A stretch of 49,323 bases of DNA. Origin: Lachnospiraceae bacterium (GTDB taxonomy: Bacteria > Bacillota > Clostridia > Lachnospirales > Lachnospiraceae). The stretch spans positions 1 through 49,323 of the forward strand of contig JAFXFO010000025.1 of assembly GCA_017520425.1 (NCBI GenBank), read 5' to 3'. A program made the position numbers and the translations under genes. Shown piece by piece: positions 1-49,323 of the stretch. The notes under the pieces were generated by a model, which was not told where the DNA came from, made no database searches, and worked only from the letters and a program-made list of their open reading frames with translations. Each line of letters starts with the position of its first letter. The first letter of the stretch is position 1.

Positions 1-39
1 TATAATGATGCTCTATTTGTCATGCAGTTTTCAATGTTC

Positions 40-64
40 AAAGAACTCTGCAAGAGTTCTTTTA
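40..64 (+). terminator. Rho-independent terminator of an upstream gene
   Basis: A 9-bp perfect stem (AAGAACTCT with AGAGTTCTT) around a 3-base loop is followed by a short T run. It would end a plus-strand transcript coming from outside the window. The T run is short, so efficiency is uncertain. Confidence 0.6.
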
Positions 65-337
65 TATCCTGAAATGCATTTCTGCAAATCATTCATAAAA
101 TTTTGTTTTTAGACTTGACTTTTAATAGTTAGTCTTTCTTTTGTTCTATTATATCTGCTTCTTTTTATTCAAAATATCGTATTGTTGCTTATTTTATCAC
201 ATTCTTGCTTCTTTATGCAATATCATCCATCATTTTCATGACACAATCAGCATCGTTATGATATTTTTAAGTGTTGAAATGTGATATATTAGGATTAACA
301 AAAATCAAATATGTAATATTCAGAAAGGAGATTTATC
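65..337. other. Gene-free A+T-rich leader before the GH5 gene
   Basis: I see no open reading frame of note here. The stretch is A+T rich and must contain the promoter of the downstream glycosidase, but no pair of boxes with good spacing stands out. TATGAT at 257-262 is a possible -10 without a convincing -35. A clear ribosome site (AAAGGAG) sits at the 3' end, 8 bases before the start codon. Confidence 0.5.
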
Positions 338-1288
338 ATGTTAAAAACAAAAGGCTTTTACAAAGGTGTCAACTTAGGCGGATGGCTTTCTCAGTGTGAT
401 TACAGCCAAGAGCGTTTGGATACCTTCATTACAGAAAAAGATATCGAAAAAATTGCTTCCTGGGGATTGGACCATGTGAGACTCCCTATCGACTACAATG
501 TGGTAGAAAATGAAGACGGCACTTACAAGGCTGACGGATTTGAAAGAATTGCCAAGGCCATTGAATGGTGTAGAAAAAATAACCTGAATCTGGTACTGGA
601 TTTGCACAAGACCTTAGGCTTCTCCTTTGACTTCGGCGAAAAGCAGTCCGGCTTCTTTGATAACGAAAAGCTTCAGGAACGTTTCTACTGCTTATGGGAA
701 GAGCTTGCAAAGCATTTCGGTAGCGATCCGGAGCATGTGGCATTCGAATTATTAAACGAAGTAACCGACAAGGCATTCATCGATACCTGGAATAAGATTT
801 CTGCTATCTGTATCGGAAGAATCCGCAAATTTGCTCCAGACACCCTTATTTTAGTAGGCAGCTACTACAATAACAGTGCCTGTGCCGTAAAGGATTTGGC
901 CGCACCTGTTGACGATAAGGTAATCTACAACTTCCACTGCTATGATCCTTTGAAATTCACCCATCAGGGGGCTACCTGGACCGACCAGATTGACCCTGCA
1001 GAAAGAATCGCCTTTGACGATACTGATATCACTCCCGCATTCTTTGATGACTTCTTTGCCTCTGCCATTGACGCGGCTAAGAAGAACAACACTCCTCTGT
1101 ATTGCGGCGAATACGGTGTCATTGACGTGGTATCTCCCGAAGATACGGTTAAATGGTATAAGGCCATCAACGAAATCTTCGAAAAGTACAACATCTCCAG
1201 AAGTGCATGGAGTTACAAGCAGATGGACTTCGGCTTGTCTGACGAAAGATTGGACAGCGTACGTGAAGAACTGTTGAAATACTTATAA
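338..1288 (+). CDS. Glycoside hydrolase family 5 (cellulase-like), intracellular
   Basis: A 316-residue single-domain (beta/alpha)8 glycosidase of the GH5 type. The retaining catalytic pair is visible: acid/base Glu141 in FELLNE and nucleophile Glu258 in YCGEYG. Other family marks are GVNLGGW near residue 10, HVRLP at 46-50, DLH at 88-90 and FHCYDP near 200. There is no signal peptide, carbohydrate-binding module or dockerin, so it probably cleaves short beta-linked gluco- or mannooligosaccharides after uptake rather than polymer outside the cell. It has a good AAAGGAG ribosome site. The gene stands alone and is convergent with the TraX-like gene, separated by a long folded repeat. The exact substrate cannot be read from the sequence. 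Confidence 0.9.
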   Translation: MLKTKGFYKGVNLGGWLSQCDYSQERLDTFITEKDIEKIASWGLDHVRLPIDYNVVENEDGTYKADGFERIAKAIEWCRKNNLNLVLDLHKTLGFSFDFGEKQSGFFDNEKLQERFYCLWEELAKHFGSDPEHVAFELLNEVTDKAFIDTWNKISAICIGRIRKFAPDTLILVGSYYNNSACAVKDLAAPVDDKVIYNFHCYDPLKFTHQGATWTDQIDPAERIAFDDTDITPAFFDDFFASAIDAAKKNNTPLYCGEYGVIDVVSPEDTVKWYKAINEIFEKYNISRSAWSYKQMDFGLSDERLDSVREELLKYL

Positions 1289-1300
1289 AATATAATAAAG

Positions 1301-1483
1301 CGGGCAGACCGGACGAAAACCGGCCCCCTATATATCCTATTCGGACCCGCTTTCGCTTATGAAAGACGTAGCACCACTAGGCTCGTGCCGAACAAGTTCG
1401 GCTTAGTACCTCGCCAAGGGGTGACGTCTTTCAGGGTTACCTCATTAGGATATATAGGGGGCCGGTTTCCAACGGTCTGCCCG
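1301..1483 (-). repeat. 183-bp nested inverted repeat with CTTG-loop hairpin
   Basis: Outer arms 1301-1337 and 1448-1483 are nearly perfect reverse complements. A second stem pairs 1360-1369 with 1424-1433 (10 bp perfect), and an apical hairpin pairs 1387-1392 with 1397-1402 around CAAG. Read on the minus strand, the apical loop is CTTG and a TTGGCGAG motif precedes it; both features recur in the repeats at 2955, 45721 and 46970. The element fills the gap between two convergent genes, so it may also act as a two-way terminator. No coding potential is seen. The strand is assigned only by the CTTG reading. Confidence 0.75.
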
Positions 1484-1488
1484 TATCG

Positions 1489-2223
1489 TTATATTACTGA
1501 TATAAATTGATTTCCAAGTATTACTGCTATCAAATAAAGGATCAATAAATGTGCCGGGTAAAAGGCATAGAAGAAGTATTTCATCTTCATCCCCCGCTGT
1601 CCGTTGTAGAAGTACAACAAGGGGAATGCCAACAACGCACACAGCTCCGGATCCTTCCAACAAAGAAAGGTCACAGCACCTGCCAGAAGCTGTAATTTCC
1701 TCTCCTTACGGAAGAAATACATGGCCATAATGGCTATCACACCCTTGTAGGAATAATCTGTTTTTAATAGATAAGCTAAAAACATCCCTGCCGCCAGACA
1801 CAGTGCAAAACCAATCCATTGAATCAGATAATTCTCCGGCCATTTCTTTTCTATCAGGCTACATCCCCACATTGTTATCAGACCGATTAGCAGGGTCCAC
1901 ATGACACTTTGATAACCCCATGAGGAAAGCTTCGCTGCAAATGCCAGATCAAAGGGAATCTCCGTTAGCACCAAAAATACCGCCATACGCCCCATGTATC
2001 GATATACATTTTTGGTATACAAGAATCCTTCTACCAACAGGAAACAATATATGGGAAAGGCTACTCTTCCTATATTACGCATCACATCATATACCGTATA
2101 AACTTCTATAGTGGCTCCATACATCAGCATATGCCGAACTAATATGGTAGCTGCCACATGGTCTATAAACATGGTAATCATGGCGATCCATTTCAGTGTA
2201 CTGCCCGTCAGTCCTTTATACAT
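1489..2223 (-). CDS. TraX-family polytopic membrane protein
   Basis: A 244-residue, very hydrophobic protein with about seven membrane segments and short loops. The opening (LTGSTLKWIAMITMFIDHVAA), with its conserved Asp-His, and the later GRVAFPIYCFLLVEGF stretch are typical of the TraX family. The F-plasmid founder is needed for N-acetylation of pilin; chromosomal copies in gut Firmicutes have no proven role, and an acyl-transfer function is inference. Its start lies one base beyond the stop of the response regulator gene, so the two are co-transcribed and its ribosome site lies inside that gene. No conjugation genes are nearby. Confidence 0.8.
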   Translation of the reverse strand: MYKGLTGSTLKWIAMITMFIDHVAATILVRHMLMYGATIEVYTVYDVMRNIGRVAFPIYCFLLVEGFLYTKNVYRYMGRMAVFLVLTEIPFDLAFAAKLSSWGYQSVMWTLLIGLITMWGCSLIEKKWPENYLIQWIGFALCLAAGMFLAYLLKTDYSYKGVIAIMAMYFFRKERKLQLLAGAVTFLCWKDPELCALLAFPLLYFYNGQRGMKMKYFFYAFYPAHLLILYLIAVILGNQFISVI

Positions 2224-2224
2224 A

Positions 2225-2923
2225 CTATCCTACCTTATATCCAGTTCCCCATACCACCTTCAGGTATCTTGGGTTCTTGGGATTCTCCTCGATTTTTTCC
2301 CGGATATGACGGATATGTACCGCAATCGTATTCTCCGCTCCTACGGGATGCATCTTCCAGATGGCACGATAGATTTCAGGTATGGACAATACCTTTCCTT
2401 GCTCCATTACCAAAAGCTTCAGGATTTTGTATTCAATGGGCGTCAATTTAACTTCCCTGTCTTCTACAGTCACCTTTCTGGTAATATCATCAATCTCTAA
2501 CCGGTCCACCTTGTAGATATGCTCAATATTATCACAAATTTTGGAAAGTGCCAAGTATCTGTGCAACTGACATTTCACACGTGCCAATAACTCTTCACAA
2601 CTGCACTTGGTATTACAGTAATCATCCGCTCCTGCATTCAATGCCAGTATTTTCGCATCCTCGCTTTTTTCCTCCGATACCACAATCATGGGAATCTTGC
2701 TGGCGCTTCTGATCGCTCTCAGCTGTTCCAGACCTTCTTCCAGAGTGCTGTGCTCCATCATTATATCCGTAAGCAACAGCCGGAGTCCTTCCCCGGATAC
2801 AGCACTTTGCAATTCCTCTTTTTCTTTTACAATCTGTATCTGATATCCTTCCCTCTGAAATAAGGGCATCATAACTTCCAAAATTCCCGTATTATTATTG
2901 TAAACGATAATTGTTGTCTCCAT
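2225..2923 (-). CDS. OmpR/PhoB-type response regulator with degenerate receiver
   Basis: A 232-residue protein: receiver domain (about 1-120), then a winged-helix DNA-binding domain (about 135-232; LTPIEYKILKLL, then VHIRHIREKIE and VVWGTGYKVG). The probable phosphoacceptor is the Asp in LLLTDIMM and the conserved Lys is present (NTKCS), but the acidic pair that binds magnesium is replaced: the first strand reads IIVYNNNTG instead of the usual DD. I set the start at 2923 because GGAGG lies five bases upstream; the longer reading to 2935 has no ribosome site. No histidine kinase is adjacent. It is followed directly by the TraX-like gene. Confidence 0.85.
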   Translation of the reverse strand: METTIIVYNNNTGILEVMMPLFQREGYQIQIVKEKEELQSAVSGEGLRLLLTDIMMEHSTLEEGLEQLRAIRSASKIPMIVVSEEKSEDAKILALNAGADDYCNTKCSCEELLARVKCQLHRYLALSKICDNIEHIYKVDRLEIDDITRKVTVEDREVKLTPIEYKILKLLVMEQGKVLSIPEIYRAIWKMHPVGAENTIAVHIRHIREKIEENPKNPRYLKVVWGTGYKVG

Positions 2924-2954
2924 AACAGCCTCCATTCTTATGTACTCTCTATTT

Positions 2955-3097
2955 GTACCTGTTCAGAACCAAGCAGATTTGCGAAGGACTTTATGTTGAA
3001 TGCTTGCATTCATAAGTACAGTTCTTCGCAAATCTATTTGGCGAGAGCCAAACAACGAGGAAATGCAAAGCATTTTCGAGTGGTTCTGAACAGTTAC
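2955..3097 (+). repeat. CTTG-loop repeat element, copy 1 (MITE-like or structured RNA)
   Basis: Terminal inverted repeats of 17 bp (2955-2971 and 3081-3097, one mismatch) read GTAMCTGTTCAGAACCA. Inside, GATTTGCGAAG pairs with CTTCGCAAATC, the apical hairpin pairs TGAATG (2997-3002) with CATTCA (3007-3012) around CTTG, then follow TTTGGCGAGAGCC and a third hairpin AAATGC/GCATTT preceded by GGA. The same order of parts occurs at 45721-45871 (minus) and 46970-47123 (plus). It occupies most of the 310-base gap 2924-3233, which otherwise holds only the terminator of the next gene. Confidence 0.8.
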
Positions 3098-3186
3098 CGC
3101 AATTTTTAACTGATGTCTTCTGATACTAATTTATCAACAAAAAGCATCATAAGGGCATCATAATAATTAGGATTTTCTAAAAGAAA

Positions 3187-3216
3187 AACCTCTAATTATA
3201 TAGACGTAATTAGAGG
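3187..3216 (-). terminator. Rho-independent terminator of the engB-truA operon
   Basis: A perfect 10-bp stem (3189-3198 with 3207-3216) around an 8-base loop is followed, on the minus strand, by TTTTTCTTTT. It lies 18 bases past the stop of the last gene of the operon. Confidence 0.85.
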
Positions 3217-3233
3217 CCCTTTGGTTACAACAA

Positions 3234-4772
3234 TTATGTAATTTTTTTCAAGATAATTTTATTCTTCAAAAAAACGGCAGCACTATTCCAGCCTACTACT
3301 GCCAACGGAAGCATAACAAGAAAATACGTAAATACATATCTTGCATTTGCTTCCCATATAATGCTGAACAGAAAACCACCCAGAATAAACATTTCCGGAA
3401 GCGTCTCTGCGAATTTTCCTTTATATGATTTCTTCAGGAAGTACAACACTGTCCCCAAATAAACAATGCTCTGTAAAATGGATAAGTAAACCAATATATT
3501 TTCTTCATGTTCGGCAATAAACTCAGATAATCCTTTTATACTTTCTCCTTCATCCACTTCAATCAATTGTTCTGTATTAAAATAGGGTGCATTCCATTGT
3601 GTACAAATCTTTCTTTTATAGAAACTAACGGCACCTATGGGATTCTTCACAAAACCGGATAACTGTACTTTAAGTTGCTCCAATGCCTTCTCTTGGGTTA
3701 ATTCTCTATCGCAATCGTTGGCATAAAATAACGGAACACAATAATTATTAAACCATCCCGGTTTACTATCTCCCTCTATTGTTCCCATTGTTATCCAAGC
3801 CACACTGGGAATCCCGCCTTCTATTTCATATCCGCTTTTCAATGAATACATCCTTTCTATGCCTGCAGTTACAAACAAAGGAAGGATAAACGATAATATA
3901 CCTACAAATAATATCCATTTATTGCGACATTCAAAATAGCTAACTACCGAAACCAGTAATATTGCCAACAAAAATATCAACGCATGCTGCCTAAATATCA
4001 AACAAAAAATCGCTGCCAGAATTGAAATAATAGCATACTTGATTTTCTTCTTATCCAATATGCTAAAATAGTGCAAGAACAAAAACAGAAAGAAATAAAA
4101 CGGAATATCTCCATATACCCATGTACCTAATAACTGCAACGGTAATAATCCTAAAAAGAGCAAAGATCCCAGCAATCTCGTAACAACATCGTCTGTTAAA
4201 TCATCAATAAAACAACTTGCAAAATAAACAATCCCCATTATAAAAAAGATATTTATTACCTGTAATATTTGAAATCCAAACTGCCCACCACTCAATTTAA
4301 GAACCAGTTGCATATATAATATGTATCCCAGCTGCTGTGGATACATCATTACATATCCTCCCTTTGATAAATTAATATAATTATCCTCATTAAAGTATAA
4401 TGCTGCACTATATACCTGAATTTGGTCGGCAATAGGTGTTCGTGTCCCTCCAAGAAAAATCAGAAATGACACAACCCCCGTCAGAACAGCGATTCCCACT
4501 TGAATTAATTTATGGTATTTTGAAAGGAAGTCTGATATATGAGCATTTTTTCTTACAATAGACTTTATCCCCAAAAATAACATAATTAGTAATATAATAG
4601 CCATAATATGTATCAGCACATTGTCATTTTCCTTGTATATGGGCGCTCCATTCATAATCTCTGAAAAAGCTTCTCTTCCTCTTCTTTGAGTTTCTATTAT
4701 TGAGATCGCTGATAGAAATAACAGAATACCCACTAACATGATTTTTAAGCTTCCTCTTATCATCTTTAACAT
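3234..4772 (-). CDS. Polytopic membrane protein, GT-C glycosyltransferase-like
   Basis: A 512-residue protein with roughly 11-12 membrane helices. After the second helix pair comes a loop with TRTPIADQIQVY; an acidic residue in the first large outside loop followed by aromatic residues is how lipid-phosphate-sugar-dependent GT-C (GT39/ArnT-like) enzymes begin. A soluble part near residues 320-420 precedes three more helices and a basic end (KNKIILKKIT). I infer a role in transferring a sugar from a polyprenyl carrier to a surface polymer or protein, but no motif fixes this. It starts after AAGGGG and follows truA by 33 bases, and a strong terminator follows it. It could equally be an uncharacterised membrane protein of the same fold. 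Confidence 0.6.
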   Translation of the reverse strand: MLKMIRGSLKIMLVGILLFLSAISIIETQRRGREAFSEIMNGAPIYKENDNVLIHIMAIILLIMLFLGIKSIVRKNAHISDFLSKYHKLIQVGIAVLTGVVSFLIFLGGTRTPIADQIQVYSAALYFNEDNYINLSKGGYVMMYPQQLGYILYMQLVLKLSGGQFGFQILQVINIFFIMGIVYFASCFIDDLTDDVVTRLLGSLLFLGLLPLQLLGTWVYGDIPFYFFLFLFLHYFSILDKKKIKYAIISILAAIFCLIFRQHALIFLLAILLVSVVSYFECRNKWILFVGILSFILPLFVTAGIERMYSLKSGYEIEGGIPSVAWITMGTIEGDSKPGWFNNYCVPLFYANDCDRELTQEKALEQLKVQLSGFVKNPIGAVSFYKRKICTQWNAPYFNTEQLIEVDEGESIKGLSEFIAEHEENILVYLSILQSIVYLGTVLYFLKKSYKGKFAETLPEMFILGGFLFSIIWEANARYVFTYFLVMLPLAVVGWNSAAVFLKNKIILKKIT

Positions 4773-4805
4773 ATTTATTCCCCTTTATAGTCATACAACC
4801 AAATG

Positions 4806-5543
4806 CTAATAATACACTTCTTCCAGCACCAAGCCCTTTCCGGGTACCAGTTCTCCGGCTAATTCTCTGTTTTTTGCCAATAAAAGGTCTGGTATTGAAT
4901 GGGGAGTACGCTTCCCTTTTCCTACCTCTAATAGAGTACCTGTCAAAATCCGCACCATATGGTACAAGAAACCATTCCCTTCATAGATAAAGGTAATCAT
5001 GTCTCCTTCTTTATCAATACCAATCCGGTCAATCCTTCTTACCGTGGACTTCTTCCCTTTCTTGGTTGATGTAAAAGATTTAAAATCATGCTCACCCAGC
5101 AAATGTACTGCCGCCTCCTTCATAGCCTGTATATCCAGCTCCTCCGGTACGGTGTGCACATATCTACGCCAGAACACATTGGGAATGCTGCTGTTCCAAA
5201 CCCGATAAACATATCGTTTCCCCTTGGCATTGAGTCTGCTGTGAAAACGCTCCGGCACTTCTTCCGCTTCCACCACAGCAATATCCTCCGGTAAATACTG
5301 ATTGATATAAGTCAGCATTTCTTCTGTGGTCATGGTACAACCGGTGTGGAAATTGGCAATCTGTCCCAATGCATGTACACCGGCATCCGTCCTGCCGCTT
5401 CCCTGTATGGTGATTTCTTCCCCACACATGCGGCTAAGCAGTGTTTCAAACTTTCCCTGTATGGTATTGTCCGAGGTGTCCTGCTTCTGCCATCCCTGGT
5501 AGCGGGTTCCCTCATAGGTTATTTTAATACGGATATTCCTCAT
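4806..5543 (-). CDS. truA: tRNA pseudouridine(38-40) synthase TruA
   Basis: A 245-residue TruA of normal length. It isomerises uridines 38-40 in the anticodon stem-loop of many tRNAs. The catalytic Asp53 is in SGRTDAGVHALGQ, the N-terminal strand motif (YEGTRYQGWQ) binds RNA, and the C-terminal half contains the expected FLYHMVRILTGTLLEVG helix. It lies 19 bases downstream of the AEC transporter gene in the same direction. This is the housekeeping copy. Confidence 0.97.
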   Translation of the reverse strand: MRNIRIKITYEGTRYQGWQKQDTSDNTIQGKFETLLSRMCGEEITIQGSGRTDAGVHALGQIANFHTGCTMTTEEMLTYINQYLPEDIAVVEAEEVPERFHSRLNAKGKRYVYRVWNSSIPNVFWRRYVHTVPEELDIQAMKEAAVHLLGEHDFKSFTSTKKGKKSTVRRIDRIGIDKEGDMITFIYEGNGFLYHMVRILTGTLLEVGKGKRTPHSIPDLLLAKNRELAGELVPGKGLVLEEVYY

Positions 5544-5562
5544 AACACCCTTCCCTTAAACA

Positions 5563-6471
5563 TCATACTTTCAATAAAAAGGATACCAACGGCATGGTAA
5601 CTACTGCCAACAGGGTAGTAATGGTAACTCCCTGGGATGCCAGCTCATAATCCCCGCCATACTGCTGCGCCAGCATGGCGTTCATACTTCCCACCGGGGT
5701 AGAAAGCATAACCATACAAACACCTGTCAGCATGGGATTTAATCCCAGCAACTTAATCACACTGACTCCTGCAAGAGGAATCACCAATAACTTAATACCG
5801 GAAAACACCAGCATTCGTGCATTGCAAAACAGTTTCTTAAGATTCACCTTTGTCAGGGAATCACCAATAATCATCATACTTAAAGGTGCCGCCAGTCCGC
5901 TGACAGAATCCACTGCATTTTCTATCACGATGGGTATGGGCAACTTCGTCAAATAAATAAACAATGTTATTACGCAGGAAACTACTCCCACATTCAAAAT
6001 CTTTCGTAACCGGAAGCCAGATTTCTCTCCCTTCATAACGCTAATTCCGTAGGTGTAAATCAACACATTGAAAGGAATCAAAAACAGGGATGCATACAGA
6101 AGTGCTATCGTTCCGAACAAAGCGGCAATCACAGGAAAGCCCATAAATCCGACATTGGAGAATATGGTCATAGTCCTGTAAATACCATATTCCGACGCTT
6201 CCGCTTTCAGGATCATGGGAATAAAATATGCTATCAACATCAACACACCGAACATCGCCCATGCCAACACAAAAGTTTTCACAAACTCCATACCGCCGAT
6301 GGCCGATTCCTGATTAATACCGGAAGACAAAACCAATGCAGGATTGGCCACATTCAAAACCAATGCCGATATCCGCTTATTGGACTCGTCATTAAAAATC
6401 CCGCATTTTCTGCAGCATATACCTACCAGCATCAGGATAAATAATACCATCATTTGCTTTAATAAAATCAT
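5563..6471 (-). CDS. AEC-family (auxin efflux carrier-like) transporter
   Basis: A 302-residue protein with about ten membrane helices, the usual size of bacterial AEC permeases. It shows an inverted-repeat arrangement, with the N-terminal half carrying NVANPALVLSSG and the C-terminal half STPVGSMNAMLAQQYGGD, both with the helix-breaking prolines of the family. Characterised bacterial relatives move malate, malonate or other organic acids by proton or sodium coupling; the substrate here is unknown. Its ATG overlaps the TGA of engB by four bases (ATGA), so translation is probably coupled. Confidence 0.88.
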   Translation of the reverse strand: MILLKQMMVLFILMLVGICCRKCGIFNDESNKRISALVLNVANPALVLSSGINQESAIGGMEFVKTFVLAWAMFGVLMLIAYFIPMILKAEASEYGIYRTMTIFSNVGFMGFPVIAALFGTIALLYASLFLIPFNVLIYTYGISVMKGEKSGFRLRKILNVGVVSCVITLFIYLTKLPIPIVIENAVDSVSGLAAPLSMMIIGDSLTKVNLKKLFCNARMLVFSGIKLLVIPLAGVSVIKLLGLNPMLTGVCMVMLSTPVGSMNAMLAQQYGGDYELASQGVTITTLLAVVTMPLVSFLLKV

Positions 6472-7061
6472 GCATCTACCTCTATCAAACCATCAATGAT
6501 TTCGTAAATCTCTTCCCTGCCCTGTTTGGTGGTGGCAGAAAAAGGAATCATAACTGTACCTTTCTCCACATTCAGTGTCTCCCGAATCAGCTTCAGCTGC
6601 TTCTGAACCTGACTACGATTGATTTTGTCCAGCTTGGTAGCTATAATCACCGGGCTGTAACCATGGTCACAAATCCAATCATACATAATACAGTCATTTT
6701 CCGAAGGCTTATGACGGATATCAATTAACAGGAACACCACTTGAAGCTGCTTAGACTTATGCAGATAATCCTCTATCATCTTGCCCCACTGTGCCTTCAC
6801 CTTTTCATTAGCCTGGGCATAGCCATAACCCGGCAAATCCACAAAATAGATGGCATCATTTACATTATAAAAATTGATGGTCTGGGTCTTACCCGGCTGG
6901 GAACTGGTGCGGGCCAGGGACTTACGGTTCATCAATGCATTAATTAGAGATGACTTGCCCACATTACTCTTTCCTGCAAAAGCCACCTCCGGCTTGGTAT
7001 TCTCCGGCAATTTACTGGTTATTCCGCATACGGTTTCCAATCCTACATTCTTAATAATCAT
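6468..7061 (-). CDS. engB: Ribosome biogenesis GTPase EngB (YsxC/YihA)
   Basis: A 197-residue GTPase needed for assembly of the large ribosomal subunit. The G1 motif GKSNVGKS is at 30-37, G3 DLPG at 75-78 and G4 TKLD at 142-145. I set the start at 7061, where GGAG lies six bases upstream; the longer frame to 7079 runs back into the terminator hairpin and has no ribosome site. Position next to clpX is conserved in Firmicutes. It leads an operon with the AEC transporter, truA and the GT-C-like gene. Confidence 0.96.
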   Translation of the reverse strand: MIIKNVGLETVCGITSKLPENTKPEVAFAGKSNVGKSSLINALMNRKSLARTSSQPGKTQTINFYNVNDAIYFVDLPGYGYAQANEKVKAQWGKMIEDYLHKSKQLQVVFLLIDIRHKPSENDCIMYDWICDHGYSPVIIATKLDKINRSQVQKQLKLIRETLNVEKGTVMIPFSATTKQGREEIYEIIDGLIEVDA

Positions 7062-7078
7062 ATTTTTCTCTCCGTACA

Positions 7079-7105
7079 AAACGCCACCTTTATCAGGCGG
7101 CGTTT
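7079..7105 (-). terminator. Hairpin terminator between clpX and engB
   Basis: A 10-bp stem (7079-7088 with 7096-7105, one G-U pair in the minus-strand RNA) ends in TTTT on the minus strand, directly after the clpX stop. The T run is short, so some read-through into engB is likely. Confidence 0.6.
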
Positions 7106-7112
7106 ACAAATC

Positions 7113-8357
7113 TTATTCTTCCTCGCGGATGACGATGGGTTCACTGGTACCTTCTACAGCACCCTTTGTAATTACACATGCCTTAATGGACTCCTCGGAA
7201 GGGATCCGATACATTACATCCATCATAACATTTTCCATAATAGAACGCAATCCTCTTGCTCCAACCTTTCTCTCCAAGGCCTTCTGCGCAATGGTCTCAA
7301 TCGCATCCTCTTCAAAGGTAAGTTCTACATCGTCAAAATCAAAAAGCTTCTTATACTGCTTAATCAAAGCACTCTTAGGCTCTGTCAGAATCTTCATCAA
7401 GGCTTCCTTATCCAAGCCCTGCAAAGAAACATTAATGGGCACACGTCCTACAAACTCAGGAATCAAACCGAACTTCACCAAATCCTGGGGTGTTACTTCT
7501 GCCAGCAACTCACCGATTTCCTTGGTAGATTTCTGAGTAATCTCAGTATTGAAACCGATGGACTTTCTGTCCAGACGGGACTCAATAATCTTGTCCAAGC
7601 CATCAAACGCACCACTGCAGATAAACAAAATATTGGTGGTATCAATCTGAATCAACTCCTGATGAGGATGCTTTCTGCCGCCCTGAGGTGGCACGCTTGC
7701 CACGGTACCTTCCACGATCTTTAACAGTGCCTGCTGTACACCTTCACCGGATACATCTCTGGTAATGGAAACATTCTCACCCTTTTTGGTAATCTTATCA
7801 ATTTCATCGATATAAATAATACCGTACTGGGCTCTTTCCACATCATAATCTGCTGCCTGAATCAGCTTTAACAATATGTTCTCAACATCCTCGCCCACAT
7901 AGCCGGCCTCTGTCAAAGTGGTGGCATCTGCGATGGCAAAGGGTACATTGATTATCTTGGCAAGAGTCTGTGCCAGATAAGTCTTACCGGAACCGGTAGG
8001 TCCTATCATGATAATATTACTCTTCTGAAGCTCCACATCATCCAAATCCTTGGGAGCCATAACTCTCTTGTAATGATTGTAAACCGCTACGGACAATACC
8101 TTTTTCGCCTGTTCCTGACCGATTACATAATCGTCCAAAAACTTCTTGATTTCCATGGGCTTAATCAGGTTGATATCATGGGAAGGAGAGAAATCATCAT
8201 CCTCTTCCAACTCCTCTTCCAGAATATCCTCACAGATTTCAATACATTCATCACAAATATATACACCATTGGGACCCGCAATCAACTTGCGTACTTGGTT
8301 CTGTGTTTTATTACAAAAAGAACAGCGGACGTCACTCCCTATTGTTTTTCCTGCCAT
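7113..8357 (-). CDS. clpX: ATP-dependent Clp protease ATP-binding subunit ClpX
   Basis: A 414-residue AAA+ unfoldase that recognises tagged proteins and feeds them to ClpP. The N-terminal C4 zinc-binding domain has Cys12, Cys15, Cys35 and Cys38. Walker A is GPTGSGKT at 119-126, pore loop GYVG at 152-155, Walker B IIYIDEID near 180-187, and sensor 2 GARGLRS near 367. I chose the ATG at 8357 (MAGKT). A GTG at 8375 is in frame but sits in a hairpin with its possible ribosome site far away. It follows clpP by 63 bases, the standard order. Confidence 0.97.
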
Positions 8358-8372
8358 TTCTTTACCGATAAT

Positions 8373-8390
8373 CACCGGGACTTCCCGGTG
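8373..8390 (-). other. Perfect hairpin in the clpP-clpX gap
   Basis: CACCGGGA pairs exactly with TCCCGGTG around two bases, 15 bases before the clpX ATG. There is no T run, so it is more likely an RNA processing, stability or translation-control structure than a terminator. It covers the alternative GTG start. Confidence 0.55.
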
Positions 8391-8420
8391 TTATTCTCCC
8401 TTTCCTAAAATTCGTTCTGC

Positions 8421-9011
8421 TTATACAGAAGCATGTGAAGTAATCACCTTATCAATCAAACCATACTCACGTGCCTCTTCTGCGCTCTTCCAATTATCAC
8501 GCTCGGTATCAGCACAAATGGTCTCATAATCTCTTCCGGTATTCTCCGCCAGAATACGATTTAACTTTTCCTTGGTCTTCAAAATATGTCTTGCAGCAAT
8601 CTCAATCTCAGTTGCCTGACCCTTGGTACCGCCAAGAGGCTGGTGAATCATTACTTCTGCATTGGGAAGTGCATAACGCTTGCCCTTTGCGCCGCCTGCC
8701 AGAAGGAATGCCCCCATGCTGGCTGCCATACCGATACATACGGTAGAAACATCACACTTAATATACTGCATGGTATCATAAATCGCCATACCTGCGGTTA
8801 CGCTACCGCCGGGGCTGTTAATATACAAATGAATATCCTTCTCAGGATCCTCAGACTCTAAAAACAGAAGCTGTGCCACTACCAGACTGGCAGTCACTTC
8901 ATTTACTTCTTCTCCCAGAAAAATGATTCTGTCCTTTAATAATCTGGAGTAAATATCGTAGGATCTTTCACCCTTGCTTGTTTGTTCAATGACATAAGGT
9001 ACTAAACTCAT
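8421..9011 (-). CDS. clpP: ATP-dependent Clp protease proteolytic subunit ClpP
   Basis: A 196-residue serine protease subunit that forms the double heptameric barrel. The triad is Ser98 (GMAASMGA), His123 (MIHQPLGG) and Asp172 (ERDNW). The oligomer handle and head-domain motifs ([11 protein letters not shown]) are intact. The start at 9011 is supported by AGGAGG five bases upstream; the longer frame to 9035 has no such site. No CtsR-type operator was seen upstream. Confidence 0.97.
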
Positions 9012-9104
9012 AATTGCCTCCTCTTTGTCTAACATATACGGGTACCAACTTTACCCAATTTCCTTATTTATCATATCTTAGATAAACTCATTTTTCAAGA
9101 ATAA

Positions 9105-9136
9105 ACAGAGGATTTAAGAAAAACTTAATCCTCTGT
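9105..9136 (-). terminator. Terminator between tig and clpP
   Basis: ACAGAGGATTTAAG pairs with CTTAATCCTCTGT with one bulged base, loop AAAAA, and a TTTATTCTT tail on the minus strand. It separates the trigger factor transcript from clpPX. Confidence 0.7.
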
Positions 9137-9175
9137 TCGTACATTCCTTTATTTATCGACATTTATCGACAAACA

Positions 9176-10498
9176 CTACTCAGCGTCTGCCTCTGCCTTC
9201 TTTGCTTTTGCCTTTGCTTCCTTCGCATTTTCAACAACAAATTCAACTGCCTTGTTGATTGCCAAGTCTTCCATTACAGACTTCTTACCGCCTTCGCCGA
9301 GTAATTCCTTCACCTTGTCAGCTTCCATCATGTAGCTTGTTGCCATTCTGGTTACTTCTGCTTCGAATTCTTCTTCGGTTACGGTAATACCTTCAGCAGC
9401 TACTACTGCTTCCAATACCAGACGAGACTTGATTCTCTTCTCTGCCTGAGGCTTAATCTGCTCTAACAGCATCTGAGGAGTGGTACTGGTGAACTGCATG
9501 TACTGCTCCATTGAGACACCCTGAGACTGCATTCTCTGTGCGAATTCTTCTACCATCTGTCTCTGAGTGGTTTCTACCATAGCTTCCGGAATATCCATCT
9601 TAGCATCAGCAACTACTGCTGCCACTACTTCTTCTTCCTTAGCGCTCTTTGCAGCTGCGGTCTTTCTGTCTACAATCTTTGCCTTTACGCTTTCCTTGTA
9701 TTCTGCAAAAGTATCGTACTCAGATACTTCACTTGCGAAATCATCATCCAATTCAGGAAGTTCTTTTTCCTTGATTTCCTTAACAGTACACTTAAATACT
9801 GCCGCCTTGCCTGCAAGGTCTTCTGCCTGATAATCTTCAGGGAAGGTTACGTTTACGTCGGTCTCAACACCGATTTCAGCGCCTACAAGTGCTGCTTCAA
9901 ATCCGGGGATGAATGCACCGGAACCGATGGTCAGAGGATAATCCTCGCCCTTGCCGCCTTCAAATGCAACGCCGTCAACAAAACCTTCGAAATCGATAAC
10001 GGTCATATCGCCGTCCTTAACAGCTCTGTCAGTAACAGGGATAATTCTTGCTGCATTATCTCTTTCTCTTGCGATATCAGCTTCGATTTCTTCCTCGGTT
10101 ACATCGATATCCATCTTGTCAATCTTTACGCCCTTGTACTTACCTAAGGTAACTTCAGGCTTTAATGCTACTTCTGCAGTGTAGATAAAGGTCTTGCCTG
10201 ACTCTAACTGGATTACGTCAATCTTAGGAGAAGATACGATATCTTCGGTACACTCGTCCAAAGCCTTCTCATAGCTTTCAGAGATCAAGTCATTTGCAGC
10301 ATCCTCAAGGAATACACCCTTACCGTACATCTGCTCAATCATCTTACGAGGTGCTTTGCCCTTACGGAAACCGGGAATGCTGATTTTGTTCTTGCTCTTC
10401 TGATATGCGTTTTCAATCGCCTTTTCTAATTCTTCAGCTGCCACTTCAATAGTAAGCTTGGCCATATTGCCGTCTAATTTTTCTACCTGTAAACTCAT
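9176..10498 (-). CDS. tig: Trigger factor (ribosome-bound chaperone, peptidyl-prolyl isomerase)
   Basis: A 440-residue trigger factor of normal length. It binds the ribosome exit tunnel through the N-terminal GFRKGKAPRKMIEQMYG signature (about 44-60), followed by the FKBP-type isomerase domain (about 160-245, with VIDFEGFVDG) and the helical C-terminal chaperone domain. The tail is unusually rich in Ala, Lys and Glu (last 20 residues). Start at 10498 is the family start, with AGGAGG ten bases upstream; the extra 27 residues of the open frame are not part of the family. It heads the tig-clpP-clpX cluster. Confidence 0.97.
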   Translation of the reverse strand: MSLQVEKLDGNMAKLTIEVAAEELEKAIENAYQKSKNKISIPGFRKGKAPRKMIEQMYGKGVFLEDAANDLISESYEKALDECTEDIVSSPKIDVIQLESGKTFIYTAEVALKPEVTLGKYKGVKIDKMDIDVTEEEIEADIARERDNAARIIPVTDRAVKDGDMTVIDFEGFVDGVAFEGGKGEDYPLTIGSGAFIPGFEAALVGAEIGVETDVNVTFPEDYQAEDLAGKAAVFKCTVKEIKEKELPELDDDFASEVSEYDTFAEYKESVKAKIVDRKTAAAKSAKEEEVVAAVVADAKMDIPEAMVETTQRQMVEEFAQRMQSQGVSMEQYMQFTSTTPQMLLEQIKPQAEKRIKSRLVLEAVVAAEGITVTEEEFEAEVTRMATSYMMEADKVKELLGEGGKKSVMEDLAINKAVEFVVENAKEAKAKAKKAEADAE

Positions 10499-10585
10499 TG
10501 TTACATTTCCTCCTTTATTGCCCCTGTGTAGGCTGCATATATAAAAATACGTCCAAATTCTGAACATAGTCACAGTCATTTTACG

Positions 10586-10614
10586 ATTATAGCATATATG
10601 TTTAAAATCTGCAA
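10586..10614 (-). promoter_or_regulatory. Sigma-A promoter of tig (extended -10)
   Basis: On the minus strand TTGCAG (10609-10614), 17 bases, then TATAAT (10586-10591) preceded by TGC, giving an extended -10. Transcription would start about 95 bases before the tig start codon. Confidence 0.6.
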
Positions 10615-10671
10615 ATGTTTTTATAGCTTTTTTCCTTGATTTTCCTTATGTTTTCAAGAAAAAACTTAAAT

Positions 10672-11976
10672 TTATGCATGGCTCCCAATGTGACTGGCCA
10701 TAATCACCACTTTGCCCCTACCATTTTCCTCAATATAGTGGGCCACGCGTATACGATTTTCCTCATCCAATCCATTATAGGGCTCGTCCAAAAGCAGGAT
10801 ATCTGCTCCTGATGCAAAAGCTCTGGCCAAAGCCACACGCCGCTTCATACCGCCGCTCAGCTCTTTGCATGGTTTATATATATCTGCCTCATCCAAAAGT
10901 TGTAACAGATGCTCCTTGGCGGTACTTCTGCTGATTGCCACCAGCTCCACATTCTTTAAGGCGGAGTATTCTTCGCACAAACGATCCTCCTGGAACAGCA
11001 TGCCCACCTTTTGGATTCCCGTTTCCACGGTTCCGGTATCCGCCCCGATCAATCCTGCAATCACCCGAAGCAATGTGGTCTTGCCGCTTCCGGAGGGGGA
11101 GTCCAGCACATACAAATTGTCCGGTTCATAGGTAACAGTAACATCCTGCAATACCGCCTGCTCCCCGTAGCTTACCGATACCCCTTGCAAGTTTAAAGGT
11201 TTCGTCTCCACTTTGGGCTCATATGCCACGCTTTTACATCCCGGCTCCCAGGCTGTAAAGGTTGCCCACAGCTTTAAGCAAAGCTTTTCAAACAACTGAC
11301 TGAGCAGGATAATCACCAAGGTCCAGGCAAATACCTTATCCGTCTCCAAATAAATCTTGGACATGTATAACTGTTCCCCGATAGCCTTCGCCGGCAAACC
11401 TATGACCTCTGCCGCCACTCCTGCCTTCCAGCTCATACCTACGGAAAGTTTAATGGCACTGTCCCAGAAGGGACGTAGCGCCGGTCTGTAAATATAGAAA
11501 AACTGATTCCTTGCAGGCATGGCAAATACCTTGGCCATCTCCAATAGTTTCTGATCCGTACTGCGGATTCCTTCCAGTGTGTTCAGATAAAAATTAGGTA
11601 GCGCCATAAAAAAGCTGATGGCTACCGCCAGATTGCCTGAGCCCCACCAAATCAGGAAAATCACCACCACGGAAGCCACCGGCACTGCCTTCATCAGGGT
11701 AATCACCGGTGCCAGGATTTCCTCCAGCCATGACCTTCCCGCACTAACGGACGCCAGCAGGATACCCAAAAGCATACCCGCCAGATACCCTGTGGCAATA
11801 CGCAGTATGGTACCTATACAGGCATCCCAAAAGAAGCCGGTAGTTACCAGTTTTCCCAAGGCCTGTAGTGTTTCTATGGGTCCTGCCAGCAATATTTTAT
11901 TTTGAATGATTCTGCTAACAAACGCCCAAACAAGGAGCCAGCAGAAAATAATAATTGCTTTTCTGAGTTGTTTCAT
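10672..11976 (-). CDS. ABC importer: permease and ATPase fused in one polypeptide
   Basis: A 434-residue fusion. Residues 1-240 are a SsuC/TauC-type permease with six helices and the EAA loop (EMAKVFAMPARNQFFY, 146-161). Residues 262-434 are a compact SsuB-type ATPase: Walker A SPSGSGKT at 293-300 (first Gly replaced by Ser), Q-loop Gln329, signature LSGGM at 373-377, Walker B ILLLDEP ending at 399, H-loop His429. These subunits are usually separate genes. Together with the lipoprotein at 12401 it would import a small molecule of the nitrate/sulfonate/thiamine-precursor class; the substrate is not readable. It starts two bases after the small gene upstream, so it is in the same operon. Confidence 0.9.
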   Translation of the reverse strand: MKQLRKAIIIFCWLLVWAFVSRIIQNKILLAGPIETLQALGKLVTTGFFWDACIGTILRIATGYLAGMLLGILLASVSAGRSWLEEILAPVITLMKAVPVASVVVIFLIWWGSGNLAVAISFFMALPNFYLNTLEGIRSTDQKLLEMAKVFAMPARNQFFYIYRPALRPFWDSAIKLSVGMSWKAGVAAEVIGLPAKAIGEQLYMSKIYLETDKVFAWTLVIILLSQLFEKLCLKLWATFTAWEPGCKSVAYEPKVETKPLNLQGVSVSYGEQAVLQDVTVTYEPDNLYVLDSPSGSGKTTLLRVIAGLIGADTGTVETGIQKVGMLFQEDRLCEEYSALKNVELVAISRSTAKEHLLQLLDEADIYKPCKELSGGMKRRVALARAFASGADILLLDEPYNGLDEENRIRVAHYIEENGRGKVVIMASHIGSHA

Positions 11977-11978
11977 AC

Positions 11979-12341
11979 TTACTCTACCGCTTTCCCATAG
12001 CTTCTTTCTATTCTTTGCTTCATTATCTTCTTTCTGTCAGCCTCGCTGACTTCTGACACTTCCGATACATGATACTCGGAATATCTTCTTCTGATAGAAG
12101 CATTCATGGCCCTTAACCGGAACACAAAGGATTCCAAGGCTTCCTCTTCGTTATCATATACAAAGTCAGAATTGGTAACCATACATGCTCTTTCATCTGT
12201 CGCATAAACAATCCATTTTCCATCTTTTTTCAGAATTACGATTTCATCCGAAGATATTCCTTTGCCATCAAAGAAATGATAATTTGTTAATTTCTCATCT
12301 TCTATGATTTTTAAAGCCATTTCTCTTGTCATATTCGCCAC
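11979..12341 (-). CDS. Small acidic protein, Imm59-like, inside an ABC operon
   Basis: A 120-residue soluble protein with no signal peptide. The centre (ILKKDGKWIVYATDERA, then a FVYDNEEEALESFVFRLR stretch) resembles the compact alpha/beta fold of Imm59-type immunity proteins and their relatives; this is my recollection of the family and not verified. The C-terminal 30 residues are charged, with a short Ser-Glu-Val repeat. It lies 59 bases after the substrate-binding gene and two bases before the permease-ATPase gene, so it is translated with the transporter. No toxin is adjacent, so an immunity role is unproven; it may be a housekeeping relative. Confidence 0.55.
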   Translation of the reverse strand: MANMTREMALKIIEDEKLTNYHFFDGKGISSDEIVILKKDGKWIVYATDERACMVTNSDFVYDNEEEALESFVFRLRAMNASIRRRYSEYHVSEVSEVSEADRKKIMKQRIERSYGKAVE

Positions 12342-12400
12342 CCTTCAAGCACCTTTCTACGCCTATCCATCAGGCATTCAATACCGAAGATTAATATCCT

Positions 12401-13387
12401 CTACTTCACATAATAAAATCCATCCTCCGGCAGCTTTCCGCCTACCGCAGTAGGATTCTGTTCAAAAAGCACCTGCAGATAACCGCTTAAGTACTGCTTC
12501 ATTTCTTCTCCTGCTATAAAGGCGATATTACACTTAGGGATAGCCTTTTCCGCAATAGGAGCCTTTGCGATGATGCCTGCATTTACCACCAGCTCTGCAC
12601 CCTTTTTTACGTCCTTGTTAATAGCTTCTGCGCTTTCCTTATGCTCCTGCAGGAAATTCTTCACAGCAGTGGGATACTTTTCTAGGAACTCATTGCGCAC
12701 TACAGTAACACCGGTCACCATGCGGCTACCTTCCTCACCCTGCAGCTTAGTCCACTCTTCATTCATATCCAATACCACCTGCAACTTGTCATTCTGCATA
12801 CACGCCACGGTTACAAAAGGCTGGGGCAATAAACCGATAGCCTCAGGCTGTTCCGCTAAAAGCGCTGCCACTTCGGTAGCTTCTGACTTGTATTCCAGCT
12901 TCACATCCTCCAGCACATTGTTGGCACTTAAAATATAGTTTAACACATAATCCGGCGTAGTTCCCTTGCCGGTAAGATAGATGGTTTTCCCCTTCAAATC
13001 CTCTACGGACTGAATGCCCGTATCCCCGGAAACCATGTACAAAACACCCAATGTATTAATATCGATGACACTGACCTGTCCTTCGGTCTTCTGATACAAG
13101 ATGGCTGCCACATTAGCCGGTACCAAAGCAATATCCATTTCTCCCTTTATCATCAGGGGCAACAGTTCGTCCGCCGCCGTCACCATCCGGAACTCATAAT
13201 CCTCCATTGCCTGTCCGTTTGCGTCCTTTTCCTGCAAAAACATAAGTCCCATAGAAGTGGGTCCTTTCATACCGCCCACTCGAATGGTGGTACTTTCTTC
13301 TTTCTTCCCACAACCTACAATACACAAACATACCAGTGCAAACATTAAACCTGTAATTAATATTTTTTTCATTTTTCTTTTCATCAT
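12401..13387 (-). CDS. ABC substrate-binding lipoprotein, TauA/NMT1-like
   Basis: A 328-residue lipoprotein. It has a lipobox CIVGC near residue 26 followed by charged linker residues, then a two-lobe periplasmic-binding fold. Residues TTIRVGGMKGPTSMGLMFL are typical of this group, and DLKGKTIYLTGKGTTPDYVL matches the second-lobe entry of the TauA/SsuA/THI5 type. It would capture the ligand outside the membrane for the fused permease-ATPase two genes downstream. The start has GGAAGG five bases upstream and a near-perfect promoter further up. Ligand unknown. Confidence 0.88.
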   Translation of the reverse strand: MMKRKMKKILITGLMFALVCLCIVGCGKKEESTTIRVGGMKGPTSMGLMFLQEKDANGQAMEDYEFRMVTAADELLPLMIKGEMDIALVPANVAAILYQKTEGQVSVIDINTLGVLYMVSGDTGIQSVEDLKGKTIYLTGKGTTPDYVLNYILSANNVLEDVKLEYKSEATEVAALLAEQPEAIGLLPQPFVTVACMQNDKLQVVLDMNEEWTKLQGEEGSRMVTGVTVVRNEFLEKYPTAVKNFLQEHKESAEAINKDVKKGAELVVNAGIIAKAPIAEKAIPKCNIAFIAGEEMKQYLSGYLQVLFEQNPTAVGGKLPEDGFYYVK

Positions 13388-13435
13388 TCTGTCCTTCCTA
13401 AAATGTCAGTTTTTTAATATATTTTTTCATGGCTT

Positions 13436-13464
13436 ATTATAATGAATCCTTTTTCTACTGTCAA
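13436..13464 (-). promoter_or_regulatory. Consensus sigma-A promoter of the ABC operon
   Basis: On the minus strand TTGACA (13459-13464), exactly 17 bases, then TATAAT (13436-13441). Both boxes are perfect. The leader is about 42 bases to the lipoprotein start. In it, a 10-codon open frame (start at about 13430) is visible but lacks a ribosome site. Confidence 0.88.
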
Positions 13465-13562
13465 ATGCGTTTCATGTAAAACGTCCTATTTGCTTCGTTC
13501 AATACATGCAATTAGCAATATAGTGTCCTACAAGCAAGGCCTTGAATTTGAAAAACTTTCCA

Positions 13563-13591
13563 ACATAATTCTTTTTGCTTTGCTCATACTA
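13563..13591 (+). promoter_or_regulatory. Candidate sigma-G promoter of the spore protein gene
   Basis: ACATA (13563-13567), 17 bases, CATACTA (13585-13591). CATACTA is the classic sigma-G -10 and ACATA differs from the -35 consensus GCATA by one base. This fits forespore expression of a SASP gene and predicts a leader of about 105 bases. Confidence 0.6.
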
Positions 13592-13594
13592 AAA

Positions 13595-13669
13595 CCAAGA
13601 TAAGTGATGACAACAAACACTTAGTCGGGCAAGTTTCCGGGATAAGTGTGGCACATACACTTATCTTGG
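13595..13669 (+). other. Leader with alternative TAAGTG/CACTTA hairpins
   Basis: CCAAGATAAGTG (13595-13606) is the exact reverse complement of CACTTATCTTGG (13658-13669). Within this pair, TAAGTG (13601-13606) can also pair with CACTTA (13618-13623), and ATAAGTGT (13642-13649) with ACACTTAT (13657-13664). The arms are shared, so the large stem and the two small hairpins exclude one another. It lies between the predicted transcription start and the spore protein ribosome site. Confidence 0.6.
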
Positions 13670-13703
13670 AAAATAAACAGTAGAAATATAGGAGGAAACA
13701 ACT

Positions 13704-13901
13704 ATGAACAAGAATTCTAACAGAATGGAAGTTCCTGAAGCTAAAGCAGCTATGGATCGTTTCAAAACAGAAGTAGCATCTGAACTTGGTGTAAACCTTA
13801 AGGAAGGTTATAACGGTGACTTAACCTCTCGTGAAGCTGGTTCTATCGGTGGCGAAATGGTTCGTAGAATGATCAAGAAGCAGGAAGAGCAGATGAAGTA
13901 A
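13704..13901 (+). CDS. Alpha/beta-type small acid-soluble spore protein
   Basis: A 65-residue SASP that coats and protects spore DNA and is degraded at germination. Both family signatures are intact: the germination-protease region KTEVASELGV (about 21-30) and GDLTSREAGSIGGEMVRRMI (about 39-58). AGGAGG lies eight bases upstream. It is a single-gene unit ending in a strong terminator and indicates that the host forms endospores. The C-terminal tail is Lys/Glu/Gln-rich. Confidence 0.96.
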   Translation: MNKNSNRMEVPEAKAAMDRFKTEVASELGVNLKEGYNGDLTSREAGSIGGEMVRRMIKKQEEQMK

Positions 13902-13931
13902 GCTGATTCTCAGCCCTTTTTATGCAAAGAA

Positions 13932-13966
13932 AAGCCGTCCCGAATATCGGGGCGGCTTATTTGCTT
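13932..13966 (+). terminator. Rho-independent terminator of the spore protein gene
   Basis: AAGCCGTCCCG (13932-13942) pairs with CGGGGCGGCTT (13948-13958, one G-U), loop AATAT, followed by TATTTGCTTTTT. It would also weakly end the convergent SEC-C transcript. Confidence 0.85.
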
Positions 13967-13977
13967 TTTATGTGTAA

Positions 13978-14481
13978 TTAGTTCTTACCACAGCACTTCT
14001 TGTACTTCTTGCCCGATCCGCAAGGGCAGGGATCATTAGGATATACCTTAGCATCCTTTACGATGGTGGTAGATGTCTTCTGCTGCTTGTAGAGTACCTT
14101 TCTGGTAGCTTCATCAAAGATACCATCCCACTCTTCCAGGTTGTACAACCAGTCTGCTTCTGCAGCAACCATGTTCTTATATAATGAAGTCTTGTCAAAT
14201 ACCAGATTTACTTCTGTATCCTCTTCCATCTCTTCGATAGGATTTGCCTTAATCAAGCTGTCATTGATTCCATCCAGGAAACCGGTCATAGTCATGATAG
14301 ATACATTGTACTTCTCTGCCAATTCCTTTACGGTACCCTTTACTTCCTCATCGGGATTTGCCAATAACTGCTGATAAATCTCTTTTTCCTTCATGAAGTA
14401 AGCACCCCAGAACTGCTGCAGTTTGTCACTTCCCAGCTTCTCGTTGTATGCTACTTCTTTCCACTGTGCCAATAAAGCCAT
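13978..14481 (-). CDS. SEC-C zinc-motif protein of unknown role
   Basis: A 167-residue soluble protein. Residues 1-145 are mostly helical and acidic, with an [22 protein letters not shown] stretch that looks like a small helix-turn-helix-type fold. The last 16 residues form a canonical SEC-C motif ([13 protein letters not shown]), the zinc-binding element that in SecA binds SecB. Such stand-alone proteins are common in Clostridia and uncharacterised. It has its own promoter, is convergent with the spore protein gene, and ends 11 bases after that gene's terminator. Confidence 0.85.
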
Positions 14482-14563
14482 CTCTTAATACCATACCTTT
14501 CTATCTTCTGTTTCATAGCGAAACTTCTTTCCTTAGAGAACATAGATTTCTCTACTAACTGCT

Positions 14564-14592
14564 AGTATATAACAAAATCCTCGCAAACACAA
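14564..14592 (-). promoter_or_regulatory. Candidate promoter of the SEC-C protein gene
   Basis: On the minus strand TTGTGT (14587-14592), 17 bases, TATACT (14564-14569). It lies in the 338-base gap 14482-14819, which otherwise holds a hairpin with a T run and the promoter of the next plus-strand gene but no coding frame. Confidence 0.55.
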
Positions 14593-14710
14593 TAAAAACG
14601 TGAAAAAAGATGAATATTTCTTTGAATACCGGTCCATAATAGTACTATCATTGGAACCCTCCTTTGATGATACACCTGATAAAAATAATACTTAAATCCT
14701 CCCCTTAATA

Positions 14711-14749
14711 AAATCCCGGGCTTCGCTTTCGTGCAGGTTCGGGATTTTT
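14711..14749 (+). terminator. Orphan terminator-like hairpin
   Basis: AAATCCCG (14711-14718) pairs with CGGGATTT (14740-14747) around a 21-base loop and is followed by further T residues on the plus strand. No plus-strand gene precedes it, so it may be an attenuator remnant or protect the next gene from read-through. Confidence 0.45.
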
Positions 14750-14751
14750 GC

Positions 14752-14780
14752 TTGCGTTCTTAACCGGGTAATGGTATGCT
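14752..14780 (+). promoter_or_regulatory. Candidate promoter of the small membrane protein gene
   Basis: TTGCGT (14752-14757), 17 bases, TATGCT (14775-14780). The start codon follows 40 bases later, after an AAAGGAA ribosome site. Confidence 0.5.
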
Positions 14781-14819
14781 AAACTCAATAAAACATTCGA
14801 CAAAAAGAAAGGAACCTTT

Positions 14820-15095
14820 ATGAAAGACAATTCCAATCCCAAAAAGAAAGTCACCTCCAAGCAGGTGGTCGCACTGGCCGGTGTTATTCTGCTGGTTGCA
14901 ATATATATCATCACCTTAGTGGTAGCCATTGTGAATCCCGGCGAATCGGGCAACTATTTCCAGATTTGTCTGGTATGCACCTTTGCAGTACCGATTTTGA
15001 TTTGGATTTACGTATGGATGTACGGCAAGTTAACCAACAAGCATACCTTTGCGGACCCGGATTACTTAAAAACCGAAGAAACAACTGAAGAATAG
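14820..15095 (+). CDS. Small two-helix membrane protein
   Basis: A 91-residue protein: basic N-terminus (KKKVTSKQ), a first membrane helix at about 17-38, a short loop, a second helix at about 47-67, and an acidic C-terminal tail with repeated Glu and Thr. The charge distribution suggests both ends in the cytoplasm. I do not recognise a family beyond generic small Clostridial membrane proteins. It has its own promoter, an AAAGGAA ribosome site and a terminator, so it appears to be a genuine single-gene unit. The plus-strand position among minus-strand genes is notable. Confidence 0.75.
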   Translation: MKDNSNPKKKVTSKQVVALAGVILLVAIYIITLVVAIVNPGESGNYFQICLVCTFAVPILIWIYVWMYGKLTNKHTFADPDYLKTEETTEE

Positions 15096-15103
15096 ACAAA
15101 ATC

Positions 15104-15134
15104 ATCCCTCCCACAAATATCTTGCGGGAGGGAT
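15104..15134. terminator. Two-way terminator between convergent genes
   Basis: ATCCCTCCC (15104-15112) pairs exactly with GGGAGGGAT (15126-15134). It lies 8 bases after the small membrane protein gene and 13 bases after the HAD gene's stop on the other strand. The minus-strand tail contains TTTT; the plus-strand tail is TATCATTTTC. Confidence 0.75.
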
Positions 15135-15147
15135 TATCATTTTCAAA

Positions 15148-15756
15148 CTATTTGGTTTTAACACCCAGTTTCTGCAGTTCTTCCACAGCCTGTGCTCTGT
15201 TTTTGAAAAGAATGCCCTCTATGCTGACTGCTCTTGCACCCATAACATTCTTCTCTGTGTCGTCCAGAAAAACACATTCCTCTGCCCTCAGACCATATCT
15301 ATCCAACAGCAACTCATAAATCTGCTTATCCGGTTTGGTCACTTTGTCCTTATAGGACAGGATACCGCCATCCGTCAGCTCCAGAAAGCTCATCAGCTCC
15401 TTACAGTCCTCATCAGCCTTTTGAAAAAAGTTGGACAAATAATAGACTCCGTAACCGTCTTCCTTCAGTTGCTTAATCCAGCCTTCCGTATAATCATATA
15501 AGCCTAAGATTCCGTGCAAATTCACAAATACTTTTCGGATAATATCTTCCAGCTGCGGGTCGTTTCGGATGAATCGCTCCAGCACTTCTTCATAGCTTAG
15601 AACACCACGATCCAGCTCATTCCAATCCGGACTTTGGGCAGTAGCCTTGCTCAGGCGTTCCACTGTATTTTCATCATAGCCGAAGCTCTCAAAAAAAGGC
15701 CGGTATGCAAAGGGCATCAATACATTGCCGATATCAAAAATAATATTTTTTATCAT
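15148..15756 (-). CDS. HAD-superfamily (subfamily IA) phosphatase
   Basis: A 202-residue HAD hydrolase similar in layout to sugar-phosphate phosphatases such as YihX. The nucleophile is Asp8 in IIFDIGNVL; the second position of the motif has Gly-Asn, normal for the GNV subgroup. A helical cap follows (about 15-85), then YLSN (motif II, about 106-109), the Lys in KVTKPD (motif III) and FLDDTEKNV (motif IV). It starts five bases after the PurF-like gene ends, so the two are one operon. The substrate is probably a small phosphomonoester; coupling to nucleotide metabolism is inference from the neighbour. Confidence 0.88.
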   Translation of the reverse strand: MIKNIIFDIGNVLMPFAYRPFFESFGYDENTVERLSKATAQSPDWNELDRGVLSYEEVLERFIRNDPQLEDIIRKVFVNLHGILGLYDYTEGWIKQLKEDGYGVYYLSNFFQKADEDCKELMSFLELTDGGILSYKDKVTKPDKQIYELLLDRYGLRAEECVFLDDTEKNVMGARAVSIEGILFKNRAQAVEELQKLGVKTK

Positions 15757-15761
15757 AAGAA

Positions 15762-17168
15762 TTACTCACGTCCATCCCAACAATAGGTACAAAGCTTACT
15801 ACGGTCAATACCTACAGAATCCAGCATATCATCCAGTCGATGGTAACGCAGGGTAGTGAAGTTTAACTTCTTACAAATGCGGTCCACCATTTCCTGATAT
15901 TCTGCGGTTTCAGGATTTACATAGTTTATCAAATCTAAAGAACCGGATTCACCCTCCATCTCCTTAATCACTCTTCTGGTAATCAAATCCATCTCGGAAG
16001 AAGAACGGGAGAAGTTCAAATATTTACAGCCATACATAAGCGGCGGGCAGGCCGGACGAATGTGTACTTCCCTGGCACCACTTTGATATAAAAATTCGGT
16101 AGTTTCACCTAACTGGGTTCCTCTTACGATGGAATCATCAATCAAAAGAAGACTCTTGTCCTGAATCAAATCATGAACTGCTATCATCTTCATCTTAGCA
16201 ATCAGGTTACGCTGCTTCTGGATGGTAGGAGTAAAGGATCTGGACCAGGTAGGTGTATACTTAATAAAGGGTCTGGAAAAAGGAATTCCTGAACGGTTCG
16301 CATAACCGATAGCATGTGCCATACCGGAATCCGGTACACCTGCCACAATATCCGGCTTTACATTATCTCTATCTGCCAACTTGGCACCACAGTTATAGCG
16401 CATCTGCTCTACACTGATGCCTTCATAAGAAGAAGACGGATATCCATAATATATCCAAAGGAAGGTACAAATCTTCATATCCTTACCGGGCTGTACCAGA
16501 GTGGTTACGTACTCCGGAGTAATCACTGCGACTTCACCGGGGCCTAATTCTCTGACATCCTGATAGCCCAAATTCAAATAAGCAAAGCTTTCGAATGCGG
16601 CGCAGTAAGCATTATCCTTCTTACCGATGGCGATGGGAGTACGTCCCATCTTATCACGGGCCACATAAATTCCCTTAGGAGTCATCAGCATGATACTCAT
16701 AGAGCCCTCAATCAACTCCTGTGCATACTGGATACCCTCTACAACATTTTCTCTCTGATTGATGATGGATGCCACCAGCTCGGTAGCATTAATATCACCA
16801 CCGCTCATCTCCAGAAAGTGGGAATGTCCTCTATCAAAAAGCTCCTGTACGATTTTGTCCGTATTATTTATCTTACCTACGGTAGTAATCGCATAAGTTC
16901 CGTGATGGGAACGCACAATCAGGGGCTGGGGTTCATAATCGGAAATACAACCGATACCCAGATTGCCTACCATAGCATTTACATCCTTGTCAAATTTGGT
17001 ACGGAAAGGGGAATTCTCGATATTATGAATCGCTCTGTCGTATCCTTTCTCTTCACTGTATACAGCCATGCCCGCACGTCTGGTTCCTAAATGTGAATGA
17101 TAATCTGTTCCAAAAAACAAATCAAAAACACAATCTTCCTTTGAAGCTACGCCAAAAAAACCGCCCAT
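15762..17168 (-). CDS. Amidophosphoribosyltransferase homologue without N-terminal cysteine
   Basis: A 468-residue PurF-type protein: class II glutamine amidotransferase domain (about 1-230) and phosphoribosyltransferase domain (about 240-468). The N-terminus reads MGGFFGVAS where true PurF exposes a catalytic Cys after processing, so glutamine hydrolysis by the usual route is not expected. The PRPP loop LLLIDDSIVRGTQ is intact. Cysteines matching the Fe-S cluster ligands of Bacillus-type PurF remain (KICTF, YGCKY, CTYC). It may use ammonia, act on another amine, or be regulatory. Similar proteins occur in other Lachnospiraceae beside a normal PurF (recalled, not checked). It is followed by the HAD gene. 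Confidence 0.85.
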   Translation of the reverse strand: MGGFFGVASKEDCVFDLFFGTDYHSHLGTRRAGMAVYSEEKGYDRAIHNIENSPFRTKFDKDVNAMVGNLGIGCISDYEPQPLIVRSHHGTYAITTVGKINNTDKIVQELFDRGHSHFLEMSGGDINATELVASIINQRENVVEGIQYAQELIEGSMSIMLMTPKGIYVARDKMGRTPIAIGKKDNAYCAAFESFAYLNLGYQDVRELGPGEVAVITPEYVTTLVQPGKDMKICTFLWIYYGYPSSSYEGISVEQMRYNCGAKLADRDNVKPDIVAGVPDSGMAHAIGYANRSGIPFSRPFIKYTPTWSRSFTPTIQKQRNLIAKMKMIAVHDLIQDKSLLLIDDSIVRGTQLGETTEFLYQSGAREVHIRPACPPLMYGCKYLNFSRSSSEMDLITRRVIKEMEGESGSLDLINYVNPETAEYQEMVDRICKKLNFTTLRYHRLDDMLDSVGIDRSKLCTYCWDGRE

Positions 17169-17250
17169 TTTTACGACCTTCCTTCTTTCATTATTTACTC
17201 GACTAAATAATTATAGCCTACGTCAGTTTAGAAATCAATATAACAAAAAA

Positions 17251-17291
17251 CACAATGGTGAAAGTTTTTTTGTGTTTTTTTCACCATTGTG
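17251..17291 (-). terminator. Strong terminator of the amino acid ABC operon
   Basis: A perfect 13-bp stem (17251-17263 with 17279-17291) followed on the minus strand by TTTTTTG. It separates the ABC operon from the PurF-like gene, which must therefore have its own promoter in 17169-17250; none stands out. Confidence 0.9.
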
Positions 17292-17303
17292 CCTAAAATA
17301 TGA

Positions 17304-18053
17304 CTAGGTATTCATTTTTCCGATAAATTCTCTTACTCTTGAATTTTCGGATGCAAAAATCTCTTCAGGAGTACCCTGTTCCTGAATCACACCCTGTTCC
17401 ATAAAAATAATTCTATCTGAAACTTCCTTTGCAAACTGCATCTCATGGGTTACGATAATCATGGTCATATGCTCCTTTGCCAATTCCTTGATTACCTTCA
17501 ACACTTCGATGGTAAGCTCAGGGTCCAAGGCAGAGGTGGGCTCATCAAAGAACAAAATCTTGGGCTGTAGTGCCAACGCTCTGGCGATGGAAACACGCTG
17601 CTGCTGACCGCCGGAAAGCTGGTGAGGGTAGCTGTCCGCCTTGTCCTCCAGACCTAACTGCTTCAACAACTTGAGTGCTCTTTCCTGTGCCTCCTTTTTA
17701 GAAACCTTCTCCACACTGACAGGGGCATCAATAATATTCTTCATTACCGTATAATGAGGGAATAAATGAAAGCTCTGGAATACCAGACCAAAGCACTTCT
17801 TAATCTTCTTCAACTGCTTTTTAGGTGCATAAATACAAGGGTCCCCTGCTGCCGCAGTCTCACCCATATATACCAAATCACCGCCATCCATGGTTTCCAG
17901 CATGGTAGCACAACGAAGCAAAGTAGACTTACCGGAACCGGAAGGTCCGATAATGGATACCACTTCTCCTTCTTCCACGGAAAGAGAAATATCCTTTAAT
18001 ACTGCCAGTTCTCCAAAGTTCTTTCTTAAATGATTGATTTCTAACAGCTTCAT
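17304..18053 (-). CDS. Polar amino acid ABC transporter, ATP-binding subunit
   Basis: A 249-residue GlnQ/HisP-type ATPase. Walker A GPSGSGKST is at about 35-43, Q-loop LVFQSFHLFPHYTV, signature LSGGQQQR near 145, Walker B ILFFDEPTSALDPE, H-loop THEM. It follows the permease gene by 14 bases with a GGAGG-type ribosome site, and is the last gene of a binding protein-permease-ATPase operon. Confidence 0.95.
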   Translation of the reverse strand: MKLLEINHLRKNFGELAVLKDISLSVEEGEVVSIIGPSGSGKSTLLRCATMLETMDGGDLVYMGETAAAGDPCIYAPKKQLKKIKKCFGLVFQSFHLFPHYTVMKNIIDAPVSVEKVSKKEAQERALKLLKQLGLEDKADSYPHQLSGGQQQRVSIARALALQPKILFFDEPTSALDPELTIEVLKVIKELAKEHMTMIIVTHEMQFAKEVSDRIIFMEQGVIQEQGTPEEIFASENSRVREFIGKMNT

Positions 18054-18067
18054 CTCTTTCCTCCCTC

Positions 18068-18718
18068 CTAGCGATAATATGACAGTTTCTTTTCTATGAA
18101 TTCCATCACCGTTGCTACTAACAGATTAAATACATAATAGAACACACCGGCTGCCATCAGAGGCATGATACTGGTTTGTGCTGCACCAATCTGCTTCGCC
18201 ACGGTAAACATTTCCGCCAGAGAAATGGTAAATGCCAAAGAAGTATCCTTTACCAGAGTAATGGTTTCGTTGGTCACGGGAGGCAACACTCTCTTTATCA
18301 CCTGGGGCAAAATAATCTTAAAGAAGGTCTGACTTTTGCTGTATCCCAGTACCTCCGCAGCCTCATACTGTCCCAAGGGAATGGACTCTATACCGGCACG
18401 ATAGATTTCTGCAAAATATGCCGCATAATTAATCACAAACGCAATAATAACTGCCGGGAAACGATATCCTGTTCCCATCTTGATATCAAACACATAGAAG
18501 GGACCAAAATAAACCACTAATATCTGTAACATAAGTGGTGTACCGCGCATAATGGATATGTATGCCTTTACAAAGGTCCTGAGAATCACATTCTTAGACA
18601 TACGTCCGAATGCAATAATCATACCTAAGGGCATTGCAAATATAAGAGTGAGTGCGAAAACCTCTGCGGTCAACACAAAACCTTGTGCCAATTGCGAAAT
18701 CATGGATACCATGTTCAT
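18068..18718 (-). CDS. Polar amino acid ABC transporter, permease subunit
   Basis: A 216-residue HisM/GlnP-type permease with five predicted helices. The EAA loop (AAEVLGYSKSQTFFKIILPQVIKRVLPP, about 138-165) is intact and contacts the ATPase. Only one permease gene is present, so the channel is presumably a homodimer. Several Met codons near the start (residues 1, 3, 6) leave the exact start open; the first has a weak AGGG upstream. Confidence 0.92.
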   Translation of the reverse strand: MNMVSMISQLAQGFVLTAEVFALTLIFAMPLGMIIAFGRMSKNVILRTFVKAYISIMRGTPLMLQILVVYFGPFYVFDIKMGTGYRFPAVIIAFVINYAAYFAEIYRAGIESIPLGQYEAAEVLGYSKSQTFFKIILPQVIKRVLPPVTNETITLVKDTSLAFTISLAEMFTVAKQIGAAQTSIMPLMAAGVFYYVFNLLVATVMEFIEKKLSYYR

Positions 18719-18758
18719 AATCCCTAAACCAAACCTTTCTTATTCCCTAACAGAGATG

Positions 18759-18787
18759 AAGAGCTGTCACATAGTGCAACAGCTCTT
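18759..18787 (-). other. Intercistronic hairpin between binding protein and permease genes
   Basis: AAGAGCTGT (18759-18767) pairs with ACAGCTCTT (18779-18787). There is no proper T run, so partial termination or 3'-end protection is likely; this would give more binding protein than membrane subunits, common in such operons. Confidence 0.65.
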
Positions 18788-18793
18788 TGTAAA

Positions 18794-19582
18794 TTACTTT
18801 CCAAGACAAACGCTATCGGTCAATTTCCACTCCTCAGCGATCTTCATAAAGGTACCATCCTTTACCATCTCATCCAGAGTCTTCTGTACCTTATCTCTTA
18901 ATTCTTCATTGCCAAGCTTAAAGCCTACACCATACTGCTCGGTAGCCAGTTTTTCCTCCAGCATTACAAAAGCACCTGCTTCTCTTTTTTCAATCTGATA
19001 CTGTGCTACACCGATATCGATGGCTACTGCCTCAACAGCACCCTGCTCCAAATCCATGAATGCAGTATTGTAATCAGCATACTCAATTAATTCCTTGAAG
19101 GAATCACGTAATGCAATATTTTCTTTGTTCTCTTCATCATTCAATGCAGCCAGTGCAGAAGAATCCTTCTGAACTGCCACTACCTTACCTGCCAAATCAG
19201 CCTTAGACTTGATACCGGAATCACTTGCAACAACCACTACCTGGCTGTTATCCACATAGGGCTGTGACCAGGTATACTGATCCTCTCTGCCATTAATGGT
19301 GAAACCATTCCAAATACAGTCAATAGCGCCTGAAGACAATTCCATATCTTTAGCGTCCCAGTCAATGGGCTGCTTTACCAATTCCCAACCATTTCTGGCA
19401 CAAACCTCTGCTGCCAAATCCAGGTCAAAGCCTACGTACTCACCGCTCTCATTACGATATCCGTAGGGCGGGAACTCTGCATCAAAGCCTACCGTAAAAG
19501 CATTATCTGCCTTCTTACCGCATCCGGCAAACAAACCAACAGCCATCACAGCTACCAATAAACAACTAAATAATTTCTTCAT
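18794..19582 (-). CDS. Polar amino acid ABC transporter, substrate-binding lipoprotein
   Basis: A 262-residue family 3 solute-binding lipoprotein. Signal peptide MKKLFSCLLVAVMAVGLFAGC with Cys at about 21 for lipidation. The binding-fold opening FTVGFDAEFPPYGY, then GFDLDLAAEVC and the middle ISDP-like region AIDCIWNGFTINGRE, are typical of glutamine/histidine/cystine binders. I set the start at 19582 because GGAGG lies five bases upstream; the longer frame to 19621 would bury the signal peptide. It is the first gene of the operon. Ligand not determined. Confidence 0.93.
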   Translation of the reverse strand: MKKLFSCLLVAVMAVGLFAGCGKKADNAFTVGFDAEFPPYGYRNESGEYVGFDLDLAAEVCARNGWELVKQPIDWDAKDMELSSGAIDCIWNGFTINGREDQYTWSQPYVDNSQVVVVASDSGIKSKADLAGKVVAVQKDSSALAALNDEENKENIALRDSFKELIEYADYNTAFMDLEQGAVEAVAIDIGVAQYQIEKREAGAFVMLEEKLATEQYGVGFKLGNEELRDKVQKTLDEMVKDGTFMKIAEEWKLTDSVCLGK

Positions 19583-19677
19583 AATATCCTCCTTCGTATC
19601 CTTTTGATACTTTCCTGACATCTCCCCTCGTATTACTTTGCTATCACTTTAGCATGGTAATACATCAATCTGCAAGT

Positions 19678-19706
19678 ATGTTACCATACCACCCAAACAA
19701 TGTCAA
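19678..19706 (-). promoter_or_regulatory. Candidate promoter of the amino acid ABC operon
   Basis: On the minus strand TTGACA (19701-19706) directly after the stop of the upstream gene, 17 bases, TAACAT (19678-19683). An ATGGTAA/TTACCAT inverted repeat (19654-19660 with 19680-19686) overlaps the -10 and could be an operator. Confidence 0.6.
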
Positions 19707-20885
19707 CTATTGCATAGCCGGATAACGCTTTTCAAACGCCTCCAGCTTAGCGCTAATCTCTTCATCATATTCCGGATGAAATATCACTATCTCCTGAATC
19801 TCAGCTTTCAGATTCTTAATAATTTCACTGTTATAACTCATCTGTTTGCGCAAAGCCTGACGTCTGATAATCAGCTCATGACGCATTTCCACCAGTTCTT
19901 TACGATTCAGTAAAGCATCCACATGTGCAAGGAAACGCTCCGGATACCGCACTCTCTGGCGACTCAGTTGCTCCGTCAGCTGTTTGATATAATACTCTCG
20001 CTTCGCCTCTGCTTCTTCGTACTGTTTTCGTTCCTCTTTCTCATTCAGATACTGCTTAAACTGCTTTTCCAGCACCTTACCGCTTTCTACCTGATATTTC
20101 AGATATAGGTAATTTAGTAGATTCGTATTGTTTACGTATCTTATCTTCACCTTATTCTGAAGCTGAATCAGCTTATTGGAAGCCTTCTCCACACGGGTCA
20201 GTTCTTTCCGGGCATCCGTATATTTAAACCAGATTACGGTAACCGCTATGGCCACCGTCACTACTGACACCAGATATCCGGCCCAGGTTTCCATCTGAAA
20301 ACCATATTGCAGAATCAATAAAATAATAACACAAACCGCCAAGGCCGCCGTAAAAGTCCACATCAGCTTCCACAGACTAACCATCATGCCGATCAGCTCA
20401 TCCCTACGATAGGCATAAGCATGCCTTTCTCTGGACAAACGCTGCATATCCTGCTTCACCACCTTGGCATAGTCTTCCGCTTCCTTCAGCTTCTGTATGC
20501 CGGTTTCCAACTCTTCTTCCTTTTCCTTCATGGCATAATAAACAGAGTCCGGCATTCGGTTTGCCTTTTCCAGATAATCCCAACGTTCCTGCTCCACCAC
20601 TCTCAAACGTTTGGCGGAAACCATTAAAGCATCCTGCTCATCCTGAGGTAAGGCTTCTACCTCCTCCGTATCGGTCAGATATGCAGTCACCAAAGAATAC
20701 TCTCCGCTTAAAAGCTCCAGTTCCTTGGCAGCAACCGTCATTTGGTCCAGACAATCACTCACAAAGCTTTCCCGTTCCTCGTGATTCTCAAAATTTACGC
20801 CGTCTCTGGTATATATAATCTCGTTCCAGTCCTCTTCTTCATAGGACCGTTTCTTTTTTCCAAAAAGCTTTTGCCAAAACTTCAT
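19707..20885 (-). CDS. Coiled-coil protein with two membrane helices, unknown function
   Basis: A 392-residue protein. Basic N-terminus (KFWQKLFGKKKR), a charged helical region with coiled-coil character (about 45-165), two adjacent membrane helices (about 176-197 and 205-222), then a second long coiled coil (about 225-385). Both coiled coils should face the same side, probably the cytoplasm. No family is recognised. It is the last gene of the operon with the DUF5717-like, Hsp70-like and TPR-like genes and could anchor their products to the membrane; that is inference from position. ATG at 20885 is chosen; an in-frame TTG three codons earlier is less well placed. Confidence 0.7.
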   Translation of the reverse strand: MKFWQKLFGKKKRSYEEEDWNEIIYTRDGVNFENHEERESFVSDCLDQMTVAAKELELLSGEYSLVTAYLTDTEEVEALPQDEQDALMVSAKRLRVVEQERWDYLEKANRMPDSVYYAMKEKEEELETGIQKLKEAEDYAKVVKQDMQRLSRERHAYAYRRDELIGMMVSLWKLMWTFTAALAVCVIILLILQYGFQMETWAGYLVSVVTVAIAVTVIWFKYTDARKELTRVEKASNKLIQLQNKVKIRYVNNTNLLNYLYLKYQVESGKVLEKQFKQYLNEKEERKQYEEAEAKREYYIKQLTEQLSRQRVRYPERFLAHVDALLNRKELVEMRHELIIRRQALRKQMSYNSEIIKNLKAEIQEIVIFHPEYDEEISAKLEAFEKRYPAMQ

Positions 20886-20917
20886 GCTTTTCAAATCCTT
20901 CCGCTTTCCGTTGCTTC

Positions 20918-21760
20918 TTAGATATAGTTTCTGTATTCTTCCTGAATCATGTTTATCATCTGGTCACACTCACTGTAATACTTGTGATTGTCACCCGTCA
21001 TACGCCAGGAGCGCATATTCTCCAGTCCCATTCCACTCTCTGAGGTATTCCATTGTTCTCCTACTTCCTGCATATTCTTTTCAATCTGCATGGATATCTC
21101 ATAACATTCCGGATGCTTTGCCATCAGTGCCACATATTCCTGCTGCGGAAGTTCCATTCTTCTGGCCAGAAAATAATTCTTAATGGTCTCCGGGTCCTTC
21201 TTCCAATCATAGGAGATTCGAAAACTGGCTGCCGCATGCTTGTACAAAAACATATGGGCATACACTACACCGCGATTAAAATACAAATCCGCCACAAAAG
21301 AAGCCTTCTTGGTATCCCTTTCTGCCTCTTCTCCCATCTCTTCAATCAGTTTATCATAAGCCTCTATGGCCGCATGATATTTCTTCTTCTCCATCAGATG
21401 GTCGGCCTGACGTTTCTTCTTTTCATAATCCGTAAGACCCGAACCGAGACGTACTGCATCTTCGATTTCCCTGACTTCTGCCTCTTCAAAAAAACCCACA
21501 TAATCCAGTATGCTTGTAACGAAATCGCTTAAAGTGCCCTTCTGATGCACCATGGGATACAGTTCCCTGGCCAAATCCGGCACCTGACAATCCGAACCGA
21601 TAAAATGCAACAACTCATCATTCATTATCTCTGTTCCAAGCAAAAAAGCATGCTGCTTCAGACAGTATGCAAGCTCTTCCATACAGTAAACCATAAGTCC
21701 AAGGCTTTCAAAACAATATGCATTTGTGGCATAATTTCCCACACATAATCTTGCCTTCAT
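20918..21760 (-). CDS. TPR-like protein of the DUF5717/DUF5716 operon
   Basis: A 280-residue soluble, helical, Tyr- and Cys-rich protein. The N-terminal half (MKARLCVGNYATNAYCFESLG) is distinctive. Residues about 120-200 contain two degenerate TPR units (ADHLMEKKKYHAAIEAYDKLI and a second beginning ADLYFNRGVVYAHM). No enzyme motif is visible. Start at 21760 has AGAGG six bases upstream; the longer TTG start at 21778 would overlap the previous stop. It lies 14 bases after the Hsp70/actin-like gene. TPR units usually bind protein tails, so an adaptor role within this operon is plausible but unproven. Confidence 0.7.
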   Translation of the reverse strand: MKARLCVGNYATNAYCFESLGLMVYCMEELAYCLKQHAFLLGTEIMNDELLHFIGSDCQVPDLARELYPMVHQKGTLSDFVTSILDYVGFFEEAEVREIEDAVRLGSGLTDYEKKKRQADHLMEKKKYHAAIEAYDKLIEEMGEEAERDTKKASFVADLYFNRGVVYAHMFLYKHAAASFRISYDWKKDPETIKNYFLARRMELPQQEYVALMAKHPECYEISMQIEKNMQEVGEQWNTSESGMGLENMRSWRMTGDNHKYYSECDQMINMIQEEYRNYI

Positions 21761-21774
21761 AAATACCTCTTTCG

Positions 21775-23028
21775 TCAATCCAGCAGTATATCCTTCTGCC
21801 AGGTGGTTTCTACCGGCTCCCTAAACATTCCAAAGCCCAAATCTTCTATCTCCACATTGATTCGTTTTTCTTCCGGCATGGTGAAATTCATATAAATTCG
21901 AGTGGTCTCACCCTCTTTTAAATACAAACCGTCCAAGGGTATTTCCACGATGCTGACTTTGCCGCCAAGCATGGGAGTCACAACCAACTCCAATCTGCTT
22001 TCATCCTGCAGATAAATCTCACACTCAAAAGCGATATCTCTCCAATCCACACCCGCATCTAATATGGCAAAATAGGAATCCTGTCCTCTTTTCCACACAA
22101 ACATACCAATATTAGCCTTCAGCTTATCCTCGCCCAAGAATACATATTCTTTTCCCAATTTGCTTGGTATCAAACGTTCCTGGAGACAATAACAGGCACC
22201 CTTGCTGTATAGGTTGTTTCCCTGGAATACTCTGCGGCCCTCACAAAGATACTTCAAAGAACCTTCCATCCATCCGCCGGAAAACTTCTCCCCAATCAGA
22301 TAAACGGATGAAATATCCTCTTCCTCCATAACACCCTTGGCCATACGCAGAAATTCATTGTCACCCCCTATAAAGGCGCCCTCCTGCTTCTCCACATAAG
22401 CCACTATGGGTGTGGTCTTGGCATTCTTTTTGAGCTTCATTGTTATCAGGGAATCCCCGCGATAGTCAAAAAGTATGGCCTGTTCCTGCCAAAGCTCAGG
22501 CTGCTGATGCAGCATATATCCATAGAAGCTCTCTTCATAGCTTTGAAAAAACACCTTGGTTCCGCGAAGCTCCAAACCGTTAACCATCATAGTCAATACT
22601 TCAATCAACCGTGGTGTCAGCACCTCACAGGTAAAAAGAATTGCATAAATACGGTCCGGTGTGGCTATGGAAGACAAAAGTCCCAGACTGCGCTTCACAA
22701 ACAAGGTAAGCAGGGAAACCGGATCATATCCTTTGCCCCCCACCTGTATCATCTCACCCCGGATGGCCAGGTTCAATAAATCATCCACCAGAATACCTTC
22801 AAAGGGATCATTCTCATAAAAGCGGACTGCATCCTTACCGAACAACCACTGATTCACACCGCACTTTTTGCAAAGCACGGTAGGAATATCATAATTCTCC
22901 TGTCCTGCCACTGCCGTAAAGGTTTCTACCTTACTACCGTTTTTCAAATACCGATAACTGATTTGGGAGCAGGTATTCGTCAAATCATATCCAATTATTA
23001 TATTTTCATTTGCTGAATTCAGTAACAC
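21775..23028 (-). CDS. Hsp70/actin-fold (ASKHA-like) protein, DUF5716-like
   Basis: A 417-residue cytoplasmic protein. The layout of an actin/Hsp70 ATPase is visible: phosphate-1 strand IIIGYDLTNTCSQIS (about 10-24, Asp15), phosphate-2 strand LFDYRGDSLITMKL (about 186-199, Asp188), and adenosine-site SVYLIGEKFSGGW (about 241-253) leading to SKGACYCLQ. The usual Gly-rich turns are eroded, so ATP hydrolysis is uncertain. A beta-rich C-terminal domain follows (about 305-417). I believe it is the family called DUF5716, from memory. It starts at GTG (23028) with AGGAGG six bases upstream. The neighbours are the 1184-residue protein before and the TPR-like protein after. Confidence 0.75.
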   Translation of the reverse strand: MLLNSANENIIIGYDLTNTCSQISYRYLKNGSKVETFTAVAGQENYDIPTVLCKKCGVNQWLFGKDAVRFYENDPFEGILVDDLLNLAIRGEMIQVGGKGYDPVSLLTLFVKRSLGLLSSIATPDRIYAILFTCEVLTPRLIEVLTMMVNGLELRGTKVFFQSYEESFYGYMLHQQPELWQEQAILFDYRGDSLITMKLKKNAKTTPIVAYVEKQEGAFIGGDNEFLRMAKGVMEEEDISSVYLIGEKFSGGWMEGSLKYLCEGRRVFQGNNLYSKGACYCLQERLIPSKLGKEYVFLGEDKLKANIGMFVWKRGQDSYFAILDAGVDWRDIAFECEIYLQDESRLELVVTPMLGGKVSIVEIPLDGLYLKEGETTRIYMNFTMPEEKRINVEIEDLGFGMFREPVETTWQKDILLD

Positions 23029-23045
23029 CCGTTTCCTCCTGGCTA

Positions 23046-26000
23046 TTATCTGGGAACAAACAGCTCCCTGTTATAGAAATTGGTTTTGTAATACTCTTCC
23101 AACAAATTGTCGAAGGTACTGTAATCCTGCATGGTTTTACTGATAATCATATCGTTAATCATGCCATACCTTCCGGACAATTCCTCACCCAGCATTTCCA
23201 CTCTCTGCATGGTACCACTCTGGGTCAATTTATCTTCTGCTTCCCCTCTCTCCACGATGTAGTATTGCACACTCTCACCGAAGAAAAGGATAAATTCTTT
23301 TACGAAAATACCTTCCTTTACCTGATTCATGGGCTCCATCAGATATTCACCCTCGTCCGTATCCTCTCTCGTAATCAGGTAATAAATCACCGGCTGTACC
23401 TGTGAATCCGCATGGTATTCCACAATGGTTCTGTCCTCCAAAAGAGTGGATAAGGTGCTGTACTCACGAAGTTCCATCAGACAGCTTAAGCGAATACCCT
23501 TCTTCAACACCGAATCCAGGAAATAACGTATCACGGGAGTATCCGCATCCTGTATTTCCTCACGATTCTCTGCATAATACTTCAAATACGCCAACTGACA
23601 GATTTCATCCACCGATTGACCGCTGCTTTGCAAACGGCTGATTTCCAACAGGACTTCTCTCTGAATCAGATGGTCTCGAACAAAGTAATCATAACTATGC
23701 TTTGCAAGGTACGCTCTTACCAGTTCCTCATCCTTACCGGACAAAACCAGTTCCTTGAAAACCTGCGACTGTTCCGCTACGAAGTAGCCGGAAAACAGTG
23801 TCTGTTCCACAAACCTTCTGCAAAAGTCCTGCATAGGCAGGGTATATTCTTTAGAAGCCTTCCAAATCTTTTTCAAATCTCTCAAAAGACCTTGATAATG
23901 CTCTGACAGATAGGCAATCAGATTGCCGCTGTATACGCCCTTGTCCAATAAAGCAAAAGCATACAGTACCAGCTCATACTGATACTCATTACAGCACTTC
24001 TCTATCCTGTCTTCCAACAGGGAAAGGAGTATCTTGTCCTCCACCTTACAGTTGCCGTACCGCAGGATCCAATCATATGCCAAATCCATGCTGCCGCACA
24101 GTACCATGTATCGGACAGCTTCCCCACGTTGGGTGGCAGACATGAAGCTTCCCGCCAGTGTATTCAGATAATCCGACAAGCCCTTTCTGTCATCTCTCTG
24201 ATAATAATATTGCATAATGCGAATGGCAACATCTCCTCTCACTCCGTCCGCCAAATAAGCGTAACGGGCCAGACGTCTCCAACGCTCCACTTCCATATCC
24301 TGGTTTGCAATCCCTTTCTGGGGTCTTTCATACATGTAGATATCCAACGCCGGATTGTCCTTCACCACTGCCAGAATATCATCCAACAGTTCCGACGGTA
24401 GTACCAGTTCCTCTGCTTTATAAGCGATATTGCAAGCAAAACGGATGCCCTGATGATTCTCAAACAAAATCATATTGGCTTTGCCGTACAGAGGTACCCA
24501 GGCTTTCCTGCCGGACAGGGGATACTTTTGCTCCTGTAAATGGTTGGGCTGACATACCACCACATACTTCATGTCATCCTGCTCCAGAGTGATTTCATGT
24601 GTAAAATACAGGAAGGAGAGGTTCTTGATGTCGGCTTCATCCAATTTATTGCCGGACAGGAAATGCCTATATAAATATGCCAGATGCTTATTTATACGTC
24701 TTTTTCCTACCTGCTCTCTCACAAAAAGCTCCATGCGGGGACGATAATTCTGATAAATCTCTGCCAGCATCCTTTCCCGCTTGGTCACGTAATAGAATAA
24801 ATATGCATTATGTAAATAGTCCAAATTGGTCTGGTACATAAAATACAAAAGTACCTGTTTGGGGATGTCCTCGTCCTTCCCCAAATCCATGGACATCATA
24901 TAATACTCGTACAAATTGGTGATGCGAAGCTCTGCTACCACACCCTTGACCAGCCATTCATGTGCTTCTCCATCCAGTCTGTTTCCCTTAATCAGCTGAG
25001 TACAGATTTCCTTCAAAATCCGCTCATCCGCCTTTTTGGTATAAGCCTGTGTCAGGAATCCGAACAATAGGGGGTGGAATTCCTTTACTCTCTCAGCCAG
25101 ATATACTACCTGCTCCAGTACCTCGATGCCTGCATTCCCCTGCTTTTTGCCAAAATACAACACCTGCATCTCGAAAGCATCCAATCGTCTAAGCAATGTG
25201 GGATTCTCGTTCACCAAAAGCCATGCTTCCAAATAAATCAAGGGACTTCTGCATCCGTTTTCAAACTGCTCCTGAAGGAAGTTCCATCGAGCCATAGGCT
25301 CCCTGTCATACTCTTCAGACATGAACAGTAGCAACCAAGCCACTCTCCAGTCTCTTCCGGACTCTTTGTAGATTCTTTCCACCTGCCACTTCATATCAAA
25401 GTCACGGTCATCCTTACGATACAAAGTATTCAGGTAATAATAATATGCTTCTAAAGTAGGGGACTGGGATTTACTTAACAGTTCTCCCACATGCTCCAGA
25501 ATCCATCCCGCTTCATTCATCTGCTCCTTAGTTATCAGAAGATGCGCCTGAAACAATCTGGTAGCCGCATCCTTTTCATTGGCGCTTACCATACGGTCAA
25601 TAATAGGGGTTATCTCCCTCAGCCAATCCGCTTTCTTCGTTTTCTCCAGTCGGAAGTTGATAAATGTGCTTACCAGCTCCGGCATATTCTTTTTGTACTC
25701 CAGCCGCTCTGCTCTCGCTTCTTTATCATAACTTTTCTTTGCAATGGTAATGGGCACCTCAACAGTCATATGGGCACACTTTAACACAAGCTTTCCCATA
25801 TTTTTGCCGGCGTGAAGCACGGACGGGTCTATAAACAGAGGAAGGGTATAACGGTTCCCCAGGAAATCATCCTCTGTAATCACGTCCTTTTCCGTAAACA
25901 AAAAGTCTCCCTCACAATAAACCTCTAACCGGGTATATCCCCAGCCATTACGGAAAATATTAACAGGTTGCTCCGTCACTCCTGACGGATTTTCCAAATA

Positions 26001-26600
26001 AATCTTCTTCTCAGAAACCAGATACTCTATCCTCTGTTTCTTATTGGTGGCCACCAGAAATTCATCCACATGCTGTCCGTTGCCCGGTAACCCTGAAAGA
26101 CCCTGATAAGCCAAATAGAGCTGGTTGCCGCTTTCCTTTATCACATTGGCAAAATCCGGTGTATAAAATACTCGGACCGCCTCCTGCCAGTCGCTCTTTG
26201 CCAGTCCTGCAAACTGCAACAGGTTTCTCACCTTGCCGCCTTCTGTGCCGGGTGCTCCGTGCATCATGCTTACCACATAGGGCAGATAATATTCCCCTTT
26301 ATTGCTGACAATTCGAAACTCACCCTTGGTTACTTCACCCTCATTCATCCATTCTCCGTGAAAACGGAAAGCAATCTCCTCCGTATTCCCATGAAGCTCC
26401 GTTGACAAACACTCCATTCTGGGATCGGTGGTGGTAATATATCCGACCGTATACTTCCCTTCGGAAGCATACACGATAAAGCTGCCTTCATAGGTTTCCC
26501 CCTTCTGCAGCTCTATTTCCAACTTTGCACATGAAAAGTCCAAAGCACCTTTTTCATAATCATATGTACCATCTAATATCTGTTCTACCGCTTCTCGCAT
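23046..26600 (-). CDS. Large cytoplasmic protein of unknown function, DUF5717-like
   Basis: A 1184-residue protein with neither signal peptide nor membrane helix. Residues 1-290 are beta-rich in three apparent Ig-like modules (KLEIELQKGETYEGSFIVY and similar). Residues about 300-690 and 780-1030 are long helical repeats resembling an alpha-solenoid. Between them (about 690-780) and at the end (about 1060-1184) are mixed alpha/beta parts. No catalytic motif is visible. I believe it is the family named DUF5717, confined largely to Lachnospiraceae (recalled, not checked). It is the first gene of a four-gene operon, with AGGAG before its ATG and a good promoter upstream. A scaffold role is a guess from its architecture. 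Confidence 0.75.
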   Translation of the reverse strand: MREAVEQILDGTYDYEKGALDFSCAKLEIELQKGETYEGSFIVYASEGKYTVGYITTTDPRMECLSTELHGNTEEIAFRFHGEWMNEGEVTKGEFRIVSNKGEYYLPYVVSMMHGAPGTEGGKVRNLLQFAGLAKSDWQEAVRVFYTPDFANVIKESGNQLYLAYQGLSGLPGNGQHVDEFLVATNKKQRIEYLVSEKKIYLENPSGVTEQPVNIFRNGWGYTRLEVYCEGDFLFTEKDVITEDDFLGNRYTLPLFIDPSVLHAGKNMGKLVLKCAHMTVEVPITIAKKSYDKEARAERLEYKKNMPELVSTFINFRLEKTKKADWLREITPIIDRMVSANEKDAATRLFQAHLLITKEQMNEAGWILEHVGELLSKSQSPTLEAYYYYLNTLYRKDDRDFDMKWQVERIYKESGRDWRVAWLLLFMSEEYDREPMARWNFLQEQFENGCRSPLIYLEAWLLVNENPTLLRRLDAFEMQVLYFGKKQGNAGIEVLEQVVYLAERVKEFHPLLFGFLTQAYTKKADERILKEICTQLIKGNRLDGEAHEWLVKGVVAELRITNLYEYYMMSMDLGKDEDIPKQVLLYFMYQTNLDYLHNAYLFYYVTKRERMLAEIYQNYRPRMELFVREQVGKRRINKHLAYLYRHFLSGNKLDEADIKNLSFLYFTHEITLEQDDMKYVVVCQPNHLQEQKYPLSGRKAWVPLYGKANMILFENHQGIRFACNIAYKAEELVLPSELLDDILAVVKDNPALDIYMYERPQKGIANQDMEVERWRRLARYAYLADGVRGDVAIRIMQYYYQRDDRKGLSDYLNTLAGSFMSATQRGEAVRYMVLCGSMDLAYDWILRYGNCKVEDKILLSLLEDRIEKCCNEYQYELVLYAFALLDKGVYSGNLIAYLSEHYQGLLRDLKKIWKASKEYTLPMQDFCRRFVEQTLFSGYFVAEQSQVFKELVLSGKDEELVRAYLAKHSYDYFVRDHLIQREVLLEISRLQSSGQSVDEICQLAYLKYYAENREEIQDADTPVIRYFLDSVLKKGIRLSCLMELREYSTLSTLLEDRTIVEYHADSQVQPVIYYLITREDTDEGEYLMEPMNQVKEGIFVKEFILFFGESVQYYIVERGEAEDKLTQSGTMQRVEMLGEELSGRYGMINDMIISKTMQDYSTFDNLLEEYYKTNFYNRELFVPR

Positions 26601-26691
26601 ACATACTCTCCTGACTTCGACTTTTCCTTGTCATTTTCGTTACTCAGAGGCCTTTTAAGCACCAAAAGCCTAAAATTCCCCACTATTTATA

Positions 26692-26720
26692 AGTATACCA
26701 TGGAAGCCTTTACATGGCAA
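26692..26720 (-). promoter_or_regulatory. Promoter of the DUF5717-like operon
   Basis: On the minus strand TTGCCA (26715-26720), 17 bases, TATACT (26692-26697). The leader is about 85 bases and contains an imperfect AGGC-TTTT/AAAAGGCCT hairpin (26649-26672). Confidence 0.75.
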
Positions 26721-26777
26721 ATAAATATTCCGTATTTCCCAACAAAAAATTATCGCCGGTTGACTACAATTTACAAC

Positions 26778-26807
26778 AAAAGCGCACCCCTCACGGAATG
26801 CGCTTTT
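26778..26807 (-). terminator. Rho-independent terminator of uxuAB
   Basis: AAAAGCGCA (26778-26786) pairs exactly with TGCGCTTTT (26799-26807), three bases after the uxuB stop on the minus strand. Confidence 0.75.
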
Positions 26808-26809
26808 GA

Positions 26810-28429
26810 TTATTCATTCACATATTTCTTTACGGTAGAAGCCACTGCTCCATAACCACAGCTTAGCTCGGCAAAATACTGCTTCACCAAATCTGCCAGC
26901 CCCACTTCAAACAGGTCCACACCAAAGATCTTATCATTCTTTAACAGTTCATCCAGCTTGCTTAAATCCTTAGGTTCTTCACTCAGCTCATACCCTGCCA
27001 CATAAGGCATTGCTGTATCAAGCAGAGGATCGGAACTGGGTTCAAAGGAATTGCCCTGATCATCCACTGCCATCAGATAACGCAACCATCCAGCAAATAC
27101 AAGGGGAATCAGCTTCAGTGACTTCACATCCAACTTATCACTTGCCGCATAAGCCTTGATGGTTTCACCGAAACGGATAGCCAGCTTCTGTGAGGTATCC
27201 GTAGCAATACGCTGTGGTGCGTCCGGCATGAAAGGATTGGGGATTCGGCAGTTTACCACTTCATCGATAAATTTCTTGGGGTCGATAATGCCGGGGTTTA
27301 CCACTACCGGAAGACCTTCCTTATAACCTACAATCTCTACAAACTTCTTTAAGTCCGGATTCTTCATCTCCGCAGAAATCAAAGTATATCCCAACAGACA
27401 TCCATACACTGCCAAAGTAGTATGCAAAGGATTCAGGCAGGTACAAACCTTCATCTTCTCCACCTTATCTACAGTCTCTCTGTCTGTAAAAATCAAACCA
27501 CCCTTATCCCAAGCACTCTTACCATTAGGGAACCAGTCTTCAATAACTAAATACTCACATTCTTCTGCATTCACAAAAGGTGCCACATAGGTGTTTTTGG
27601 AGGTAATCACTGCATCCAGCCCGTCAATACCGTCTGCATTTAGCATCTCCTCCACAGTCTTGTCAGGACGTGGTGTAATCTTATCAATCATACTCCATGG
27701 GAAGGACACCTTCTTTGCGTCACGTACATATTCCGCAAAGCCCTTGTCCGCCACACCATTTTCTGCCCACTTATCTGCAAATGCATATACTGCTGCTGCC
27801 AGCTTGTCACCATTGTGCGAGCAATTATCCATACTCACCATGGCAATGGGTAATTTGCCGTTTTCATATCTGGTATAAAGCAGGGAAACCACCTTGCCCA
27901 AATAGCTTGCGGGCTTCTCCGGTCCATTCACAAAATCTGCTTCCACAGCGGGTACAATATTACCCTTACCATCTACCAAAGAATACCCCTTCTCTGTAAT
28001 GGTAAAGCTAGCCATCTGTAAAGCAGGATTGGCAAAAATCTCCTTCAAGCGACCGTACTGGGCTTCGTTCTCACTATCCAGTACCAAAGACTCCATAATA
28101 CTTCCCACAATAGTCTTGTCCACCGTATTATCCGCCTTTAAGGTAGCCAGAATCCCCAGATTATCATGGGGCCAATACATCTTTTCCACGATTTCATAGT
28201 CAAAACCTTCTGCGGCTATAAGACCGGTGTCAATTGCACCTTCATTCAAAAGCTTCTGCACCACATTGGCCTGAAATGCACGGAAAATATTACCGGCGCC
28301 GAAATGCACCCACGTAGGACGATTCTTGGTATTCTCCATCACCTTGTCATAATCAAATTCCGGCAGGCTGTATCCTGCATCCAAAAAGCTCTGACGATGT
28401 TCCTTTAAACTCTGTAAAGTTAATTCCAT
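26810..28429 (-). CDS. uxuB: Fructuronate reductase / mannitol dehydrogenase family
   Basis: A 539-residue NAD-dependent polyol dehydrogenase of the long mannitol dehydrogenase family. It reduces D-fructuronate to D-mannonate. The Rossmann entry VHFGAGNIFRAFQAN is near residue 38, SMDNCSHNGDK near 205 holds the family signature, and the catalytic Lys region is in the C-terminal domain (near KVCTCLNPLHTTLAVYG). The start at 28429 is chosen because residues before it are not part of the family and AGGAG lies 11 bases upstream. It begins two bases after uxuA ends; the pair fixes the role as hexuronate catabolism rather than mannitol use. Confidence 0.9.
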   Translation of the reverse strand: MELTLQSLKEHRQSFLDAGYSLPEFDYDKVMENTKNRPTWVHFGAGNIFRAFQANVVQKLLNEGAIDTGLIAAEGFDYEIVEKMYWPHDNLGILATLKADNTVDKTIVGSIMESLVLDSENEAQYGRLKEIFANPALQMASFTITEKGYSLVDGKGNIVPAVEADFVNGPEKPASYLGKVVSLLYTRYENGKLPIAMVSMDNCSHNGDKLAAAVYAFADKWAENGVADKGFAEYVRDAKKVSFPWSMIDKITPRPDKTVEEMLNADGIDGLDAVITSKNTYVAPFVNAEECEYLVIEDWFPNGKSAWDKGGLIFTDRETVDKVEKMKVCTCLNPLHTTLAVYGCLLGYTLISAEMKNPDLKKFVEIVGYKEGLPVVVNPGIIDPKKFIDEVVNCRIPNPFMPDAPQRIATDTSQKLAIRFGETIKAYAASDKLDVKSLKLIPLVFAGWLRYLMAVDDQGNSFEPSSDPLLDTAMPYVAGYELSEEPKDLSKLDELLKNDKIFGVDLFEVGLADLVKQYFAELSCGYGAVASTVKKYVNE

Positions 28430-28431
28430 GA

Positions 28432-29505
28432 TTACTTTCTCTCCTGACTTTTCTGAATTGCTTCCCACAAACCATTCAAATAGGTAGCGCCCAGTGCTCT
28501 GTCATACAAACCATAACCGGGCATCGCTACCTCGTCCCAAATCATACGTCCATGGTCAGGACGGATGGGGCCGGTAAATCCAATATCATAAAGTGCCTTC
28601 ATAATCTCATACATATCAAAGGTACCGTCACTGGAAAGATGTGCCGCCTCTTCAAAATCCGTAGGAGAGTTAAACTTCAGATTACGCACATGGGCAAAAT
28701 GCACTCTGCCCTTTAAAGAACGAATCATATCCGGCAAATCATTGTTCAGATTTGTACCGTAAGAACCGGAACAGAAAGTCACACCATTGTGCGGATTGTC
28801 CACCATCTTCATCATACGCAGGATATTTTCCTTGTTGATAATGATACGGGGAAGACCAAATACACTCCATGCCGGGTCATCGGGATGAATCGCCATATTG
28901 ATATCGTACTTATCACAAACCGGCATGATTCTCTCCAGAAAATATTTCAAATTTTCAAAAAGCTTCTCGTCAGTCACATCCTTGTACATTTCGAAAAGTT
29001 CCTTTACTCTTGCCATACGCTCCGGCTCCCAACCGGGCATTACCGTACCGTTCATATCGCCGGCGATGGACTCAAACATCTTCTCCGGATTAATGGCATC
29101 AATCGCCGCCTGATTGTACGCAAGTACGGTAGAACCATCGGGACGTACACGTGCCAGCTCACTTCTGGTCCAGTCAAATACCGGCATGAAGTTATAGCAA
29201 ACCATATGGATATCAGCCTGTCCCAATCTTTCCAAAGTGGTTATATAATTCTCAATATACTGTTCTCTGTCAGGAGTACCTACCTTGATGGCATCGTGAA
29301 TATTAACACTTTCAATACCTACCAGCTTCAGCCCTGCATCCTCTATTTCCTTCTTCAGTGCAAGGATATCCTCCATCTCCCATGCCTCTCCCGGAGAAGT
29401 AGCATAAAGGGTAGAAATCACACCGGTCACTCCCGGAATCTGTCTAATCTGTTTCAAGGTTACGGTATCAAATTTGCTACCATACCATCTTAATGTCATC
29501 TGCAT
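28432..29505 (-). CDS. uxuA: Mannonate dehydratase UxuA
   Basis: A 357-residue UxuA. It dehydrates D-mannonate to 2-keto-3-deoxygluconate in a TIM barrel with a divalent metal. Family features visible are MTLRWYGSKFDTVTLKQIRQIPG at the start, the VCYNFMPVFDWTR stretch near 118-130, the metal-site region AIHPDDPAWSVFGLPRI near 220, and RPDHGRMIWDE near the end. The start at 29505 has AGGAGG eight bases upstream. First gene of the uxuAB operon, divergent from an AraC regulator. KDG kinase and aldolase are not in the window. Confidence 0.96.
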   Translation of the reverse strand: MQMTLRWYGSKFDTVTLKQIRQIPGVTGVISTLYATSPGEAWEMEDILALKKEIEDAGLKLVGIESVNIHDAIKVGTPDREQYIENYITTLERLGQADIHMVCYNFMPVFDWTRSELARVRPDGSTVLAYNQAAIDAINPEKMFESIAGDMNGTVMPGWEPERMARVKELFEMYKDVTDEKLFENLKYFLERIMPVCDKYDINMAIHPDDPAWSVFGLPRIIINKENILRMMKMVDNPHNGVTFCSGSYGTNLNNDLPDMIRSLKGRVHFAHVRNLKFNSPTDFEEAAHLSSDGTFDMYEIMKALYDIGFTGPIRPDHGRMIWDEVAMPGYGLYDRALGATYLNGLWEAIQKSQERK

Positions 29506-29543
29506 AATCAGTTCCTCCTGTTTGATGATTACTGTCGCCAATC

Positions 29544-29619
29544 AAAAATACCAATGTCATATAGCCATTCTGAATTAACGGATATAGTATATCACATTTG
29601 TTTTGCTTAAAAATACCAA
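29544..29619 (-). promoter_or_regulatory. uxuAB control region with direct AAAAATACCAA repeats
   Basis: Two exact 11-bp copies of AAAAATACCAA lie at 29544-29554 and 29609-29619, 65 bp apart. Between them on the minus strand is TATACT (29586-29591) as a -10 with no recognisable -35; the second repeat sits exactly where the -35 should be. This is what an activator-dependent AraC-type promoter looks like. The regulator gene is divergent. Confidence 0.55.
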
Positions 29620-29626
29620 ATATTGC

Positions 29627-29655
29627 TTGAAACCGAGCAAAAATTGCTATATAAC
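29627..29655 (+). promoter_or_regulatory. Promoter of the AraC-family regulator gene
   Basis: TTGAAA (29627-29632), 17 bases, TATAAC (29650-29655). It lies eight bases from one of the AAAAATACCAA repeats, so the regulator may control its own synthesis. Confidence 0.65.
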
Positions 29656-29756
29656 TATAAATAAAGATTCATATATTCATGATTGTTCCCACTTTTTCGG
29701 TGGTTCAAACAACATTATACAACATATTTTTTCAAAATGAAATATGAAAGAATTGG

Positions 29757-30662
29757 ATGAAAGAGAAAGAAGGGCCTATTCTTATGAAAAATTCAAAAAT
29801 AAAAACACTGGATGCCTCTGACGAGCGCCAGTATATGATACATGAGAATTACGAAGTTTATGTAAAGCATGGTGCTCCTATCGGTGCTGCAACTTTTCAT
29901 TACCACAACTTTTATGAAATCATCTATGTTGCAGAAGGAGAATACTCTTCTCTATTGGAAAATCAGATGTATCACCTGAAAAAGGGAGATTTCCTATTAA
30001 TTGATGCCAATGTTATGCATAAATACCACCATATCGAAAAAAAGCACGACTCTTCTCTCCGTATTATTCTATGGATTACAAAAGCTACCCTGGAACAGCT
30101 TTCCAACGGTAATATGGATCTGACCGCCTGCTTTCATAAGCATGATTACTGTGCCTATCACTTCCCGGTTCAGTATGAAGATATGTTCCACACCTATCTC
30201 ATGAAGCTGGTTATGTCAGAGCTGATAGAAGGACAGGTGGCAGGCTCAAAGGAAGTTATGGACAGAGGATATCTGACCCTCTTTTTCGCCTATCTGAACC
30301 TTCTGTGCAGCACACCGGAATACCTTTTCAAGGAGGAGGAAACCACCTCGCACCCTTTGGTAGCCACCGTTTCCTCTTATATTGACAGTCATATCCAGCA
30401 CAATATTTCCGTTGATGAGCTGGCACTACAGGTACATATGAGTAAATATCACTTTCTACGTAAATTCAAGGATTTGACAGGAGTCACGGTACATAACTTT
30501 ATTACAAACAAGCGACTTATTTCTGCCATAGCGGGACTAAGGGAAGGCAAAAGCATTTCTCAGGTGTATCAGGATTCCGGATTTTCGGATTACTCCTCCT
30601 TTTTAAGAAACTTCAAAAAGACTTTCGGAGTATCCCCCGGCAAATACCACGAACTATATTAA
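29757..30662 (+). CDS. AraC-family transcription regulator, probable uxuAB activator
   Basis: A 301-residue protein: N-terminal cupin sensor domain (about 30-130, with FHYHNFYEIIYVAEGEYSS and GDFLLIDANVMHKYHH) and C-terminal double helix-turn-helix (about 205-301; DELALQVHMSKYHFLRKFKDLTG and QDSGFSDYSSFLRNFKKTFGVSPGKYH). The cupin probably binds a uronate or related sugar acid. It is divergent from uxuAB with direct repeats between. The start is uncertain: ATG 29757 has only GAAAG upstream, while ATG 29784 (292 residues) follows AAGAAGG; neither site is strong. Confidence 0.88.
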   Translation: MKEKEGPILMKNSKIKTLDASDERQYMIHENYEVYVKHGAPIGAATFHYHNFYEIIYVAEGEYSSLLENQMYHLKKGDFLLIDANVMHKYHHIEKKHDSSLRIILWITKATLEQLSNGNMDLTACFHKHDYCAYHFPVQYEDMFHTYLMKLVMSELIEGQVAGSKEVMDRGYLTLFFAYLNLLCSTPEYLFKEEETTSHPLVATVSSYIDSHIQHNISVDELALQVHMSKYHFLRKFKDLTGVTVHNFITNKRLISAIAGLREGKSISQVYQDSGFSDYSSFLRNFKKTFGVSPGKYHELY

Positions 30663-30669
30663 AAAATGT

Positions 30670-30710
30670 GTCAGGAGTCACTATTTCCCCAGTTGACTCC
30701 TGACTTTTTA
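30670..30710 (+). terminator. Terminator of the AraC regulator gene
   Basis: A perfect 11-bp stem (30670-30680 with 30694-30704) followed by TTTTTA on the plus strand. It is also positioned to act on the convergent gene at 30719. Confidence 0.85.
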
Positions 30711-30718
30711 CATTCACC

Positions 30719-31960
30719 TTACATGGGTTCTGCAATCCTGCTAACACCCACATAAATATCCGACACTTCATACCATGTAGCATAATCCGTCACACCGGTC
30801 TGGGGCAGATTAAATACCTTTTGGAATACCTTTACTGCCTCCGCCGTAGCGGGGCCGTAAATACCATCAGCCGTCAGTGTGGGAATGGCCGGATAATTAC
30901 GGGCAATTCGGTTCAATTGATTCTGCAGCTGACGCACCTTTTCTCCGGAAGAACCTACACTCAGACTATATCCGGGATAAGAGGACGGCACACCGGAAAT
31001 CACTTCTGCTGTATTGATAAACATATCATTTCCGTAATAATATCTCAGAATCTCTATGGCCGAATATCCCTGTTCCGCCAGATTCTTGGATCCCCATTGA
31101 CTTAAACCGGCACACTGTACCCTGTCTCCATCACAATAAGCAGTCAGAATGGGCTGACGCACCCCCGGTCTGGACAGGTAGTTGGCGAACACATTATCCA
31201 CCAGATTATCTATATTCTCATAAATATTCCTGCCGTAAATAAACTTCTGATCATAAGCAGTAGAGGAAGTAATGGTAAAGTCTCGTCCCTGCCCCCTGTA
31301 CCATTCTGTGTACACTCTGTTCAAAGTAAAGGACATAATCGCCAAAATGTTAGCATACAGTGCCGCTTCCGGCCAAGTGGCATAGATTTCACAGGAAGCC
31401 ACATTCTTAATATAATCCTTATAGCGCACCCAATAATTGGGAGCTGTATTGTCAGAAGGCAACCCATCATGTACTATTACATATTCCGGAATTACTACCC
31501 GGCTCAAGACAATTTCTCCGGACTCCGCCATGGGCTTGATTTCATCCTCCGGAAGCTTAGGCGGATACTCTCCGAACAGGGTATGCACGGGAATTACTAC
31601 AATCTGTTCCTCTTCCGTCTGTGTTAATGGAGCCAGCTTTATTTGCTGAATGGCTACTCTGTCCGGCAGGATTTCCGTACCGCTGACCAGAGCCGGTTCA
31701 TATCCTTCCGCCTCCACTGTAATATTATAATCTGTGTAGGGTTGGATTTCGGAAGGTGCCTGAGAATATTCGAAATCCGGAGCGCTCAGCGTGATTTCTT
31801 CCGTTTCTCCTGAAATATCCGTAACCCCTGTAAAAATAGCCTCTGCCGGCTCTTCCGTATAGGATATGGTAACCCGAGCTCCGGGGATAGGACGTAGCTC
31901 CTGATTGGATACTACACTGATACGGAGGGTACCAAAATATTGTCTGCTATTGATGTCCAT
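30719..31960 (-). CDS. SpoIID-like protein with C-terminal peptidoglycan-binding domain
   Basis: A 413-residue protein in three parts. Residues about 10-115 form a beta-sandwich resembling a carboxypeptidase regulatory domain (GTLRISVVSNQELRPIPGARVTI). Residues about 150-325 resemble SpoIID, the spore-engulfment glycan enzyme, ending with LSQWGSKNLAEQGYSAIEILRYYYG. Residues about 335-395 are a PG-binding type 1 domain (GSSGEKVRQLQNQLNRIA, then DGIYGPATAEAVKVFQ). No signal peptide is present, although all three domains suggest a wall substrate, so it may be released on lysis or act inside the spore. Close relatives occur across Lachnospiraceae (recalled). Transcribed alone. Confidence 0.8.
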   Translation of the reverse strand: MDINSRQYFGTLRISVVSNQELRPIPGARVTISYTEEPAEAIFTGVTDISGETEEITLSAPDFEYSQAPSEIQPYTDYNITVEAEGYEPALVSGTEILPDRVAIQQIKLAPLTQTEEEQIVVIPVHTLFGEYPPKLPEDEIKPMAESGEIVLSRVVIPEYVIVHDGLPSDNTAPNYWVRYKDYIKNVASCEIYATWPEAALYANILAIMSFTLNRVYTEWYRGQGRDFTITSSTAYDQKFIYGRNIYENIDNLVDNVFANYLSRPGVRQPILTAYCDGDRVQCAGLSQWGSKNLAEQGYSAIEILRYYYGNDMFINTAEVISGVPSSYPGYSLSVGSSGEKVRQLQNQLNRIARNYPAIPTLTADGIYGPATAEAVKVFQKVFNLPQTGVTDYATWYEVSDIYVGVSRIAEPM

Positions 31961-32025
31961 GCTTTTTCCTTAAAGGGGACTTTATGGATAGTATATGCGT
32001 AGATTCGCTTTTCGGTTACTGAAAA

Positions 32026-32047
32026 CGCCCGGGCTTACACCCGGGCG
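32026..32047 (-). terminator. Terminator of htpG
   Basis: CGCCCGGG (32026-32033) pairs exactly with CCCGGGCG (32040-32047), followed by TTTTC on the minus strand, 11 bases past the htpG stop. The G+C-rich stem is strong but the T run is short. Confidence 0.8.
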
Positions 32048-32058
32048 CTATGTTTCAT

Positions 32059-34092
32059 CTATTTTGTTAATAACATCATAATCTCATTACTTCTTGCAAT
32101 AAACTTATTCATGGCTTCAGGGCTCAAAGGTTCATGCTGAATCTTTGCCAAATCATAGAGCTGTTCACAAATCATCTTTGTGTTTTCGCCCTCCTGATTC
32201 GCCACCACGTACTCTACTAACGGATGGTTTGCATTCAGCACCAGGGTTTCACCCTCTGCTCCAAAAGCACTCATATCCATACCCGGCATCGCATACATCT
32301 TCATCATATCCTGCATACGTCTGCTTTCCTCGGACAAGGTAATCACAGAAGCAATCTTCTTATTTTTCAGCTTCTGAAGCTTCACATTCAGCTTGTCATT
32401 CTTCAGAGCTTTCTTCATCATATCGCCTAAAGAAGCTGCCTGCTCCTCCATCTCCTTTTCTGCCTTCTTGGAGGTCTTGGCTTTAAATACATCCGTCAAA
32501 TCCGCATCGATTCTCTGGAACTTGATGCCCTCATTCTTAGCCTCCAGCTGGGAAACGAAGGGCTGGTCGATATTGTGAGTCAGAATCACTGCATCCATCT
32601 TAGCAGCCTTAAACATCTCAATATACTGTCCCTGCTGCTTTTCATCGGTCACATAGTAAATGACCTTTTCCTTCTTTTCCTCGGAATCCTCAGCATCCTC
32701 AGTTACTACTTCTGCTTCTACCACATCACCGTTTTCATCAACAGCATCACCTTCTTCATCCAAAGGCTTGATTTCCAGGCATTCAGGCAGAGTCAGGTAC
32801 TTGCCATCCAGATTCTTAAAGAGAATATAATTGGTCATCTTCTCACAGAACTTATCATCCTTTAAGCAGCCAAACTTGATGAACGGACTAATATCATCCC
32901 AGTACTTATCGTACTCTTCCTTCTCGGTCTTGCACATACCGGAAAGCTTGTCTGCCACCTTCTTAGAGATATACTCGGAAATCTTCTTCACGAAGCCGTC
33001 ATTCTGCAATGCACTTCTGGAAACATTCAAAGGCAAATCAGGACAATCAATTACACCCTTTAATAACAGCAGAAACTCCGGAATCACTTCCTTGATATTG
33101 TCTGCGATAAATACCTGATTGTTATAAAGCTTGATGGTACCCTCGATGGATTCGTACTCCATGTTAATCTTAGGGAAGTACAGAATACCCTTTAAGTTAA
33201 AAGGATAATCCATATTCAAATGAATCCAAAATAAAGGTTCTTTATAATCCTGGAATACCTTACGGTAGAATTCCAAATATTCTTCCTTGGTACACTCGTT
33301 AGGATGCTTCGCCCAAAGAGGTGTAGTTTCGTTTAATAACTCCGGACGCTTCTTGATTTTCAGTTTCTCGCCATCCTCTTCCTTTTCAGGCTTAATCACC
33401 TCTACCACTTCGTCCGTATCCAGCTTTTCTTCCGCCTTAATAGTCTGTGTATCTTCACTATTCGCCTTAGAAAGGTAAATTTCAGTAGGCATGAAGGAAC
33501 AATACTTCTTGATCACCTCACGTGCTTCATATTCATTACAGAACTTCAGGCTGTCCTCATTCAAAAACAGGGTAATGGTGGTACCCACTTCTGCCTTGTC
33601 TCCATCTTCCATGGTAAACTCTGTGCCGCCGTCACATTCCCAATGCACCGGCTTGGCTCCTTCCTGATAAGAAAGAGTATCAATATGCACTTCATTAGCT
33701 ACCATAAATGCAGAGTAAAAGCCCAAACCGAAATGACCGATAATCTGGTCAGAATTACTCTTGTCCTTATACTTCTCAATAAAATCCGTAGCACCGGAAA
33801 AAGCAATCTGATTGATATACTCATCCACTTCATCCGCAGTCATACCCAGACCGTTATCCGTAAAGGTCAATGTCTTATTCTGAGGGTCCACTACCACTTG
33901 AATCTTACCCTTATAGCCTTCCGGCAAGGTATACTCACCCATCATATCCAGCTTCTTAAGCTTGGTCACTGCATCACAACCATTGGAGATTAACTCTCTG
34001 TAGAAAATATCATGGTCGGAATACAACCATTTCTTAATAATGGGAAAAATGTTTTCACTGTTAATTGACAGACTACCGCTTCTTGCTGCCAT
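32059..34092 (-). CDS. htpG: Chaperone HtpG (Hsp90)
   Basis: A 677-residue bacterial Hsp90. The N-terminal ATPase (GHKL) domain shows the ELISNGCDAVTK helix with the catalytic Glu, DNGLGMT, and GHFGLGFYSAFMVA. An insertion rich in Glu/Asp near residues 220-250 and another near 470-490 (AVDENGDVVEAEVVTEDAEDSEEK, acidic) are longer than in E. coli. The C-terminal dimerisation domain is present. The start at 34092 follows GGAAG and matches the family start; the longer frame adds 18 unrelated residues. A CIRCE operator lies upstream. Confidence 0.96.
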   Translation of the reverse strand: MAARSGSLSINSENIFPIIKKWLYSDHDIFYRELISNGCDAVTKLKKLDMMGEYTLPEGYKGKIQVVVDPQNKTLTFTDNGLGMTADEVDEYINQIAFSGATDFIEKYKDKSNSDQIIGHFGLGFYSAFMVANEVHIDTLSYQEGAKPVHWECDGGTEFTMEDGDKAEVGTTITLFLNEDSLKFCNEYEAREVIKKYCSFMPTEIYLSKANSEDTQTIKAEEKLDTDEVVEVIKPEKEEDGEKLKIKKRPELLNETTPLWAKHPNECTKEEYLEFYRKVFQDYKEPLFWIHLNMDYPFNLKGILYFPKINMEYESIEGTIKLYNNQVFIADNIKEVIPEFLLLLKGVIDCPDLPLNVSRSALQNDGFVKKISEYISKKVADKLSGMCKTEKEEYDKYWDDISPFIKFGCLKDDKFCEKMTNYILFKNLDGKYLTLPECLEIKPLDEEGDAVDENGDVVEAEVVTEDAEDSEEKKEKVIYYVTDEKQQGQYIEMFKAAKMDAVILTHNIDQPFVSQLEAKNEGIKFQRIDADLTDVFKAKTSKKAEKEMEEQAASLGDMMKKALKNDKLNVKLQKLKNKKIASVITLSEESRRMQDMMKMYAMPGMDMSAFGAEGETLVLNANHPLVEYVVANQEGENTKMICEQLYDLAKIQHEPLSPEAMNKFIARSNEIMMLLTK

Positions 34093-34154
34093 AAAATCAC
34101 TTCCTTTTCTTCTTTCTCTTCTCAAAATCCATGGCGGATTTCTCACTAATCACA

Positions 34155-34183
34155 AGTTTATAACCCTCTCAAACAAATGTCAA
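34155..34183 (-). promoter_or_regulatory. Promoter of htpG
   Basis: On the minus strand TTGACA (34178-34183), 17 bases, TAACT-like -10 TAAACT (34155-34160); TATAAA two bases earlier is an alternative with 15-base spacing. The CIRCE element lies seven bases upstream of the -35. Confidence 0.65.
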
Positions 34184-34190
34184 GACAAAA

Positions 34191-34217
34191 TTAGCACTCA
34201 ATAAGTATGAGTGCTAA
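34191..34217. promoter_or_regulatory. CIRCE operator (HrcA binding site)
   Basis: TTAGCACTC, nine bases, GAGTGCTAA: an exact match to the CIRCE consensus, the operator of the heat-shock repressor HrcA. It lies 98 bases upstream of htpG. The gene on the other side (34287) points away, so htpG is the only target in the window. Confidence 0.96.
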
Positions 34218-34286
34218 TAAATCGAAAAATTTCGCTATTTTACAGGGCTTTACAAGTCTATTCACAAATTATTAAATCTTTGTAAA

Positions 34287-35354
34287 CTACCAAAATCCCT
34301 TCATACATTCTTCATAAACTTCAAAGAAATTCTTAGTATCCACCCCTGTTGTCTGATTCATCTCTACCTTCTGCCACAGCTTCTCATTCAGCTTTCTGGC
34401 TTTTTTCTCCACAAAGGCATCATACTCCTTACGGAAAGCCTCATTCTTACGCTTCTCGATAATCACCAGCTTATTGGCATCTGTCTGGGCTCTGTCAAAG
34501 GTACTGATACATTTCAAAAGATAATAGCCCTCCTCCGCTTCAAATACCGGACTGATTTCCTCTGTCTGCAGGCCGAACGCCACTTTTTCCACGGCGGCAT
34601 CCACCTCTCCCTTTTGGAAGGAGATTCTGATAGTTTCCTCCTCGCTATACTTTCCTGCCAACTCCGTAAATCCGCTTTCACCGTCCACTGCCTGCTGCCG
34701 AAGTCCCTCCATTTGCTCCAAAACGGCCTTCTTCATATCTTCGGAATAAGGGATTTTATTGCCATCCTTGTCCTCATTGACCGTCTTTCTGTATATCTGC
34801 TCCACGGTAATGGTTCTGGCCTCATCGTCACTGATTTCCGGATTTACTTGGGCAATAATCTGCTGGTATACTTTATCCGCCAAAGCATTTTCTTTATAGA
34901 GCTGTAACACCAGTTCCTCTGTCACTTCCAGGGCCTCCGCCTCGGTCTTGGTCAGTGAGCTTACATAGTTCTTAGCTGCCTGTGCCAAAAGTTCTTCCTC
35001 CCTTTCCGTCAGAGTTACTTCCTTTTCCAGCGCAAGCAGATATACGGACTTCATACGTGCAATCTGCGCCAGCACATTATCCTTTACATTATCTCCCAAG
35101 GTCACCCCCTGATAATCCACTTCCCAAATCTGCGGACCCAGGGCTGTTTCATAACGATTCTGCACATTGGTCAAATACAGCATATACTCCGTCAGTGTAC
35201 AGGACACCTTGTCAATGCGGAACAATTCATCCTTGGCCAGTGCCGTAGTAAACACCACCTTGCCTCTGTCACTGTCTCCGCAGGCACATAAGCTCACTAT
35301 CAATAACAGGCAGCAAAGTATTAACTGCCCCTTCTTTCTCAATCTTTTTCTCAT
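34287..35354 (-). CDS. Parvulin-type (SurA/PrsA-like) foldase lipoprotein
   Basis: A 355-residue exported lipoprotein. The signal ends in LCAC, giving a lipidated Cys near residue 25. Residues about 45-185 form a SurA-like helical chaperone domain, and about 190-300 a PpiC (parvulin) prolyl isomerase domain (TVEQIYRKTV ... FTELAGKYSEEETIRISFQKGEVDAAVEKVAFGLQTEEISPVFEAEEGYYLLKCI, read in pieces). It probably helps proteins fold after secretion. The usual catalytic residues of active parvulins are only partly evident, so it may be mainly a chaperone. No obvious operon partner. Confidence 0.82.
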   Translation of the reverse strand: MRKRLRKKGQLILCCLLLIVSLCACGDSDRGKVVFTTALAKDELFRIDKVSCTLTEYMLYLTNVQNRYETALGPQIWEVDYQGVTLGDNVKDNVLAQIARMKSVYLLALEKEVTLTEREEELLAQAAKNYVSSLTKTEAEALEVTEELVLQLYKENALADKVYQQIIAQVNPEISDDEARTITVEQIYRKTVNEDKDGNKIPYSEDMKKAVLEQMEGLRQQAVDGESGFTELAGKYSEEETIRISFQKGEVDAAVEKVAFGLQTEEISPVFEAEEGYYLLKCISTFDRAQTDANKLVIIEKRKNEAFRKEYDAFVEKKARKLNEKLWQKVEMNQTTGVDTKNFFEVYEECMKGFW

Positions 35355-35429
35355 GGTTCCTCCACTATCTTCAAAACACTTCCGCTTCCGGCTCTCTTTA
35401 TCACAATCTGCTTATAAATTCTCATCTCA

Positions 35430-35471
35430 AAAAGGTGCTATAATGCAACCACTTGCATTATAACACCTTTT
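35430..35471. terminator. Strong two-way terminator downstream of ilvE
   Basis: An 18-19 bp stem (35430-35448 with 35453-35471, one mismatch) with a four-base loop, ending in AAAA/TTTT on both strands and TTTTT on the minus strand. It lies 49 bases after the ilvE stop. Confidence 0.85.
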
Positions 35472-35519
35472 CCTGTCTTTGGTCTATATACAGACTATGA
35501 GAAAACTCTTAACTTTTTA

Positions 35520-36545
35520 TTACTTAATTACGTGAATCCATCCTTCGGGAGCTTCAATACGGCCCATCTGGATACCGGTCAGGGTATCATACAGCTTCTT
35601 GGTGATAGGTCCCATCTCGCTCATACCTGCGGGCAGGCAGATTTCCTTGCCATGGTCTACAATCTTTCCTACAGGAGAGATTACAGCTGCAGTACCGCAA
35701 AGACCACATTCTGCGAAATCCTTCAGCTCGTCCACATAGATTTCTCTCTCTTCTACTTCCAGTCCCAGATATTCCTTTGCTACGATCATCAAAGAACGAC
35801 GGGTAATGGAAGGTAAAATACTGTTAGACTTAGGAGTTACAACCTTGCCATCCTTGGTTACAAAGAGGAAGTTTGCTCCACCGGTTTCCTCTACCTTGGT
35901 TCTGGTAGCGGGGTCTAAGTACATATTCTCATCAAAGCCCTGCTTGTGAGCATCTACGATAGCATGTAAGCTCATAGCGTAGTTTAAGCCTGCCTTGATA
36001 TGACCGGTACCGTTCGGTGCCGCACGGTCAAAATCACTGATACGGATGGTCAGAGGCTTCACGCCGCCCTTGAAATAAGGACCTACCGGTGTGGTCAGAA
36101 TACGGAACTGATACTCGTCCGCAGGCTTAACACCGATAACAGGGTTGGAACCAAACATATAAGGTCTAATGTATAAAGTAGCACCGCTTCCGTAAGGAGG
36201 CACGAATGCTTCGTTTACGGTAACCACCTGGTTCACAGCATCGATAAATCTGTCCTTAGGGAATACGGGCATTTCCAATCTTTCTGCAGAAGCCATCATA
36301 CGCTCTGCATTTAAGTCAGGACGGAAGGTTACAATATGTCCATCCTCTGTGGTATATGCCTTTAAGCCCTCAAATATAGTCTGTGCATACTGAAGCACGC
36401 CTGCACACTCATTCAATGTAATAGTAGGGTCTGTGGTAATGGTTCCCTCATCCCACTCTCCGTTCTTATAATTGGATACATATCTGTAGTCAGTCTGTAC
36501 ATATCCGAATCCTAAATTTCCCCAGTCAATATTTTTCTTTTCCAT
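35520..36545 (-). CDS. ilvE: Branched-chain amino acid aminotransferase
   Basis: A 341-residue fold-type IV PLP aminotransferase that makes and degrades valine, leucine and isoleucine. The PLP lysine is Lys184 in GHIKAGLNYA. Also visible are FEGLKAY near 59-65, RPYMFGSNP near 127, EETGGANFLF near 215-225 and the substrate-loop region CGTAAVISP near 280. Length and layout match the BCAT-II type. It is 77 bases downstream of folA and may be partly co-transcribed, but a strong terminator ends it. Confidence 0.96.
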   Translation of the reverse strand: MEKKNIDWGNLGFGYVQTDYRYVSNYKNGEWDEGTITTDPTITLNECAGVLQYAQTIFEGLKAYTTEDGHIVTFRPDLNAERMMASAERLEMPVFPKDRFIDAVNQVVTVNEAFVPPYGSGATLYIRPYMFGSNPVIGVKPADEYQFRILTTPVGPYFKGGVKPLTIRISDFDRAAPNGTGHIKAGLNYAMSLHAIVDAHKQGFDENMYLDPATRTKVEETGGANFLFVTKDGKVVTPKSNSILPSITRRSLMIVAKEYLGLEVEEREIYVDELKDFAECGLCGTAAVISPVGKIVDHGKEICLPAGMSEMGPITKKLYDTLTGIQMGRIEAPEGWIHVIK

Positions 36546-36622
36546 CGGTATTCCTTCTTTCTTTTATAAGACTCTGAATAGCTTTATTATTAAACTTTTT
36601 GCGTCAAAAGTCAATACTGCGT

Positions 36623-37126
36623 TTAGGAATCTGCAAAAGTCGTTCTTTCGTAGCGCAGGAATTCATAGGCAATGTCAAAATAGGTATACTCATCACTGTC
36701 TGCGGTCAGCTTCCATTCCTCATCCTTGTCCAAATCCGGGAAGAATTTGTTGGCCGCATATGCATGGTCCATCTTCACCACATGTGCCACCTTGCAATAG
36801 GGCAAAAGCTGATTATATATGCTTTCTCCGCCTACCACATAAACATCCTCATCCGGGTATTGTTTCAATTCCTCAAAGAGTTCTTCCAGCGTATGTACCA
36901 CTGTGGCGCCCTTCACCTGTAGCTTGTGATTGGTGGACAATACGATATTGGTCCGGCTTGCCAAAGGCTTGCCCTGAGGCAGGGTAGCCAACGCTTTGCG
37001 GCCCATCACCAGCACCTTTCCCTTGGTTTCCTCCAGAAACATTTTCTGGCTTCGTGGAATCTGTATGAGTAAATTGTCGTTATGTCCGATGCCCCAGTTG
37101 GCGTCGGCGGTAACGTATAGGTTCAT
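36623..37126 (-). CDS. folA: Dihydrofolate reductase
   Basis: A 167-residue DHFR that regenerates tetrahydrofolate after thymidylate synthesis. Family marks: MNLYVTADANWGIG at the start (Trp and Gly of the Met20 loop), IPRSQKMFLEETKGKVLVMGRKALATLP, and VYVVGGESIYNQLLPYCKVAHVVKMD. The start at 37126 has AAGGAGG eight bases upstream; the open frame continues 43 codons into the repeat element, which is not part of the family. It follows thyA with a 96-bp inverted repeat between them. Confidence 0.96.
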   Translation of the reverse strand: MNLYVTADANWGIGHNDNLLIQIPRSQKMFLEETKGKVLVMGRKALATLPQGKPLASRTNIVLSTNHKLQVKGATVVHTLEELFEELKQYPDEDVYVVGGESIYNQLLPYCKVAHVVKMDHAYAANKFFPDLDKDEEWKLTADSDEYTYFDIAYEFLRYERTTFADS

Positions 37127-37168
37127 AAATAAGTCCTCCTTATCTCGGAAGTTTCTTGTAACGAATAC

Positions 37169-37264
37169 GCAGGGGACAGGGCTCTTTATTCGTGTTGCGC
37201 AAGTCCTCGGACGCATGAAATCCTGCGGGAGCTTGCAACACAAACAAAGAACCATGTCTCCTGC
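37169..37264. repeat. 96-bp hairpin element between thyA and folA (REP-like)
   Basis: Arms of about 34 bp (37169-37203 and 37231-37264) are reverse complements with a few mismatches: GCAGGGGACAGGGCTCTTT at one end, GCAGGAGACATGGTTCTTT read from the other. The centre forms a small CGCA/TGCG hairpin around TGAAATCC. It resembles the dispersed GGGGACAG.TCT-type repeats I recall from many Clostridia. It may process or attenuate the thyA-folA transcript. Confidence 0.75.
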
Positions 37265-37281
37265 TTACTTCTTCCCAAAAT

Positions 37282-38130
37282 CTAAATGGCAATGGGTATA
37301 TTCAGTATCTGCTCGTGGGTCTCATAGCCATCCACGCGCACATCATTTCTGGTAAACTGATAGAAATCTTTGATATCCGGGTTCAGCCAGAACTTAGGTG
37401 CTTCCAAGGGTTCTCTGCTGATTAATTCCTTGATGATGGGGATATGTCTGTCGTAAATATGGGCATCTGCGATTACGTGAACCAGCTCGCCCACCTTCAT
37501 ATCGCAGACCTGTGCCAGCATATGTACCAGCACTGCATACTGTACCACATTCCAGTTGTTGGCAGCCAGCACATCCTGGGAGCGCTGATTCAGTATGGCA
37601 TTCAGGGTCAGCTTATCATCCCCCGGCTTCTGGGTTACATTAAAGGTCATGCTGTAAGCGCAGGGGTACAGATTCATCTCATGCAAATCCTGATGCACGT
37701 AAATATTGGTCATAATACGGCGGCTGAAGGGATTATTCTTTAAGTCATAAATCACTCGGTCCACCTGATCCATCATACCTTCCTTGTACTGATGCTTCAC
37801 GCCCAGCTGATAGCCGTAAGCCTTACCAATGGAACCGTCCGGATCCGCCCACTCATCCCAGATATGACTGTGTAAATCATTGATATTGTTGGACTTCTGC
37901 TGCCAAATCCACAGAATTTCGTCGGTAGCACTCTTTAAAGCGGTCCTGCGCAAAGTCATAATGGGGAATTCCTTGGACAAATCATAACGGTTTACCACAC
38001 CGAACTTCTTGATGGTATAGGCAGGTGTCCCGTCCTCCCAATGAGGGCGCACTTTCTCGCCTTCCGTACTTGTCCCATTCTCCAATATGTCCTTACACAT
38101 ATCGATAAAAATATGATCTGCTAAACTCAT
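37282..38130 (-). CDS. thyA: Thymidylate synthase
   Basis: A 282-residue ThyA: methylates dUMP with methylene-tetrahydrofolate, producing dihydrofolate for FolA. The catalytic Cys157 is in LYPCAYSM; NQRSQDVLAANNWNVVQY and HIYDRH carry the nucleotide- and folate-binding residues; the phosphate-binding Arg pair is in FSRRIMTNIY. AGAGAGGAAAAG supplies the ribosome site. It heads the thyA-folA unit; mazF ends 49 bases upstream. Confidence 0.97.
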   Translation of the reverse strand: MSLADHIFIDMCKDILENGTSTEGEKVRPHWEDGTPAYTIKKFGVVNRYDLSKEFPIMTLRRTALKSATDEILWIWQQKSNNINDLHSHIWDEWADPDGSIGKAYGYQLGVKHQYKEGMMDQVDRVIYDLKNNPFSRRIMTNIYVHQDLHEMNLYPCAYSMTFNVTQKPGDDKLTLNAILNQRSQDVLAANNWNVVQYAVLVHMLAQVCDMKVGELVHVIADAHIYDRHIPIIKELISREPLEAPKFWLNPDIKDFYQFTRNDVRVDGYETHEQILNIPIAI

Positions 38131-38178
38131 CTTACTTTTCCTCTCTCTTCTCCAAATTTCCTCTTACCTTAATTCTTC

Positions 38179-38481
38179 TCAAATATATTCAAAAATCCCC
38201 TGAATAGCATCGGATATGTTAATCATTTCTGAAATTGGCAATCGATCCACTTTCTTGTAACCACGAACCGTCAAATCCAATAATGCAAGTTTCTCACAAT
38301 GGATATAGCCTTCTATCTCTTCCGCAGCCATCCGAATATGAAGTGGACCGGGAACAGAATCCCCAATAATTGGGCATCCTATTATTTCACCACTGCTATT
38401 AAAGAAATCCTTACTAACCACCAATACCGGATGTTTTATTTTTTCAATTTTCAAAATATCTCCTTGATGCAGTATTTCCAT
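38179..38481 (-). CDS. mazF: MazF/PemK-type toxin
   Basis: A 100-residue endoribonuclease toxin of the MazF/PemK fold. The beginning MEILHQGDILKIEKIKHPVLVVSK carries the strand-loop-strand with the catalytic-site basic residue region, and KLALLDLTVRG the later strand. The start at 38481 shares one base with the antitoxin stop (TAATG), so synthesis is coupled; an upstream in-frame GTG at 38487 is possible. It is expected to cut mRNA at short motifs when free. The central segment (GEIIGCPIIGDSVPGP) is shorter than in the best-known MazF proteins, so activity is unproven. Confidence 0.85.
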   Translation of the reverse strand: MEILHQGDILKIEKIKHPVLVVSKDFFNSSGEIIGCPIIGDSVPGPLHIRMAAEEIEGYIHCEKLALLDLTVRGYKKVDRLPISEMINISDAIQGIFEYI

Positions 38482-38723
38482 TACCACACCTCTCTTCCGG
38501 CAGGCTCACCCCAATCATATTCTCCATCAAGCATTAACTTTCCATCAAACTCAGCAGCTCTTTCTTCTAATGTTTTATGCCGAAAAGGTTTCACTAAAGT
38601 AATTACTCCATCAGATACTGTGACATCTAAAAACTCATTTAAAGCGATCCCTGCACTTTTCAATACTTCCTTTGGCAATCGGATTCCCTGACTATTTCCC
38701 CATTCTTTTACCTGTGCCTGCAT
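38481..38723 (-). CDS. mazE: MazE-type antitoxin, AbrB-fold
   Basis: An 80-residue antitoxin. Residues 1-48 form the SpoVT/AbrB swapped-hairpin DNA-binding domain (AQVKEWGNSQGIRLPKEVLKSAG); residues 49-80 are the acidic tail that would wrap the toxin (EFDGKLMLDGEYDWGEPAG). The start at 38723 has GGAGG seven bases upstream; the longer frame to 38783 runs through the promoter. It probably represses its own operon through the palindrome at 38745-38763. Confidence 0.9.
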   Translation of the reverse strand: MQAQVKEWGNSQGIRLPKEVLKSAGIALNEFLDVTVSDGVITLVKPFRHKTLEERAAEFDGKLMLDGEYDWGEPAGREVW

Positions 38724-38744
38724 ATAAAAACCTCCTCGCATACC

Positions 38745-38783
38745 GTATATACATAGTATATACTCAGTACTCAAAAATATCAA
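38745..38783 (-). promoter_or_regulatory. mazEF promoter with overlapping operator palindrome
   Basis: On the minus strand TTGATA (38778-38783), 17 bases, TATACT (38755-38760). The palindrome GTATATAC, three bases, GTATATAC (38745-38763) covers the -10 box. This fits autorepression by the MazE-MazF complex. Confidence 0.8.
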
Positions 38784-38856
38784 TACATTCTCATAAAAAG
38801 CTAACGAAGCATCATTTTTTCTTAATTACACCATCACTTCTTCTCCACTTTTAACA

Positions 38857-39450
38857 TCAAGAAATCCGATACGTGTCATCTTCATAAAACATGATTTTAT
38901 CACCTTTTTTCGATTGCCTGAATACCAAAATGACATTATACACATCCGGATACGGGGATACCATGCCTATGCCGGCCATTCCAAACATCAATCCATTGAA
39001 TATTGTATTTTGAGGTGCTGACAATATAAACAACACCCAAGGCACAATACCAAGTATAAACGGCAATAAACACATAGCTATAAATCTGCTTCTTCTTAGC
39101 GGAAAAGATGCCAGTGCAACCCAAACCACCTTACCTTTCAATTTGCCAATGGTTACCTTTGCTGCAGGCGGATAAACGATAGCATGTAACCATTCATGAA
39201 CGATAAGAAGCCCAAAACCAATCAAGGCGCCACCTAACACTGCCGGCAAAAAAACAACCAATGTTTTACTTTCAAATGTTTTAATAAACATAGTCAAAAA
39301 CATTACTACACACAAAAAAGCTGCTATAGGAATTGCTTTCTTCATCATCTCCTCTGTTGTAGCAGGTGTATTAAGTTTTTGTGCATTTACCGGAAGGTCC
39401 CCACACTGATATTGACTTATATCATCAATATTTCTCACGTATTTTATCAA
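38857..39450 (-). CDS. DUF3267-type membrane zincin
   Basis: A 197-residue membrane protein with about four helices (near 42-57, 66-85, 122-143, 150-172). HEWLH at about 85-89 lies in the second helix pair and matches the HExxH zinc motif of DUF3267 proteins, a group related to intramembrane metallopeptidases; a later PYPD could provide the third ligand. The substrate is unknown. It starts at TTG with GAGGTG seven bases upstream. It lies in an A+T-rich accessory stretch and has no clear operon partner. Whether it is active is not known. Confidence 0.75.
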   Translation of the reverse strand: MIKYVRNIDDISQYQCGDLPVNAQKLNTPATTEEMMKKAIPIAAFLCVVMFLTMFIKTFESKTLVVFLPAVLGGALIGFGLLIVHEWLHAIVYPPAAKVTIGKLKGKVVWVALASFPLRRSRFIAMCLLPFILGIVPWVLFILSAPQNTIFNGLMFGMAGIGMVSPYPDVYNVILVFRQSKKGDKIMFYEDDTYRIS

Positions 39451-39503
39451 TTTATTTCACCTCGTAAACCCGAAAACTTACTTCCACTTATCCATTTATT
39501 ATC

Positions 39504-39549
39504 ATTATTGGGCACCAGTTCACAAAAATCTACATTAATGCCCAATAAT
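39504..39549. other. Inverted repeat downstream of the DUF6985-like gene
   Basis: ATTATTGGGC (39504-39513) and GCCCAATAAT (39540-39549) are exact reverse complements 26 bases apart. There is no T run, so it may be a transcript-end structure or a protein site. Confidence 0.4.
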
Positions 39550-39564
39550 TCACTTTTAATAGAA

Positions 39565-40029
39565 TCAATCCAACCAAACGCAATCAACAATATCCCTATC
39601 CGCCTTTACAAATTTCTCATCTATAAAGACAGCCGCCCAACCATGATCTTCATCCCATGGACAATTAAGCACTAAGATTACGCACACAGGAACATTTTGT
39701 GACTCATACGGGGGATTACCGGTTTTACTTCTTGCATATATTGCATCTTCCAAAGCATAAAGAGTAACATCCGTGCCTATAAACTTTATAAGGTCTTCTG
39801 CAGAACTTATTTCAGGCCAATATTCTTTACTCTCCTCCTCATCATCAGGCCCCCACGCTTCATACATCTCGTCATAATAAAGACGTATAAAAGCCTCCAG
39901 CATTTCAGTTTCCAGCTGTGGAGTCCACTTGTCTATCAGTTTTCTACAATATATCTCACCCTGTTCTACATCCCCGGCAAACTCATCAATTTCAAAATCA
40001 TTGGGGTTTAATAATAAATTATTTTGCAT
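39565..40029 (-). CDS. Acidic DUF6985-like protein of unknown function
   Basis: A 154-residue soluble, strongly acidic protein (many Glu/Asp and Trp/Tyr, for example AFIRLYYDEMYEAWGPDDEEESKEYW). The second half (LYALEDAIYARSK ... CPWDEDHGWAAVFIDEKFVKADRDIVD) resembles the DUF6985 family, found among polymorphic-toxin immunity-type loci; this assignment is from memory. No toxin lies next to it. AGGAG precedes the ATG. It is in the accessory block together with the DUF3267 and DUF2130 genes; the base composition is lower in G+C than the housekeeping genes. Confidence 0.6.
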   Translation of the reverse strand: MQNNLLLNPNDFEIDEFAGDVEQGEIYCRKLIDKWTPQLETEMLEAFIRLYYDEMYEAWGPDDEEESKEYWPEISSAEDLIKFIGTDVTLYALEDAIYARSKTGNPPYESQNVPVCVILVLNCPWDEDHGWAAVFIDEKFVKADRDIVDCVWLD

Positions 40030-40058
40030 TCTTTTTCTCCTATATTTTTGATTGTGTG

Positions 40059-41450
40059 TTATTCCCCCTGCTTCAGCTCATCAAACATAGCCTTTACTGA
40101 GGGTGCATTCTTCGTAAGCTTCTTAATACTGAGCTCATCCGCCTTATTATTTGCCAATCGCAAATTATTCTCGGAAGAAAGAAGTGCAGCTTTTGTCTTT
40201 TGAAGATGATCTATAGTCTTATCGATTTCATCAATGGCGGTTGCGAATCTCTCACTGGCCAGACGATAGTTACGGGCAAAGCCTTCCTTGAAGGCATTCA
40301 TATTTTCTTCGAAATGAACAATATCCAGCTGCTGATTTCTTACGATTTGAAGTTCCTGCCTATACTGCAGGGAATTCAGTGCCGCATTTTTAAGAAGCGT
40401 AATCATAGGGATAAAAAACTGGGGACGAATCACATACATCTTAGGATATCGGTAAGAAACATCCACAATACCCCCATTGTATAGATCATTATCCATTTCC
40501 AGCAAGGAAACCAGAATGGCGTATTCGCAGCCCTTTTCCTTACGGTCCTTGTCCAATTCTTTAAAAAAGTCCTCATTCTTATGTTTCGTGGCAGTAGTAT
40601 CGGCCTCATTCTTCATCTCAAACATAATGGAAATAAATTCTGTACCATCATCCCCGTACTCTCTGTAAATGAAGTCACCCTTACTTCCGCTTCGTGCGTC
40701 ATTATCTTTCTCAAAGTAAGCATTGGGGAATGCTGTCATACGTATAGAGTTAAACTGTGTGAGGCAATGTTGTTCCAGACTCTCACCGATCATCTTGGTA
40801 GACTGGCGGGCCTTGAAGTCCTTGTAGTATTCTATCTGCTCATCCTTAAGCTTAAGCTTTTCTTCATATTGCTCTTTTAAAGACTGCTCACTTAAACGGC
40901 TCTCATCTTCCTTGCTTTTTAGCTCGCCTTTCAGTTCTACAATCTCCATGGCTTTGTTGTTTAATTCAACCGTCTTTGCCTCTACCGCTTGTGCAACAGC
41001 AAGTTTTTTCTCCGTTTCACTACTTTCCAATTTAGCCTTCAGTTCGGCAATTATTTTGTCTCTGTCTGCTATCTCAGCTTCCTTTTGTATGAGATTTTCA
41101 GAATGCACTTTTGTCTCTTTCGCAAACTCCACATTCTTTTTTTCCAAAGCTTCTGACACAGCAAGGCTTTTTACCGTTTCGCTGGTCTCTAATTTGGCCT
41201 GAAGTTCCAAAATCGTACGCTCTTTTTCTACAAGCTCTTCCTCTTTTTGGGCAAGACTTGCGGCATACTCCTTTTCTTCTTCCAGACGAATCAATTGAAG
41301 CTCCTGCTCCCGCTTTGCCTCCAATTCCTTCTCCCGTCGTTCCAGCTCGATGGCAAACTCTTTATCCCTTACCTGTGTGGCGATCTGATTATATCCATTT
41401 TCATCTACCTGAAATACTTCTCCGCACTTCGGGCATCTTATTTCCTGCAT
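40059..41450 (-). CDS. DUF2130-family coiled-coil protein
   Basis: A 463-residue soluble protein. The N-terminus carries one CxxC pair (IRCPKCGEVFQVDE), a likely zinc ribbon half-site. Residues about 30-215 are a long Glu/Lys coiled coil with near-repeated units (a TLELQAKLETSETVKSLAVSEALE type block appears twice more). The C-terminal part (about 220-420) is the DUF2130 domain, with EMKNEADTT, VSLLEMDND and YPKMYVIRPQFFIP; its acidic-Lys pattern recalls a restriction-endonuclease-like fold, which is speculative. Start at 41450 is chosen to place CPKCG normally. Function unknown. Confidence 0.85.
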   Translation of the reverse strand: MQEIRCPKCGEVFQVDENGYNQIATQVRDKEFAIELERREKELEAKREQELQLIRLEEEKEYAASLAQKEEELVEKERTILELQAKLETSETVKSLAVSEALEKKNVEFAKETKVHSENLIQKEAEIADRDKIIAELKAKLESSETEKKLAVAQAVEAKTVELNNKAMEIVELKGELKSKEDESRLSEQSLKEQYEEKLKLKDEQIEYYKDFKARQSTKMIGESLEQHCLTQFNSIRMTAFPNAYFEKDNDARSGSKGDFIYREYGDDGTEFISIMFEMKNEADTTATKHKNEDFFKELDKDRKEKGCEYAILVSLLEMDNDLYNGGIVDVSYRYPKMYVIRPQFFIPMITLLKNAALNSLQYRQELQIVRNQQLDIVHFEENMNAFKEGFARNYRLASERFATAIDEIDKTIDHLQKTKAALLSSENNLRLANNKADELSIKKLTKNAPSVKAMFDELKQGE

Positions 41451-41545
41451 GCTTCCCTTTTCTCCTCTCTGTGACAAACTAGTTCTTTCATTAAGGAATC
41501 CTCATGAGTCTTCCGCTTTCATGTCAATCCAATACCATGTTACTC

Positions 41546-42904
41546 TTACTGGCTAATCCATTTTGTACGTTCCAACAGCTTATCCATCACCAACGCATTC
41601 AGCTTTTCGTCGAAATCATTTTTATCCACTTCCATTCCATCGATTGCATAATAGGGGCACTTTTCCGTACTATCCTCGGGTATCAATTCTTCCCTGACAA
41701 ACAATGTGGAAACCGTCTCCGTTGTTCCGTCTGAGTTGTATTTAAAAAGCGTATAGCTTCTTGCACCGGATTGATCATACTGTCTTACCATAATGCCATC
41801 CTGCAGAGGATAATCTCTACAAGACATCTCCGCCGAATCACTGTTCCAACAGTATATGCGTCCTTCTTCGTAATGAAACACTCCATTATAGCCACATGGG
41901 TCATCCGCCAATTGCACCAGTAGCTCACTGCTACCATCAGCGTTCACATCTAAATATGTATACTCATATTGCAGCATATCATCTTGAAAATCCGGAATAT
42001 ACCACATATCTGTCTGCGATTCATCCAAGAGCGCTCTATCCCCTTGTAAAAATCTGGTATAAGCTGTCATTGCGCCATCCCTCTTATGCAACACAAACAT
42101 AGAATCATTGTACTGCATTCCGGAGTCCAATAGCTTCTCTATGACGTCAACCGTAATAATTTCCGGTAGTGTAATATCGTTCTTATCGCCTTCATGGTTA
42201 TATAAGACCAGGTAATCCCCTACAAAATCCAGCCGATTGTAACGCCCTATTTCTTTCGATTGCAAGTATGCTATAACCTCACCTTCGTAAGAGTTTTCCT
42301 TTTTCTCCAGATAATCATATCTGTTTACCATATATCCTACCATCAGAAAACCATCTACCTTAGAATGTATACCAAAATAACCACAACCTACAAACCAATC
42401 CGATTCACACTGATAAAAATCCGGTATCTCCAATAAGTCTACCGCCTCTTCCAAACTGATTTTCTTGCACTCCTTGATTTCTTTAAATTCCACACACATC
42501 CGGCCATCAATACCACCTGTTATAAAAGTAGTATCTGCCACTACATAGGCGAATTCTCCGAGTCGTAACTCCACCGGCAGCTCAATGTCATTCTCATTGG
42601 TCCAGACATCTTGCATCGATTTCCCCGCTTCGTAGTATGTATAATAGGTTCCGTCATCCTCCTCATTTTCCGGCACATAGTCCCATTTTTCCCGCTTAAC
42701 TGCTACAAAGGAAGCACCGGATGCTTGTTTTTCATATAGTTCATCCGTCCTATAGACCTTATTTTCTTTGTTCTCTTTCTTTTCCTTGGTTTCGTCTATT
42801 AATGATTCTTCCTTATCGTCCCCATCCAAAACCTGCTTATTTTGGCACCCGGTCACAAGGACCATAAGTAACATACACACGAATAATAATTTTACATATT
42901 TCAT
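41546..42904 (-). CDS. Secreted lipoprotein of unknown function
   Basis: A 452-residue lipoprotein. Signal peptide with lipobox LVTGC (Cys about 20), then a charged linker (residues about 25-50, Lys/Glu-rich) and a large acidic, Tyr-rich outside domain. The segment YTYLDVNADGSSELLVQLADD near 318-338 looks like an FG-GAP or calcium-loop-type repeat, and similar 'DVNADG.SELL' signatures occur in many Clostridial surface lipoproteins. No enzyme motif found. It lies 27 bases downstream of the 159-residue unknown gene in the same direction. Confidence 0.75.
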   Translation of the reverse strand: MKYVKLLFVCMLLMVLVTGCQNKQVLDGDDKEESLIDETKEKKENKENKVYRTDELYEKQASGASFVAVKREKWDYVPENEEDDGTYYTYYEAGKSMQDVWTNENDIELPVELRLGEFAYVVADTTFITGGIDGRMCVEFKEIKECKKISLEEAVDLLEIPDFYQCESDWFVGCGYFGIHSKVDGFLMVGYMVNRYDYLEKKENSYEGEVIAYLQSKEIGRYNRLDFVGDYLVLYNHEGDKNDITLPEIITVDVIEKLLDSGMQYNDSMFVLHKRDGAMTAYTRFLQGDRALLDESQTDMWYIPDFQDDMLQYEYTYLDVNADGSSELLVQLADDPCGYNGVFHYEEGRIYCWNSDSAEMSCRDYPLQDGIMVRQYDQSGARSYTLFKYNSDGTTETVSTLFVREELIPEDSTEKCPYYAIDGMEVDKNDFDEKLNALVMDKLLERTKWISQ

Positions 42905-42931
42905 TCTATTCCCTCCGTAAATTCATCCACC

Positions 42932-43411
42932 TCAACGCCTGTCATAATCATCAAACCATTGGGCTACCAGAAACGTTTCCATCTTCTGTTTCGAGAGGGC
43001 AATAGCTTTTGCCAAAGCCTCTTCAGCAGTTGGGAATATAATAGGATTTAATGCACTGCTGCCTGTGCTGTCATCACGCAGTTCATAGCTGGTCAACTTA
43101 TTTTCCCAAGATTGAATCAAGTACCTCTTCGGTTTATTCGAAATAATCACATAACCATTTTCTTTGTGTCTTCCCTTGGCTATGTTGCCGTCCGAAAAGT
43201 TCTCATTCAAGAAGCTCACTTTCCCCCATTTTACAATCGCATACCGCTTATAAACCACCAAAACAAAGCCTGTAAAGGCGTTCCACATATTAACAGCTTT
43301 CACCTCATCATACGTACAAAGATAGGTGAAAGCAGTGCCTTTGAAAAAATAGTTCTTATCACTCTCCTCAAAGATATCTATTTTCTCTTCCGGATAATCA
43401 TAATACTTCAT
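42932..43411 (-). CDS. Hypothetical soluble protein, overlaps racemase-family gene
   Basis: A 159-residue protein rich in aromatic residues with no signal or membrane helix. I recognise no family. Its ATG at 43411 lies 14 bases inside the end of the racemase-family gene in another frame, so expression is probably coupled to it. The protein has alternating strands (FVLVVYKRYAIVKWGKVSF and NGYVIISNKPKRYLIQSW) and a C-terminal helix (TAEEALAKAIALSKQKMETFLVA). The next gene downstream is the unknown lipoprotein. Confidence 0.6.
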   Translation of the reverse strand: MKYYDYPEEKIDIFEESDKNYFFKGTAFTYLCTYDEVKAVNMWNAFTGFVLVVYKRYAIVKWGKVSFLNENFSDGNIAKGRHKENGYVIISNKPKRYLIQSWENKLTSYELRDDSTGSSALNPIIFPTAEEALAKAIALSKQKMETFLVAQWFDDYDRR

Positions 43412-44099
43412 CTAAAGCCAGCTCCTTCAGTCTTTCAATATGTATGGCCACACTATCCAGACAGGGCAGGACACAGTTTTCATCATTCAGAAGCAAAGGA
43501 ATCTCCGTACAGCCCAGCACCACTGCCTCTATTCCGTAGGCCTGCTGCATGTCCATTATGATGGCATTGAACTCCTGTCGGGTGGACTCCTTCACGATTC
43601 CCAGTTCCAGCTCCTCCAAAATCCTTTTGGCTATCAGCTCTCTGCCTTCCCGAGCCGGCACGATTACCTCTATCCCGGCTCTTTGCATGTCCTTTTTCAT
43701 AAAGTCCTGCTCCATGGTAGCCATGGTTCCCAGTAAGCCCACCTTCTTATAGCCCCGCTTCATCGCTTCTTTACATACCGCTTGGGGGATACTTACCAAG
43801 GAAACCCCAGTATTCTTTTCCACCGCATCAAAGACCATATGCATGGTTACAGCAGTTAAGGATATTACCTCGGCGCCGCCTGCTGCCAGGTTATGGACCT
43901 TTTCCGAAAGGTAGTCTGCCAATTCTTTATTCTGTCCGGCAGAAACTAACTCCCATGCCTTACGGAAATTCACGCTTTCTATGGCAATCTCCGGCATATT
44001 TTTGCCACCGGTGGTCTCATCAATTCCTGCATTCAATTCTTTATAATACATTAGGGTGGATTCCGGACCGGTTCCACCCACTAAACCTATCTTCTTCAT
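43398..44099 (-). CDS. Aspartate/glutamate racemase family, first Cys replaced
   Basis: A 233-residue protein of the Asp/Glu racemase fold (MKKIGLVGGTGPESTLMYY at the start). PLP-independent racemases use two cysteines. The second is present as Cys197 in VLGCTE, but the first position, normally the Cys of a CNTxH motif, is Ala83 in LTAVTMH. Single-cysteine members can act as stereospecific racemases, isomerases or other lyases, so the reaction is open. It begins immediately after the metallo-hydrolase stop (TAAATG), and its end overlaps the next gene by 14 bases, giving an operon. Confidence 0.85.
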   Translation of the reverse strand: MKKIGLVGGTGPESTLMYYKELNAGIDETTGGKNMPEIAIESVNFRKAWELVSAGQNKELADYLSEKVHNLAAGGAEVISLTAVTMHMVFDAVEKNTGVSLVSIPQAVCKEAMKRGYKKVGLLGTMATMEQDFMKKDMQRAGIEVIVPAREGRELIAKRILEELELGIVKESTRQEFNAIIMDMQQAYGIEAVVLGCTEIPLLLNDENCVLPCLDSVAIHIERLKELALDEVL

Positions 44100-45698
44100 T
44101 TACTTCTCCAACTTATCACAGAGTGCAATCACCTGGTCTGCCATCTTAGCCAAATCCTTGTTGGCATAGCCCTCGGACTTCTTGATAATGGCAAGCAGTC
44201 TCTGACCTGCAGCCAACAGACGGGCATAGGCACCGGTAGCAGGCTGTACCTTCTTCTCCTTGGGAATAGGGCTTGCTTCGAATTCCAGCTGATTGGTCAA
44301 AAGATTAAATACGGTACCGCTGTAAGGGGCATAGGCGCGCTGACCATGCTCCACCTTTAAGCATTCCACAAAATTGGTACACACGCTGTCTTCACCATGC
44401 ACTACAAATACTTTTCTGGGCTTTTCCTTAAAGCCCTCCAGCCACTCAATCAAGCCTTCCTTATCCGCATGACCACTTAAGCCGCGCATACTCATAATAT
44501 GTGCCCGTACCTCGATGGACTCACCGAAAAGCTTCACTTCCTTGGCACCCTCTAAAATCGCACGGCCCAAAGTCCCCACGGACTGGTATCCTACGAAAAG
44601 CACGGTACATTCCGGTCTCCATAAGTTGTGCTTCAGATGATGTCTGATACGACCTGCCTCACACATACCGGAAGCGGAAAGGATGACCTTGGGCATCTCA
44701 TCGAAATTGATGGCCTTGGACTCATCACTGGTGATGGAAAGACGCAGTCCCGCAAAGGAAATGGGGTTGATGCCCTCCCGCACATATTCCATAGCCTCTT
44801 CATCGAAGCACTCGTAACGGTTCTCCGTGAACACACTGGTAGCTTCCACCGCCATGGGGCTATCCACGTAAACCGGGAAATTCTCGTGTCCCTTTATCAA
44901 TTTATTCACCTTAATCTGGCGCAGGAAATACAGCATCTCCTGAGTACGACCTACCGCAAAAGAAGGAATCACCACATTACCGCCTCTGTCGAAGGTTTCC
45001 TGTATAATGGCCGCCAGCTCTTTCACATAATCCAGACGTTCCTTGTCATGAAGTCTGTCCCCGTAGGTGGACTCCATAATCACATAATCCGCTTCCTCGG
45101 TAAAGCTGGGGTCCTTTAAAAGAGGCTGATTCTTGTTTCCGATATCTCCGGAAAATACCAGTTTCTTGGTCACACCGTTTTCCGTAGCCCAGACCTCGAT
45201 GCTGGCAGAACCCAGTAAATGTCCGATATCCGTAAAACGAATCTTCACCCCTTCGCAAATCTCTATCACATCGTTGTAATGGCAGGGTACGATTTTCTTG
45301 ATACAGCCGTCCGCATCTTCCATAGTGAAAAGCGGCTCTACCAGCTGGGCTCCTGCCTTACGCTTCAGCTTACGGTTCTTCCACTCTGCTTCCATCATCT
45401 GGATATGGGCACAGTCACGAAGCATGATACCGCACAAATCTGCGGAAGCATCGGTAGTAAAAATCTGTCCTCTGAAACCTCTTGCGTACAAAAGCGGCAA
45501 CATACCGGAATGGTCCACATGGGCATGGGTCAAAAGCACATAATCAATCATGGACTCTGCTACCGGCAGTTCTGCATTCTCAAACAGGTTGATTCCCTGC
45601 TCCATACCGTAGTCTACTAAAATATACTTGCCTCCTACTTCCAGGCAATGACAACTGCCTGTCACCTCGTGAGCAGCACCAATAAACGTAAGCTTCAT
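44100..45698 (-). CDS. Beta-CASP metallo-beta-lactamase-fold hydrolase (RNA-type)
   Basis: A 532-residue protein: metallo-beta-lactamase fold with HAHVDH at 58-63 (motif II), SGDIG (motif III region), a beta-CASP insert, and late motifs VILSASGMCEAGRIRHHLK and LSGHADKEGL, the pattern of YSH1/CPSF-like nucleases. Relatives cut RNA. This is not RNase J: the N-terminus and C-terminal extension differ, and the tail (about 460-532) is a short helical addition. Start at 45698 has GGAGG seven bases upstream. It is the first gene of an operon with the racemase-family gene. Confidence 0.88.
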   Translation of the reverse strand: MKLTFIGAAHEVTGSCHCLEVGGKYILVDYGMEQGINLFENAELPVAESMIDYVLLTHAHVDHSGMLPLLYARGFRGQIFTTDASADLCGIMLRDCAHIQMMEAEWKNRKLKRKAGAQLVEPLFTMEDADGCIKKIVPCHYNDVIEICEGVKIRFTDIGHLLGSASIEVWATENGVTKKLVFSGDIGNKNQPLLKDPSFTEEADYVIMESTYGDRLHDKERLDYVKELAAIIQETFDRGGNVVIPSFAVGRTQEMLYFLRQIKVNKLIKGHENFPVYVDSPMAVEATSVFTENRYECFDEEAMEYVREGINPISFAGLRLSITSDESKAINFDEMPKVILSASGMCEAGRIRHHLKHNLWRPECTVLFVGYQSVGTLGRAILEGAKEVKLFGESIEVRAHIMSMRGLSGHADKEGLIEWLEGFKEKPRKVFVVHGEDSVCTNFVECLKVEHGQRAYAPYSGTVFNLLTNQLEFEASPIPKEKKVQPATGAYARLLAAGQRLLAIIKKSEGYANKDLAKMADQVIALCDKLEK

Positions 45699-45720
45699 AG
45701 CAATCCCTCCATTTACTCTA

Positions 45721-45871
45721 TAACTATTCAGACCATACATTCACAAAATCGCCTCTACGAGGCTTTCCTTTTGTTCATGTATGCTTCTCGCCATATAAAT
45801 TTATAAAAGTAGTCCTATACAAGCAAGCTTGTAAGTCCTATTTCATAAATTTGCATGGCTCTGAATAGTTT
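45721..45871 (-). repeat. CTTG-loop repeat element, copy 2 (MITE-like or structured RNA)
   Basis: Same order of parts as 2955-3097 and 46970-47123, here in minus orientation: terminal repeats AACTATTCAGA(G)CCAT (45721-45736 and 45855-45870), apical hairpin TACAAG (45818-45823 on the plus strand) pairing with CTTGTA (45828-45833) around CTTG on the minus strand, then ATATGGCGAGAAGC and the GGAAA-bulged hairpin GCCTC/GAGGC. It lies 23 bases upstream of the metallo-hydrolase start, so on the minus strand it could be transcribed as the leader of that gene. The rest of 45699-45950 holds no other feature. Confidence 0.8.
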
Positions 45872-45950
45872 CATTTTACCACAGAAACTGCCTCTATGCA
45901 ATCAATACAAAAAATGGTATGATACTACAGAAGGAGCGTAGCAAACCATT

Positions 45951-46964
45951 ATGACAGATACTTTTCATACCAGACATTTTAACAGCATACAGGCTTTACG
46001 TGGTATCACCGCACTGTTTGTGGCATTGGAGCATGTCCGATTCTTAAACTGCGGTGCTTTTGGTGTGGACATCTTCTTTGTCATCAGTGGTTTCATGGTC
46101 ATGTTTTCTACCCATAAGGATACCAGGCACTTTTTAGGCAAGCGCTTTATCCGTATCTATCCGTTATACGCCCTTGTTACTCTGGGGACTTATTTTTTAC
46201 TGCTGCTTTTCCCCGGTATGTTCCATTTGACCAAGGCAGACCCTGTATCCTTACTTAAGAGCCTGTTGTTCATCCCTTTTGAAATCAGTCCGGGCATCAT
46301 CCAGCCTTTGGTAAGGGTAGGCTGGACCATCAATTATGAGGTCCTGCTTTATGTACTGTTTGCCTTGGCCTGTCGGTTGAGTCATCGCTACAGAGGTCTG
46401 ATTTGCAGCGGTTTTCTGGTTATTTTGATGGTACTGGCACATACCCTGCCGGTGGATAGTATTATCCTTGCTTTTTACGGGGACTATATCCTGCTGGAGT
46501 TTATCTTCGGTATGCTTTTATACTATGTGATGAGCAAGGTTTATGTTCCTCTCAGCAATAAAAAGTACACTACTCTTGCGGCTTATCTTTCTGTGCCTGC
46601 CGTATTGGTGCTGTTTGGAGTGTTGGCCTATACCAAGCAAAATGTACCCCTGATTCCTTTTGGTCGTGCCGTTTACTGGGGCCTTCCTGCATTGCTTATC
46701 GTGACCTTGACCTTTATCATGGACACCAAACTCACCACGCCAAAGCCCTTGGTATACCTGGGGAATATCAGCTTTTCCGTATTCTTGCTCCATTACTATC
46801 CGCTTATGTTTATTGACCGTAAAATCTACAATCTGGAGCATTTCACTCCCATGGCCCTCCCGGTGACCATCTGCGGATTGCTGATAGTCATACTTATAGC
46901 TTCCGTAAGCTATGTCCTGATTGAGAAACGTTTCACAGGATATTTGCGCAAGTTTTTCAAATAA
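45951..46964 (+). CDS. Acyltransferase 3 family membrane protein
   Basis: A 337-residue protein with about ten membrane helices. The family start is clear: IQALRGITALFVALEHV with the catalytic-site His after the Arg, followed by GVDIFFVISGFMV (about 37-49), RIYPLYAL and YLGNISFSVFLLHYYPLMF. Such enzymes put acyl groups on exopolysaccharide, peptidoglycan or other envelope sugars. The only ribosome-like site, AAGGAG, is 14 bases upstream, which is rather far; TATGAT at 45918-45923 may be a -10 without a clear -35. The gene is flanked on both sides by copies of the CTTG-loop repeat, in opposite orientations. Confidence 0.9.
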   Translation: MTDTFHTRHFNSIQALRGITALFVALEHVRFLNCGAFGVDIFFVISGFMVMFSTHKDTRHFLGKRFIRIYPLYALVTLGTYFLLLLFPGMFHLTKADPVSLLKSLLFIPFEISPGIIQPLVRVGWTINYEVLLYVLFALACRLSHRYRGLICSGFLVILMVLAHTLPVDSIILAFYGDYILLEFIFGMLLYYVMSKVYVPLSNKKYTTLAAYLSVPAVLVLFGVLAYTKQNVPLIPFGRAVYWGLPALLIVTLTFIMDTKLTTPKPLVYLGNISFSVFLLHYYPLMFIDRKIYNLEHFTPMALPVTICGLLIVILIASVSYVLIEKRFTGYLRKFFK

Positions 46965-46969
46965 TTTTT

Positions 46970-47123
46970 GTAACTATTCAGAGCCATGCGAATTTTCGAA
47001 GACAGACTGAGTAAGCTTGCTTACAGAAGGCTGTTCTCGAAAATTCATATGGCGTGAAGCACTCATAAGCAAAAGGAAAGCCGCGCAGCGGCAGTTTTGC
47101 GCATGAGGGCTCTGAATAGTTAC
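46970..47123 (+). repeat. CTTG-loop repeat element, copy 3 (MITE-like or structured RNA)
   Basis: Terminal repeats GTAACTATTCAGAGCC (46970-46985) and the exact reverse complement (47108-47123). Then GAATTTTCGA (46990-46999) pairs with TCGAAAATTC (47037-47046), apical hairpin GTAAG-CTTG-CTTAC (47011-47024), ATATGGCGTGAAGC, and GGAAA before hairpin GCCGC/GCGGC inside CAAAA/TTTTG. It begins five bases after the acyltransferase stop and ends in a T run (AATTTTTTATT), so it may also serve as a terminator. It fills more than half of the gap 46965-47253. Confidence 0.85.
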
Positions 47124-47195
47124 AATTTTTTATTAATTGTTTGTTATTGTGCTACAATTTACCAAAACTTTCTATAAAGAAGTACAATTACACTG

Positions 47196-47224
47196 TTGAC
47201 AAACGCCCCATTATAAGGTATATT
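47196..47224 (+). promoter_or_regulatory. Promoter of tRNA-Gly
   Basis: TTGACA (47196-47201), 17 bases, TATATT (47219-47224). The tRNA begins 30 bases later. Such near-consensus promoters are usual for tRNA genes. Confidence 0.9.
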
Positions 47225-47253
47225 ATTATTTGTTCGAAGGAACACAATAATTC

Positions 47254-47325
<72 letters not shown>

Positions 47326-47337
47326 CTTTTTATTTGT

Positions 47338-47376
47338 AACGGAAATGCTTTAGATTAAGGCATTTCCGTTATTTTT
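47338..47376 (+). terminator. Terminator of tRNA-Gly
   Basis: AACGGAAATGC (47338-47348) pairs exactly with GCATTTCCGTT (47360-47370), followed by ATTTTTA. Its end coincides with the integrase stop codon on the other strand. Confidence 0.88.
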
Positions 47377-48760
47377 ATGCATTTGAAAAAGTGGGGACAT
47401 TTGAGGACATTTTGGGAACAGTTAATTTCTTGCTTTGGAATGCTTCGAGGGACACTACATTATCAGTGATATTCACTGTTGTAGCAACTGCATTGTCTGG
47501 CATTGGCGCTGATACGATACTGTCGGTCTTCTGCTCCGGTGCCGTATCTTTCTTTCGTGATAATGCATCAGTTAACATCTTGTAGCTTTCCGCCTCCGTC
47601 AACGGATTGTAGATATATCCGTAGGTGGTAGACAATGAAGCATGTCCTAACTGTTCTCTGATGAAATCGATTGGTACGCCGTTTGCATTGCACATGCTGG
47701 CATAGGTCTTTCTTAGCTTGTGGGAGCTTTTTACCTGCAAATCAAACCTTTCCGCATATTTTTCCAACACATAGTTAATTTGCCTTGAAGTCAGCCGCTT
47801 ACCATCTCTCATGAAGATGTATTCGCCTGCTTTGGGAAGTTTTTCGAGAATCTCCAAAGCATCCGGTATCAGATATACAAATCGGTCTGTGTGGGTCTTG
47901 GTGTGGTCTGCCACGGTAATCTCGTTTGCCACTTGGTCACGGACTTCCTCACGGACGATATGTATCTGATTACCTTCGCAGATATCTTCCCATTTTAGGG
48001 AAACCAGCTCTCCCACTCTCAGTCCCATAAAGAAATTCATCTTCACAGCCATGAAAGCAACATCACCGGTCTGCTCATACATCTCATCCAGATAGGTATT
48101 GAGATTTTCCAGTTCCTCGGTGTTGTAAGTTTGCGTCTTGCCTGTCTTCTTCACTATCTGTCGGAATTTCATGCTGATGCGAATCTTCGGCATCAGATTT
48201 TCCTGTAGATACTTCATGCGGTAAGCATACTCAAACATGCCGTTCAGAATTGTTTTCAGATTTACCCATTCTTTATTCGACAGCTTGAAGCCTTTCACGA
48301 TTCGATTGCACTCTGTCTCTAACAGAATCTCCGTAATCTTTAAAATCCGAATCTGATACAGCTTGGAAGAAGCGATATACTTCTTAAAGTGCTGCCTGTG
48401 CCGAAGAATGGTGTTGGGGCTTGTAGTAATCTGCGCCTTGTACGCAATCCACTCCTCAAACAATTCCTGAAAGGTTTTCTTTTCAAGGTTCTCCCTGTCA
48501 TGATATAAAGGAATCAGCTTATCCAGTAAAGCTTCTTCCGTTTGTGCACGAATGGTCTTTCTCTTGCCATTCCTATCAGTGTAATTGGTTCTCCACCGCT
48601 CACCTTCTTTTGCTGGTGGCGTAATGGAATACGGATGCAAGGCTTTCGCCTGCTCTCTCTTAGATGCCATACACAGTTCATGCACTCTATCCAAATCGAG
48701 TATACCATTAGAAAGTGCATAAGATAAAGTGCTTTGTGCTTCAAAATCTAAACTTTTCAT
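47375..48760 (-). CDS. int: Tyrosine recombinase (integrase), solitary, next to tRNA-Gly
   Basis: A 461-residue integrase. Residues about 1-80 are an N-terminal arm-binding region, about 95-190 the SAM-like core-binding domain, about 205-395 the catalytic domain with Arg248 (GLRVGEL), Lys288 (TKTHTDRF), His347 and Arg350 (HKLR), His373 (LGH) and Tyr382 (TTYGY). All six active-site residues are present, so it could be active. A low-complexity tail of about 70 residues follows. Start 48760 has AGGAG four bases upstream; the longer frame to 48793 runs into a terminator. No excisionase, replication or cargo genes are next to it. Confidence 0.93.
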   Translation of the reverse strand: MKSLDFEAQSTLSYALSNGILDLDRVHELCMASKREQAKALHPYSITPPAKEGERWRTNYTDRNGKRKTIRAQTEEALLDKLIPLYHDRENLEKKTFQELFEEWIAYKAQITTSPNTILRHRQHFKKYIASSKLYQIRILKITEILLETECNRIVKGFKLSNKEWVNLKTILNGMFEYAYRMKYLQENLMPKIRISMKFRQIVKKTGKTQTYNTEELENLNTYLDEMYEQTGDVAFMAVKMNFFMGLRVGELVSLKWEDICEGNQIHIVREEVRDQVANEITVADHTKTHTDRFVYLIPDALEILEKLPKAGEYIFMRDGKRLTSRQINYVLEKYAERFDLQVKSSHKLRKTYASMCNANGVPIDFIREQLGHASLSTTYGYIYNPLTEAESYKMLTDALSRKKDTAPEQKTDSIVSAPMPDNAVATTVNITDNVVSLEAFQSKKLTVPKMSSNVPTFSNA

Positions 48761-48782
48761 GATTCTCCTAAAAATGGGTAAT

Positions 48783-48809
48783 AAAAAAGGCACCGCTTGT
48801 AACGATGCC
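48783..48809 (-). terminator. Terminator-like hairpin just upstream of int (1 of 2)
   Basis: GGCACCG (48789-48795 on the plus strand) pairs with CGATGCC (48803-48809), one G-U in RNA; on the minus strand it is followed by TTTTTTATT. It lies 23 bases before the integrase ATG, in the leader, so it should stop or attenuate transcription entering int. Confidence 0.75.
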
Positions 48810-48811
48810 CC

Positions 48812-48847
48812 AAAAAAAGACAGATTCCTCGAATGAAAATCTGTCTT
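48812..48847 (-). terminator. Terminator-like hairpin just upstream of int (2 of 2)
   Basis: AAGACAGATT (48817-48826) pairs exactly with AATCTGTCTT (48838-48847); on the minus strand the stem is followed by TTTTTTT. It directly precedes the first hairpin. The gap 48761-49187 (427 bases) contains these two hairpins, the phased repeats at 48924-48967 and a palindrome cluster, but no gene. Confidence 0.75.
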
Positions 48848-48923
48848 GTGCTAAACATATTGTTTTGATATTTTTATAATTTCCGTCACATACACTTTAT
48901 CACATTTTGAAACATACCGCCAT

Positions 48924-48967
48924 TGACAAAAGGTAGACAAAATATCTACAAAACATTAACAATTTAT
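48924..48967. repeat. Four tandem 11-bp repeats (consensus NNACAAAANNT)
   Basis: ACAAAA begins at 48926, 48937 and 48948, and ACAATT at 48959: exact 11-base steps, each unit ending in T. One helical turn per unit puts the sites on the same DNA face. Such phased arrays near an integrase gene suggest arm-type binding sites for the integrase or sites for its regulator. Confidence 0.6.
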
Positions 48968-48983
48968 TAGCCGAAGGCGCAGC

Positions 48984-49110
48984 TTCTTCAAAATATATTT
49001 TGAAGAATTCGAAGGGTTTGGGATGTTTCCCAACAAGCAGATTTGCGCAGCAAGTGCAAGGTATATACCTTTGCACTGCTTACTAATTTGCAAAACCTGT
49101 ACAGGTTTGC
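48984..49110. repeat. Cluster of palindromes between int and dapL
   Basis: Four hairpins stand in a row: a perfect 24-bp palindrome (48984-49007), TTGGGA/TCCCAA (49018-49033), an imperfect 32-bp palindrome centred on GGTATATACC (49049-49080), and a perfect 16-bp palindrome AAACCTGTACAGGTTT (49093-49108). None has a T run typical of terminators. The cluster may be a remnant of a mobile element end or a folded repeat. Confidence 0.65.
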
Positions 49111-49187
49111 ATTGCTTGCTACTTTTGTGACAGTATAACTGTATCATGTTTTGAATCTGGCGATAAGATTTACTTAGGATGGATCCT

Positions 49188-49323
49188 TTACTTCGAAAGC
49201 AACTCAACCAATCTCCTTGCGGCTTCTTTCGTATCTTCTGGTGAACCGAAAGTAGAAAAACGGAAATATCCTTCACCACAAGCGCCAAAACCTTCGCCCG
49301 GTGTGCCGACTACCTGTATCTCA
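49188..49323 (-). CDS. dapL: LL-diaminopimelate aminotransferase, C-terminal end (partial)
   Basis: The last 45 codons of a gene that continues beyond the window. The frame reads [20 protein letters not shown], then [22 protein letters not shown] and stop. GTPG.GFG..GEGYFR is the C-terminal signature of DapL, the PLP aminotransferase that makes LL-diaminopimelate directly from tetrahydrodipicolinate for lysine and peptidoglycan synthesis. The segment is too short for the six-frame size cut-off but matches clearly. No terminator with a T run follows within 300 bases before int, so read-through toward int would meet the two hairpins at 48783-48847. Confidence 0.85.

Follow-up and report, generated by a model that had tools for sequence, protein, structure and literature searches.

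Among the repeats closest to the element described here, bcr1 is mobile. As described for the Bacillus cereus group, bcr1 is about 150-167 bp long and has a predicted conserved structure (PMC2267715). The Correia/NEMIS, ERIC, RUP, YPAL and QMITE2 elements are described as short sequences with terminal repeats, target duplications and a stable transcript fold (PMC2229807, PMC10969869); the main text of neither source mentions IS66. Insertion sequences of the IS66 family have, in the account given in PMC11946415, ends that begin GTAA and 8-bp target duplications. Among structured RNAs, Clostridiales-1 (Rfam RF01699) appears in the Weinberg 2010 listing as probably RNA and probably not cis-regulatory.

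The window analysed here, a whole stretch of 49,323 nucleotides from a Lachnospiraceae contig, contains three copies of a dispersed, non-coding element (about 155 bp, ends GTAAC...GTTAC), and each copy folds as a three-way junction (Table 1). A sequence-only reading had placed three such copies here and described their apical stems around CTTG and their third stems. In good agreement with it on all of these points, the window-derived model R1 matches 2953-3097 (+, 82.3 bits), 45720-45874 (-) and 46968-47123 (+, 173.7 bits, this copy being itself one row of R1). The terminal inverted repeats of that reading are likewise present: with at most one mismatch allowed, the window has six occurrences of CTRTTCAGARCC where 0.66 would be expected, and none of 100 shuffles reached six. 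The longest-ORF call for the beta-CASP gene (44100-45740) starts within copy 2.

Table 1. Positions of the three element copies in the window and of the parts of copy 3.
Feature	Position	Strand	Remarks
Copy 1	2955..3097	+	divergent subfamily; third hairpin AAATGC/GCATTT; ends GTACC..GTTAC
Copy 2	45720..45874	-	directly upstream of beta-CASP gene; R1 match 154.8 bits
Copy 3	46970..47123	+	complete element GTAAC..GTTAC
Copy 3, left terminal inverted repeat / P1 5' arm GTAACTATTCAGAGCC	46970..46985	+	
Copy 3, right terminal inverted repeat / P1 3' arm GGCTCTGAATAGTTAC	47108..47123	+	
Copy 3, P2 arm	46983..47053	+	stem hypervariable yet self-complementary
Copy 3, apical CTTG loop (GCTTGC)	47016..47019	+	
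Copy 3, P3 arm	47060..47107	+	apical hairpin GCCGC/GCGGC; counterpart of the ATGAGCA..TGCGAAT arm of Clostridiales-1

The family is abundant and bears the marks of insertion. The source genome has 20 sense R1 matches of at least 49 bits (40 rows with antisense echoes), and one closed genome has 74 model rows, of which four echo another row on the antisense strand. Target duplications were counted at those 31 of the 84 copies in the genus set that have intact ends, leaving out the 53 others: perfect 8-bp duplications flank nine of the 31, compared with 0.29 in shuffles (maximum 3), and 13 of the 31 have 8-bp duplications with at most one mismatch, while no other width from 2 to 12 exceeds two exact cases. 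The flanking 8-mers of the window copies agree at six of eight positions for copy 1 (CTCTATTT / CGCAATTT; by eye), three of eight for copy 2 (by eye) and six of eight for copy 3. Since these duplications have decayed, insertion of the window copies themselves is inferred from the family. Short, non-coding, dispersed copies with terminal inverted repeats and target duplications of fixed length are what defines a MITE. The terminal inverted repeats are transposon ends, and we consider it probable, taking the best explanation as a whole, that the folded elements are non-autonomous transposable elements (MITEs). The sequence-only reading had argued against simple copying; its claim that the fold is under selection is supported, but the copies did spread by transposition, as 8-bp duplications and IS66-like ends indicate.

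A candidate partner was found in a closed genome of the same genus (G006), which carries two copies (L166/L167) of an IS66-family insertion sequence whose 16-bp ends are near-identical to those of the small elements. This element is 1817 bp long, encodes one 485-aa ORF with a PF03050 match (1.2e-42) and is flanked by perfect 8-bp duplications at both sites; the ends of L166, GTAACTATTCAGCACC and GTAACTATTCAGAACC, differ at one of 16 positions. Only the 16-18 bp of the ends match between it and the small elements. Given near-same 16-bp ends and 8-bp duplications in G006, the small elements look like IS66 passengers, and it is through L166/L167, not through the source genome, that they have ends in common with an autonomous element. 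The small element has the GTAA-starting ends and 8-bp duplications by which IS66 is recognised; at about 155 bp it does not encode the transposase and is at most a passenger. Ends identical to those of a known insertion sequence had been named as what would speak against the sequence-only reading, and the IS66-family ends come close to this, being near-identical but not exact. Of the IS66 loci examined, 32 in number, five contain the motif GTAACWNTTCAG, each with a score of 136-148 bits. In the source genome (a 42-contig assembly) we found neither a PF03050 transposase match nor a partner insertion sequence with the same ends. The G006 insertion sequence matches six plasmid records; in the five matches listed about 5% of the insertion sequence is covered, and two of those listed are annotated as IS66 transposases. 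The window element has no match in the phage collection.

An acyltransferase gene lies between the copies at 45720 and 46968, which are inverted relative to each other, and three relatives (G077, G074 and G032) lack this entire segment. A composite transposon was considered and rejected: inspected by eye, the outer flanks carry no duplication, and the intergenic sequence has diverged too far to define a clean empty site. Joint transposition is therefore not claimed.

The sequence-only reading recognised no named family, and at the gathering threshold Rfam indeed finds only a tRNA in the window. Below threshold, however, RF01699 is matched by two copies (E 1.9e-6 and 6.5e-4, model positions 1-166): copy 2 scores 38.3 bits over its full length, under the 48-bit cut-off, copy 3 scores 28.9 bits and copy 1 has no match. 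Reciprocally, R1 matches 14 of 30 RF01699 loci at E <= 1e-3. Judged by these matches in both directions, the element core is homologous to Clostridiales-1, under its cut-off, which no match in the source genome reaches. Matches to microRNA and other Rfam models at E 0.1-10 were judged to be chance.

Canonical Clostridiales-1 copies also duplicate their targets. At the 34 of 70 canonical loci that could be parsed (36 remained unparsed), 17 duplications are exact at 7 bp and six at 8 bp, and since these copies have other ends (GATRCC), one folded core is associated with two types of transposon end. Inspection by eye of the end matches in three closed genomes showed no autonomous partner of the GATRCC ends: the sole pair of ends with the spacing of an insertion sequence, 2.1 kb apart in G407, was rejected, being explained by neighbouring small elements, and the two long frames in this stretch do not by eye look transposase-like. 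In G418, a fourth closed genome, RF01699 is matched but the GATRCC ends are not, so further end types may exist.

Covariation was assessed on 10 full-length copies from the source genome, aligned with MAFFT without regard to structure; they are the cleanest of 13 (left out were L007 and L013, which have insertions, and the divergent copy at 2955). In this alignment 93.1% of cells pair, and double-sided changes affect 26 of 61 pairs, with 53 double-sided cells compared with 15 in shuffled controls. The covariation score is 0.283 against 0.104 for shuffled alignments, none of 500 of which scored as high, and the paired changes on which the sequence-only reading had based its fold thus lie far above background; slid registers give 0.05-0.08, a comparison that favours the true register since the structure was taken from folding one of the 10 rows. 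Independently of any alignment, in 62 of the 69 copies whose loop was usable the left P2 arm matches the right arm of the same copy as well as, or better than, that of any other copy. Among 20 G006 copies, identity is 0.57-0.60 in P2, 0.87 at the left end, 0.84 at the apex and 0.78 in P3 and the right end. The ends (P1) have 101 double-sided paired changes against 16.5 in shuffles (maximum 32), and also carry 102 one-sided and 24 double-sided unpaired changes. The loop had been called invariant; CTTG does occupy most copies, but CTCG, CTGG, CCTG and TTTA are also found, so that it is not invariant family-wide. Two further observations concern the stems: the tandem G·A of P3 is swapped for perfect pairs in several copies, and L281 and L044 have lost the transposon-end sequence and retained P1 pairing. 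Copying of the P2 stem from its neighbourhood was rejected, a rejection that does not extend to distant targets, as the longest exact match of P2 arms to their own 1.5-kb flanks averages 8.15 bases versus 8.26 for other loci's flanks (82 copies), and matches of at least 12 bases occur in 1 of 82 own flanks versus 9 of 1211 others.

The two strands are not equivalent. In the stems G·T outnumbers A·C by 74:27 (p=1.6e-6), and by 14:4 in copies antisense to genes, so this asymmetry is a property of the element itself, not of the host gene; among the source genome's own copies the excess is weak (19:11, p=0.1). On the evidence of this excess, selection appears to act on the fold of one strand, most simply as RNA. 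The sequence-only reading had left RNA and single-stranded DNA side by side; covariation, self-complementary P2 and the one-strand G·T excess bear out selection on a fold, with RNA favoured. In the genus set, copies between codirectional genes are sense in 40 cases and antisense in 18 (p=0.0027), with genes called by a simple longest-ORF rule under which one copy (L035) is flagged within an ORF. Canonical copies have no orientation bias towards genes (8 sense and 7 antisense of 29), which disfavours a role confined to messenger RNAs. A function in leaders only was accordingly set aside, the wobble excess being seen in antisense copies too.

The usual view of Clostridiales-1, a family of stand-alone non-coding RNA genes dispersed through ordinary duplication rather than transposition, would accommodate the covarying fold, the strand asymmetry, the Weinberg 2010 listing and the retained P1 pairing of L281 and L044. 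As a full account it is largely refuted by target duplications, which have a characteristic length in each of the two branches; together with the 74 rows in one closed genome and the ends common to an IS66 element, these make it very improbable. Palindromes of the IS200/IS605 or REP type moved by a Y1 transposase share hairpins with a conserved tetraloop, and a transposase acting on single strands had been raised in the earlier reading. That class is not known to have terminal inverted repeats or target duplications; both are present here, the latter at 8 bp, and since they refute Y1 mobilisation we give this explanation a negligible probability.

It is unlikely that transposition or replication of the element requires one strand to fold as single-stranded DNA, with any RNA incidental, even though the asymmetry of antisense copies would fit such a need. 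Inverted repeats with target duplications are typical of DDE transposition, which is double-stranded, and not of Y1/HUH elements. In G407 and G368, the four derivatives examined (69-91 bp, canonical ends) are missing P2, P3 or both; three are bordered by matching flanks of 7 or 8 bases, and those of the fourth agree at five of seven positions (by eye). Two of the four, L270 and L271, are similar, non-identical deleted forms at different sites. These argue weakly against a need for the fold, because deletion may postdate insertion. Quite unlikely, too, is a purely mutational origin of the paired changes, in which template switching at imperfect palindromes rewrites one arm after the other's sequence, without selection on the fold. 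Clustered double-sided changes (for instance GTAACTA to GCATTTA in L044, and five in L039) and the replacement of the tandem G·A of P3 are what it would produce, but double-stranded correction predicts equal G·T and A·C, in contrast to the ratio observed, and P2 is variable while the left end, apex, P3 and right end are better conserved.

Returning to a transposon passenger with a selected fold, we propose that an IS66-type transposase, putatively supplied in trans, would recognise the ends and insert the element between genes, in AT-rich DNA. The core would be transcribed by read-through from neighbouring genes or from an unrecognised promoter and would fold as RNA, with selection acting on the fold and not on the stem sequence. 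Where it lies in leaders or between cistrons, it may be a folded module that serves as a substrate for RNase processing or shields the ends of messages, so that insertions would be tolerated and copies could persist; of possible roles this seems the most likely, and we hold it tentatively. It is also possible, if somewhat doubtful, that Clostridiales-1 is a selfish RNA module: one core, at least two unrelated sets of transposon ends, different transposases and a range over a large part of Lachnospiraceae, maintained by sense-strand selection on the fold since the RNA itself acts, though DNA transposition should not need it.

An Rfam family without an assigned role thus bears marks of mobility in both branches examined, which alters how Clostridiales-1 copies, and the reason for their covariation, are to be read. 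A passenger of a DNA transposon keeps an RNA-like fold under selection on one strand even as its long stem is free to drift, and with a defined element, a candidate transposase and natural variants to hand, the function of a MITE transcript can be put to the test. A literature search covering few subscription papers, which does not prove priority, found nothing on these end sequences, on Lachnospiraceae MITEs or on IS66, MITE and duplication together; one of similar coverage combining structured RNAs with mobile elements also found nothing.

Compared with Clostridiales-1, the window family has a homologous fold, the GCUUGC loop and the ATGAGCA / TGCGAAT P3 arm, and in both cases many Lachnospiraceae carry multiple copies. 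It differs in its sub-cut-off scores, in the extra 3' hairpin of canonical loci (GGATTGTGGGAG..CAATCC), which is missing here (the aligned window copy lacks 33 model positions), and in its ends and duplications (GTAAC and 8 bp, versus GATRCC and mostly 7 bp in parsed canonical copies). With the IS66 family as characterised in PMC11946415 it has in common GTAA-starting ends and 8-bp duplications, whereas the published ends begin GTAAGCG and its own GTAACTA, and it codes for no transposase. The likeness to bcr1, by description only, lies in length and predicted conserved structure (PMC2267715), in a different host group (Bacillus cereus group versus Lachnospiraceae). Small size, terminal repeats, duplications and a fold are shared with Correia/NEMIS, ERIC, RUP, YPAL and QMITE2 as described (PMC2229807, PMC10969869), and RUP likewise has ends in common with an insertion sequence, IS630-Spn1 (PMC10969869). 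Most of these elements are, in the latter account, bounded by 5'TA3' ends and have long stem-loops (PMC10969869); in contrast, the window family folds as a covarying three-way junction, and two unrelated sets of ends are found around its core.

The three element copies in the window (see the table) fold into a three-way junction in which the element ends form the closing stem, P1, while P2 is a long stem under a G-CTTG-C hairpin cap and P3, the second stem, is broken by an internal loop and topped by an apical hairpin. To assess covariation, we aligned 10 copies of the element's own genome (assembly GCA_017520425.1) without regard to structure, and tested the fold of one of the 10 aligned rows. 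In this alignment, 26 of the 61 pairs carry double-sided changes, 53 compensated cells are seen compared with 15.3 expected, and the covariation score is 0.283, a value that none of the 500 shuffles and no slid register reaches. With all three copies present, this excess confirms the covarying folded family proposed in the sequence-only reading. Loci such as L040, L037 and L064 show that the internal loop of P3 varies: many copies have a tandem G·A there (ATGAGCA/TGCGAAT), and others are fully paired (ATTCGCA/TGCGAAT). L007 and L013 of the own genome, and L114, L117 and L119 of G006, a closed genome of the same genus, carry an extra hairpin at a similar point within P3.

Element copies in the window
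Feature	Position	Strand	Basis
Element copy	2955-3097	+	Sequence and R1 match
Element copy	45720-45874	-	Sequence and R1 match
Element copy	46970-47123	+	Sequence and R1 match

The same reading had suggested a covariance-model search of this genome and other Lachnospiraceae, and this yielded further copies in both. With R1, a model built from the 10 aligned own-genome copies, the own genome (2.9 Mb, 42 contigs) gave 20 sense copies scoring at least 49 bits and 40 rows altogether, including weaker matches and antisense echoes. Of 61 genomes of the genus, own genome included, 38 had R1 matches, as did 39 of 150 genomes sampled across the family; G006 (4.1 Mb) has 74 rows, of which four are antisense echoes. 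A strict DNA pattern searched against a species-genome collection returned 14 loci, every title being Lachnospiraceae. At L273 (G006:C1:1317500-1318200), L274 and L003/L012 (own genome C9:1038-1262), copies adjoin head to tail, some without one half, which suggests slippage or recombination between element ends. An RT-5 RNA (RF03026) at L011 1663-1775 (-), scoring 52.8 bits against a cut-off of 45.7, directly adjoins an element copy in the own genome.

These are mobile elements. We collected 84 sense copies (21 from the own genome, 30 from G006 and 33 from others) and looked for target duplications in the 31 with intact GTAAC...GTTAC ends, leaving out the other 53. Identical 8-bp flanks were found in nine of the 31, compared with 0.29 in shuffles, and flanks with at most one mismatch in 13; exact matches at any other width from 2 to 12 numbered two or fewer. 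The three window copies are older: their flanks agree, in table order, at 6, 3 and 6 of 8 bases (the first two by eye). An acyltransferase gene (PF01757) lies between two inverted copies, and this segment, window 45721-47123, is wholly missing between a beta-CASP gene and a tRNA in the relatives G077, G074 and G032.

IS66-family ends start with GTAA and duplications are 8 bp (PMC11946415). Of three IS66 transposase domain matches in G006, two are copies, 99.8% alike, of one 1817-bp insertion sequence that carries one 485-aa IS66 transposase, has the ends GTAACTATTCAGCACC / GTAACTATTCAGAACC and shows perfect 8-bp duplications at both sites; the small elements match it only at its terminal 16-18 bases. 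The motif GTAACWNTTCAG was present at five of 32 IS66 loci examined, all five scoring 136-148 bits, and was not found within the 1.5-kb flanks searched at the other 27. L221 and L224 each show a single GTAACWNTTCAG-type end, and L222 has both ends, its flanks showing no duplication (2 of 8). As a domain search of the own genome found no IS66 transposase gene, the link to IS66 is by family and not by co-residence; the small elements are likely mobilised in trans by an IS66 transposase.

No named family had been recognised from sequence alone, a view that has to be revised: two of the three window copies match RF01699 (Rfam Clostridiales-1, gathering cut-off 48 bits) end to end, with E values of 1.9e-6 and 6.5e-4, both copies scoring below the cut-off. 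No RF01699 match was found for the third. In the reciprocal search of 30 RF01699 loci, R1 matches 14 with E values of 1e-3 or lower; the element core is Clostridiales-1-like. In a family-wide sample of 299 genomes, almost all of them belonging to different genera, RF01699 occurs in 141, with 129 over the cut-off; in an order-wide sample of 196 genomes it occurs in 28. The paper that describes Clostridiales-1 (PMC2864571) lists it as a probable RNA that is probably not cis-regulatory.

Canonical Clostridiales-1 (loci over the cut-off) also shows mobility. The end pattern was placed in 34 of 70 such loci, the remaining 36 being dropped; the consensus ends are GATRCCAGGGTCAAAAGG... / ...ACATC, with the right end lying beyond the Rfam model. 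Among these 34 loci, several of which share a genome, 17 exact 7-bp duplications (1.3 expected) and six exact 8-bp duplications (0.17 expected) were found. The closed genome G407 contains 100 matches to the canonical ends with at most one mismatch (reversed control, 0), the same search found none in G418, and no autonomous partner for these ends was found in the closed genomes examined. One core is thus joined to two unrelated end sets with two duplication lengths. A copy in the own genome, L032 (C21:177445-177573), resembles RF01699 (27 bits) and has a partly repeated P3; its ends, CTACGAGCAGAGC / GCTCTGCGAGTAG, are quite different, a hint that this core may carry additional end types.

As to what selection acts on, the P2 arms are only 57-60% identical between 20 G006 copies, compared with 87% for the left end, 84% for the apex and 78% for P3 plus the right end; the best partner of a P2 arm is its own opposite arm in 62 of 69 copies from three sets. 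The ends covary as well: 97 copies hold 101 double-sided paired changes (16.5 in shuffles), changes shared within subfamilies being counted repeatedly, together with 102 one-sided and 24 double-sided unpaired changes. Template switching could be the source of some paired changes; as a whole account, it is argued against by a strand asymmetry. The strand test can tell folding of one strand from a palindrome process acting on both; it used P2 positions between Watson-Crick pairs in unique contexts (usable loop in 132 of 146 distinct sequences) and gave 74 G·T against 27 A·C (p=1.6e-6, a guide as contexts are not fully independent). The ratio was 19:11 in the own genome, 21:7 in G006, 22:6 in others and 12:3 in canonical loci and, within the 84-copy set, 14:4 for copies antisense to both neighbours, 24:10 for sense copies and 18:9 for the rest. 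We infer that RNA is the form under selection.

Between codirectional genes, 40 of the 84 copies are sense, often ending 20-65 bases upstream of a start codon, and 18 antisense; 10 are divergent, seven convergent and nine incomplete. Among 29 canonical copies no orientation bias was found (sense 8, antisense 7, divergent 6, convergent 5, incomplete 3), so a purely leader-bound function is unsupported. Four deleted forms in G407 and G368 (L268, L270, L271 and L272; 69-91 bp) have canonical ends and lack P2 and/or P3, and matching 7- or 8-base flanks surround three of them; this is a weak indication that the fold is perhaps not entirely required for moving, deletion after insertion being a possible alternative origin for the short forms. 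In L044, L039 and L281 the ends are altered yet still paired, which suggests that end pairing outlasts the transposon-end sequence; in L045, L052, L053 and L075, 3-5 of 12 end positions are unpaired.

The elements are MITEs, and the family combines IS66-type ends with a covarying core related to Clostridiales-1. The element works in like manner to other structured bacterial MITEs; within the literature searched, what is new is chiefly the connection of an Rfam family with mobility and the occurrence of one core on two end sets.
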